Shown here: piece by piece, positions 1 through 39,444 of the stretch
Position numbering within the stretch: the stretch's first letter is position 1
Layout of the letters: each line of letters starts with the position of its first letter
NCBI GenBank assembly: GCA_900299145.1
Contig: OMIN01000077.1
Location: 1-39,444, forward strand
DNA: 39,444 nucleotides
Direction of reading: 5' to 3'
Source of the DNA: Betaproteobacteria bacterium
Lineage (GTDB): Bacteria > Pseudomonadota > Gammaproteobacteria > Burkholderiales > SG8-41
Made by a program: the position numbers and the translations under genes
The notes under the pieces: generated by a model
Databases searched by the model: none
The model's input: only the letters and a program-made list of their open reading frames with translations
What the model was told of the DNA's origin: nothing

Positions 1-436
1 CCCGGATATTTTTCGCTGCTACCCGCGGATTCACAATCAAAATGTGATCGACTTTGAAGGTGAGCGACACCGGCAGCAGATCACGCTCGACCCGGAACTT
101 GGCATCCGTGTAGAGATGTGGATTCGTCGTCAGGCTGCCCATTGTCCCTTGCAGCAGCGTGTAGCCGTCGGCGGGCGAACGCACGACGGCTTCCAGACCG
201 ATGTTGCCGGCAGCCCCCGTGCGGTTCTGCACGACAAACGGCTGGTCAAAGCGCTGGCGCAGTTCTTCCGCCAGCAGGCGCGCCACGATGTCCGTCGCGC
301 CGCCCGGCGCGAAGGGCACAACGAGGGTGACGGGCCGCGTGGGCCAGTCGTCCGCGCGCGCGGCCATTGAACACAGCATGCACCCCACTATCAAGGGGAC
401 CGAAGGGAGCCGCACCGTATCCGCTTTCGTCTTCAT
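1..436 (-). CDS. Bug/TctC-family periplasmic substrate-binding protein, N-terminal part (runs off left edge)
   Basis: Reading the minus strand from 436 gives an open frame to position 1 with no stop, so the gene is cut by the window edge and only about 145 codons are seen. The start is an ATG at 436 (next codon AAG), 8 nt after a GGAGG ribosome site; an ATG at 442 sits too close to that site. The N-terminus is a signal peptide ending near ARADDWP. The mature part has the Bug hallmarks: WPTRPVTLVVPFAPGGATD, then QNRTGAAGNIG and SPADGYTLL. Bug proteins bind small carboxylates in the periplasm, sometimes for a tripartite tricarboxylate transporter; no TctA or TctB gene is visible here. It is the last gene of a minus-strand group starting near 6674. 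Confidence 0.9.
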   Translation of the reverse strand, partial: MKTKADTVRLPSVPLIVGCMLCSMAARADDWPTRPVTLVVPFAPGGATDIVARLLAEELRQRFDQPFVVQNRTGAAGNIGLEAVVRSPADGYTLLQGTMGSLTTNPHLYTDAKFRVERDLLPVSLTFKVDHILIVNPRVAAKNIR

Positions 437-504
437 CGCCATCGCCTCCGATGCCATTATGCGCGAACCTGCGCATGAACCGGTGCACGCAACTGAACAC
501 TATC

Positions 505-1323
505 TCATGCGCCACCCAGCAACGCTTTCATTGCGCGATACGCGCGCCGCGCGCGCTCCAGCGCCGGCAAGGCCGCCGTCGTGCGATCCGGCGCTTCAAC
601 CGCGAGCGGTATCGCCGCCGGCAGCGCAGCCACCAACTCGTGCAGCGGCAGCGCACCGTCGCCGGGCAGCAGCCGGCCGGTGCGTGCTTCGCGGATCAGA
701 TCGGGCGCTTCCGCTGGAATCGCGGCTACGGCGTCGCAGATTTGTGCATACTTGAACAGCGACGCGTCGACGCCCGCGATGTCGCCGGGCACGCCGCCCG
801 AGCGGCTGAAATGCAGCGCGTCAATCAGCACCGAGGCGTTGGCACAGCCGGACTGCTTGACCAGCCGTGCCGCATCCGCCAGCGTCTTAACACCGGTGTA
901 AATCGCAAATTCCAGACACACGTTGAGGCCGAAATGCCGGGCACGCTCGCACAGATCACCAAACCGTTCCAGCGTGCGCGCTTCCACCGGCTCCGCGCTC
1001 ATCACCAGCACGTATTGCGCGCCGAGCCGTGCAGCGATTTCCAGAAAACCTTCCGGGATGCCCTGCGCAATTTCCGGCTCGAAGCGCAGGAACTCCACAT
1101 CCAGCACCGAAACGCCGGTATCGGCGAGCCGCGCCAGCGTCTCGCGCAGCATCGGCGTATCGCCGAGGATGTCGTATGGCGGCATGCCAACGCCCGGCGT
1201 GGCATAGGCGCGAATACCGATTTTACGAAAGCCCGCCGCGGCTGCCACCGAGACCAGCTCCGGCGGCGTGGCGTCGAGCACGCTCAAATGCGCCAGAGAC
1301 AATTCGCGCGCAGGCATGCTCAT
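505..1323 (-). CDS. Sugar phosphate isomerase/epimerase-like TIM-barrel protein
   Basis: A 272-residue soluble protein with the pattern of the xylose-isomerase-like TIM barrel (AP endonuclease family 2 fold). Likely metal ligands are E138 in CLEFAIYTG, D168 and H171 in LIDALHFS, and E243 in AVEAPDR near the C-terminus, as expected for a divalent-metal isomerase or epimerase. Length is normal for the family. Start is ATG at 1323; a second ATG lies two codons on, and the ribosome site is weak. It sits between a flavin oxidoreductase (61 nt upstream) and a Bug protein, in the same orientation, so it probably belongs to the same organic-acid operon. The substrate is unknown; sugar acids or hydroxy acids are possible. 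Confidence 0.8.
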   Translation of the reverse strand: MSMPARELSLAHLSVLDATPPELVSVAAAAGFRKIGIRAYATPGVGMPPYDILGDTPMLRETLARLADTGVSVLDVEFLRFEPEIAQGIPEGFLEIAARLGAQYVLVMSAEPVEARTLERFGDLCERARHFGLNVCLEFAIYTGVKTLADAARLVKQSGCANASVLIDALHFSRSGGVPGDIAGVDASLFKYAQICDAVAAIPAEAPDLIREARTGRLLPGDGALPLHELVAALPAAIPLAVEAPDRTTAALPALERARRAYRAMKALLGGA

Positions 1324-1383
1324 GCGTTGCTTGGCTGCAATGGAAACGTCCGTATCACTCAGGTCGAATGATTAAGAAAGGCA

Positions 1384-2802
1384 TTAGCGTGCCGAGGCAA
1401 TATGTTCCGCCGCCGCGAGCCCGGTGATGCCGCCCTTGGCCAGGCCACCTACATAGCCGATCTTCGGTCCGCCCTCCAGTCCGCCTGTCGAAGCACCCAC
1501 GGCATACAGTCCGTCAATGATGCTGTTGTCCGCGCGTAGCGCCTGAGACTTGTCGTTGATGGCAATGCCGCCCATGGTGTACGTGATGCCGCTCACCATG
1601 GGCACGGCGTAGAACGGCGCCTTGATGATTGGTAGCGGCTTGTATTTCTTCGCGTAACGTTCCGGGCCATTGCTGACAGAAACCACCTCGGCGGCGTCGG
1701 ATGACGACAGTGCCGCGTTATAAGCCGCCACCGTGGCCTTCAGCGCAGCGGCGGGTACGCCTGTTTTGGCCGCTAGCGCATCCAGATCATCGGCCTGGTG
1801 CATGGTTGCGCCTTCGCGTGCGAGGTGCGGGTTGGCGGCGATGAGGCCGTTCTTGCCCGGGCCTTCCCAAATGGCGTGATCAAACACGCACAAGCCGGCG
1901 AACGGATCGTCCAGCCCCGCCACGGCATTGGCGACTGCCACGCCGCCGCGCCCTTCGTCTGTGAAACGCAGCCCCTGCTGATTGATGACGATGCCGGCAG
2001 TGACCAGCGCATCAAGATACGGATACGGCCACAGGTTGTCGTTGGTGAGCGCATCGCGCGACAGCACATGGCCGTAAAAACGGTTCTTGCCCGTGATGGC
2101 CGCGCCCAGTGCCATGGCCATGCGCAGGCCATCGCCAAACGCGGTGCCGCCGTTGCGTTGCTTCAAACGCGCAGGCTCTTTGGTCACGTACTGCTTCAGC
2201 ATCTCCGGGTTGCACTGAAAGCCGCCATCCGCGATCACGATGGCGCGTGCACGCCATTCGTGTGCAGCCCCGTTGTGCTCGCCGGCGACACCCACGCACT
2301 TGCCGCCCTCAACCATTAACGATTTTGCCTTTGCACCACGGGTCAGCGCACCGCCGCGCTTCACCAGGTTGGCCTCCAGCGTGCGCAGCAACACATCACC
2401 GCCGCGTCCCTCCCAGTCCAGTCCCGGTTTGCTGCGTCCGGGCGGCGCCAGCACCCATTTGTGATACTCGGATGCGCTGGCGCGCATGAATTTGATGCCT
2501 TCGGCTTGCAGCCACGCAATGATTTTTGCGCCGCCATTGGCGAGCAGGCGCGCGAGGTCGTCCTTCACAAAACCATCGGTGGTGTCGAGTATCAGCTGGT
2601 GCAAAAAATCGGGTTGCAACGTGATTTCGCGCAGACACAAATGAAACGTGCCGCCGGTGTAGCGCGTGTTGCACAGATATTTTTCCGCCGTACCCTGCTC
2701 CAGCACGGTGGCTTTCAAGCCGAGTTGCGCGGCGCGGTTGGCGGTGACCAGGCCCGCGAGGCCGCCGCCGATGATGACAATATCCGCCTGAGATGAATTC
2801 AT
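1384..2802 (-). CDS. FAD-dependent oxidoreductase, fumarate reductase flavoprotein / 3-ketosteroid dehydrogenase type
   Basis: 472 residues. The N-terminus has a Rossmann FAD site (IVIIGGGLAGL, residues 9-19) followed by VLEQG, the acidic residue that holds the FAD ribose. The C-terminus has the second FAD contact, DGLYAVGASTGGLEGG, and a GGIAIN segment, as in the FAD_binding_2 family. No signal peptide or heme motif is visible, so it is probably cytoplasmic. Family members oxidise or reduce C-C bonds in dicarboxylates, tricarballylate or steroids; the substrate cannot be assigned. The 24 bp gap to the Bug gene upstream is filled by an AT-rich repeat (2803-2830), which also carries that gene's stop codon. 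Confidence 0.85.
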   Translation of the reverse strand: MNSSQADIVIIGGGLAGLVTANRAAQLGLKATVLEQGTAEKYLCNTRYTGGTFHLCLREITLQPDFLHQLILDTTDGFVKDDLARLLANGGAKIIAWLQAEGIKFMRASASEYHKWVLAPPGRSKPGLDWEGRGGDVLLRTLEANLVKRGGALTRGAKAKSLMVEGGKCVGVAGEHNGAAHEWRARAIVIADGGFQCNPEMLKQYVTKEPARLKQRNGGTAFGDGLRMAMALGAAITGKNRFYGHVLSRDALTNDNLWPYPYLDALVTAGIVINQQGLRFTDEGRGGVAVANAVAGLDDPFAGLCVFDHAIWEGPGKNGLIAANPHLAREGATMHQADDLDALAAKTGVPAAALKATVAAYNAALSSSDAAEVVSVSNGPERYAKKYKPLPIIKAPFYAVPMVSGITYTMGGIAINDKSQALRADNSIIDGLYAVGASTGGLEGGPKIGYVGGLAKGGITGLAAAEHIASAR

Positions 2803-2830
2803 ATAAGCAATTGTTTTAATTAATTTTTAA
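2803..2830 (+). repeat. AT-rich junction repeat, copy 1
   Basis: T-rich strand is plus (ATAAGCAATTGTTTTAATT). On the gene strand it supplies the stop TAA of the Bug gene and runs into the start of the flavoprotein gene. Confidence 0.75.
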
Positions 2831-3798
2831 TCCAGTTTCATGCCGGCGGCCCTGACGATTTTGCGCACCTTGTCGATCTCGGCACGAATAAATCCATCAA
2901 ACGCCGCCGGCTCGCTCGCCACCGCGTCCGAGCCGTCACGCGCCAGGCGCTCGGCCACATCCGGCAATTTCAACGCACGCGCAATGTCGGCGTGCAGTCT
3001 CGTAACCACGCCCGCGGGCGTGCCGCCCACGGTAAAGATGCCGTACCAGGTTGTCGCTTCGTAACCCGGCAGGCCATCCTCGGCAATTGTCGGCAATTTA
3101 AGCGCAGGCACACGCTTGGCGGTGGTGACGGCCAGCGCACGCAGACGGCCACTGTTCGCATGCGGCAACACGGTGAAAGTGCTGCCAAAGGTCAACTGCG
3201 TTTGCCCCGCAATTAGGTCAGTGATCGCCGGTGCGCTGCCCTTGTAAGGCACGTGCACCATGCTGATGCCGGCCAGCGTCTTGAACGATTCGCCCGCCAG
3301 ATGTTGCGGCCCGGCGTTGCCTGAAGTAGCAAATGCCAGTTGCCCTGGGCGCGCCTTTGCCAGCGCGATGAGTTCGCGCACATTGCGCACGGGCAACCCG
3401 GGATGGGTGGTAAGCACCATCGGCGCGGCGGCGATTTGTGTCACGCCCGCGAAATCACGCAAGGTGTCGTAGGGCAGCTTTGCGTGCAGCGCCGGGTTGG
3501 TGGTGTGCGTGTTGGCGGTCAGCAGCAACGTGTGGCCATCCGGCGCACTCTTCGCAACGAGATCAGAGCCGATCACCGTGCCGCCGCCGGGGCGGTTGTC
3601 CACCACCACCTGCTGGCTCCACGCGGCGGAGAGTTTCGCCGCCAGCGTACGTGCCAACAGGTCGGTGCCGCCGCCCGGTGCAAAAGGCACGACAATGCGC
3701 ACCGCCCGCTGCGGAAAGTTGCTCTCGGCGCCTTGTGCACTGGCGCCCAGAACGCACAACAGCGCCCATCCGGCATATCGCGTGATGAAAGGAGTCAT
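2827..3798 (-). CDS. Bug/TctC-family periplasmic substrate-binding protein
   Basis: About 323 residues from the ATG at 3798. That ATG overlaps the stop of the preceding Bug gene in an ATGA arrangement, so translation is probably coupled; an upstream extension of 13 residues in frame lacks support. The N-terminus (MTPFITRYAGWALL) is a signal peptide ending near AQGAES. The mature part shows FPQRAVRIVVPFAPGGGTD, DNRPGGG and HVPYKGSAPA, the carboxylate-binding signature of the family. It sits directly after another Bug gene, and such tandem pairs may differ in ligand. It should act in the periplasm as a carboxylate receptor. No transporter membrane subunit is nearby. Confidence 0.92.
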   Translation of the reverse strand: MTPFITRYAGWALLCVLGASAQGAESNFPQRAVRIVVPFAPGGGTDLLARTLAAKLSAAWSQQVVVDNRPGGGTVIGSDLVAKSAPDGHTLLLTANTHTTNPALHAKLPYDTLRDFAGVTQIAAAPMVLTTHPGLPVRNVRELIALAKARPGQLAFATSGNAGPQHLAGESFKTLAGISMVHVPYKGSAPAITDLIAGQTQLTFGSTFTVLPHANSGRLRALAVTTAKRVPALKLPTIAEDGLPGYEATTWYGIFTVGGTPAGVVTRLHADIARALKLPDVAERLARDGSDAVASEPAAFDGFIRAEIDKVRKIVRAAGMKLD

Positions 3799-4763
3799 TT
3801 GCCTGCCAGCCCCGCGTGTTTGACCACGGCGGCCCATTTGGCGATCTCGCTGCGGATCAGTGCGGCAAACACTTCCGGCGCGCCGCCGGCGGGTTCCGCA
3901 CCATCCGACGCGATGCGCTCGGAAAAATCCCGCGTCTTGATGAACCTGTTCGATTCGGTGTTGAGCCGCGCAACAATAGCCGCTGGTGTCGCCGCCGGCG
4001 CGAGCAAGCCGTACCAGCCGATGTATTCGTAACCTGGCACGCCGGATTCATGCACGGTGGGCAGATCGTTCAAAGTTGAAACACGCTGTTTACCGGTGAC
4101 CGCCAGCGCGCGTACGCGGCCCGATTTCAGATGCGGCCCCGCCGCCGGCAGACTCGCAAAATACATCGACACCTGCCCGGCGATGAGATCGACCAGCGCT
4201 GGCCCGCCCCCCTTGTAGGGAACGTGCAGCACGTCGATTTTTGCCAGCATCTTGAATAGTTCCGTCGCCAGATGCGTGGAACTGCCGCTGCCGCTGGAGG
4301 CGTAACTCAATTCTGTGGGCCTTGCCCGCGCCAGTTTGACCAGATCGGCAATGCTGCGCGCCGGCACCGAAGGGTGTACCAGAACCACGTTCGCTGCCGA
4401 GGCGATAAGCACGATGGGCGCGAAATCCTTTTCCGGGTGAAACGGCAGCTTGGGCGTGAGACTGATATTCGCGGCGTGACTGATCGGCACCACCAGCAGG
4501 GTGTAGCCGTCGGGCGCTGCTTTCGCCGCCGCTTCTGTGCCCACGATGCCGCCCGCGCCGGGGCGATTGTCAACGATGACGTTCTGACCCAGCTGTTGCT
4601 GCAGCGGCTGCGCGCACAGGCGCGCGACGAAATCCGAACCGCCGCCGGGCGCATAGGGCACGATGATGCGCAGCGGCTTGGTGGGAAAACTTTGCGCATG
4701 GGCGCTGAATGTATCAACCCAAGCACACAGGAAAAATATCAATAAAAACAAATACTTATACAT
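3795..4763 (-). CDS. Bug/TctC-family periplasmic substrate-binding protein
   Basis: 322 residues with a signal peptide (MYKYLFLLIFFLCAWVD, then FSAHAQS). Family motifs are FPTKPLRIIVPYAPGGGSD, DNRPGAGGIVG, APDGYTLL and HVPYKGGGPA. The start ATG at 4763 overlaps the last 8 nt of the MmgE/PrpD gene. The first ten codons are unusual: they are made of the same AT-rich repeat found at many junctions in this window (4733-4760), which happens to encode a hydrophobic stretch usable as a signal peptide core. Likely a periplasmic carboxylate receptor co-expressed with the MmgE/PrpD protein before it and the second Bug after it. Confidence 0.92.
   Translation of the reverse strand: MYKYLFLLIFFLCAWVDTFSAHAQSFPTKPLRIIVPYAPGGGSDFVARLCAQPLQQQLGQNVIVDNRPGAGGIVGTEAAAKAAPDGYTLLVVPISHAANISLTPKLPFHPEKDFAPIVLIASAANVVLVHPSVPARSIADLVKLARARPTELSYASSGSGSSTHLATELFKMLAKIDVLHVPYKGGGPALVDLIAGQVSMYFASLPAAGPHLKSGRVRALAVTGKQRVSTLNDLPTVHESGVPGYEYIGWYGLLAPAATPAAIVARLNTESNRFIKTRDFSERIASDGAEPAGGAPEVFAALIRSEIAKWAAVVKHAGLAGK
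4733..4760 (-). repeat. AT-rich junction repeat, copy 2
   Basis: T-rich strand is minus (ATAAGTATTTGTTTTTATTG), the sense strand of the Bug gene; it begins 2 nt after the ATG's T and encodes the signal peptide start YKYLFLLIF. Confidence 0.8.
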
Positions 4764-6153
4764 GAAGCGCTGTCGATAAGGCTGTTATGCTGGATGCGCC
4801 ACGCAAACCACTCACTGCACCGATCACACGCTCCACGCGCGCGCCATCGGCCATCGGCTTCGCCAGCAAACGAAACTTCGCTTCGATCTCCGCAGCGTCG
4901 CAGGCATCCGCCGCCGTGCCGTGCGGATCGATCACCGTGCGTTCGAAGCGGCGCTGGTTGTTCAATTCAATTTCCACGCGCGCGGCAAAGTGTGCGGGGT
5001 ATAGCGCATCTAGCTTCTCGTCGATGCGCAGCTGCGTGAGGCGTGACACGCGGCGGATTTCCGCATCCGCCAGCGCCTGCGTATCGAACGCGGCCGGGTC
5101 GCGCGGGTTCTTCACCACCGCCGCGCCCGCGCAATACGGGATGCTGTATTGCGCCGCCATGGTCTCTTGTGGATCAGGATCGCCGTTATGGTCCACCGCG
5201 CGCTTGCTGGTGTGTACCACGATGCGTTTCACATCGGCAGGCGTCAGCGCGCTTTCCAGTTTGATGGTCTCAATGGCATTGGACACCGAGTGAATCAGCC
5301 CGCAGCACGGATACGCCTTCACCCACACGCGCGAAATCGCGTAGTCCTCGCCGAGTTTGTCGGTCAGCGCGTTGACGGCGGTGTCGCTGCCGCCGATGAC
5401 TTCGATCAAGCCAAAGTGCCCGTCGATGGCGGCCAGCGGCCCGGTAAAGCCGCGCTGCGCGAGTTCGCACGCCAGCACACCGGTCTCCGCCGCGCGGCCC
5501 GCGTGCATGCGCTTGACCATGCCGCCGCTACCCTGTGTGAAGGCCTTGATGCCGCCCGCACTGGAACAGGCGATGCCGATGGCCGCCAGCACGGTGTCGC
5601 GCGGCAGGCCCAGCACCACGCCAACGGCCACCGTGGCGGCGATGGGCCCGGCCACGCCCGTGGTGTGAAAGCCGCGCGTATTGTGTTCCGCACCCAGCGC
5701 CCAACCGAGGCGCGACATCATTTCATAACCGGCAATGATGGCGAGCAACAGGCGTTCCCCCGGTGCGTTGGTCTCCTCCGCCACGGCCAGCGCCGCCGGC
5801 ACCACGCAGGCGCCGGGGTGCACCAGCGCGCCCTGAATGATGTCGTCCAGCTCAAAGCCATGCGTGGCCGTGCCGTTGGCCAGCGCCGCGCGCGACGGCG
5901 CGACGGTCATCTGGGAGCCGAACAAGGTGGCCTTCCCGCGCGAGCCCTCATGTTCAATCTGTTCACGCAAAATCTTGCCCCATGGCTGGATCGCGCCGTA
6001 GATGCCGCAGCCCAGCGTGTCGAGCAGCGCCATGCGCGCGTTGCCGCCCAGCGGGCCATCCAGCAGCGACGCTGGCAGCGACAGCAGATGTTCAACCAGC
6101 TTTTCACTTCGAGGCGCGCTTTTCGCCACGCCTTGGTCAGCCCCTGTGTGCAT
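4756..6153 (-). CDS. MmgE/PrpD family protein (2-methylcitrate dehydratase-like)
   Basis: 465 residues, normal for the MmgE/PrpD family, with typical blocks: LLDTLGCGIYGA, ANGTATHGFELDD, GYEMMSRLG, HTTGVAGPIAATVAVG and GGMVKRMHAGRAAE. Characterised members dehydrate 2-methylcitrate or isomerise aconitate-type acids; many paralogs in Bug-rich genomes have unknown substrates, so the name here is only a family name. The ATG at 6153 follows an AAGGA site and the stop of the upstream gene by 2 nt, so the two are co-transcribed. It overlaps the next Bug gene by 8 nt. A second member of the family lies at 13650-15068. Confidence 0.88.
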   Translation of the reverse strand: MHTGADQGVAKSAPRSEKLVEHLLSLPASLLDGPLGGNARMALLDTLGCGIYGAIQPWGKILREQIEHEGSRGKATLFGSQMTVAPSRAALANGTATHGFELDDIIQGALVHPGACVVPAALAVAEETNAPGERLLLAIIAGYEMMSRLGWALGAEHNTRGFHTTGVAGPIAATVAVGVVLGLPRDTVLAAIGIACSSAGGIKAFTQGSGGMVKRMHAGRAAETGVLACELAQRGFTGPLAAIDGHFGLIEVIGGSDTAVNALTDKLGEDYAISRVWVKAYPCCGLIHSVSNAIETIKLESALTPADVKRIVVHTSKRAVDHNGDPDPQETMAAQYSIPYCAGAAVVKNPRDPAAFDTQALADAEIRRVSRLTQLRIDEKLDALYPAHFAARVEIELNNQRRFERTVIDPHGTAADACDAAEIEAKFRLLAKPMADGARVERVIGAVSGLRGASSITALSTALHV

Positions 6154-6155
6154 GG

Positions 6156-6674
6156 TCAGTCCTTGTAAAGCTGTTTGCGCTGTTCAGTCAGCGTGCGGTA
6201 GCAAATCGCGTTGGGCGGCAGTACTGCGGGTGGCGCCTTCAGCACGGTGAGATCGCGATACGGAAAGGTCTTGTGCATGCCCGTGCAGGTGAGCCGCTTC
6301 GCACCCGCGCGCAGTGGCGCGTTGGCGTCGGTCACGTCCTCGACCAGCAGGTATTGATCGACGGGCACATTGATCGCCCAGTCGGGGTCGTCATACAGAT
6401 TGCGTGTCCACAATTGATAGGCCGGGCGAAAGCGCGCGCTGTTGGCGCCATTGCCGCCAGCCTTGATATAGGTCTCGGTCTGGTACACGGCGGGGCTGTC
6501 CACGGTGTACATGGCGAGATAGCGCGGCGTGTCGCCGGCGTGTCTAAACCGCTGCGCGGTGCGAAAGCCGGGTACGGATAACAGCACGTCAAGGTTGCCG
6601 TTGTACCAGTCGCTCCACTCCTGCTCCCAATCGGCGCGGCCGAAGAGTTGTTCCACGATGTAAATCGTTTTCAT
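6156..6674 (-). CDS. Small EthD-like / dimeric alpha-beta barrel protein, function unknown
   Basis: 172 residues from the ATG at 6674 (MKTIYIVEQLF). The frame stays open far upstream, but that part overlaps the divergent ligase gene and has no protein character, so it is left out. The sequence (DWEQEWSDWYNGNLD, VPGFRTAQRFR, YLAMYTVDS) resembles EthD- or antibiotic-monooxygenase-like ferredoxin-fold domains that form dimeric barrels; a related protein of the same general look is often seen near Bug operons, but no function is proven. No signal peptide. It starts the minus operon, 57 nt from the divergent ligase start, so a shared divergent promoter region is likely. The ribosome site is weak. 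Confidence 0.75.
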   Translation of the reverse strand: MKTIYIVEQLFGRADWEQEWSDWYNGNLDVLLSVPGFRTAQRFRHAGDTPRYLAMYTVDSPAVYQTETYIKAGGNGANSARFRPAYQLWTRNLYDDPDWAINVPVDQYLLVEDVTDANAPLRAGAKRLTCTGMHKTFPYRDLTVLKAPPAVLPPNAICYRTLTEQRKQLYKD

Positions 6675-6731
6675 GTTTTGGTGGTTATGTGTTGATTGCC
6701 GGATAATTGTGCCACACGAGAACCGATAAAA

Positions 6732-8360
6732 ATGTCCGCAACTCACATACGCCACACTCGCCTCACCCCCGAACTCATTGCGCAGTACACCGCCAGCGGT
6801 GCGTGGCCCAACCGCCTGATAACCGATTTTCTGGATGACGCGGTCAAGGCGCACCCACACAAGACCGCCATCATCGACAGCCGTGGCGCGATTACCTACG
6901 GCGAACTCGCCCGCGAAAGCGAGCGTTGTGCGCACGCGCTGCTCACGTTGGGCTTGAAGCCCGGCGATGTGGTGGCCCTGCAGTTGCCGAACTGGAAGGA
7001 ATTCCTGATCGTGCATCTGGCGGCCACGCGCATCGGCGTCGTCAGCAGCCTGATCACGCCGATGAGCCGTGACCGCGAGCTGGTGCACATGCTCAACCTG
7101 TCCGATGCCCGTGTGCTGGTGATTCCCGACAGCTACCGCAACCATGATTACCGCGCCATGGTGGCGCGGGTGCGGGGCGAAGTGCCGACGTTGCAGCAGG
7201 TGATTGTAGTTGGCGAAACTGCGAATTCACACGAAGTGGGCTGGCCGGATTTTCTTGCCGCGGCCGATACGCGCCACGACTTCGCAGCGTTGAAGCCCCA
7301 CGCCAACGACGTGACCGAGATCGTGTTCACTTCTGGCGCAACCGGCGAGCCCAAGGGCGTGATGCACACCAGCAACACCATCGTTGCACCACAGTTAGCG
7401 CTGGCGGCGTCGCTGCGACTCTCGCGCGATGACGTGATCCACATCGCCTCCACCATCGCACACCAGACGGGCTTTTTGAACGGCGTGCGGCTGCCCATCC
7501 AGTTGGGCGCCACTGTGGTGTTGCAGGATGTGTGGTCGGCGGAGAAGATGGTGCAATGGGTCGCCGAGCACCGCATCACCGTATCGAGCGGCAGCGCGAC
7601 CTTTTTGCTTGATCTACTTCGCGCCAAGAATCTTGAGCAATGTGACTTGTCATCGTTCCGCATCTTCCGCTGCGGCGGCGGGCCAATTCCCCGCGCGCTG
7701 TTGAAGGAAGCGCGGGAGAAACTGCCGCGCACGGGCATCCACTGTGGCTGGGGGCAGACCGAAAACGCCGTGGTGACGCTGACGCGCATCGGCGCGCCCG
7801 ACGAAAAGCTGCTCAACACCGATGGCTGCGCGCAACCGGGCATGGAAGTGCGCGTGGTTAATGATAAAAATCAAATACTTGCAGCAGGTACGGAAGGCCG
7901 CCTGCAATGCCGCGGGCCGTTCATGTTCGTGGGTTACATCAAGCAGCTCGAACTGACCCGTGAGAATTTCGATGGTGAGTGGTTCGACACCGGCGACCTC
8001 GCCACGCTGGATGCGGAGGGGTTCATCCGCATCACCGGGCGCCTGAAAGACATCATCATCCGTGGTGGCGAAAACATCCCCGTCAAATACGTCGAGGACA
8101 TCCTCTACGAAGACCCGCGCGTGCAGGACGCTGCCATCGTCGCCATGCCCGACCAGCGCCTGGGCGAGCGTGCATGCGCATTTGTGATTTGCCGCGATGG
8201 CCAGACGCTCGATATGAAAGCCATGCAGGAATTTCTTGCAGCACGCGGCGTGGCCAAGGTGTATTGGCCGGAGCGGCTGGAGGTAGTTGCTGAGTTGCCG
8301 CGTACGGCTAATGGCAAGGTGCGGAAGGCGGATTTAAGGGCGCGGTTGGGGAAGTTGTAG
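6732..8360 (+). CDS. AMP-dependent acyl-CoA synthetase/ligase
   Basis: 542 residues from the ATG at 6732; an in-frame ATG at 6696 adds 12 residues that reach into the short divergent gap. All core adenylate-forming motifs are present: the phosphate loop TSGATGEPKG (about residues 200-209), GWGQTEN (about 338), the hinge region EWFDTGDL (about 414), GRLKDIIIRGGENI (about 436-449), and the C-terminal catalytic lysine in NGKVRK (about 527). The enzyme activates a carboxylic acid to its acyl-AMP and then acyl-CoA in the cytoplasm. It resembles medium-chain or alicyclic acid ligases (AliA/cyclohexanecarboxylate-CoA ligase type), but the substrate is inference. It probably supplies the CoA esters used by the dehydrogenases and hydratases that follow. 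Confidence 0.9.
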   Translation: MSATHIRHTRLTPELIAQYTASGAWPNRLITDFLDDAVKAHPHKTAIIDSRGAITYGELARESERCAHALLTLGLKPGDVVALQLPNWKEFLIVHLAATRIGVVSSLITPMSRDRELVHMLNLSDARVLVIPDSYRNHDYRAMVARVRGEVPTLQQVIVVGETANSHEVGWPDFLAAADTRHDFAALKPHANDVTEIVFTSGATGEPKGVMHTSNTIVAPQLALAASLRLSRDDVIHIASTIAHQTGFLNGVRLPIQLGATVVLQDVWSAEKMVQWVAEHRITVSSGSATFLLDLLRAKNLEQCDLSSFRIFRCGGGPIPRALLKEAREKLPRTGIHCGWGQTENAVVTLTRIGAPDEKLLNTDGCAQPGMEVRVVNDKNQILAAGTEGRLQCRGPFMFVGYIKQLELTRENFDGEWFDTGDLATLDAEGFIRITGRLKDIIIRGGENIPVKYVEDILYEDPRVQDAAIVAMPDQRLGERACAFVICRDGQTLDMKAMQEFLAARGVAKVYWPERLEVVAELPRTANGKVRKADLRARLGKL

Positions 8361-8371
8361 TGAACGCCATA

Positions 8372-8938
8372 TCAGCTTAGCCGACCTTCTTCAAGCTTGG
8401 AGTAGTTCGGTTTGCCCCAAGAAAACTCCAGTCGATCATGCGAGTAGCCTGTTAAGGCAGTAGCTAGGCGAACGGGGATGTCAAAAATATAGTCGACCCC
8501 TAGAATTTCATTCGGATCTCGCTCCCGAAGATCCTCCTTCCTCTGATTCTCAACAGCCGCTTTGCGGATCTCGTTGAAGGGGTCAGGAATATCACCCTCC
8601 GTATCCAAGTGATCTACTCCGGAATCGCTCTCATGTACAACATTCCAAAGCCGCTTCCCATCTCGATAGTAGAACGCTGCGCTTGCCATGATGTGCTCCT
8701 CTACCTGGCATCCCAATATCGAGCAGCCTTTTGATGCCGCACTTAAAAATTCCGGCGTCACAAATCGGTGAAAACAATCTCTAAGGCACAGCAAGTAGGT
8801 ATTGTCTGGAATGGATGTGCCGCAAATTGATGACTCGGGATATTCTTCAGTTTCCCCGGTATCGTAAAGGCCAAAGCGTTCCAATAGCTTGTGTTTTTCT
8901 AATCCGCGAATTGCAATCCAAGGTATTGAAAAGCCCAT
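8372..8938 (-). CDS. Hypothetical protein, unrecognised, atypical base composition
   Basis: 188 residues, no signal peptide or membrane segment, acidic overall with four to five cysteines (SICGTS, CLRDCFHRF, GCSILGCQVEE). It begins MGFSIPWIAIRGL, preceded by a good TAGGAG site 7-8 nt before the ATG at 8938. Base composition is visibly AT-richer than the flanking catabolic genes, and it lies tail to tail with the ligase and unrelated to it in theme, which suggests recent arrival. The compact acidic make-up recalls small immunity-type or orphan proteins, but no family was recognised with confidence and no function is proposed. Confidence 0.7.
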   Translation of the reverse strand: MGFSIPWIAIRGLEKHKLLERFGLYDTGETEEYPESSICGTSIPDNTYLLCLRDCFHRFVTPEFLSAASKGCSILGCQVEEHIMASAAFYYRDGKRLWNVVHESDSGVDHLDTEGDIPDPFNEIRKAAVENQRKEDLRERDPNEILGVDYIFDIPVRLATALTGYSHDRLEFSWGKPNYSKLEEGRLS

Positions 8939-9010
8939 CGTCGTAACTCCTATGCTGCACGACCTTGCATGATAAATTGCGGCGTCCCCCGCGACTTCAC
9001 TTTGCCTACG

Positions 9011-10219
9011 TTAAATCACCCCACCCGCCTTAAAAGAAGCCACTTCTTCCGCGGAGTGCCCCAACCACTCTCCCAGCACCGCCTCATTGCTCGCCCCCAG
9101 CGTCACATTGGGCTCAATCGCCCGTCGTGGCGTACCTTCGAAAATCAGCGGTGAGTTGGGCAGCACGATGCGGCCCATGACGGGATGGTCTATCCACTCC
9201 AGGCTGCCGCGCGCATGCATGTTTTCGTCGTTCATCACTTCCTTCAGCGTACGCACGGCCGCGCAGGGCACCCCCGCTTCGATCATGCGTTTGGCGACGT
9301 CGTGCTTCATCTCATTCTTGCTCCAGCTTTCGAGCAACTCATCGACCGCCGCCATGTTGGCCACGCGCGTGGCGCGCGAAACGAAGCGCGGATCGGTTTT
9401 GAGATCGGCCCGGCCGATGACATCGAGCACGGCGCGGAAGTGGTGGTCGTTGGGCGCGTTCAGCACCACGAAGCCATCCTTCGTCTTATAGGCGTTGTAG
9501 GGTGAAATGCCGAGGCCCGCGTGCTTGTTGCCGGTGCGCGAGGGGGCCGATTCGCCGCGCGCGTGCAGCATGCCGTAGTTGGAGGCGAGCGATGAGTAGA
9601 TGGCATCCTGCATCGACACCTCGACCACGCGGCCCTTGCCGGTGCGTTCGCGCTCATACAATGCAGTGACCACGGCGGCGTAGAGGTGCGTGCCCGCGCC
9701 GAAATCGCATACCGCAGCGCCCGCCTTCACCGGCGGCAGTTCGGCATAGCCCGTGGAATCGACCACGCCGCACATGGCCTGCATGACGAGGTCCATCGCC
9801 GGGTAATCGCGGTAAGGGCCGGTCTTGCCATAACCGGAACTGGAGCCGTAAATCAAACGCGGGTTGATCTTCTGCAATTCCGCCGCGCCCAAGCCGAGGC
9901 GATCCATTACGCCGGGGGCGAAGTTTTCCACCACCACATCGGCGCGCGCCACCATTTCGCGGAACAGGGTTTTGCCCTGCTCGGTTTTGAGATTCAGCGT
10001 GACCGATTGCTTGTTGGAATTCAACATGGCAAACGGCAGATCGGCGCCACCCATGTCGCCACGGCTGCGCAGGTTTTCGCCTTCGCGCGGCTCGATCTTG
10101 ATCACGCGCGCGCCTGCCATCGCCATCATGAACGTGGCGTACGGGCCGGCGTAGATGTGCGAAAGGTCTAGGACGGTGATGCCCGTCAGGGGTAGTGTGT
10201 TGTTTGGTTCGACAGCCAT
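9011..10219 (-). CDS. CaiB/BaiF family III CoA-transferase
   Basis: 402 residues with the family III layout: GITVLDLSHIYAGPYATF at the N-terminus, IKIEPREGENLR, then VVENFAPGVMDRLGL, and the expected catalytic aspartate D143 in YPAMDLVMQA. These enzymes move CoA between a CoA ester and a free carboxylate through an aspartyl-CoA intermediate. Start ATG at 10219. It follows an acyl-CoA dehydrogenase gene by 36 nt, and that gap is largely an AT-rich repeat (10231-10258). Together with the ligase it gives the cluster two ways to activate acids. Substrate unknown (carnitine, succinate, or mesaconate type members exist). Confidence 0.9.
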   Translation of the reverse strand: MAVEPNNTLPLTGITVLDLSHIYAGPYATFMMAMAGARVIKIEPREGENLRSRGDMGGADLPFAMLNSNKQSVTLNLKTEQGKTLFREMVARADVVVENFAPGVMDRLGLGAAELQKINPRLIYGSSSGYGKTGPYRDYPAMDLVMQAMCGVVDSTGYAELPPVKAGAAVCDFGAGTHLYAAVVTALYERERTGKGRVVEVSMQDAIYSSLASNYGMLHARGESAPSRTGNKHAGLGISPYNAYKTKDGFVVLNAPNDHHFRAVLDVIGRADLKTDPRFVSRATRVANMAAVDELLESWSKNEMKHDVAKRMIEAGVPCAAVRTLKEVMNDENMHARGSLEWIDHPVMGRIVLPNSPLIFEGTPRRAIEPNVTLGASNEAVLGEWLGHSAEEVASFKAGGVI

Positions 10220-10230
10220 ACGATAAACCG

Positions 10231-10258
10231 TAACTTATTGTTTTTGTTGATATTTTTA
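10231..10258 (+). repeat. AT-rich junction repeat, copy 3
   Basis: T-rich strand is plus (TAACTTATTGTTTTTGTTGA). It fills most of the 36 bp between the dehydrogenase stop (inside the repeat) and the CaiB start. Confidence 0.8.
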
Positions 10259-11419
10259 GAAATTGTTCATGCCCAAAAACCCGTTCACCGGGAAGTCCGC
10301 CAGCACCTTCTTGCCGACCAGTTCCTTCAACGTCTCGGTGGTGCCGCCACCCAGCGTGCCGTAGCGTGCGCCGCGATAGAAGCGCGACACCGGAAACTCA
10401 TCGGTAAAGCCGTAGCCGCCGTGCACCTGAATCGCGTCGCTGGTGACACGCAGCGACATTTCATTGACGGTGATCTTGGCCATGGCCGCAAGGTATGGAT
10501 CGGGAAACGGCTTCGCGCTGGCCGCCGCGCGATACAGTATCGAACGGCTGGCTTCAATGTCGCGGTACATCTCGGCGAGCTTGTGGCGGATCGCCTGAAA
10601 ATCACCGATAGGCTTGCCGAAGGCGGTGCGGTCGCGTGCGTATTTCACCGCTTCTTCAAACGCACCTTCGGCGAGGCCCAGTGACACGCTGGGGTTCAAG
10701 CAGCGCTGCGTGTTGAAGGCATTGATCATTTTTTTGAAGCCGCCTTCCTTCAACACCAGGTTTTCGAGTGGCAGCTCAATGTCGTTGAAGCGTATCTCCG
10801 CCAGGTGCTCGCCACCCATGGTGTGATACTTCGCGGTGATTTCAAAGCCCGGCCGGTCCGCTTCGACCAGCACGCAGCCGATGCCGCCGCGCCCCGGTAT
10901 CTTGTTCACGCGTGTGAACACCACATAAAGGTGTGCATCCCCCACGCGGCTGATCAGCGTCTTCACGCCGTTCAAAATGACCTTGTCGCCCTTGATATCG
11001 CAGTTGGTGCGATAGTTGCCGACATCGGTACCGGCATGCGGCTCGGTCATGCAGATGGCGAGGATGGTGTCCGCCGTGCACACGCCCGGCAGCCACTTGC
11101 GCTTGATGCTCTCCGGCGCAAAAGTCGAAACCACGCGGCATTGCGTGCCGACTTCGCCCATCACATCCATCGCCGTAACGTAACAACCTTTGGCGATTTC
11201 CTCGAGCACGAACACGGTGTCGAGCACCGGCAGGCCCAGCCCGCCGTATTCCTCCGGCACCGCCATGCCGAGCACGCCGATCTTGGCCAGCTCGCGCATG
11301 TTCTCCCACGGGAACGTGCCGTCCATGTACTTCAGCGCGTTGGGCTTGATCTTGTCTTGCACCAGTTCGCGCACGGTGTTGACCATGGCACGCTGATCCT
11401 GTGTTAACTCGAAATCCAT
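10256..11419 (-). CDS. Acyl-CoA dehydrogenase family protein, usual catalytic Glu missing
   Basis: 387 residues with the full acyl-CoA dehydrogenase fold: helical N-domain (PEEYGGLGLP, 55-64), FAD-binding beta domain (CMTEPHAGTD, 123-132), and helical C-domain (DRTAFGKPIGDFQAIRHKLAEM; GGYGFTDEFPVSRFYRGARYG). In short/medium-chain types the base is Glu in YEGT; here that spot is G358 (TLGGGTT). In isovaleryl and long-chain types it is a Glu in a D-L-E-R motif; here the aligned residue is Q238 (NTQRC). So neither usual base is present. D85 and E89 lie near the region where an Asp is the reported base in cyclic-diene-forming enzymes. The start is at 11419 after a repeat that supplies an AAGGA site. 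Confidence 0.88.
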   Translation of the reverse strand: MDFELTQDQRAMVNTVRELVQDKIKPNALKYMDGTFPWENMRELAKIGVLGMAVPEEYGGLGLPVLDTVFVLEEIAKGCYVTAMDVMGEVGTQCRVVSTFAPESIKRKWLPGVCTADTILAICMTEPHAGTDVGNYRTNCDIKGDKVILNGVKTLISRVGDAHLYVVFTRVNKIPGRGGIGCVLVEADRPGFEITAKYHTMGGEHLAEIRFNDIELPLENLVLKEGGFKKMINAFNTQRCLNPSVSLGLAEGAFEEAVKYARDRTAFGKPIGDFQAIRHKLAEMYRDIEASRSILYRAAASAKPFPDPYLAAMAKITVNEMSLRVTSDAIQVHGGYGFTDEFPVSRFYRGARYGTLGGGTTETLKELVGKKVLADFPVNGFLGMNNF

Positions 11420-11446
11420 AAAATTCCTTTAAAAACAGATAGTTAT
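11420..11446 (-). repeat. AT-rich junction repeat, copy 4
   Basis: T-rich strand is minus (ATAACTATCTGTTTTTAAAG). Leader of the acyl-CoA dehydrogenase gene; its end provides the AAGGA ribosome site. Confidence 0.8.
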
Positions 11447-11638
11447 AGTATTTTCGCCCGCGCCAATCAAGCGCACGGATCGGGCATTTCAATAGCGGCT
11501 GATAGCGGCGGCGGCAGGCTTCAAGTATACGTGGATGTCGTCGGGCAGTTGCTGCACACCGTGCCTGGCCTTGCGGCGGTGCGCGCTGTTCACACTGAGC
11601 ACGCAGACCGCGCTGACCACTCTAACCACGTTAAGTTG

Positions 11639-12436
11639 TTACTTGACCGCGCTCGCGCCAAACCGCGGTGGCCGCCGCTCCGCGAATGCGGCGAGGCCTT
11701 CCGCGTAGTCCGCCGACGTCAGAATTTCACGTAGCGCGGCTGCCTCCAGCTTTAATCCCTCCGCCAGCGTAGTTGCAAGCCCGCCATATATGACCCGCTT
11801 GGCGGTACGCGCGCCCGATGGCGAACGCGAGGCCAGCACGCCGGCAATGCGCGTTACATGCGCGTCGAGTTGGTCTCCCGCGACAGCGGCATTGACAAGG
11901 CCGATTTCCGCGGCGCGCTTGCCGGTGACCGGCTCGCCGGTGAGGATGAGTTCCAGCGCGCGCATCGCGCCGATGGCCCGCGGCATGCGCTGCGTGCCGC
12001 CCGCGCCGGGAATGGCGCCGATGCGCGCTTCGGTCAAGCCGATTTGCGCATCCTCGGCGGCGTAACGTAAATCGCACGCCAGCGCGATTTCACAGCCGCC
12101 GCCCATGGCAAGGCCATTGATCGCACAGACGGTGGGCATGGGCGCGGCATCCAGCGCATCCACCGCCGCGTTGATTGCGCGATTGTGTTGGATGCGCGCG
12201 GCTTCATCCATGGTGCGGCGTTCCTTCAGATCGGCCCCCGCGCAAAACGCTCGCCCGGTGCCGCGAATCAGAATCACGCGTGCGTCGCCAGCGGCCGCTT
12301 CGGTGATCGCCGTGAGGAAGGCATTGGTCATGTCCACGCCGAGAGCGTTAAGCCGGTCGGGGCGGTTCAAGCGAATGTCGACGATGCCTTCCGCACTGCG
12401 GGTTACGATAACGCCGGTATCTGAATCTGTCTGCAT
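11639..12436 (-). CDS. Enoyl-CoA hydratase (crotonase family) with both catalytic Glu
   Basis: 265 residues. Oxyanion hole segments are FCAGADL (64-70) and MGGGCE (111-116). The two glutamates of true hydratases are present: E116 in GGGCEIA and E136 in LTEARIGAIPG, followed by GAGGTQR. It should add water to a trans-2-enoyl-CoA in beta-oxidation. Start ATG at 12436. It is transcribed leftward, divergent from the Bug gene at 12627 and followed after 219 nt by the acyl-CoA dehydrogenase. Of the three crotonases in the window it is the only one with the standard active site. Confidence 0.9.
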   Translation of the reverse strand: MQTDSDTGVIVTRSAEGIVDIRLNRPDRLNALGVDMTNAFLTAITEAAAGDARVILIRGTGRAFCAGADLKERRTMDEAARIQHNRAINAAVDALDAAPMPTVCAINGLAMGGGCEIALACDLRYAAEDAQIGLTEARIGAIPGAGGTQRMPRAIGAMRALELILTGEPVTGKRAAEIGLVNAAVAGDQLDAHVTRIAGVLASRSPSGARTAKRVIYGGLATTLAEGLKLEAAALREILTSADYAEGLAAFAERRPPRFGASAVK

Positions 12437-12553
12437 GATGTGGCCTTGCTGGTGTGACGCGGTAAAGCGGTAATGAGATGATGGGTAGCGTGATTCCAGA
12501 ACACCAAAAATGCTAGTGCCGGGTGTGTGAATCTGTCAAATCATCCCGATGAA

Positions 12554-12583
12554 TTGACGGAAAAACAGCACGCAGCATACACT
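12554..12583 (+). promoter_or_regulatory. Candidate sigma-70 promoter for the 12627 operon
   Basis: TTGACG at 12554-12559 and TACACT at 12578-12583 are separated by 18 nt, 43 nt before the start codon of the Bug gene, in the 190 bp divergent gap. The match is decent but judged by eye only. Confidence 0.4.
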
Positions 12584-12626
12584 GCCCGCAAAGCAGAAGA
12601 ACCAGAAAAACGTAGCGAGGAGACCC

Positions 12627-13637
12627 ATGATCGTGCAATCCGGCCGGATTCGGAATCATCAATACACGCCAGCCATTGGTGCTCTGACGCTATGCCTTGC
12701 CGTGGCTGCCGGGCCGGCGCTGGCGCAGGCGCCGGATGCCAGCCGCTTTCCCGCCAAGCCCGTGCGCCTGATCGTGCCGTTTCCGCCCAGCGGCAGCAAC
12801 GACATCCTTGGCCGCCATATCGCGCAGAAGCTCAGCGAGCGCTGGCCGCATCAGACGGTTGTCGACAACCGTCCCGGCGCCGATGGCATGATTGGCACTG
12901 AACTGGTTACGCGTGCCCCCGCCGACGGGCATACACTGGTCATTGTGTCGACCACGTATTCGATGAACCCGGCGATCCATAAAATGCCGTTCGACCCGGT
13001 GAAGGCGCTCGTACCCATTGCACAGATCGCCGCCGGCGGTAATTTGATCGCGACTCATCCCACGTTTCCCGCGAAAACGGTGAAGGATCTGATTGCACTG
13101 GCGAAAGCCAGGCCGGGTCATATCCGCTATGCCACTTCGGGCATCGGCGGCTTCAACCACTTTGGCGGTGAGCTTTTCAACACCATGGCTGGCGTGAAAC
13201 TCGCGCATATTCCGTACAAGGGCGGCGGCCCGGCGATGATTGATGTGATGTCGGGCCAGGTCGAGGTGCTTTTCAGTACGCTGATCCAGGCGCTGCCGCA
13301 TCTGCGCACGGGCAAGTTGAAGGGTTTGGGCATCGGCGCCGCAAAGCGCTTTCCGGCGATGCCGGAGCTGCCGACCATTACCGAGAGCGGTTTGCCGGGC
13401 TACGAGTGCGCCGTTTGGTGGGGCATTCTGGGGCCGGCGGGCATACCCGCCCCCATCGTCACGCGCATCAATGGCGAAATCAACGCCATACTCGGCGAGC
13501 CGGAAATGGCCAGGCGATTGGGCGCCGAAGCCGCCGACCCGGTGATCGGCCCGCCGGAGGCTTTCGCCAAACTGATCATGAGAGAAATGACGAAGTGGGC
13601 GCGCATCGCCAAACAGGCGGGCATCAAGGCAGATTAG
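12627..13637 (+). CDS. Bug/TctC-family periplasmic substrate-binding protein
   Basis: 336 residues. The ATG at 12627 follows a GAGGAG site. The signal peptide is long and ends at about GPALAQA. Mature motifs: FPAKPVRLIVPFPPSGSND, DNRPGADGMIG, APADGHTLV, HIPYKGGGPAM and GLPGYECAVWWG. In place of the usual APGG loop it has PPSGSND, a modest change in the loop that binds the ligand carboxylate. It is the first gene of a plus-strand operon with MmgE/PrpD (12 nt downstream) and a crotonase, which suggests that it captures the acid these enzymes process. Confidence 0.92.
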   Translation: MIVQSGRIRNHQYTPAIGALTLCLAVAAGPALAQAPDASRFPAKPVRLIVPFPPSGSNDILGRHIAQKLSERWPHQTVVDNRPGADGMIGTELVTRAPADGHTLVIVSTTYSMNPAIHKMPFDPVKALVPIAQIAAGGNLIATHPTFPAKTVKDLIALAKARPGHIRYATSGIGGFNHFGGELFNTMAGVKLAHIPYKGGGPAMIDVMSGQVEVLFSTLIQALPHLRTGKLKGLGIGAAKRFPAMPELPTITESGLPGYECAVWWGILGPAGIPAPIVTRINGEINAILGEPEMARRLGAEAADPVIGPPEAFAKLIMREMTKWARIAKQAGIKAD

Positions 13638-13649
13638 CGGGAGAGCGTG

Positions 13650-15068
13650 ATGGACACTGCAAATTCAACGGCGCCAGAAAAAGAACAAACCATCGACGCC
13701 TTTATCCAGTTGTCGCAATCGCTGCGGTGGGATCACGTGCCGGAGGCCACGCGCGTCAACGTGCGGCGTGAGCTGCTGGATTATGTGGGCGCGGCGATTG
13801 CCGGCCGCGCGGCGGTGGGCATGCCGCCGTGGCTGAAAGTGCTGGTGGACGCGGGCGGGCGGCCCGATGCGCGCGTATTGGGCGGGCCGCGCGTGCCCGC
13901 CGCCACGGCGGCGCTGTGCAATGGTTACTTCGGCCATGTGCTGGAGTTCGACGATACACATGACGATGCGGCGTTGCACGCTGGTTCGGCGGCCATCCCC
14001 GCCGCATTGGCCACCGCGGGCTTGCGTGGCTCGGTCAGTGGCAGGGAATTCTGCGAGGCAGTGCTGCTGGGCATCGAGCTCACCTGCCGGCTGGGCGTGG
14101 CCACGCGCTTGAATCTGGTCGAAGGCGGCTGGATTTACACGGCGCTGATGGGCCACTTTGGCGCCACACTCGCTGCCGCACGCCTCATTGATCCGCGCGC
14201 GGACGCGTTGCGCAATGCGCTCGGCATCGTCTATTGCATGGCGAGCGGCAATCATCAATCGACGCGTGAGGGTGCGCCCACCAAGCACGTGCAGCCCGGT
14301 TTCGCCGCGTCGCATGCGGTGACGGCGGCGCTGATGGGCAGCGCGGGCTTGCCCGGCGTGAAACACCCGCTCACGGGGGAAGACGGCCTGAGCCGGGTCT
14401 ACCTTCATGATCGTTTCGAGCCGGATCGCGCGTTGCGTGGCCTTGGCACGGCGTGGGAATTCGACCGCCTGTCGATCAAGCCGTATCCGAGCTGCCGATT
14501 TACGCATCCGGCGATCAGCGCGGCACTGGAATTGCGCGCCAAACTCGGCGCCGACCTTGAAAAAATCCAGCGTGTTGAACTGTTGATCGGCCCGCAGGAA
14601 CTGGACGTGGTGGGCCGCGACGCGCCTGAAAAGCGCACGCCGCAGACGCGAGTCAACGCGCAATTCAGCGTGTATTGGTGCGTGGCAAACGTGCTGGCGT
14701 ACGGCGAAGTCACGCCAATACAGTTAGCCGAAGAAATTCCGCCGTCACCAAAACTCGCCGCGTGGATCGCCAAAATCAGTGCGGCGCCCTTTGCCAATGC
14801 CAATGCCGATCAGTGCGTGATCGGCGGCTGCACGATACGCGCGCACGGATCATTCGGCGTGTGCGAGGTGACGCAGTCAAGCGCCAAAGGCCATCCTGAC
14901 AATCCGCTCTCCGACGAGGAACTTCTGGTGAAGTTCAAGGCGAACTTGCGCTATGCCAAGGTGGACGACGCGCGCGCCTCGGAACTTGCCGAAGCTATTT
15001 TGAGCATTGACAGCCTGTCCGACGTGCTGCCGCTGGCAGATGCGATTGCCGGGGTAGCTACCGCCTGA
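13650..15068 (+). CDS. MmgE/PrpD family protein (2-methylcitrate dehydratase-like)
   Basis: 472 residues from the ATG at 13650; a GTG directly before it is also possible, but the GGGAGAG site fits the ATG better. Family blocks: LLDYVGAAIAGRAA, CNGYFGHVLEFDDTHDDA, GIELTCRLGVATR, TKHVQPGFAASHAV and IKPYPSCRFTHPAI. The H-x-D-D-T-H-D-D acidic patch is in the expected active-site loop. Soluble and cytoplasmic. It differs strongly from the copy at 4756-6153, so it is not a recent duplicate. Substrate unknown; lyase or isomerase activity on a tricarboxylate-like or branched acid is the family expectation. Confidence 0.88.
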   Translation: MDTANSTAPEKEQTIDAFIQLSQSLRWDHVPEATRVNVRRELLDYVGAAIAGRAAVGMPPWLKVLVDAGGRPDARVLGGPRVPAATAALCNGYFGHVLEFDDTHDDAALHAGSAAIPAALATAGLRGSVSGREFCEAVLLGIELTCRLGVATRLNLVEGGWIYTALMGHFGATLAAARLIDPRADALRNALGIVYCMASGNHQSTREGAPTKHVQPGFAASHAVTAALMGSAGLPGVKHPLTGEDGLSRVYLHDRFEPDRALRGLGTAWEFDRLSIKPYPSCRFTHPAISAALELRAKLGADLEKIQRVELLIGPQELDVVGRDAPEKRTPQTRVNAQFSVYWCVANVLAYGEVTPIQLAEEIPPSPKLAAWIAKISAAPFANANADQCVIGGCTIRAHGSFGVCEVTQSSAKGHPDNPLSDEELLVKFKANLRYAKVDDARASELAEAILSIDSLSDVLPLADAIAGVATA

Positions 15069-15126
15069 GATCATGTCAGGCCATTGCTTCTGGCAAGTGT
15101 GAGAACAACCACCAACGAGAATTAAC

Positions 15127-15909
15127 ATGGCTTTTGAATGCATCAACCTTTCCGTGGACAACGACGGCGTAGCGCTGCTCGAACTGAACCGCCCGGATCG
15201 TCTGAATTCGTTTAACCGGCAGATGATCGCCGAGTGGATGCAGGCGCTGCATCAAATTGCCGATGACAGCCGCGCGCGCGCCATGGTGCTCACCGGTGCG
15301 GGGCGCGCGTTTTGCGCGGGCGGCGACGCGTCGGACATGACGGTGATGCAGGCAGCCGGCAACGCCGAGCGCAAAAAATATCTTTGGAAGGAAATCCAGC
15401 GCATCCCCCTGGCGATGGAGCGGCTGGAAATTCCGGTGATCGCCGCAGTCAACGGCACCGCGCGTGGCGCAGGGCTCGACATGGCACTGATGTGCGACAT
15501 CCGGATGTGTGCGCAATCATCAACGTTCGCTGAAAGCTATATCAACATGGGGGTGATATCGGGCGATGGCGGTACCTGGTTTTTGCCGCGCGTGGTGGGC
15601 GTGTCGCGCGCGCTGGAAATGCTGTGGACGGGCTGCGTGGTTGATGCGGCGGAAGCGCAACGCATCGGCATCGTCAGCCGCGTGCTGCCGGATGCCGAAG
15701 TGCGCGCCGAAGCGATGAAACTTGCGCGCAGCATTGCCGCGCAGCCGCCGCAGGCAGTCTCGCTGATGAAGCGCGCCGTGTATCACGGGCTTTCCGGCGG
15801 CACGCTGGCCGGGCACCTCGACATGATTTCGTCGCACATGGCCGTCGTGTTTGATTCGCCGGAATTCAATGAGCGGCTGGCGGCGTTCATGGCGCGAGCC
15901 AAAAAGTAG
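15127..15909 (+). CDS. Enoyl-CoA hydratase/isomerase family protein with altered active site
   Basis: 260 residues of crotonase fold: oxyanion loop FCAGGDAS (62-69), second oxyanion loop RGAGLDMA (113-120). The first hydratase Glu is replaced by D118 and the second by Y138 (SYINMG), while D147 appears in SGDGGT, at the place used by dienoyl-CoA isomerase and 4-chlorobenzoyl-CoA dehalogenase. So simple hydratase activity is unlikely; isomerase, hydrolase or another CoA-ester reaction fits better. Start ATG at 15127 with a weak GAGA site, 58 nt after the MmgE/PrpD stop. Part of the 12627-18048 operon. Confidence 0.85.
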   Translation: MAFECINLSVDNDGVALLELNRPDRLNSFNRQMIAEWMQALHQIADDSRARAMVLTGAGRAFCAGGDASDMTVMQAAGNAERKKYLWKEIQRIPLAMERLEIPVIAAVNGTARGAGLDMALMCDIRMCAQSSTFAESYINMGVISGDGGTWFLPRVVGVSRALEMLWTGCVVDAAEAQRIGIVSRVLPDAEVRAEAMKLARSIAAQPPQAVSLMKRAVYHGLSGGTLAGHLDMISSHMAVVFDSPEFNERLAAFMARAKK

Positions 15910-15925
15910 TTTTCCCTGCTTTTTC

Positions 15926-15953
15926 ATAACCTATTGTTTTTATGGGCAATTTT
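15926..15953 (+). repeat. AT-rich junction repeat, copy 5
   Basis: T-rich strand is plus (ATAACCTATTGTTTTT) and the ATG of the secreted protein follows at once; similarity may run into the first codons. Confidence 0.75.
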
Positions 15954-17048
15954 CTGAAACATCTTCCTAGCTTATTACGCTCGTCATTCGCAACGGCATT
16001 GGTTGCGGCTTTTTTTACCAGTGCTGGCGCGTTTGCGCAGGTGGAACCCGCTGCCCCGGTAGCAGCTTCCGCCGCCACCTCTGCGCCGGAATCCGACCCC
16101 GCCCTGCGATTGCCGGAACTCAACGCCAGCGAGTGGTTTGATGGTCAGGCGGGCGGCACTTTTGGTGAAAAGGCCGTGAAATTCCTGCCGCGCTCGAAAC
16201 GGGTCGCGCTGGCCGGGTTCAAGGTCGTTTTTGTCAACGAGACCTTCGCGCGCGCCACCGTTCGCGCCAGCTACCTGCCCGGCCGGGATACCTCTGGCGC
16301 CAGCGCCGCGATGCAGGTAAATCTGGCAGGCGTGGACGCCGCGACTTTGCAGGCGTTGACCGATCAGGCTTATGCGCGTTTCATTGCCCAATTGCGCGCG
16401 GCCGGGCGCGAGGTCATGGCCGGGGCGGACGCGAAGTGGGATTACAGCGAATTTCAGACCGCGCCCTTGCCCGCCGAAGTGAGCGAGGGCGATACCAAGG
16501 GAAGCGCTTTCGCGCCTGCTGGCATGCCGCTGTGGTTTCAACTTGCCGAGTTCGGTGGGCCCCGTCTGGATCAGGCCAACAGCCGGGCCATGGGAACGGC
16601 CTCATTCAAGGCTGGCGCACCAATCATGCTGGCTGTGACCGTGGTGGTGGATTTTGCGCAAATGGCCTCGAGCGGGAATCGCAGCGGCTTGGTCGCGCGC
16701 TCGGCTGAAGTCGGCACGACGCTGGCAATGAGTGTGCGGCGGATTGACACGCGACTGGTACGCGCGGAAGAGGCCAAAGGCGGCATCGTCTACAAAGGCG
16801 ACGATGCGTGGTTGCGCCTGACCAAGCCGCTGGTTACCGATCTTGAATTTGCCGTGCTGGAAGTCGCCGAAAAAGATCACGGCAGTGGAGTCGGCGGATT
16901 CCTCTCCCGCGCTTTCGTGGGCACCGGCAAAACAGCGTTCCGCCGCGCCGAAACCTCAAACGGCGAATACAGCAAGGCGGCAACGGCGGTGCTTGAACGC
17001 GCGACGGGGACGCTCGCGAAGTTGTTCGCCGAGCATGCGGCGCAGTAA
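15942..17048 (+). CDS. Secreted protein of unknown function
   Basis: 368 residues. The N-terminus is a clear signal peptide (basic start, SSFATALVAAFFTSAGAFAQ, cleavage near AFAQ), followed by an Ala/Pro/Ser-rich linker (about 33-52) and a mixed alpha-beta domain without cysteine pairs or known catalytic motif. Segments such as SKRVALAGFKVVFVNE and LAEFGGPRLDQANS look like a folded periplasmic domain. The start ATG at 15942 directly abuts an AT-rich repeat; no purine-rich ribosome site is seen. It sits inside a Bug/CoA operon, so a periplasmic or cell-surface accessory role is possible. No family recognised. Confidence 0.8.
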   Translation: MGNFLKHLPSLLRSSFATALVAAFFTSAGAFAQVEPAAPVAASAATSAPESDPALRLPELNASEWFDGQAGGTFGEKAVKFLPRSKRVALAGFKVVFVNETFARATVRASYLPGRDTSGASAAMQVNLAGVDAATLQALTDQAYARFIAQLRAAGREVMAGADAKWDYSEFQTAPLPAEVSEGDTKGSAFAPAGMPLWFQLAEFGGPRLDQANSRAMGTASFKAGAPIMLAVTVVVDFAQMASSGNRSGLVARSAEVGTTLAMSVRRIDTRLVRAEEAKGGIVYKGDDAWLRLTKPLVTDLEFAVLEVAEKDHGSGVGGFLSRAFVGTGKTAFRRAETSNGEYSKAATAVLERATGTLAKLFAEHAAQ

Positions 17049-17082
17049 TGCGATCCGTGGCAGGAATGGACTGACCGCTTCG

Positions 17083-17110
17083 TAACCAATTGTTTTTATT
17101 ATGAAATATG
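17083..17110 (+). repeat. AT-rich junction repeat, copy 6
   Basis: T-rich strand is plus (TAACCAATTGTTTTTATT), directly followed by the ATG of the Bug gene at 17101. Confidence 0.78.
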
Positions 17111-18048
17111 TTTTGTCTGCTGCGCTGCTGGCGGCACTATTTACCGGCCCGGTTGCTGCACAAACATTTCCCACCAAGCCGGTGCGCATGGTGGCGGGTT
17201 TCGGCACCGGCGGTGGCACCGACACGCTGTCACGCGTGTTGAGCCGCAAGCTCGCCGACGTTTGGCCGCAATCCATGGTGGTGGAAAATCGCCCGGGCGC
17301 GGACGGCAGTATCGCCACTGAACTGGTGGCGCGTGCACCCGCCGACGGTTACACGCTGGTGATGGTGACCAACGCGCACACGATTACGCCATTTCAGAGA
17401 AAACTCGCCTACGACCCGGTCAGGGATTTCGCGCCGGTGACGCTGGCGGGCAGCAATCCGCAACTGTTGTTGCTGCATCCATCGCTGCCGGCGAAGACGC
17501 TCAAAGAGCTCATTGCGCTCGCCAGGTCGCGCCCAAATGAAATGGCGTTTGCCTCCAGCGGCACGGGCACCGCACCCTATCTCACGATGGAGTTGTTGAA
17601 ATCCATCACCGGCATGAAGCTGACCCACGTGCCGTACAAAGGCAGCGGGCCGGCGGTGATTGATCTCGTTGGCGGGCATGTGCAGCTGATGTTCGGCGCG
17701 GTGTCCACCACACTGGGGCAATTGCAAAACGGCAGATTACGCGCCATCGCCATCAGCAGCCCGCAACGCTGGCCGGCGTTGCCGGACGTTCCCACCGTGG
17801 CGGAATCCGGCGTGCCGGGCTTTGAATCGAGCACTTGGTACGGCGTGCTCGCCCCCGCCGGTACGCCCGCGGCCATAGTCAACAAACTCTATGCCGACAT
17901 GGCCGCCGTCATCCATACCCCGGATACCCGTAAACACCTGATGGATCTGGGCATCAGCCCGCTTGCCAACACACCGCGCGAATTCGCGGAGGTCATCCGC
18001 AATGACATGGCGCGCTGGGGGAAGCTGATACGCAGTCTTGAAAAGTAG
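17101..18048 (+). CDS. Bug/TctC-family periplasmic substrate-binding protein
   Basis: 315 residues with signal peptide (MKYVLSAALLAALFTGPVAAQ). Motifs: FPTKPVRMVAGFGTGGGTD, ENRPGADGSI, APADGYTLV, HVPYKGSGPAV and GVPGFESSTWYG. The usual VPFAPGG loop is replaced by AGFGTGG. The ATG at 17101 directly follows an AT-rich repeat with no obvious Shine-Dalgarno sequence. Its stop codon lies at the base of a large hairpin (18045-18126). Last gene of the plus-strand operon; likely periplasmic ligand binding for the same pathway. Confidence 0.92.
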   Translation: MKYVLSAALLAALFTGPVAAQTFPTKPVRMVAGFGTGGGTDTLSRVLSRKLADVWPQSMVVENRPGADGSIATELVARAPADGYTLVMVTNAHTITPFQRKLAYDPVRDFAPVTLAGSNPQLLLLHPSLPAKTLKELIALARSRPNEMAFASSGTGTAPYLTMELLKSITGMKLTHVPYKGSGPAVIDLVGGHVQLMFGAVSTTLGQLQNGRLRAIAISSPQRWPALPDVPTVAESGVPGFESSTWYGVLAPAGTPAAIVNKLYADMAAVIHTPDTRKHLMDLGISPLANTPREFAEVIRNDMARWGKLIRSLEK

Positions 18049-18126
18049 GTCGGAACGCGCAACGGTTCCGACGACCAGTGTGCCGAGAGCAAGTGTGTGT
18101 CGGAACCGCTATGCGTTCCGACCTAC
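18045..18126. repeat. Paired REP-like inverted repeat between convergent genes
   Basis: Two 28 bp arms (18045-18072 and 18099-18126) are near-perfect inverted copies. Each arm is itself a hairpin with stem GTCGGAAC/GTTCCGAC and an 8 nt loop. The spacer is 26 nt. It sits between converging genes and overlaps the stop codon of the 17101 gene by four bases. The layout fits a bacterial interspersed mosaic (paired REP) element and could also act as a two-way transcription stop; no U-tract follows, so a classic terminator is not shown. Confidence 0.8.
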
Positions 18127-18133
18127 GCCGTTG

Positions 18134-19207
18134 TTAGATACACGCCACGGCGTAAACGTCCTGCACGCCCTGCGGCAGGCGATAATCCTGCCACGTGGCG
18201 CCGTTGTCCTCCGTTCCGATCACCTGCCCGCTGCGGGTGCAGCAATAGAGCCGCGCGGGATCAGCCGGGTGCGTGGCGAGCGCCATCACGGTGGATTCGG
18301 CATTGACGCCGTGATCGATGCGCCGCCAGGTTTGCGCGAGATCATCGCTGCGGTAGAGTGATCCGGCGGTGCTGAACGCCGCCTGTGACAACGCGGCGTA
18401 GAACGTGCGTGGGTTGTGCGGCGAGACAGCGATGTCACGGCAATAGGTCAGCGGCGAAGCGCGGCCGACGTTGATGTCGTGCCAGCTTGCACCGCGATCA
18501 TCGCTTTTGAAAATGCCCATGCGCACGCCAAGAAACGGCGTACCGGGCGCGGCGGGGCTGACGACCAGTGAGTGCGAATCAAGCATGCCCTCACAAATGC
18601 CGCAGTGGCGCCCGCCAATGGCGCTTTGCAAATGCTTGTTGTTGCGCGCGAGGTCGATCAAGGTTTGCGACACGTCGGTAAAGGTCTCGCCGCCATCGCT
18701 GCTGCGGATCACGCCACTGACTTCGATGGCCACGTACAGGTCGTCGGGACGTGAAGGGTCCACCGTGATGCGAATGGTGCGTGTATCGAACCCGCCGCGC
18801 TCGCAATGCGCGGGGGATTTCGCCGTGGGCAAACGCTTCCAGTTGTCGCCGCCATCAATGCTGCGGTAAACCACCACCGGCGCAGCCCCCGCGTAAACGA
18901 TTTTGGGATTTGTCGGATGCACGCTCATGGTCCAAATTACCGCACCCTTGTCCGGAAAGCCGAGCTTTTCCCAATGCACGCCGCCGTCAATGCTGCGGTA
19001 AGGGCCATCCTGTGTGCCGGCGAACAGCACGTTTGAATCATGCGGGCTGACGGCTATGGTTCTGACTTCAACCTTGTCCGGCAACCCGTTGGTAACCGCC
19101 TGCCACTCGCCCGCACCGGGATTGCGGAAAAACAAACCACCGCGATACATGCCCTGGGTTTTGCCTTCGCCGCTGCCGGCGCCGGCGAAGATCTTGGTGA
19201 TGGCCAT
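18134..19207 (-). CDS. Asp-box (BNR/sialidase-like) beta-propeller repeat protein
   Basis: 357 residues from the ATG at 19207, which follows an AAGGAG site; the longer frame to 19336 has no support. At least six Asp-box repeats (S-x-D-x-G-x-x-W) are visible: YRSIDGGVHW, YRSIDGGDNW, RSSDGGETF, KSDDRGASW, RSDDLAQTW and TEDNGATW. They are spaced by about 40-70 residues, as in six- or seven-bladed propellers. There is no signal peptide, so the protein is probably cytoplasmic, unlike secreted sialidases; it lacks an obvious Arg triad. Proteins of this type are annotated as YVTN/BNR-like repeat proteins of unknown role. It ends 7 nt from the REP-like repeat and starts 13 nt after the crotonase stop, so it likely shares that operon. 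Confidence 0.8.
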   Translation of the reverse strand: MAITKIFAGAGSGEGKTQGMYRGGLFFRNPGAGEWQAVTNGLPDKVEVRTIAVSPHDSNVLFAGTQDGPYRSIDGGVHWEKLGFPDKGAVIWTMSVHPTNPKIVYAGAAPVVVYRSIDGGDNWKRLPTAKSPAHCERGGFDTRTIRITVDPSRPDDLYVAIEVSGVIRSSDGGETFTDVSQTLIDLARNNKHLQSAIGGRHCGICEGMLDSHSLVVSPAAPGTPFLGVRMGIFKSDDRGASWHDINVGRASPLTYCRDIAVSPHNPRTFYAALSQAAFSTAGSLYRSDDLAQTWRRIDHGVNAESTVMALATHPADPARLYCCTRSGQVIGTEDNGATWQDYRLPQGVQDVYAVACI

Positions 19208-19220
19208 GTTCCGCTCCTTC

Positions 19221-20033
19221 TCAGTTGCCCTCAAACACCGGCTTCTGCTTGTTCGCAAACGCGTGATACGCGCGATGAAAATCCTGTGTCTGCATGCAAA
19301 TGGCCTGGCCTTCGGCCTCGGCTTCGATGGCTTCATCGAGACCCATATTCCATTCCTGATGCAGCAGCTTCTTGGTCATGCCGTGCGCAAACGTCGGGCC
19401 ATCGGCGAGGTTACACGCCATCTCTTGCGCGGCGGCCAGCACTTTCTCCGGTTCGTGGATCGCGTTGTAGAAACCGAAACGCTCGGCTTCTTCGCCGCCC
19501 ATCGCGCGGCCGGTGTATAGCAAGTCTGACGCACGGCCCTGACCAATGATGCGCGGCAGCAGCGAACATGCGCCCATGTCAGCGCCCGCCAGCCCCACGC
19601 GCACAAACAGAAACGCCACCTTGCTGCGCGCCGTGCCATAGCGAATATCCGAGCCACAGGCAATCATCGCGCCGGCGCCCGCGCAAATGCCGTCAATCGC
19701 GGCGACGATGGGCTGCGGGCATGCACGCATGGCCTTCACCAGATCGCCGGTCATGCGCGTGAATTCCAGCAGGCCCGGCATTTTCATTTGGGTGAGCGGG
19801 CCGATGATCTCGTGTACATCGCCACCGGAGCAGAAGTTGCCGCCGGCGCCTGTAACCACCACTGTTTTCACGTCATCGACGTAGTTCAGCGCACGAAACG
19901 TGTCGCGCAGTTCTGCATAGGATTCAAACGTGAGCGGGTTCTTGCGCTCCGGGCGGTTCAACGTGACGGTGGCGACTTTGCCTTGCACTTCCCATTTAAA
20001 GTGCTGGGGTTTGAAATCAGCGGCTTTAGCCAT
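19221..20033 (-). CDS. Enoyl-CoA hydratase/isomerase family protein with altered active site
   Basis: 270 residues. Oxyanion loops are FCSGGDV (67-73) and CAGAGAM (117-123). Neither hydratase glutamate is kept: the first is A122 and the second F143 or nearby, while D152 in LAGADMGA matches the aspartate of dienoyl-CoA isomerase-type members. This suggests isomerase or ring-opening chemistry rather than plain hydration. Ends with the common KQKPVFEGN-type tail. The leader carries an AT-rich repeat that provides the AAGGA ribosome site. It lies between the SDR gene and the Asp-box gene, same strand. Confidence 0.87.
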
Positions 20034-20036
20034 ACA

Positions 20037-20064
20037 AAATAATCCTTTAAAAACAAATACTTAT
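20037..20064 (-). repeat. AT-rich junction repeat, copy 7
   Basis: T-rich strand is minus (ATAAGTATTTGTTTTTAAAG). Leader of the crotonase gene at 20033, including its AAGGA site. Confidence 0.82.
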
Positions 20065-20074
20065 GTTAATTCAA

Positions 20075-20156
20075 AACCTTCGGCACGGATTTACGCAGAT
20101 GAACGCGGATTCACAAAAGAATCATCTGCGCAAATGCGTAAATCCGCGTCAAGGTT
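20075..20156. repeat. Imperfect inverted repeat in intergenic gap
   Basis: Arms CGGATTTACGCAGATGA (20086-20102) and its inverted partner at 20122-20146, the latter with an extra 8 nt. Outer arms AACCTT (20075-20080) and AAGGTT (20151-20156) also pair. It lies between the SDR gene stop and the crotonase leader, so it may be an intergenic repeat or affect read-through. Confidence 0.65.
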
Positions 20157-20175
20157 GTTGATGTTGTCTCTTAAA

Positions 20176-20910
20176 TCAATCCTGCATCGTCAACCCGCCG
20201 CTCACCGACAACACCTGCCCGGTGAGGTACGTTGCACGCTCGCTGGCGAAGAACAGAATAGCATCGGCCACTTCCGACGGTTTGGCGAAACGGCGGAACG
20301 GTATCGCGCGGATCAGCGCTTCGCGCTGTTTTTCCGGCGTCGACATTAAGAGTGGCGTGTCGGTGGGCCCGGGGCACACACAGTTGATGTTGAGTTTGTA
20401 ACGCGCGGTTTCGCGCGCGAGCGATTTGGTAAAAGCAATGATGCCGCCCTTGGTGCCGGCATACACAGCCTCGCCGCCACTACCTGCGCGCCCGGCATCG
20501 CTGGCGACGTTCACCACCTTGCCCTCGCCGCGCGCGATCAGCTTCGGCAAAAAGGCATGCACTACACGCAGTGTGCCGGTGTAGTTCAAATCGATCAGTT
20601 TGTCCCACAAATCCGGCGTGGTGTTGACGAAAGGCTCGACCTTGCTCCACCCGGCGACGTTAACTACCGCGTCGATGTGGTCGGCCTGCGCGTAGGCCGC
20701 GTCACGGAACTTGTTGACCGAATCCGGATTGGTGACATCGAGCGGCACGAATACCGCCTTGTTGGCAGCGGCGGCTTTTTCACCGGCGGCGACATTAATG
20801 TCGCCGAAGATCACTTTCGCGCCCAGCGCGGCAAAGCCTTCGACCGCCGCCAGGCCGATGCCCGACGCGCCGCCGGTCAAGGCGATGGTTTTTCCCTGAA
20901 AGTTCATCAT
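20176..20910 (-). CDS. Short-chain dehydrogenase/reductase (SDR)
   Basis: 244 residues from the ATG at 20910 (an adjacent ATG at 20907 is also possible). The longer frame to 21030 would overlap the divergent gene. Classical SDR motifs: TGGASGIG (12-19) for NAD(P), D37 in FGDIN suggesting NAD preference, NVAG (84-87), N109, catalytic S137, Y150 and K154 (YAGTK). The C-terminus (TGQVLSVSGGLTMQD) is standard. It probably oxidises a 3-hydroxyacyl-CoA or a cyclic hydroxyacyl-CoA (BadH-like) in the pathway, downstream of the hydratase step. Divergent from the acyl-CoA dehydrogenase at 21024, with a 113 nt gap. Confidence 0.9.
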   Translation of the reverse strand: MMNFQGKTIALTGGASGIGLAAVEGFAALGAKVIFGDINVAAGEKAAAANKAVFVPLDVTNPDSVNKFRDAAYAQADHIDAVVNVAGWSKVEPFVNTTPDLWDKLIDLNYTGTLRVVHAFLPKLIARGEGKVVNVASDAGRAGSGGEAVYAGTKGGIIAFTKSLARETARYKLNINCVCPGPTDTPLLMSTPEKQREALIRAIPFRRFAKPSEVADAILFFASERATYLTGQVLSVSGGLTMQD

Positions 20911-21023
20911 GTTGAATTTGGTATCCGCAATTGAATTGAGAGAGAAGGTGAATTTTACTCCCGCCCGCTGCGGGGCCTCCAGCGCAAATGTCCAACTGTG
21001 ATAACGTTTACGCAGGGTGAAAC

Positions 21024-22193
21024 ATGGCAACCATCAATAATCAATTTCTTGAATGGCCCTTCTTCGACAATGCGCACCGCGATTTCGCCGCGCGTTTCGA
21101 GGCATGGGTGGCCGCGCATCACGACGCGCTGGAGCGCTCGAACCTCAATGAAGCGGATGCCGTCAAAGCGCAAGCCCGTCTGCTGGGCGCGGACGGCTGG
21201 CTGAAGGTGTTGTTGCCGCAAGCACACGGCGGCCCGCGCGAAAAGGTTGACGCGCGCACGCTATGCCTTGCGCGTGACATCCTTGCTCGCGTGTCGGGGC
21301 TGGCCGATTGCACGGTCGCCATGCAGGGTCTGGGCTCGGTGCCCGTCACGCTTTTTGGTACGGACGAACAAAAGCGCACGCATCTGCTGGGCCTTGCGGG
21401 TGGAACGCGCATCGGCGCATTTTGCCTGTCCGAAGCCGAGGCCGGCTCTGATGTGGCGGCGCTGCAAACCAGCGCGCGGCGCGAGGGCGAGAGCTATATT
21501 CTTAACGGCCGTAAAACTTGGATATCCAACGCAGGTGTCGCGGACAGCTATATCGTCTTCGCGCGCACGGGCGAAGCGCCGGGAGCGAAGGGGCTTTCGG
21601 CTTTCATCGTCGATGCCTCGGCGCCGGGCCTATCGACCCCGCGAGCAATAGACGTTATTGCGCCGCACGTTATCGGAGACGTGGAATTCGAGAACTGCCG
21701 CATCCCCGTAACGAATCTACTCGGCAGCCCCGGTGACGGCTTCAAGGTGGCGATGGCCACACTCGACGTCATGCGCTCTACCGTGGGCGCGGCGGCACTG
21801 GGTTTCGCGCGCCGTGCGCTCGCGGAAGCGCGCGAGCACGTGCGCGCGCGCAAACTCTTCGGACAGACGCTCGCGCAACTGCAAGCCACGCAAATGCGCA
21901 TTGCCGACATGGCGCTGGAAGTCGACACGGCTGCGCTATTGGTTTACCGGGCGGCGTGGGTGAAAGACACCCTGCGCGATCGCGTCACGCTTGAAGCCTC
22001 GATGGCCAAGCTGCACGCCACCGAAGCCGCACAACGCGTGATTGATTCAGCCGTGCAATTATTCGGCGGCTTGGGTGTGACGGTGGGCAGCGTCGCGGAA
22101 CGGCTCTACCGCGAGATACGCCCGCTGCGCATTTACGAAGGCGCGAGCGAAATTCAGAAACTGATTATTGCGGGACAGGTACTGGGAAAGTAA
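21024..22193 (+). CDS. Acyl-CoA dehydrogenase
   Basis: 389 residues. Flavin and substrate motifs: FCLSEAEAGSDVAAL, WISNAGVAD, and the C-terminal RIYEGASEIQ, where E372 is the expected catalytic base, so this copy is intact. It oxidises an acyl-CoA to the 2-enoyl-CoA with electron transfer to ETF. The N-terminus (WPFFDNAHRDF) is typical of a betaproteobacterial subfamily. Start ATG at 21024, 113 nt from the divergent SDR. It is followed by a convergent Bug gene. Confidence 0.9.
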   Translation: MATINNQFLEWPFFDNAHRDFAARFEAWVAAHHDALERSNLNEADAVKAQARLLGADGWLKVLLPQAHGGPREKVDARTLCLARDILARVSGLADCTVAMQGLGSVPVTLFGTDEQKRTHLLGLAGGTRIGAFCLSEAEAGSDVAALQTSARREGESYILNGRKTWISNAGVADSYIVFARTGEAPGAKGLSAFIVDASAPGLSTPRAIDVIAPHVIGDVEFENCRIPVTNLLGSPGDGFKVAMATLDVMRSTVGAAALGFARRALAEAREHVRARKLFGQTLAQLQATQMRIADMALEVDTAALLVYRAAWVKDTLRDRVTLEASMAKLHATEAAQRVIDSAVQLFGGLGVTVGSVAERLYREIRPLRIYEGASEIQKLIIAGQVLGK

Positions 22194-22256
22194 CGTGCCC
22201 ACGCTAACGCTGGTTCACTAACTACCCCGTCCAGTGGCTCGCCCCGGAGTCCATGC

Positions 22257-23222
22257 CTAATCGACTTTGGCGCCTGAAATTTTTACCTGAAGGCGAAAGC
22301 GTTCGATTTCGCCTTCGATGAATTTCCTGAATTCCGCGGGCGTGCTGCCGACTGGCTCTTTGTCGGCCTCGGAAAAGTGGGCTTTGGACGCCGGTAGCGT
22401 CAGCACTTTTGCCAGCGACATGCTTAGTCTGTTCACAATCTCGGTGGGCGTTTTGGCGGGCGCGGAGATGCCGCCCCACGACGAGGTTTCATAGCCGGGC
22501 AGCAAATCGCTTATCACTGGCACGTTGGGCACCATCGGCGAACGCTTCTTGCCGCAAACCGCGAGCGCCTTGAACGCCCCGGATCGGATATGCGGCAGCG
22601 CCTCGATCAGTGGCGCGAAGATGCTGTGAATCTCGCCGCTTAAAAGTGCCACCGCCGCCGGTGCGCCGCCCTTGAATGGCACATGCACCATGCTGCCGTT
22701 AACCATGTGGTTGAACAACGCCGCCGACAGATGTTGCGACGAGCCGTGCCCCGCCGTGCCGTACGTCACCTTGTTCTGGCCGCTTTTGACGTAGGCGATG
22801 AATTCGGCAAGATTGGCGACCGGCAGTGACGGTGTAACCACCAGCACATTGGAAGAAGAAAACGTTTGCGATACGTGGGTGAAGTCCCGCACGAAATCGT
22901 AGCGCAGGCTTTTGTACAAACTGACGTTGGCGGCCAGCGTGGCGGTGGATACCAAGAACGTGTAGCCGTCTGGTGTGGCCTTCGCCACCAGTTCCGCGGC
23001 GATATTGCCGGCCGCGCCGGGGCGGTTGTCGATCAGCACCGTTTGCCCCAGCATCGGCCGCAGGCCCTCTGCGAGCACACGCGCTGTGATGTCCGTGCTG
23101 CCGCCGGGCGAAAAGGGCACCACCATGCGAATGGGCCGCGCTGGCCAGGTCTCCGCGAGCACAGGAGAAACCGCGACTACGCAAACCGGGATAGCACCGA
23201 GCACGGTTGTCAGCAATTTCAT
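22257..23222 (-). CDS. Bug/TctC-family periplasmic substrate-binding protein
   Basis: 321 residues from the ATG at 23222, chosen because a strong AAAGGAGGT site lies 6 nt before it; a longer start at 23243 would place that site inside the gene. Signal peptide MKLLTTVLGAIPVCVVAVS ending at VLAET. Motifs: WPARPIRMVVPFSPGGSTD, DNRPGAAGNIA, TPDGYTFL, HVPFKGGAPAA and LLPGYETSSWGG. It stands alone between a convergent dehydrogenase and the lipid operon, so its partner enzymes are unclear. Confidence 0.92.
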   Translation of the reverse strand: MKLLTTVLGAIPVCVVAVSPVLAETWPARPIRMVVPFSPGGSTDITARVLAEGLRPMLGQTVLIDNRPGAAGNIAAELVAKATPDGYTFLVSTATLAANVSLYKSLRYDFVRDFTHVSQTFSSSNVLVVTPSLPVANLAEFIAYVKSGQNKVTYGTAGHGSSQHLSAALFNHMVNGSMVHVPFKGGAPAAVALLSGEIHSIFAPLIEALPHIRSGAFKALAVCGKKRSPMVPNVPVISDLLPGYETSSWGGISAPAKTPTEIVNRLSMSLAKVLTLPASKAHFSEADKEPVGSTPAEFRKFIEGEIERFRLQVKISGAKVD

Positions 23223-23253
23223 TTCGACACCTCCTTTACCCAAGGTTGGCGGA

Positions 23254-24573
23254 CTATCGGGCAGCTATCGTTGGCGTAAAAGCCCCTGTCAATGGTGCAG
23301 TCAACACCCCCAGGCGATTTTGCGGCTTTACCAGCAACATCTGTGCATCGCCGATCACGCGTTCCAGAAAGCCAGCTTCACAATAACACAGGTAAAACTC
23401 CCACATGCGAATGAACGCTTCCGGGTAGCCGAGCGCGCGCACGCGGTCAAGCCGGGCGCTGAAGTTGTCGTTCCAGCAGCGCAGTGTGGTGGCGTAATGC
23501 GGGCCGATGTCTTCGAGGTGCGTGAGGCGCAGGTCGGTCGCGCGCGTCAGCGCCTCGCTGATGGCTGTCACCGACGGAATGCAACTGCCGGGGAAGATAT
23601 AACGCTGGATGAAATCTACGCTGTTCTTTGCCGCCTCATAGCGCTGATCGGCAATGGTGATCGCTTGCAACAGCATCGCACCATCAGGCTTCAGCAGGCG
23701 GCTGCATTGACCGAAATAGGTGTCGTAGAAGTGGTGGCCCACCGCCTCTATCATTTCGATTGACACCAGTTTGTCGTACTGACCGGTCAGATCACGATAG
23801 TCCGTCAGCAGCAGTTCAATCTGCGATGACAACCCGGCGGCAGCGATGCGTTCACGCGCCAACGCGTGCTGCGCGGGCGAGATGGTCGTCGTCGTCACGT
23901 GACAACCGTAGTGGCGCGCCGCATGCATAGCGAAGCCTCCCCAGCCCGTTCCAATCTCGACGACACGGTCGCCGGGCTTGAGTTCGAGCTTGCGGCAAAT
24001 GCGGTCGAGTTTGGCGATGGAGGCTTCTTCCAGGGTCATGTCCGGGCGTTCAAACACCGCGGCCGAATACATCATCGTCGGGTCGAGAAACAACTGGAAA
24101 AAATCGTTGCCCAGATCGTAATGCGCCTGAATGTTGCGGCTGCTGCCGGCACGTGTGTTACGGGCCATCCAGTGCAACGCCTTTTGCAGGGGTGCCGCGA
24201 GCCGCGCAAGGCCCGTTTCCATGCCGTCGAGCACTTCGCGGTTTTGCAGCAGGATGCGCATGGCGGTAGTGAGGTCGTCCACGCGCCAATAGCCTTGCAT
24301 GTAGGCCTCACCCGCGCCGATGGAGCCGCCAAATGCGATCTCGCTGTAAAACCGCGGGTCGAGCACCTGCACCGTGGCGCTTAAGTTATTCAGCGCGCAG
24401 CGTTCAGTGTGCCGGCCATACGTGTCTTCGCGCGCGCCATCGCGCAGCGTGAGCACGCCGTGATGTAAACCCGCCAGCCGCTGGCGCACCGCGTTCGCCG
24501 CGACGCCATCCAGAAAATGCGGCTTGGGCGCGGCGGGCGTGTTGAGAGTGGCAATGTCTCTGGCGGAAGCCAT
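23254..24573 (-). CDS. cfa: Cyclopropane-fatty-acyl-phospholipid synthase family methyltransferase
   Basis: 439 residues from the ATG at 24573; a TTG two codons earlier lies in the repeat. The long N-domain (1-145) and the methyltransferase domain match CFA synthases: HYDLGNDFFQLFLD (151-164), YSAAVF (169-174), SAM motif VVEIGTGWGGFA (204-215), SIEMIEAVGHHFYD, and a C-terminal CWNDNFSARLDRV and MWEFYLCYCEAGF. The enzyme adds a methylene or methyl group from SAM to double bonds of phospholipid acyl chains at the membrane. It is the last gene of the lipid operon, 29 nt after the DUF1365 gene, a gap filled by an AT-rich repeat. A second, more divergent homolog is at 30127. Confidence 0.9.
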   Translation of the reverse strand: MASARDIATLNTPAAPKPHFLDGVAANAVRQRLAGLHHGVLTLRDGAREDTYGRHTERCALNNLSATVQVLDPRFYSEIAFGGSIGAGEAYMQGYWRVDDLTTAMRILLQNREVLDGMETGLARLAAPLQKALHWMARNTRAGSSRNIQAHYDLGNDFFQLFLDPTMMYSAAVFERPDMTLEEASIAKLDRICRKLELKPGDRVVEIGTGWGGFAMHAARHYGCHVTTTTISPAQHALARERIAAAGLSSQIELLLTDYRDLTGQYDKLVSIEMIEAVGHHFYDTYFGQCSRLLKPDGAMLLQAITIADQRYEAAKNSVDFIQRYIFPGSCIPSVTAISEALTRATDLRLTHLEDIGPHYATTLRCWNDNFSARLDRVRALGYPEAFIRMWEFYLCYCEAGFLERVIGDAQMLLVKPQNRLGVLTAPLTGAFTPTIAAR

Positions 24574-24577
24574 TCGC

Positions 24578-24604
24578 AAGTATTTGTTTTAATTGGGTAT
24601 TTTC
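24578..24604 (+). repeat. AT-rich junction repeat, copy 8
   Basis: T-rich strand is plus (AAGTATTTGTTTTAATTGG). It is essentially the whole gap between the DUF1365 stop and the CFA synthase start. Confidence 0.82.
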
Positions 24605-25394
24605 AGGGCGCTGGCGTAGTCGATTTCAACTTTGCCGGGTGTGTGTGCACTGGCACGCGCTTAAGCCACAATCTTAGCGCCTGCCAGTGTATCGCCGCGA
24701 TAACCTGTGCAGTCATCAGCGGAAAGCGCAACAGTATGCCCGCGAGCCGCGCGCCCGTGATGGGCGCATGCTCAAGCCTTAGCGTGGCGTCGAAAATTTT
24801 TTGTGGGCCATCGGCAGGCCCGGCCTGATTCAGCCACATGTGCACGTTAAGCGTCTCACCGGGGCGCGAAAAGCCCCACGTGTAATCAAGGTCCATTGGC
24901 ATGAACGGCGAGACGTGAAACACTTTCGCACTCTGGTACCGCTGATAGCGCTCGTGGGGCGAACCCGCACTGGGCCGGTTCAGCACATAGCAATGGCGCT
25001 CACCCCACGGCGTATTGTTGACCTCGGCCACCACGCAATCGACGCGTTCGTCCGCCGCATCGAAGCAATAATAAAAACTCACCGGGTTAAAGCAATGGCC
25101 GAAGTAGCGCAAATGCGTCAGCAGCCGTATCGGGCCTGCCGGACGTACGCCGGCTTCACGCTGCACCAGATCGCGCACAGCCTGACCCAGTGGAATCGCA
25201 GGGTCGCCCAGATGATCGGCGCGGTCAAATCGCGCCAAAGCATATCCCCGTGTCGACCAAAACCAGCGGCCCCGAAACACCTCGTCGAGTTCCGCCAGAT
25301 CGAGATACATCATGAACAGCGGGTATCGAAACGCGTGCAGGCGTGGCGCGAAGCGCCGGTGCCTAAGCCACCCGTGATAAAGGGCGCTGTGCAT
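24603..25394 (-). CDS. DUF1365 family protein
   Basis: 263 residues with the family marks: LYHGWLRHRRFAPRLHAFRYPLFM at the start in two blocks (RHRRF, FRYPLFM), LLTHLRYFGHCFNPVSFYYCFD in the middle (HCFNPVSFYY), VNNTPWGERHCYV, and FHVSPFMPMDLDYTW. These are the conserved residues of DUF1365 (COG3496), almost always next to a COG2907-type flavoprotein and a CFA synthase, as here. Biochemical role not established to my knowledge; lipid modification is inferred from the neighbours. Its start overlaps the preceding gene's end by 32 nt. Confidence 0.9.
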   Translation of the reverse strand: MHSALYHGWLRHRRFAPRLHAFRYPLFMMYLDLAELDEVFRGRWFWSTRGYALARFDRADHLGDPAIPLGQAVRDLVQREAGVRPAGPIRLLTHLRYFGHCFNPVSFYYCFDAADERVDCVVAEVNNTPWGERHCYVLNRPSAGSPHERYQRYQSAKVFHVSPFMPMDLDYTWGFSRPGETLNVHMWLNQAGPADGPQKIFDATLRLEHAPITGARLAGILLRFPLMTAQVIAAIHWQALRLWLKRVPVHTHPAKLKSTTPAP

Positions 25395-26652
25395 GTTGTG
25401 CCTGCTCGAAGTGTTTCAGCGCGGCCAGCGCACTGACCACACCATCCTCATGAAACCCGTAGCGCCAGTACGCACCGCAAAAATAGCTGCGGTTGACGCC
25501 GTTGATTTCGTGTTGCCGCTGCTGCGCCGCCACGCCCTCGGGGGTGTAGAGCGGATGGTGATAGGTGATGCGTTTAAGTATCCTGCCGGGCGCGATATGC
25601 GCGGTGCGATTTAACGTGACGCAAAACGTGTGCTTCGACGTTAGCGTTTGCAGAATGTTCATGTTGTAGGTAAGCGTGGCGGCGCCCGGCGTCAATTCCG
25701 CATCATTCACCACATGGTAATTCCACGCCGCCCACGCACGGCGCGTGCGCGGCAGCAACGCGGTATCGGTGTGCAACACGGCCTCGTTTTCCTGATACGG
25801 TATCGCGCCGAGCACGGCTTTTTCCAATGGTGAAGCATCGGCCAGCATCGCCAGCGCCTCATCTGAATGGCAGGCGAAAAACACCTGATCGAAGCGCTCG
25901 GTGTCGGCGCTGCGCGTCTTCACCATAACGCCTTCCGGCAACCGCCGCACACTTTCGACCGGCGTGTTGAGACGAATGCGATCCCGGAAAGGCGCCGTCA
26001 ATTTCTCAACGTAGCGCGCGGAGCCGCCGCGTATGGTACGCCACTGCGGCCGCTTATCCACCGACAGCATGCCGTGGTTGTGAAAAAACCGCACAAAAAA
26101 CCGCGCCGGGAACGACAGCATGCGCGCCGGGTCGGTTGACCAGATTGCCGCACCCATCGGGATCAGATAGTCGTTCACAAACTGCGGCGAATAACGGCCC
26201 GCGGCCAGGTAATCCCCGAGCACTAGTTCCCGTGCTTCCGGTTCCTGCTGTAGCAACGACGGCGCCTCGCGGTTAAAGCGCAAAATGTCGCGAATCATGC
26301 GGTGAAACGCAGGCCGCAGCAGATTGCGCCGCTGCGCGAACAGCGTGTTCAACGTCGTACCGTTGTATTCAAGACCGCTCGCCTCATTGCGCACACTGAA
26401 GCTCATCGACGAAGGCTGGGATTCAACGCCCAGCTCGTTCAGCAACGCGATAAAGTTCGGGTAGGTCCAGTCGTTGTAGACGATGAAGCCGGTGTCAATG
26501 TGGTGCCGTTCGCCGTCGAGTTCGATGGTGTGGGTATGCGTGTGGCCACCGATGTGGCTGGCGGCCTCGAACACGGTAATGTCGTGTTCGCGATGCAGGT
26601 GATAGGCGGCGACGTTGCCGGCGATGCCGCTGCCAATGATGGCGACTCTCAT
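25363..26652 (-). CDS. FAD-dependent oxidoreductase, amine-oxidase-like (COG2907 type)
   Basis: 429 residues from the ATG at 26652, which overlaps the stop of the desaturase gene (ATGA). The first residues MRVAIIGSGIAGNVAAYHL are the FAD Rossmann site, followed by TVFEAASHIGGHT and IDTGFIVYND, typical of this group. The C-terminus (GAYWRYGFHEDGVVSALA) completes the flavin fold. Members of COG2907 occur with DUF1365 and CFA synthase genes; a role in oxidising or desaturating acyl chains or methylated lipid is inferred. The frame is open further upstream but that part is not gene-like. Confidence 0.9.
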   Translation of the reverse strand: MRVAIIGSGIAGNVAAYHLHREHDITVFEAASHIGGHTHTHTIELDGERHHIDTGFIVYNDWTYPNFIALLNELGVESQPSSMSFSVRNEASGLEYNGTTLNTLFAQRRNLLRPAFHRMIRDILRFNREAPSLLQQEPEARELVLGDYLAAGRYSPQFVNDYLIPMGAAIWSTDPARMLSFPARFFVRFFHNHGMLSVDKRPQWRTIRGGSARYVEKLTAPFRDRIRLNTPVESVRRLPEGVMVKTRSADTERFDQVFFACHSDEALAMLADASPLEKAVLGAIPYQENEAVLHTDTALLPRTRRAWAAWNYHVVNDAELTPGAATLTYNMNILQTLTSKHTFCVTLNRTAHIAPGRILKRITYHHPLYTPEGVAAQQRQHEINGVNRSYFCGAYWRYGFHEDGVVSALAALKHFEQAQHAQRPLSRVA

Positions 26653-27605
26653 CGCAAGGGTATTTGGCGCGCGTGCAGCATCGCTGCCGGCACTTCCTTC
26701 AGATCCCAGATAATGCCCAGCGCCGCCAGCACGCGCAGGCCGTAGTAGGTGAGGTCGATTTCCCACCAGAAAAAGCCCTGCCGCGCCGCGCCCGGAAAAT
26801 GGTGATGGTTGTTGTGCCAGCCTTCGCCGAAGGTGAGCAGCGCCAGCCACACGTTATTACGCGAATCGTCACGCGTGGCGTAGCGGCGCCGCCCGAAGCG
26901 GTGCGTGAGGGAATTGATGGTGAAGGTGGCGTGATACAGCACCACGGTGGAAATGCAAAAGCCCCACACCACCATTTGCCAACCGCTGGTGTGCAGCGCG
27001 GGCGCGAAGAACGCCAGCGCTTCGCCCAAACCGTACAGCACGCCTGCCAGCAGCAGCGGCACCAGCCCGTCGTAGCGATCGAGAAAACGCAATTCCGGGT
27101 AACGCAACAGATGCTCGACGCGCTCACGCCGGGTGGCAAAATTCTCGCGCGCCATGAACCAGCCCATGTGGCTCCAGAAAAAGCCATGCTGATGCGCTGA
27201 ATGCACGTCTTCCGGCTGGTCGGAGTGCACATGGTGGTGGCGGTGCTGCGAGGCCCACCACAGCGCGCCGCGCTGCACGCCGGTGGCGCCGATCAGGGCG
27301 AACACAAACTGCGCCGCGCGCGAGGTGCGAAACGCGTTATGCGAAAAATAGCGGTGATAAAAGCCGGTGATGGCAAACATGCGCAGCGCGTAAAGTCCGA
27401 TGGCCAAGGTCACTGCGACCGCGCTCACGCCGACCCAAATCACAGCGAGGCATCCCAGATGCAACGCGACGAAAGGCACCATGCGCGGCCAGTCAATGCC
27501 GCGCGGGACATCGCCCGCATCAACCATCGCCGCCTCGTTATCGAACCAGGTGAGCAGGCTGCGCCAGCGGCTGCCGCGCATATCTCGCACGGCTACTTTT
27601 TCCAT
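26649..27605 (-). CDS. Membrane fatty-acid desaturase (acyl-CoA/acyl-lipid delta-9 type)
   Basis: 318 residues with the three histidine boxes of the desaturase di-iron centre: HRYFSH (84-89), HRHHHVH (121-127) and HNNHHH (264-269). Hydrophobic segments near 43-76, 98-110, 183-202 and 211-230 fit an integral membrane enzyme. It introduces a cis double bond in fatty acyl chains using O2, thus making substrate for the CFA-type methyltransferases in the same operon. The start at 27605 overlaps the lipocalin gene by 13 nt and the stop overlaps the flavoprotein start by 4 nt, so translation is probably coupled through this stretch. Confidence 0.92.
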   Translation of the reverse strand: MEKVAVRDMRGSRWRSLLTWFDNEAAMVDAGDVPRGIDWPRMVPFVALHLGCLAVIWVGVSAVAVTLAIGLYALRMFAITGFYHRYFSHNAFRTSRAAQFVFALIGATGVQRGALWWASQHRHHHVHSDQPEDVHSAHQHGFFWSHMGWFMARENFATRRERVEHLLRYPELRFLDRYDGLVPLLLAGVLYGLGEALAFFAPALHTSGWQMVVWGFCISTVVLYHATFTINSLTHRFGRRRYATRDDSRNNVWLALLTFGEGWHNNHHHFPGAARQGFFWWEIDLTYYGLRVLAALGIIWDLKEVPAAMLHARQIPLR

Positions 27606-28156
27606 TGCTGTGGCACCTGCTGTGGTACTTTTTGCAGCTTCGAGACGTCGTAGCCCTGTTCACGCACCAATGCCGCCATGCGTTGGTAGTCCGCCTCGGG
27701 AATTTCCGGCGTGCGGGCCATGATCCAAACGTAATCGCGTTGCTGGCGGCTGATAATGGTCTGGCTGTAATCGGGCGTCAGATACGTGATGCGATAATCG
27801 GTCTTGAACGGCCAGATGAATTGCATGTCCCAGATTGCGTTCGATTTCGTGTCGCGCACAAAACCGCGAGGCGTGTATTTTTTCGGCTTGCCGTCGAACG
27901 CGCCATCACGAAAAGTAAAGGTCACGGCAATCGTGCCATCCGCGTCGAGCTTGTACGATTCAATCGCGTTATGCGCGCCGGTTTCAATGAAGGTGGGAAT
28001 GTTGGCGATCACATACCAGTCGCCCATGAAACGCGGCAAATCCACTTGCGTCACTGCGGGCAGCGGTTTGTCGGGCGTGCTTTGGCACGCCGCCAGCGGC
28101 AGCAGCGCCGCGCCGAGACATAACATAAGTATTTGTTTTAATTGAATATTTTTCAC
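27593..28156 (-). CDS. blc: Lipocalin family lipoprotein (Blc-like)
   Basis: 187 residues from a GTG at 28156 that overlaps the stop of the preceding gene (GTGA). This start gives a lipoprotein signal MKNIQLKQILMLCLGAALL with lipobox LAAC (cysteine about residue 24). An ATG at 28126 would shorten the signal. The mature part has the lipocalin signature PRFMGDWYVIANIPTF with the G-x-W motif, then ESYKLDADG and the C-terminal DYVWIMARTPEI. Bacterial lipocalins sit in the outer membrane and bind fatty acids or lysolipids. An AT-rich repeat (28125-28153) covers the start region and encodes the first residues. Confidence 0.88.
   Translation of the reverse strand: MKNIQLKQILMLCLGAALLPLAACQSTPDKPLPAVTQVDLPRFMGDWYVIANIPTFIETGAHNAIESYKLDADGTIAVTFTFRDGAFDGKPKKYTPRGFVRDTKSNAIWDMQFIWPFKTDYRITYLTPDYSQTIISRQQRDYVWIMARTPEIPEADYQRMAALVREQGYDVSKLQKVPQQVPQQWKK
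28125..28153 (+). repeat. AT-rich junction repeat, copy 9
   Basis: T-rich strand is plus (ATAAGTATTTGTTTTAATTG). On the gene strand it runs from the stop of the DUF6134-like gene through the first codons of the lipocalin. Confidence 0.82.
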
Positions 28157-28806
28157 TTGAGCAGATAGCGCAGCTTGCGTCCGCCGTCGAGCGTCGATAC
28201 TAATGCAAGCCATGCATTATCCGTGCCGTACCACAATTCAATGCTGTGCTTGCCGGCGGAAATGCGGTAGCGCTGCGCGGTCACCGGCGCGCCACGCACG
28301 GTGATTTTGTCTTCACCCAGTGCGGTGATGTTCACTGCCTCGACCTTGCCCGTTTGCGAATTGAGCAGGCGCTTTTGCTTGAGCATTTCCGGGTTCCAGT
28401 AGGCGTAAGTCATCAGACAACCGTCGACAGTTTCGCGCGCGGGCGCCGGTGCGCCACCGGTCGTGGCGCTCACGGTAACGCGTTCGGCTTGTTGTTCTGC
28501 ATTGACTTCACTGCGCTCGCCGTTATCGTCAGTGCGCGAGGCGAACCGCGCGAGACAGTTGCCGCGCCAGCGTTCATTGGCGTCATGCACGTATTTGTAG
28601 GCGTTGATGAACAGCAGCTTCACGTCAAAGCGCGCCTCGGATTTCAGCTCACGTTCACCGTCGCCCCCCTTCAATGAGAAATGATGATGGCCGATGGGGC
28701 GGTCGTCGAGGAACACCTGAAAGTTCCATTCGCGTACCTGGGCTTGCGCCGCCGCGCAAACGAGCAGCGACGCGCCCGCAACCAAAATCCGCAACCGTTG
28801 CTTCAT
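28153..28806 (-). CDS. Secreted DUF6134-like protein
   Basis: 217 residues from the ATG at 28806, which overlaps the previous stop (ATGA). It has a signal peptide (MKQRLRILVAGASLLVCAAAQAQ) and a beta-rich mature domain: WNFQVFLDDRPIGHHHFSL, LKSEARFDVKLLFINAY, then CLMTYAYWNPEML and YRISAGKHSIELWYG. This matches a family seen as DUF6134 in lipid operons of this kind; the assignment is from memory of the pattern and less sure than the others. Likely periplasmic; the function is unknown. Confidence 0.8.
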   Translation of the reverse strand: MKQRLRILVAGASLLVCAAAQAQVREWNFQVFLDDRPIGHHHFSLKGGDGERELKSEARFDVKLLFINAYKYVHDANERWRGNCLARFASRTDDNGERSEVNAEQQAERVTVSATTGGAPAPARETVDGCLMTYAYWNPEMLKQKRLLNSQTGKVEAVNITALGEDKITVRGAPVTAQRYRISAGKHSIELWYGTDNAWLALVSTLDGGRKLRYLLK

Positions 28807-29603
28807 GATTTTTTCGGCGGGCCGGGGAAAAACGCGTTGGTGCGCAGAATGTAATCGCGATACGCGGGGCGGCGCTCGGTGATGTCCTTTTCCAGCAGCG
28901 TCACGCCGGAAACCTTGAGCAGCAGTTGCGACATTAACAGCGGCGACACGATTGCCCACCACGCGCCGGCGGAGAGCGCCATCAGGAAAAAGCCCCACCA
29001 CACGCAAAACTCGCCAAAGTAATTCGGGTGGCGCGTGTAATACCACAAGCCCTTGTCCATTACTTTGCCGCGATTGTCTTTATTGCCCTTGAACGCCGCC
29101 AGTTGCGCATCGCCCACGGTTTCAAAAATCAGGCCGAACAGCATCAGCGAGGCGCCCAGTGAATCCAGCCATGTCCACGCCGATTGGCCCGCCAGCGCAC
29201 CGAGCAGCGCCATTGACACGATCCACGCCAGTGCCGCCTGCATCTCGAACACGAGGTAAAGACTCTTGCGTTCATAGTTTGGCTGATTGCGCGCGCGAAT
29301 TTCCACGTAGCGCCGGTCTTCCGGCTCGCCCCAATTGCGCCAGGTGATGTAACCGGCAAGCCGCAGCGCCCACAAGCCGCCCAGCAGCATCACCCAAAAC
29401 GTACGCGGCCCCGGCTGTGGCAGCATCAGCGCATACACCATGCCGCCGCCCACATAAATCAGCACCGACCACACGCTGTCGACGATGCTGGCATCGTGTT
29501 TGGCGACGCTGACGAGCCATACGCCAAACGCCAGCACCATCATCGCGCCCAAACCGCAGAACGCCGCAAACAGTGTCGGATAATTTGCGATAAAGGTATT
29601 CAT
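28803..29603 (-). CDS. DUF1295 family membrane protein (steroid 5-alpha-reductase/isoprenylcysteine methyltransferase-like fold)
   Basis: 266 residues from the ATG at 29603 with an AAGGAG site 7 nt away. Several membrane segments are seen (about 8-28, 44-60, 66-82, 120-136, 140-160, 195-225). The hallmark is LWYYTRHPNYFGEFCVWWGFF, the nicotinamide/cofactor-binding block shared with steroid 5-alpha-reductases, and a C-terminal YRDYILRTNAFFPGPPK. DUF1295 proteins probably reduce a double bond in a lipid. Starts and stops overlap both neighbours by 4 nt, so it is embedded in the operon. Confidence 0.9.
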   Translation of the reverse strand: MNTFIANYPTLFAAFCGLGAMMVLAFGVWLVSVAKHDASIVDSVWSVLIYVGGGMVYALMLPQPGPRTFWVMLLGGLWALRLAGYITWRNWGEPEDRRYVEIRARNQPNYERKSLYLVFEMQAALAWIVSMALLGALAGQSAWTWLDSLGASLMLFGLIFETVGDAQLAAFKGNKDNRGKVMDKGLWYYTRHPNYFGEFCVWWGFFLMALSAGAWWAIVSPLLMSQLLLKVSGVTLLEKDITERRPAYRDYILRTNAFFPGPPKKS

Positions 29604-30130
29604 GCGGTGGCTCCTTGCGGGATTGCGTTGACGCCATCTAACCGGTCTGACAGCCACATCAGCGCCGGCATGATCACGCCCCAGCCGAGCGCCAGTGCAA
29701 CGAGTGCGGCCATCGGTTCGGTAAACGTTGCCGCGCCCAGCCGCCCAGCGCCCCAATACGACAATGGCCCGCATACCGCACCCAGCACAAAGGCGATGAG
29801 CCAGCGTTTTTTCATCCAGCGCATGCTGATGTTGAGCGTGGTGGCAAAAATCGCCCACATCGCCAGTATCCAGTGCGGGGCCGTGCCCGCGATCAACGTA
29901 CCCGACGGGTACGTGATCCACCCTAGCGCCACCAGTGCGCTGTCCCACACCACGCCGATAACCAGAGCCAGCGCAATCAGTTTAAGTTCTTCCGCCGGCC
30001 GCGCCGCGCGCGCGAGGTGAATGGCCGCCACGACAAGCGCGACACCCGTGCCGGCCCACGGCAAATCACGCGCTGCGCAAAGCACACAGGCAAACCAGCC
30101 AATCTGAAACAAAACGATATTGACGATCAC
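29600..30130 (-). CDS. DUF2878 family integral membrane protein
   Basis: 176 residues from a GTG at 30130 that overlaps the stop of the methyltransferase gene (GTGA). It is mostly hydrophobic with about five to six membrane segments; markers are IGWFACVLCAA, GVVWDSALVALGW, APHWILAMWAIFATTLN and GAVCGPLSYWGAGRLGA. These are DUF2878 features. The role is unknown; it travels with CFA-like methyltransferases and DUF1295 proteins, which suggests lipid or stress-related membrane work. Confidence 0.88.
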   Translation of the reverse strand: MIVNIVLFQIGWFACVLCAARDLPWAGTGVALVVAAIHLARAARPAEELKLIALALVIGVVWDSALVALGWITYPSGTLIAGTAPHWILAMWAIFATTLNISMRWMKKRWLIAFVLGAVCGPLSYWGAGRLGAATFTEPMAALVALALGWGVIMPALMWLSDRLDGVNAIPQGATA

Positions 30131-31173
30131 GCGCGGCGCTCAAATAGATAGTGACTGACCCACCATTCCTGCCCGCTATCGTAACCGAAAAGCTCGGCGC
30201 ACGACATGAAAAAAATGCGCCAGCGTTGCCACCACAGATTCACCTGCTCGTGCCCGTAGGTTTGTTCCAGCACCGGCAGTACCGCCGCACGTTTCGCATC
30301 CATGTTGGCAAGCCACGCGTTGGCCGTGCGCTCGTAGTGCGTGCCGTTCCAGCGCCACACGCGCGCCACGCGCAAATCGTCCTGACAGCGCAGCGCGAGA
30401 TCATCGCTCGGCATCATGCCGCCGGAGAAAAAGTACCGGCTCATCCAGTCATCTTCGCCGCGCTCGACAAACGCGTACGGCGTCAGCCGATGCACGAACA
30501 CGTGCATGAAAAAGAGGCCATCCACTTTCATCCAGTCGTGCACGCGGCGAAACAGCACCGGCCAGTTGCGCATGTGCTCGAACATTTCCACCGACATTAC
30601 GCGGTCGTAGCGCGCGGGCGCGGTGAAGGTATTCATGTCGGTGGTAATAATTTTTACGTTGCCGAGCTTGCGGCGCGCGGCCTCGGCTTCGATGTATGCG
30701 CGCTGGTTGTGCGAATTGGAAACAGCCGTGATACGGCTGCCGGGATAGTGTTCCGCCATCCACAACGTGAGCGAACCCCAACCACAGCCAAGTTCGAGGA
30801 TGTCCTGCCCATCGGCCAAACCAGCGCGCGCGCAGGTGGCTTCCAGCGCGGCGGCCTCGGCGGCATCCAGCGTCGTCACGCCCTCCGGGAACCAGCAGGA
30901 ACTGTATTTGCGATGGCGGCCCAGCACCTCGCCAAAAAATGCGGCGGGAACTTCGTAGTGTTGCTCGTTGGCCTTTTCAGGCACCAGCGCGACAGGGGCG
31001 GTGCGTAGGCCGGTAAGAAACACATCGGCGGCATCGGCGGCGGCCGCGCAATCGCCCGCATGGATTTCCGCCAGCCGCTCTTTCACCAGCCGGCGGATGC
31101 CCGCGCGGATCAGCGCGTCGGGCGCGTAGCCTTGTTCTACCCAGTTAATGGCAAGGTGGGTCGCAGATTGCAT
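30127..31173 (-). CDS. CFA-synthase-like SAM-dependent methyltransferase, short form
   Basis: 348 residues. It lacks the long N-domain of classical CFA synthases but keeps QHYEVPAAFFGEVLG (71-85), YSSCWF (90-95), the SAM site ILELGCGWGSLTLWMA (125-140), VMSVEMFEHM and FVHRLTPYAF. This short form groups with methyltransferases that methylate unsaturated phospholipid chains. It is the first gene of the nine-gene lipid operon and so precedes DUF2878, DUF1295, the DUF6134-like protein, lipocalin, desaturase, flavoprotein, DUF1365 and the second CFA-type enzyme. A possible ECF-type promoter lies 43-67 nt upstream. Confidence 0.9.
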   Translation of the reverse strand: MQSATHLAINWVEQGYAPDALIRAGIRRLVKERLAEIHAGDCAAAADAADVFLTGLRTAPVALVPEKANEQHYEVPAAFFGEVLGRHRKYSSCWFPEGVTTLDAAEAAALEATCARAGLADGQDILELGCGWGSLTLWMAEHYPGSRITAVSNSHNQRAYIEAEAARRKLGNVKIITTDMNTFTAPARYDRVMSVEMFEHMRNWPVLFRRVHDWMKVDGLFFMHVFVHRLTPYAFVERGEDDWMSRYFFSGGMMPSDDLALRCQDDLRVARVWRWNGTHYERTANAWLANMDAKRAAVLPVLEQTYGHEQVNLWWQRWRIFFMSCAELFGYDSGQEWWVSHYLFERRA

Positions 31174-31215
31174 GGTTATGTGTAGCGCGGCTACCAGTGG
31201 TCACGGAAAATTTGT

Positions 31216-31240
31216 GACGGGATTGTGTACCGATGGTTCC
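31216..31240 (-). promoter_or_regulatory. Possible ECF-sigma-type promoter of the lipid operon
   Basis: On the minus strand GGAACC (31240-31235) and CGTC (31219-31216) are 15 nt apart, resembling the GGAAC...CGTC pattern of many extracytoplasmic-function sigma factors, and lie a suitable distance before the start at 31173. Found by eye; one short match in a single gap, so it is weak. Confidence 0.3.
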
Positions 31241-31293
31241 GCGCCTGCAAGCAGGCAAGTGTGATGTTTTACCGGATTCAGTCGAAGCGGCGG

Positions 31294-32184
31294 TTACGAT
31301 CTTGCGCCAGTACGGCCGGAAGTCACGCTCTGGATAAATGCCGCCACGTCGTCGAGCACGGGGCCAAAGCCGCGCACGCCACGCAAGGGTGCAGCCAGCG
31401 CGCCCACCAGTGGTGCATGGCCTACACCCGGGTACACAATCACACGGGCTTGCGCGCCCACGGCCTGCAATCTCGCGGCTAGGCGCGTGCTATTGCCCGG
31501 ATTGACCACGTCGTCGCTGGCTCCCGTCGCCAACAACGCTGGCGGCGCCTCCATAGAGGCAAAGTGTATGGGCTGCGTGGTGACGGGCGTGTCCGGAAAG
31601 CCGAACACCGCCTTGGTAAGTTCGCCGGTGATCGGCAAAAAATCATAGGGCCCGGCGAGCCCGATCAGCCCGCGCAGCCGCCGCGCTTCAACGCCGGCGG
31701 CGCGCAGATACGCTGGGTTCAGCGCCAGCATCGCCGCGTTATAGGCGCCCGCAGAATGGCCCATCAAGAACACGTTGCGCGAGTCGCCGCCAAATGCCGC
31801 CGCGCCGATGTTGTCGAAAACCCATCGCACGGCCAGGGCGCTGTCGGCCAGGAATTCCGGGTAACGCACTTCCGGATACAGCCGATAGTCGGGCAGCACC
31901 GCTACGCAGCCTTTTGACGCCAGCGCTTCGCCGGCAAAACGATAGTCGGCGCGGTTACCGCTGTTCCAGTTGCCGCCGTAAAAAAACACTACCACCGGTG
32001 CGTTGTCCGGCAGGTGGGCGGGCCGATACACATCCAGTGCATGCCGCGGGTGCGGGCCGTAGCGGATGTCCTCACGCGAAACGTAAGTGCTCGACGGCGT
32101 AAACCCGTTCACCAGCGCCAGTGGCGAACAGCCTTGCAGCATGCCCGCCGCACCCGCGAGCAGCAGGCTTCGGCGCGTGGCCAT
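31294..32184 (-). CDS. Alpha/beta hydrolase (esterase), lipoprotein
   Basis: 296 residues from the ATG at 32184, 5 nt after the carboxylase stop. The N-terminus is MATRRSLLLAGAAGMLQGC, a short lipoprotein signal with cysteine C19. Catalytic parts: oxyanion segment FFYGGNWNSGNR, nucleophile S144 in GHSAG, acid in GASDDVV and histidine in GVGHAPL, as in the carboxylesterase/BD-FAE group. It should hydrolyse an ester at the cell envelope. Last gene of the 36069-31294 group; ester substrate unknown. Confidence 0.88.
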   Translation of the reverse strand: MATRRSLLLAGAAGMLQGCSPLALVNGFTPSSTYVSREDIRYGPHPRHALDVYRPAHLPDNAPVVVFFYGGNWNSGNRADYRFAGEALASKGCVAVLPDYRLYPEVRYPEFLADSALAVRWVFDNIGAAAFGGDSRNVFLMGHSAGAYNAAMLALNPAYLRAAGVEARRLRGLIGLAGPYDFLPITGELTKAVFGFPDTPVTTQPIHFASMEAPPALLATGASDDVVNPGNSTRLAARLQAVGAQARVIVYPGVGHAPLVGALAAPLRGVRGFGPVLDDVAAFIQSVTSGRTGARS

Positions 32185-32189
32185 GCGGT

Positions 32190-33725
32190 TTAATAACTCG
32201 TCGGCCAATTCCGCAGCAAATGCTCGCCCACACCGTTCTTCAGGCGCATGCGATGCACCTCCAGCGTGCGAATTAAATATTCACGCGTATCGCGCGGGTC
32301 GATCACGTTTTGCGCTTCGTATAGCTCGGCGAGGCCCCAGGCGGACGTGTCGCGCTCGACTTCGGCTTTCAGCTTTTTGAACTTCTCCGGATCATCCTCG
32401 TATTTCACGCCGTAGAGCACGTTCACCGACACCGCCGGGTCCATAAAGCCCAAGTCAGCCGTCGGCCAGCAGGCGATTTCATCCGCGTTCTTGCCGCCCG
32501 CCATGTTGATGAATGCCTGCCCGTAATTCTTACGCATCATCACCGTGATCTTGGGCACGGTGACCAGCGTCATTGCGTTCATCCAGTTGATAACCTTCCC
32601 CGGCATGCCGCGCAACTCGCCTTCAAGCCCGATCAAAAAGCCCGGCACATCCACCAGATACACCAGCGGTATGTTGTACGAATCGCACAACACCATGAAG
32701 CTGGTAACCTTGTTGCAGGCGTCGGCATCGAGGGCGCCTCCCTTGAACAGCGGGTTGTTGGCGATGAAGCCGACACTCTTGCCATCGAGCCGCGCAAGCA
32801 TCGTGCAAAGCGATTTGCCGTAACGCTCTTTCAGTTCAAACGTCGAATCCTTGTCGGCAATGGCCTTGATGATCTTGCGTGAGTCGTACACCTGATTGCG
32901 CGATTCGGGCAGGATGTCGAGTATCGTTTTGCTCGCCTCGTCGGAACCGGGCGGCACCGGCACTTCGGGCGGCGCCTCCATGTTGTGACTAGGCAAATAC
33001 GAGAGAAACCTTTTGATCGCGTCCAGCGCCTCTTCGTCGGTATCCACCGCCATGTCGGCAAGGCCCGAGATGCCGGTCAGGAGCTTCCAGCCGCCGAGTT
33101 CTTCGGCCGTGATTGGCTTGTTGATCGCAATCGACGTCACATTCGGGCTGGCGATGGCCATGATGGCGCCTTTGCGCATCACCACAAAATCCGACATCGC
33201 CGAATACCACGTCGATGAACCATAACACTGCCCCAGCAATGCCGAGCACCAGGGCGCTTCGCGCAGGCGCTGATATTCGGTGGGGTCTTGCGCGATGATC
33301 GCGCGGCCCGCCGCACCCATGCGATCCGGCATGCGCGCGCCGCTCGATTCACCCAGCAGCACCAGCGGCATGCCGCGCTTGGCAGCGACCTGCTTAACGT
33401 GCTTGATTTTTTTCATGTTGATCACCGCGCTGGATGCGCCCAGCACGGTGAAATCATTCGACACCAGCGCCACTTCGCGCCCGTGAATTTTGCCGAAGCC
33501 CGCCACCTTGCCGTCGGCCGGCGTTTTGTGTTTAACCTCGGGCCGGTTGCTGCGCGCGAAGCGGCCCGACTCCAGGAAACTGTCCTTGTCGAGCAGATAA
33601 TAGATGCGCTCGCGCGCGTTGAGATTCCCTTCGGCCTTGCGCTTGGCGAGCTTTTCCTTGCCGCCCATCGCCAGCACATCGGCGGTTCTTTGCTGAAATT
33701 CCTCGATCAGTTTTTCAAAAGCCAC
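32190..33725 (-). CDS. Acyl-CoA carboxylase beta subunit (carboxyltransferase)
   Basis: 511 residues, the usual length for propionyl-, methylcrotonyl- or geranyl-type carboxyltransferase subunits. Two crotonase-like halves are seen: N-half with GKVAGFGKIHGREVALVSNDFTV region and LLGESSGARM, C-half with NNPLFKGGALDADACNK, YLVDVPGFLIG and the glycine-rich KNYGQAF and MAGGKNADEI. It transfers carboxyl from biotin to an acyl-CoA. No biotin carboxylase or biotin carrier gene is in the window, so the alpha subunit must be elsewhere. Start is GTG at 33725 after an AAGGAAG site; the leader contains an AT-rich repeat. Placed between a Bug gene and an esterase. Confidence 0.9.
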   Translation of the reverse strand: MAFEKLIEEFQQRTADVLAMGGKEKLAKRKAEGNLNARERIYYLLDKDSFLESGRFARSNRPEVKHKTPADGKVAGFGKIHGREVALVSNDFTVLGASSAVINMKKIKHVKQVAAKRGMPLVLLGESSGARMPDRMGAAGRAIIAQDPTEYQRLREAPWCSALLGQCYGSSTWYSAMSDFVVMRKGAIMAIASPNVTSIAINKPITAEELGGWKLLTGISGLADMAVDTDEEALDAIKRFLSYLPSHNMEAPPEVPVPPGSDEASKTILDILPESRNQVYDSRKIIKAIADKDSTFELKERYGKSLCTMLARLDGKSVGFIANNPLFKGGALDADACNKVTSFMVLCDSYNIPLVYLVDVPGFLIGLEGELRGMPGKVINWMNAMTLVTVPKITVMMRKNYGQAFINMAGGKNADEIACWPTADLGFMDPAVSVNVLYGVKYEDDPEKFKKLKAEVERDTSAWGLAELYEAQNVIDPRDTREYLIRTLEVHRMRLKNGVGEHLLRNWPTSY

Positions 33726-33738
33726 AGCACTTCCTTAT

Positions 33739-33767
33739 TAAAATAATAAATAAAAACAGATACTTAC
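33739..33767 (-). repeat. AT-rich junction repeat, copy 10
   Basis: T-rich strand is minus (GTAAGTATCTGTTTTTATTT). Leader of the carboxyltransferase gene, between it and the Bug gene. Confidence 0.8.
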
Positions 33768-33774
33768 AAATATA

Positions 33775-34743
33775 CTAGTCGACGCGTGCGCCCGTGGCCT
33801 TGACCACTTTCGCCCATTTCTCGGTTTCGGATTCGAGCAACTCCGTGGCCTTCGCGGGTGGGCCAGCGGTAATGGTTGTGCCGTGCGACACCAGCCGTGT
33901 GCGCACACCGCTGTCTTCCATCGCGCGGTTCAACTCGCTATTCAACCGCGTCACCATCGCCACCGGCGTTCGCGCGGGCGCGAGGATGCCCCACCACGAA
34001 CTTGCTTCAAAACCAGGATAACCAGATTCCGCGAATGTTGCCAGATTCGGCGCGCCCTCCGAGCGCTGCGCGCTGCCGATGGCAATACCCTTGATCTTGC
34101 CGCCATCCAGATGCGGCTTCATTGAGGTGATGGCGTCCACCACCAGCGGTATAAAACCCGCCATCGCGTCGATGGTGGCGGGCCCCGCACCCTTGTACGG
34201 GATGTGCGTGAGATCGGCCTTCGACACCAACTTGAACAATTCAACGGCAAAATGCGACGAAGTACCTATGCCCGCCGAGCCAAAATTCAGCGAGCCCTTG
34301 CGCGCGTGCGATAGCGCCACCAGCTCCTTCGGGTTGCGCGCGGGCAACGACGGGTGGGCGCCCAGCACGATGGGAATCACGCCGATGAGCCCAATGGGCG
34401 CGAAATCACGGCGCGTGTTGTAGGAGAGCCTGGTGTAGAGCGTGTCGTTGATGGCATGTGAAGTCAGTGTTTGAATGAAGGTCGTGTAGCCATCCGCCGG
34501 CGCATTGGCCACCAGCCCGGCCGCCAGCGTGGTGCCCGCGCCGCCGCGAAAATCCACGATGAACTGCTGCCCCAACAACTCCCCCATGCGCGGCGTGATG
34601 CTGCGGGACAAAAACTCCCCCGTGCCGCCAGGCGCGAACGGCACCACCATGCGGATGGGCTTCGAGGGGTAGTTTTGCGCGCCAGCGCATGCAGCCGCAG
34701 TGGCGAGTAGCACTGCGGCAAACACCTTTAATCCCGGTCGCAT
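33775..34743 (-). CDS. Bug/TctC-family periplasmic substrate-binding protein
   Basis: 322 residues from the ATG at 34743, 6 nt after a GGAGGAG site; a longer frame to 34881 is not needed. Signal peptide MRPGLKVFAAVLLATAAACAGAQ. Motifs: YPSKPIRMVVPFAPGGTGE, RGGAGTTLAAG, APADGYTTF, HIPYKGAGPAT and GYPGFEASSWWG. The D after the GG pair in most members is E here (GTGE). Placed just before the carboxyltransferase gene (49 nt), likely supplying the acid handled by that group. Confidence 0.92.
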   Translation of the reverse strand: MRPGLKVFAAVLLATAAACAGAQNYPSKPIRMVVPFAPGGTGEFLSRSITPRMGELLGQQFIVDFRGGAGTTLAAGLVANAPADGYTTFIQTLTSHAINDTLYTRLSYNTRRDFAPIGLIGVIPIVLGAHPSLPARNPKELVALSHARKGSLNFGSAGIGTSSHFAVELFKLVSKADLTHIPYKGAGPATIDAMAGFIPLVVDAITSMKPHLDGGKIKGIAIGSAQRSEGAPNLATFAESGYPGFEASSWWGILAPARTPVAMVTRLNSELNRAMEDSGVRTRLVSHGTTITAGPPAKATELLESETEKWAKVVKATGARVD

Positions 34744-34920
34744 GATTGCTCCTCCCCAGTTGCCATCCCAACCCGGCCGTCCCGGCGAAGGCTGGAATCT
34801 ATCCGCCATTCTCGCCGCAATAACAAATGTAAGGCACTTTGCCCGATATTGCCGCCCGGATTGACGAAAGTGGTTCGCCACCTTCGCAAGCCGAGCCGCC
34901 GCGCTGGCAAGTCTACAGCC

Positions 34921-36069
34921 TCACGCTTCCCGCAGCATATGCCGCGCAATCACCAGTTGCTGTATCTGCGTGGTGCCCTCAAAAATACGGAAGAGGCGCA
35001 CATCACGATACAGCCGCTCCACCGCATATTCCTGCATGTAACCCGCGCCGCCGTGGATTTGCACCGCGCGGTCCGCCACGCGCCCCACCATTTCCGAGGC
35101 AAAGAGCTTGCAGCACGACGCCTCAAGTGTAATGTTGGCGCCGGTGTCGCGTTTACGTGCCGCCTCCAGAATCATGCTGCGCGCGGCATAGATTTCAGTT
35201 TTGGAATCCGCCAGCATGGCCTGCATCAACTGGAAATCCGCAATCGGCTTGCCGAACTGTTTGCGCTCTTTCGCGTACGCCAGCGCTTCATTCAGACAGC
35301 GCTGCGCCACGCCCGCGCACACCGACGCAATATTGAGCCGCGCACGATCCAGCACCTTCATCGCCGTTTTGAAGCCCATGCCCTCAACGCCGCCGATAAC
35401 ATTCTCCGCAGGTACGCGCACATTCTCGAAAATCACATCGGCGGTATGTGAGCCGCGCTGACCCATTTTGCGATCCGGCTTGCCAACCGTAAGCCCGGGC
35501 GAATCGCGCTCGACAATAAAGGCCGACACGCCGCGCGCATCCTTGCTGTTCGGATCGGTGCGCGCCATCAGCGTAAAAATACTCGCCTCCGGCGCATTGG
35601 TGATGTAGCGCTTGGCGCCATTCACAATGTAATAATCGCCGTGCTTTTCCGCGCGCGTAGTCAGCGCGCCTGCATCGGACCCGGACCCCGGCTCGGTCAA
35701 TGCGAACGACCCGATAATCTCCCCGGTCGCCAGACGCGGCAGATACTTTTTCTTCTGTGCGTCAGTACCATCGATCACAATGCCCATGCCACCGATGCCG
35801 TTGTTGGTGCCCATGTACGACCGAAACACCGGCGACGCCTCGCACAAGGCCATGCTGGTGAGCGCTTCTTCCTCTGTGGTCACCCCCAGCCCGCCGTATT
35901 CCTCGGGAATCGTCAGTCCGAACAAACCCATGCGCCGCATCTCGGCGGCAATGTCAGCGGGGATTTCATCGGCCTCGGAAACCTCGCGCTCGCGCGGGAT
36001 CAGTTTCTCGCGCACGAAGCGCGCAATGGTGTCGAGGAGGATTTGGAAGGAGGCGGGGTCGCGGATCAT
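34921..36069 (-). CDS. Acyl-CoA dehydrogenase
   Basis: 382 residues, full length. Motifs: PEEYGGLGVTTEE, FALTEPGSGSDAGAL, KRYITNAPEAS, AKERKQFGKPIADFQLMQ, and RIFEGTTQIQ with E364 as the catalytic base. It makes 2-enoyl-CoA and passes electrons to ETF. Start ATG at 36069. It is 177 nt upstream of the Bug gene on the same strand, so it may or may not share a transcript with the carboxylase group. Confidence 0.92.
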   Translation of the reverse strand: MIRDPASFQILLDTIARFVREKLIPREREVSEADEIPADIAAEMRRMGLFGLTIPEEYGGLGVTTEEEALTSMALCEASPVFRSYMGTNNGIGGMGIVIDGTDAQKKKYLPRLATGEIIGSFALTEPGSGSDAGALTTRAEKHGDYYIVNGAKRYITNAPEASIFTLMARTDPNSKDARGVSAFIVERDSPGLTVGKPDRKMGQRGSHTADVIFENVRVPAENVIGGVEGMGFKTAMKVLDRARLNIASVCAGVAQRCLNEALAYAKERKQFGKPIADFQLMQAMLADSKTEIYAARSMILEAARKRDTGANITLEASCCKLFASEMVGRVADRAVQIHGGAGYMQEYAVERLYRDVRLFRIFEGTTQIQQLVIARHMLREA

Positions 36070-36120
36070 CGAATTAGACTCAAGAAAAGTGCTTGCTTAA
36101 GCCTCAATCATAACCCGCCA

Positions 36121-36537
36121 TCACAACTTGAATCGCTTGAACTCGCGTTTGGTATGTGGCGATGCGAACAAGCCAGCCTTGATTCTCTGCAACACTGTTT
36201 CCGGCATGGGGGCGTGCGGCTTGAACAGCCCTTGCAGCATCACCTGCGTGACATGGCTTTCGCGCTCAATGCGTGCATTCCGATAGAAAACGAAGCTGCG
36301 TTGCGCCACAAACGGGTGTTCGCCGGGCTCCAGCACACACGTAGCATCGTGTGGCACGCCTTCTCGCACCGAACTCAGATTCACCAGCACGGCGCAAGGA
36401 TGTTGCCCATATCCATCGAATGGCACAGGGTTGTTCAGAACAACGTAGAGGTGATCGCCCTCATTACCCGAAGGCATCAGCAGCGTTGCCCCCGCGCACA
36501 CGCGCCACTGCGCCCCGTCTGTCGAAGGCGGGGCCAT
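36121..36537 (-). CDS. Putative toxin partner of the Panacea-domain antitoxin (small SH3-like protein)
   Basis: 138 residues, basic C-terminus (TKREFKRFKL). The core reads as a small beta barrel: CAGATLLMP, GDHLYVVLNNP, CAVLVNLSS, CVLEPGEHPFV and RSFVFYRNARI, a pattern (G-x-H-L-x-h-V and a later G-x-H-x-F-h) that recalls PemK/MazF-like SH3-fold proteins, though no named family is certain. The ATG at 36537 is 10 nt after the antitoxin stop, so the two form an operon. Panacea-domain antitoxins are known to pair with many unrelated small toxins; this is the basis for calling it a toxin. Activity not shown. Confidence 0.65.
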   Translation of the reverse strand: MAPPSTDGAQWRVCAGATLLMPSGNEGDHLYVVLNNPVPFDGYGQHPCAVLVNLSSVREGVPHDATCVLEPGEHPFVAQRSFVFYRNARIERESHVTQVMLQGLFKPHAPMPETVLQRIKAGLFASPHTKREFKRFKL

Positions 36538-36547
36538 GAATGGGGGG

Positions 36548-37129
36548 TTATTTCAGCGAGGCAAACGCGGCGTTGGCCGCGCTTTCCGCGTGCAGGCGCG
36601 CGAGCGCTTCGCGTGTTTGCTCGGGCGTGAAATTGAGCGCAGCGAACAAATCCTCCGGCCGCATCGGGATCATCGAACCATCGGGGTCTTTCCACTCCGG
36701 GCAATGCTTGTGCGTCCACTGCCGCAATTCCCACGCTGACATGCGGCCAAAGCGCTGCCATACATCGGACAGCACCGCCAGATCGGCGTCGCTCAGCTCC
36801 AGCAAATCATCTTCCGGTGAGTTCAATGCCTCACGGTCGCGCAAATCCAGATTGTGCTCGGCGCGATCCGCGATCCACGCATCCCAGCCACCCGCTGTTG
36901 AGTCCAGCTCGCCGCTCATGTGGTTATAGGTGATTGACAGCACCGGCCCATGCGGCATCGACACCAGCCTGTCGCCGATCATCGGCGTGCCGTAGCGTTC
37001 ATACGAACCACGCTCGGCGAGGTACAACAACTTCATCAGCTTGAGCACAGTCAGCGGCCCGCCCGCGCGCAAGAGAAAGTACGCCGCCGCCTGCGCGGCT
37101 TTTTTTTCGTTAAAAAGATTCTTGATCAT
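36548..37129 (-). CDS. Panacea-domain (DUF4065, SocA/PanA-type) antitoxin-like protein
   Basis: 193 residues from the ATG at 37129 (MIKNLFNEKKAAQAAAYF). Panacea hallmarks are LTVLKLMKLLYLAER, GDRLVSMPHGPVLS and YNHMSG near the N-terminal half, then an Asp/Leu-rich linker and SAWELRQWTH..CPEWKDP. The domain is known as a promiscuous antitoxin fold that neutralises different toxins. It is the first gene of a two-gene minus-strand operon with the small protein at 36121. A promoter with its -10 in a LexA-like box lies about 96 nt upstream. Confidence 0.85.
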   Translation of the reverse strand: MIKNLFNEKKAAQAAAYFLLRAGGPLTVLKLMKLLYLAERGSYERYGTPMIGDRLVSMPHGPVLSITYNHMSGELDSTAGGWDAWIADRAEHNLDLRDREALNSPEDDLLELSDADLAVLSDVWQRFGRMSAWELRQWTHKHCPEWKDPDGSMIPMRPEDLFAALNFTPEQTREALARLHAESAANAAFASLK

Positions 37130-37219
37130 GATGCGCCCCCTTCGCCGGGGACTGCCGGCAACCATAATACGGGACGTAAACAACGCGGCGTCTGCGGTTC
37201 AGGGTGACAAGCCCGATGA

Positions 37220-37254
37220 CTGTAATTATATACAGATTCGGCACAGGAATTCAA
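37220..37254 (-). promoter_or_regulatory. LexA/SOS box overlapping the promoter of the toxin-antitoxin operon
   Basis: The palindrome CTGTAATTATATACAG (37220-37235) fits the CTGT-N8-ACAG LexA site of gamma- and betaproteobacteria. On the minus strand TTGAAT (37254-37249) and TATAAT (37230-37225) are 18 nt apart, with the -10 inside the box, pointing at the Panacea gene. LexA bound here would block transcription until DNA damage. Confidence 0.6.
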
Positions 37255-37296
37255 TCGTCGCAGCAGCATGCCCAAGACTGTACCATAAATTGTCTT

Positions 37297-37314
37297 TATA
37301 AAACAAATAGTTAT
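37297..37314 (-). repeat. AT-rich junction repeat, copy 11
   Basis: T-rich strand is minus (ATAACTATTTGTTTTAT). The plus strand ends in an ATG that opens the uncertain small ORF. Confidence 0.7.
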
Positions 37315-37528
37315 GTTTTATCGGACGGAGGCCGCGAAATTGGCCCCGTGCCACGCGCCACGGCGTTCAGGCGGCGCGCGCCTGCGGCGGCTGTTCGACT
37401 GGCTCGGATACGTCTTCACCCCACACGCGCGCCAGCGTGGCATGGATTTTTTTGCGATCAGGTCGCGGCCGGCAGCAGTTCACGCTCGACTTGGCCCGAG
37501 AACCAAGCCCTTTAAAATGCCCTCATAA
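37313..37528 (+). other. Small ORF of uncertain coding status
   Basis: 71 codons, basic, no recognised domain. Its ATG lies at the end of one AT-rich repeat and its TAA stop within the start of another, the same arrangement the repeats show at proven gene junctions. That is the only reason to keep it; there is no ribosome site and the protein looks low in character. A minus-strand frame over the same DNA ends in a short gene-like tail, so the segment might instead be a gene remnant. Confidence 0.2.
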
Positions 37529-37543
37529 AATCAATAGTTTATA
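37525..37543 (-). repeat. AT-rich junction repeat, copy 12 (divergent)
   Basis: T-rich strand is minus (ATAAACTATTGATTTTATG). It contains the stop of the uncertain small ORF and lies about 40 bp before the -35 of the GHKL locus. Confidence 0.55.
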
Positions 37544-37582
37544 CTATATAATAAATTATTGTATTTGGCGATACGAAGACAT

Positions 37583-37610
37583 TTGACATATTATATTTTT
37601 ATTGTATACT
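37583..37610 (+). promoter_or_regulatory. Near-consensus sigma-70 promoter giving a leaderless transcript
   Basis: TTGACA (37583-37588) and TATACT (37605-37610) are 16 nt apart. Transcription would start about 7 nt after the -10, at or next to the ATG at 37617. No Shine-Dalgarno sequence lies before that ATG, so leaderless translation fits. Confidence 0.7.
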
Positions 37611-37616
37611 GATTAT

Positions 37617-38255
37617 ATGAATTTCATAGACCAAGCCATTGCACAAATCCGTGACTGCGAAGAAAAAATTCGAGCACTAATCGAACTTGCGCTCGCAGAA
37701 AACCGTTACGAGGAACTAGCGGAGTTAGCCCGTTTGGGCGCTTCGCTTTCCAAAGTGCTGGATCATGGGGGTGCGCCCACACGAGAAAGGTCAACAGATG
37801 ATCATTCCACCTCGAATTTGCCATTAGAAGGCCCTCGCCCTACCGATAATTCTATTTCTTCGTCGTCCTCGCCCTTCATTTCAAGAAAACAACCAAGACC
37901 CGCTGACTTTCCGCGGTTTGAGCGGCACGGCGACAGGCTTATTAAATTGGGATGGTCTAAGACAGACAAATCGGTTTACGAGCATCGCGCGCCGCTCGAC
38001 GTTGCACAAACTGTGTTCTCGAAATTGATTCCCTCTACTGGCAAGGGCGGCTATCTCAGAATGGACAAGGTTTTGCCAATCGTGATGGCAGACAAATCAG
38101 AAATACCGTCGTACCAAGCATACTTAGTCTTGGCATGGCTACGCGACCGTGGAGCCATTCAACGGCAAGGCAATGATGGATACAAACTAGTAGAGAAAAG
38201 CATGACCAAGGAAAAATTCAACGAATATTGGCAGCAAACACCAGAGCGGGAGTAA
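37617..38255 (+). CDS. Small protein with N-terminal coiled coil and C-terminal winged-helix-like domain
   Basis: 212 residues from the ATG at 37617; a TTG 15 nt earlier lies across the -10 box and is unlikely. Residues 1-47 are helical and charged with heptad-like spacing (coiled coil), 52-97 are a Ser/Pro-rich linker, and 98-205 form a compact domain with a helix-turn-helix-like end (SYQAYLVLAWLRDRGAIQR, then GYKLVEK), as in winged helices. Codon and base use are AT-richer than in the catabolic genes. It is followed after 6 nt by the GHKL ATPase gene and so is probably its partner, perhaps a DNA-binding or regulatory subunit. No family recognised. Confidence 0.8.
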   Translation: MNFIDQAIAQIRDCEEKIRALIELALAENRYEELAELARLGASLSKVLDHGGAPTRERSTDDHSTSNLPLEGPRPTDNSISSSSSPFISRKQPRPADFPRFERHGDRLIKLGWSKTDKSVYEHRAPLDVAQTVFSKLIPSTGKGGYLRMDKVLPIVMADKSEIPSYQAYLVLAWLRDRGAIQRQGNDGYKLVEKSMTKEKFNEYWQQTPERE

Positions 38256-38261
38256 AGTCCA

Positions 38262-39374
38262 ATGCACAAAAATAGGGCTGCGGGAGTAAATCCAAAAGAT
38301 TTAGCGCTGGACCTTTTGAGGGCGGATGGCGAATCCGATGTAATCGACATTCTCAAAAAAGCGGGCTATTGGGATGACCGTGCCTTTTGGCGCCTTTATG
38401 GCGACAAGGAAGGAAATTTTGCGCAAGCGGGGAATCAACAATCGCTACCGGAAGCGGCATTGGTCGAAAAAATAGTCAATTGCTGCGATTCCAGACTATT
38501 GTCCGAGTGCGTGCGCCAAGGAATAGACCCCGAGGGCCCACAAGCGCCAAATAGTGTCCGCGATGCCGTGGCCATGTTCTTTGAGGGGCGGCGAGTTACT
38601 GATGACCAGGCCGGCACACTGCTAGAGTGGCCACAAAGCAAGCGAACCGAACAATCTCGGTTCATTACTATCGCAGCAACTGGTGGGCGGCCTACCCGAG
38701 GCAAGAAGACTCGCCACATGTGCTTAACGATCGCGGATCAAGCCGAAGGGCAAAGTCCTCTCCGATTGCCAAAAACGATTCTCTCGCTAAACGAAAAAAA
38801 TAAGCAGCGAATCAGATTTGTCCAAGGCAAGTTCAATATGGGGGGATCTGGTGCATTGCGTTTCTGCGGCAATAGCGGGCTTCAATTGATTATTTCACGA
38901 CGACACCCCGACATAGCCAAGCTCGAAAGCAAAAATGATCCTACCGTAGATCAATGGGCCTTTACCGTGGTTCGGCGAGAGGAGCCCACCAACAAGAGTG
39001 GCGACCCAATACATTCCGAGTTCACTTATCTCGCACCAATCAACGCAGATAAAACCGAACGCCGTGGCGAAGTATTGAGTTTTAAAGCGGACACCCTTCC
39101 GCTCATGCCGCAGGGCAACTTGGCATACAAGCGCGATGTCGAATGGGGTACCGCCATCAAACTCTACGAATATGAAACATCCGTAGGTCAAAGCAACGTC
39201 GTAATGAAAGACGGTTTGCTATACGCCTTAGAACGACTACTGCCGGAAATTGCGTTGCCAGTTCGTATCCACGAATGCCGAGGATATGAGGGCAAGGAAG
39301 GTAGTTTTGAAACGCCAATTTCTTGGCCTGACTGGTTTTTTGTGCCAGGTTCATTGACGCAGTTTACTGCATAG
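38262..39374 (+). pseudogene. GHKL-type ATPase (MORC/MutL/Hsp90-like), C-terminus lost to an insertion sequence
   Basis: The frame gives 370 residues from the ATG at 38262, 9 nt after a GGGAG site. It shows the GHKL nucleotide site: N-box E69-x3-N73-x2-D76 (LVEKIVNCCDSRL), motif I D159-Q-A-E-G163, and the glycine loop GKFNMGGSGALRF (189-201). A transducer-like region follows to about residue 354 (HECRGYEGKEGSF). The last 15 or so residues come from IS DNA, starting near 39325, where base composition changes. Related ATPases, as I recall them, are clearly longer, so this copy has probably lost its C-terminal domain and function. Bacterial GHKL ATPases of this sort are known beside restriction or defence genes. 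Partner: the 37617 gene. Confidence 0.8.
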
Positions 39375-39444
39375 CTTCTGCCTGTTCCAAGACGGGTGGT
39401 TGCGGGTTGATCGCCGCAGGTGCCGGTGGTCGGTAGCCCAGTGA
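39325..39444 (-). mobile_element. Insertion sequence of IS3-like type, end fragment
   Basis: The DNA from about 39325 to the window edge differs in composition from the ATPase gene and contains the 3' end of a transposase on the minus strand, followed by about 35-40 bp of AT-rich and G-rich terminal DNA. A TG dinucleotide at 39329 could be the first bases of the terminal repeat, but the exact end and any target duplication cannot be set without the other end. Confidence 0.7.
39364..39444 (-). CDS. IS3-family transposase (OrfB/integrase-core type), C-terminal fragment
   Basis: Read from the right edge leftwards, 26 codons lead to a TAA at 39366-39364. The peptide begins SLGYRPPAPAAINPQPP and ends AEAMQ. 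SLGYRPPAP is the typical C-terminal tail of IS3-type transposases (usually within RPHSSLGYRPPAPEA). The rest of the gene lies beyond the window. The enzyme is a DDE recombinase, its catalytic core not visible here. Confidence 0.85.
   Translation of the reverse strand, partial: SLGYRPPAPAAINPQPPVLEQAEAMQ

What the first reader, a model, noticed from the sequence alone, without database searches (positions are those of the whole stretch)
2803..37543. A recurrent AT-rich element of about 28 bp sits at gene junctions
At least twelve copies share a T-rich core near RTAAS-TATTTGTTTTTA-TT-G-ATATTTT, in a GC-rich background. They are not random: when the A-rich strand is sense (copies at 2803, 10231, 24578, 28125) the element begins at or inside the stop codon of one gene and ends at or close to the start codon of the next. 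When the T-rich strand is sense (4733, 11420, 15926, 17083, 20037, 33739) it abuts or lies just before the ATG, and at 11420 and 20037 it carries the ribosome site AAGGA. No listed feature explains this. Options: a small dispersed repeat tolerated only at junctions, a binding site, or a leader/intercistronic RNA element (for instance for Hfq or ribosomal protein S1). The function is inference; the pattern is seen.
Basis: seen in the sequence. Interest (0 to 1): 0.72.

Follow-up and report, generated by a model that had tools for sequence, protein, structure and literature searches.

The report
Evenly spaced AT-rich DNA self-tag
A 27-letter AT-rich tag is repeated about 1,600 times, evenly spaced, in the GC-rich genome of a little-known bacterium and its relatives, and behaves like the 'self' label by which a few other bacteria choose which stray DNA to take up; if so, it is a new lineage with that ability.

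Summary
The element is real: all ten named copies are confirmed; the window holds 13 (one borderline). The whole genome has 1,138 near-matches to the 16-bp core against 7 for the reversed control, an estimated 1,600 copies. The 27-bp consensus carries about 40 bits where about 13 would specify the sites.

They are spaced more evenly than chance in two samples (CV 0.59 versus 0.85; 0.63 versus 0.87), often keep place and orientation between diverged species, and inside genes align mostly gap-free with homologues lacking them.

These are hallmarks of DNA uptake sequences, described in the passages read only for Pasteurellaceae and Neisseriaceae. The layout resembles the Haemophilus USS. The motif is abundant in four of nine genera of one family. 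The one congener without it is the only one lacking ComEC, the DNA-uptake channel; but G062 lacks detectable ComEC and keeps the motif.

Best explanation: a new AT-rich uptake sequence (0.62, lowered from 0.65 on re-check). Function is untested.

The parts
2801..2831 (+). element copy (strand = T-rich strand), between two minus-strand genes
   Evidence: PWM 40.9; same place and orientation in G002
4731..4761 (-). element copy inside the first codons (signal-peptide-like region) of the minus-strand gene 3795-4763
   Evidence: PWM 48.6; kept in G008 (43.1), absent in G002
7854..7884 (-). weaker copy inside the gene 6732-8360
   Evidence: PWM 24.8; homologues in G002 and G008 lack it with gap-free alignment
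10228..10258 (+). element copy at a tandem junction
   Evidence: PWM 37.6; kept in G006 (50.0)
11418..11448 (-). element copy just before the ATG of 10256-11419, AAAGGA variant at the ribosome-site position
   Evidence: PWM 40.5; not kept in 6 of 6 relatives compared, where the junction differs greatly in length
15924..15954 (+). element copy at the start of gene 15942
   Evidence: PWM 31.4; G013 lacks it, junction length 73 vs 72
17080..17110 (+). element copy at the start of gene 17101
   Evidence: PWM 31.8; weak copy (23.4) in G013
20036..20066 (-). element copy upstream of gene 19221-20033, AAAGGA variant
   Evidence: PWM 44.4; kept in G001 (41.9) and G002 (34.0)
24574..24604 (+). element copy at a tandem junction
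   Evidence: PWM 41.2; kept in G002 (32.4)
28123..28153 (+). element copy at a tandem junction
   Evidence: PWM 50.7; no orthologous junction was available
33739..33769 (-). element copy upstream of gene 32190-33725
   Evidence: PWM 48.1; no orthologous junction was available
   Evidence: PWM 34.9; no orthologous junction was available
37514..37544 (-). borderline copy in a locally AT-rich stretch
   Evidence: PWM 20.0; the reversed control gives 3 at >=20 in 439 kb

Best explanation
The element is an uptake sequence: a DNA 'self' tag of naturally competent bacteria, here AT-rich. Inferred mechanism: a type IV pilus minor pilin on the cell surface binds tagged free DNA, the pilus pulls it through PilQ, and ComEC passes a strand into the cell, where it recombines with the matching locus. 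Because tagged alleles are taken up more often, tags that arise by mutation are spread and kept by biased recombination rather than by a local job at each site. They therefore settle where they do least harm (gene junctions), have no orientation rule, become evenly spaced because one tag per imported fragment is enough, hold a consensus far tighter than an intracellular site needs, and should decay when uptake is lost. Shown here: number, consensus, location, junction-type independence, even spacing, frequent conservation of place, mostly gap-free in-gene alignments, restriction to one clade, and presence of ComEC, PilQ and minor pilins. Inferred: preferential uptake, the receptor, and the reason for the spacing.
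For: (1) 1,138 core matches against 7 in the reversed control. (2) About 40 bits of information (from copies picked at score >=20, so somewhat inflated) against 12.7 bits needed to specify about 1,600 sites; an anomalously strong consensus is also noted for USS (PMC1626085, passages). (3) Even spacing in two samples: 439 kb, CV 0.59 against null 0.85 (0.71-1.02), gaps <1 kb 1 against 12.8 expected; independent 254 kb, CV 0.63 against 0.87 (0.67-1.11), P=0.005. (4) Found at all junction types; successive copies share orientation in 64 of 126 and 34 of 63 pairs. (5) In-gene copies look like substitutions: 44 of 57 homologous hits lacking the element (overlapping loci counted apart) have no gap in the element region, and all 8 at >=60% amino-acid identity (two of them one site in two loci) are gap-free. 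(6) 20 of 34 orthologous-junction comparisons at about 69-88% identity keep it, none in the opposite orientation. (7) Clade-bound: abundant in g1 13/14, g6 1/1, g7 21/21, g8 3/3 and at or near background in the other 35 family genomes (G014 slightly above, 27 vs 7); of 243 genomes outside the family the only clear excess is G215 (24 vs 2). (8) ComEC over the cut-off in 35 of 39 genomes of the motif-bearing genera; G009, the only genus member without the motif, is the only genus member without ComEC. (9) PilQ over the cut-off in 33 of 36. (10) Layout like the Pasteurellaceae USS, in which a T-rich segment is centred 12 positions from the AT segment behind a 9-bp core (PMC1626085, passages).
Against: No uptake assay exists. 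G062 (91% complete) has no detectable ComEC yet 189 core matches. G002's ComEC match holds an in-frame stop although its motif is abundant (811). G075's ComEC break lies at a homopolymer run and may be a sequencing error, and G075 still has 10 PWM hits against 2 in 45 kb, mostly weak. G009 is a diverged, 48% GC member, so the ComEC link rests mainly on one lineage. ComEC is also present in 14 of 15 motif-poor family genomes tested. ComEA does not track the motif in g7 and g8. The in-gene copies behind the >=60% identity gap tests are weak ones (scores 23-27); strong in-gene copies had only more distant homologues, some with gaps of 1-2 residues. At one junction (L014:16607) two relatives lacking the element have a junction 33 and 46 bp shorter, which an insertion would also give. 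Density, about one per 3.4 kb, is below the roughly one per kb of USS and DUS. Depletion beside integrases is marginal (18 in 91.7 kb, P=0.05). The ComP-type pilin is not diagnostic: a motif-poor relative has one too. There is a mild strand preference in tandem junctions (71 vs 46). An intracellular protein with regularly spaced sites could give many of the same signs.
Confidence: 0.62

Rival explanations
1. A binding site for a chromosome-organising (nucleoid-associated) protein, placed every few kb to fold, anchor or segregate the chromosome.
For: Even spacing, presence at all junction types, avoidance of narrow divergent junctions (1 of 21 against 52 of 164 narrow tandem) and A/T-tract composition all fit. 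Karlin and co-workers once read the even spacing of USS as a sign of a role in replication, repair or compaction (PMC1939737, passages).
Against: An intracellular site needs about 13 bits; about 40 bits at some 1,600 places, each under its own selection, is hard to maintain (the argument is inference). It does not explain why the motif-free congener lacks ComEC. No candidate protein was sought here.
Confidence: 0.22
2. A transcription or RNA element: promoter, terminator, leader, or Hfq/S1 site at gene junctions.
For: Most copies are at junctions (161 of 203 at least partly non-coding); AAAGG-type copies stand at ribosome-site positions before starts (3 of 3); mild A-sense preference in tandem junctions (71 vs 46).
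Against: Present at convergent (15 of 42; 10 of 31), divergent (15 of 53; 8 of 34) and tandem (71 of 194; 37 of 107) junctions in the two samples, in both orientations, and in 42 of 203 cases wholly inside genes. No Rfam match in the window.
Confidence: 0.07
3. A short mobile repeat copied by a transposase in trans, with target immunity giving the spacing.
For: Strong consensus and high copy number; regular spacing could come from target immunity; at L014:16607 two relatives without the element have a junction 33 and 46 bp shorter.
Against: In-gene copies align mostly without gaps to homologues lacking the element (44 of 57; all 8 at >=60% identity); four element-free comparisons have the same length to within 1 bp (33/33, 31/31, 43/43, 73/72); flanks show no shared sequence; place and orientation kept in 20 of 34 comparisons.
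Confidence: 0.05

Closest known systems
Uptake signal sequence (USS) of Pasteurellaceae (Hin type AAGTGCGGT, Apl type ACAAGCGGT)
   Same: A core followed by two AT-rich segments, the second mainly T, centred about 11-12 bp apart; over a thousand copies; no orientation bias; more regular than random; preferentially non-coding; arises by mutation not insertion; weaker in H. ducreyi, which has broken competence genes (PMC1626085, passages). The first four bases AAGT of the commoner form are shared with the Hin type, which may be coincidence. Calling bases 2-10 of this element the 'core' is my reading.
   Different: The GCGG bases that are crucial in H. influenzae (PMC7811141, passages) are absent; almost the whole element is A/T in a 60% GC genome; different bacterial group; about one per 3.4 kb rather than one per kb; uptake untested.
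DNA uptake sequence (DUS) of Neisseriaceae
   Same: Very many copies, family-bound with dialects, intergenic preference, no orientation bias (PMC3630211 and PMC1626085, passages); ComEC and type IV pilus genes present here; a minor pilin of the same Pfam family (PF16732) lies in a pilin gene cluster of this genome.
   Different: Sequence unrelated (GCCGTCTGAA, CTG core; PMC3630211, passages); DUS has no flanking AT motifs and often occurs in inverted pairs at terminators; the receptor is known there (ComP), not here.
Short interspersed repeats (REP, MITE)
   Same: Many short intergenic copies.
   Different: No conserved flanks or ends beyond the element, mostly no insertion footprint, evenly spaced. 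General features of REP and MITE are recalled.

Membership tests
Uptake sequences (DUS/USS) | Preferential uptake or transformation of DNA carrying the sequence | not testable with these tools
   needs an experiment
Uptake sequences (DUS/USS) | Massive over-representation in the genome | tested here: met
   1,138 vs 7 control; about 1,600 by PWM extrapolation
Uptake sequences (DUS/USS) | No orientation bias; independent of junction type | tested here: met
   with a mild A-sense excess in tandem junctions, 71 vs 46, P=0.026, and avoidance of narrow divergent junctions, 1 of 21
Uptake sequences (DUS/USS) | More regular spacing than random | tested here: met
   two samples
Uptake sequences (DUS/USS) | Arise by substitution, not insertion | tested here: met
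   44 of 57 element-free hits gap-free, all 8 at >=60% identity, though those 8 concern weak in-gene copies; four equal-length cases, two junctions 33 and 46 bp shorter
Uptake sequences (DUS/USS) | Bearer has the competence machinery (ComEC, PilQ, pilins) | tested here: met
   ComEC over the cut-off in 35 of 39 genomes of motif-bearing genera, PilQ in 33 of 36 family genomes; exceptions G062 (none) and G002 (in-frame stop); ComEA detected in only some genera
Uptake sequences (DUS/USS) | Decays when competence is lost | tested here: inconclusive
   G009 fits; G075 has the lowest count of its genus and mostly weak copies but its gene break may be a sequencing error; G062 does not fit
Uptake sequences (DUS/USS) | Depleted in foreign or mobile DNA | tested here: inconclusive
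   18 copies in 91.7 kb around six of ten integrase matches vs 203 in 697 kb, P=0.05
Neisserial DUS | CTG-core 10-12-mer | tested here: not met
   consensus differs throughout
Pasteurellaceae USS | GCGG core | tested here: not met
   core is TAASTATYTG
Neisserial DUS | ComP receptor binding the sequence | tested here: inconclusive
   PF16732 pilin present (60.7 bits) but also in motif-poor G014 (46.9 bits); binding untested
Mobile repeat (REP/MITE) | Insertion footprint or empty site | tested here: not met
   with the L014:16607 junction (33 and 46 bp shorter where absent) as the exception

The most novel reading that the evidence does not exclude
A third, independent origin of uptake sequences, in a group of GC-rich Burkholderiales known mainly from metagenome assemblies, with an almost pure A/T signal that keeps the core-plus-two-AT-segments layout of the Pasteurellaceae. 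This would suggest that melting or bending of AT DNA on the pilus, rather than a GC core, is the general requirement, and that such species police DNA exchange by tag.
Probability: 0.53. Interest if true: 0.88.

Novelty: new variant of a known kind. Interest (0 to 1): 0.73.

Why it matters
In the passages read, self-tagging of DNA for uptake is described only for Neisseriaceae and Pasteurellaceae. A third case, with apparent gains and losses across one family, would make testable why uptake sequences evolve, how the receptor reads them, and whether even spacing is set by imported fragment length. It would also mark these little-studied lineages as naturally transformable, and the tag could help to spot foreign DNA in their genomes.

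Tried and rejected
RNA or transcription element: set aside on junction and orientation counts and no Rfam match; consensus promoter and terminator scans gave no more than shuffles in window 1-20000 (5 vs 6.4 and 21 vs 21.6). Mobile repeat: disfavoured by gap tests, with the exception told in the report. Phage origin: 40 viral contigs carry the exact 19-mer, one match each; I judged this to be AT-rich chance from an estimate of my own, without a computed control. Different dialect in motif-poor relatives: k-mer excess in 40 kb of G014 and 78 kb of G009 showed none; the samples are small, and the same test also failed to rank the known motif in 100 kb of motif-bearing G018. Depletion near integrases: marginal only. 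Of the long element-free stretches looked at, C131 holds flagellar genes and an integrase, C69 a pilin cluster, C31 transport, amidase, IS-type and restriction genes, C58 other genes; the C99 stretch was not annotated. ComEA as the marker gene: fitted g1 and g6, failed in g7 and g8. The PF16732 name as proof of a receptor: rejected because a motif-poor relative matches too; PDB matches were general pilins, mainly to the N-terminal part. Structure prediction was not run. On re-check I found the G002 stop, the L014:16607 lengths and the weak scores behind the best gap tests, and lowered confidence from 0.65 to 0.62.
Full report
OBSERVATION. A position weight matrix (31 wide) built from 439 kb of the same genome (window plus 20 stretches of 20 kb) finds 13 copies in the window at score >=20, including 7854 (inside a gene), 37286 and a borderline one at 37514. 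In the whole genome (5.51 Mb, 158 contigs) the core TAASTATTTGTTTTTA with up to two mismatches occurs 574+564 times against 3+4 for the pattern read backwards. The PWM gives 133 copies >=20 in 439 kb against 3 for the reversed matrix, and 70 against 4 in a second sample of 258 kb: 203 in 697 kb, about 1,600 per genome by extrapolation. The consensus is 27 bp, about TAASTATYTGWTTTWATTGANTWTTTT, with flanks that are weakly AT-rich for a few bases and then background. Its information content is about 40 bits against a 60% GC background (somewhat inflated, since copies were picked by score), while about 12.7 bits would specify that many sites.

LOCATION. Of 203 copies 106 are wholly intergenic, 55 straddle a gene end and 42 are wholly coding, while intergenic DNA is 11.8% of the sample (gene calls are my own simple caller, so boundaries are approximate). 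Counting junctions of gap >=20 bp, the element is at 71 of 194 tandem, 15 of 42 convergent and 15 of 53 divergent junctions in the first sample, and 37 of 107, 10 of 31 and 8 of 34 in the second. In tandem junctions the T-rich strand is sense in 46 and the A-rich strand in 71 copies (P=0.026). Narrow divergent junctions (30-119 bp) have it in 1 of 21 against 52 of 164 narrow tandem and 12 of 41 narrow convergent ones. One window copy (4731) encodes part of the N-terminal hydrophobic stretch of a gene.

SPACING. Copies are more regular than chance. First sample: mean 3.2 kb, CV 0.52. On junctions, CV 0.59 against 0.85 (0.71-1.02) for random junctions matched by gap class, with 1 gap <1 kb against 12.8 expected. 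Independent second sample (254 kb, 70 copies): CV 0.63 against 0.87 (0.67-1.11), P=0.005; gaps <1.5 kb 4 against 13.4. Successive orientation is random (64 of 126; 34 of 63).

ORIGIN AND CONSERVATION. The 20 elements of the window (13) and of L014 (7) were compared with orthologous junctions in stretches held of 12 congeners; 14 elements gave 34 comparisons, in seven congeners, at about 69-88% identity. In 20 of 34 a copy (score >=20) is kept, none in the opposite orientation; one junction keeps it in 6 of 6 relatives, another in 5 of 5. Of the 14 without it, four have the same length to within 1 bp (33/33, 31/31, 43/43, 73/72), two (both at L014:16607) are 33 and 46 bp shorter in the relative, one is 198 bp shorter, and seven are longer (six of the 14 belong to the one variable junction at 11418). 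Over fetched loci (2.8 Mb), 53 in-gene elements (score >=22, >=100 bp from gene ends) were aligned as protein with homologues: 27 had hits, 57 hits lacked the element (overlapping loci counted apart), and 44 of these had no gap in the element region. All 8 at >=60% identity were gap-free; those 8 concern weak copies (scores 23-27). Among strong copies, L295:11180 (38.8) is gap-free at 59% identity and L110:4255 (48.6) in 3 of 3 distant hits, while L018:7319, L024:1614 and L016:19238 show gaps of 1-2 residues at 48-52% in all but one hit. This is the kind of test used to show that USS are not insertions (PMC1626085, passages).

DISTRIBUTION. In the 74 held genomes of the family the motif is abundant in genera g1 (13 of 14), g6 (1 of 1), g7 (21 of 21) and g8 (3 of 3, fewer), and at or near background in g2 (15; G014 slightly above, 27 vs 7), g3 (10), g4 (5), g5 (1) and g9 (4). 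Of 250 genomes drawn from the order, 243 lie outside the family; none exceeds 36 matches and the only clear excess over control is G215 (24 vs 2). g6 and g7 share the consensus with small shifts.

COMPETENCE GENES. ComEC (TIGR00361) is over its cut-off in 35 of 39 genomes of the motif-bearing genera. The four others: G009 (g1) has none and is the one congener without the motif (22 vs 10 control; 5 weak PWM hits vs 1 in 154 kb). G075 (g7) has the gene in two frames and the lowest core count of its genus (68 vs 22), with 10 PWM hits vs 2 in 45 kb of which only 2 reach 30 (118 of 133 do in G000); the gene break lies in a G run and could be a sequencing error. G026 is split between two contig ends. 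G062 has none at 91% completeness yet 189 motif copies, which speaks against the link or means a recent or unsequenced case. G002's match, over the cut-off, holds one in-frame stop although its motif is abundant. ComEC is also present in 14 of 15 motif-poor family genomes tested, so it is necessary at most, not sufficient. PilQ is over its cut-off in 33 of 36. ComEA is over the cut-off in 11 of 13 motif-rich g1 genomes (missing in the two least complete), in G018 and in G009, but in none of the six g7 and g8 genomes searched; PF12836 over 30 genomes adds only a weak short match in G074 beside long proteins of 800 residues or more. A cluster of minor-pilin genes (ComP_DUS PF16732, a weakly GspH-like pilin, PilV, PilW) lies in a 10.6-kb element-free stretch of the genome; PF16732 also matches a pilin of motif-poor G014, so it is a candidate receptor and no more.

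INTERPRETATION. The features match those listed for USS and DUS: very high copy number, no orientation bias, more regular spacing than random, preference for non-coding DNA, over-tight consensus, origin by mutation, clade-bound (PMC1626085, PMC1939737 and PMC3630211, passages). The layout is that of the Pasteurellaceae USS, a core then two AT segments about one helical turn apart, but with the GCGG replaced by A/T. Frye et al. call the requirement for uptake sequences unique to Neisseria and Pasteurellaceae (PMC3630211, passages). My searches for uptake sequences in Betaproteobacteria or Burkholderiales returned nothing on such a motif, but the library lacks most subscription journals. I therefore read it as a new, AT-rich uptake sequence, confidence 0.62. 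The strongest rival is a chromosome-organising binding site.

LIMITS. The spacing null keeps junction size classes but not operon structure. The taxon sample inside the genus is related by descent, so the ComEC link is few events, not many.

Noticed in passing
G000 contig C69: L027:2139-4958 (minus): Cluster of minor-pilin genes with ComP_DUS (PF16732), a weakly GspH-like pilin, PilV and PilW, partly of lower GC than the genome, inside an element-free stretch of 10.6 kb.
   Followed up: partly
G215 (family f15, genus g23): The only genome outside the family with a clear excess of the core pattern (24 vs 2 control); possibly a faint related dialect.
   Followed up: no
L062, L068-L071 and other genome-contig loci: Metagenome assemblies titled 'Bordetella parapertussis' carry this motif alongside uncultured Burkholderiales; the label looks like a misassignment.
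   Followed up: no
G075:C4:59403-61812 (L272): comEC frame broken at a run of seven G; either a sequencing error, a real loss, or a phase-variable tract.
   Followed up: partly
window 4731-4761: The element doubles as the hydrophobic N-terminus (MYKYLFLLIFF) of a gene, so it has been fitted into coding sequence.
   Followed up: partly
G014 (genus g2): 27 core matches against 7 control in a genus otherwise near background; maybe imported DNA or a remnant.
   Followed up: no
G007 stretches L199, L200, L220: Other over-represented 10-mers (such as TGCCACAGAG and reverse) in 40 kb of G007, probably a separate repeat family.
   Followed up: no
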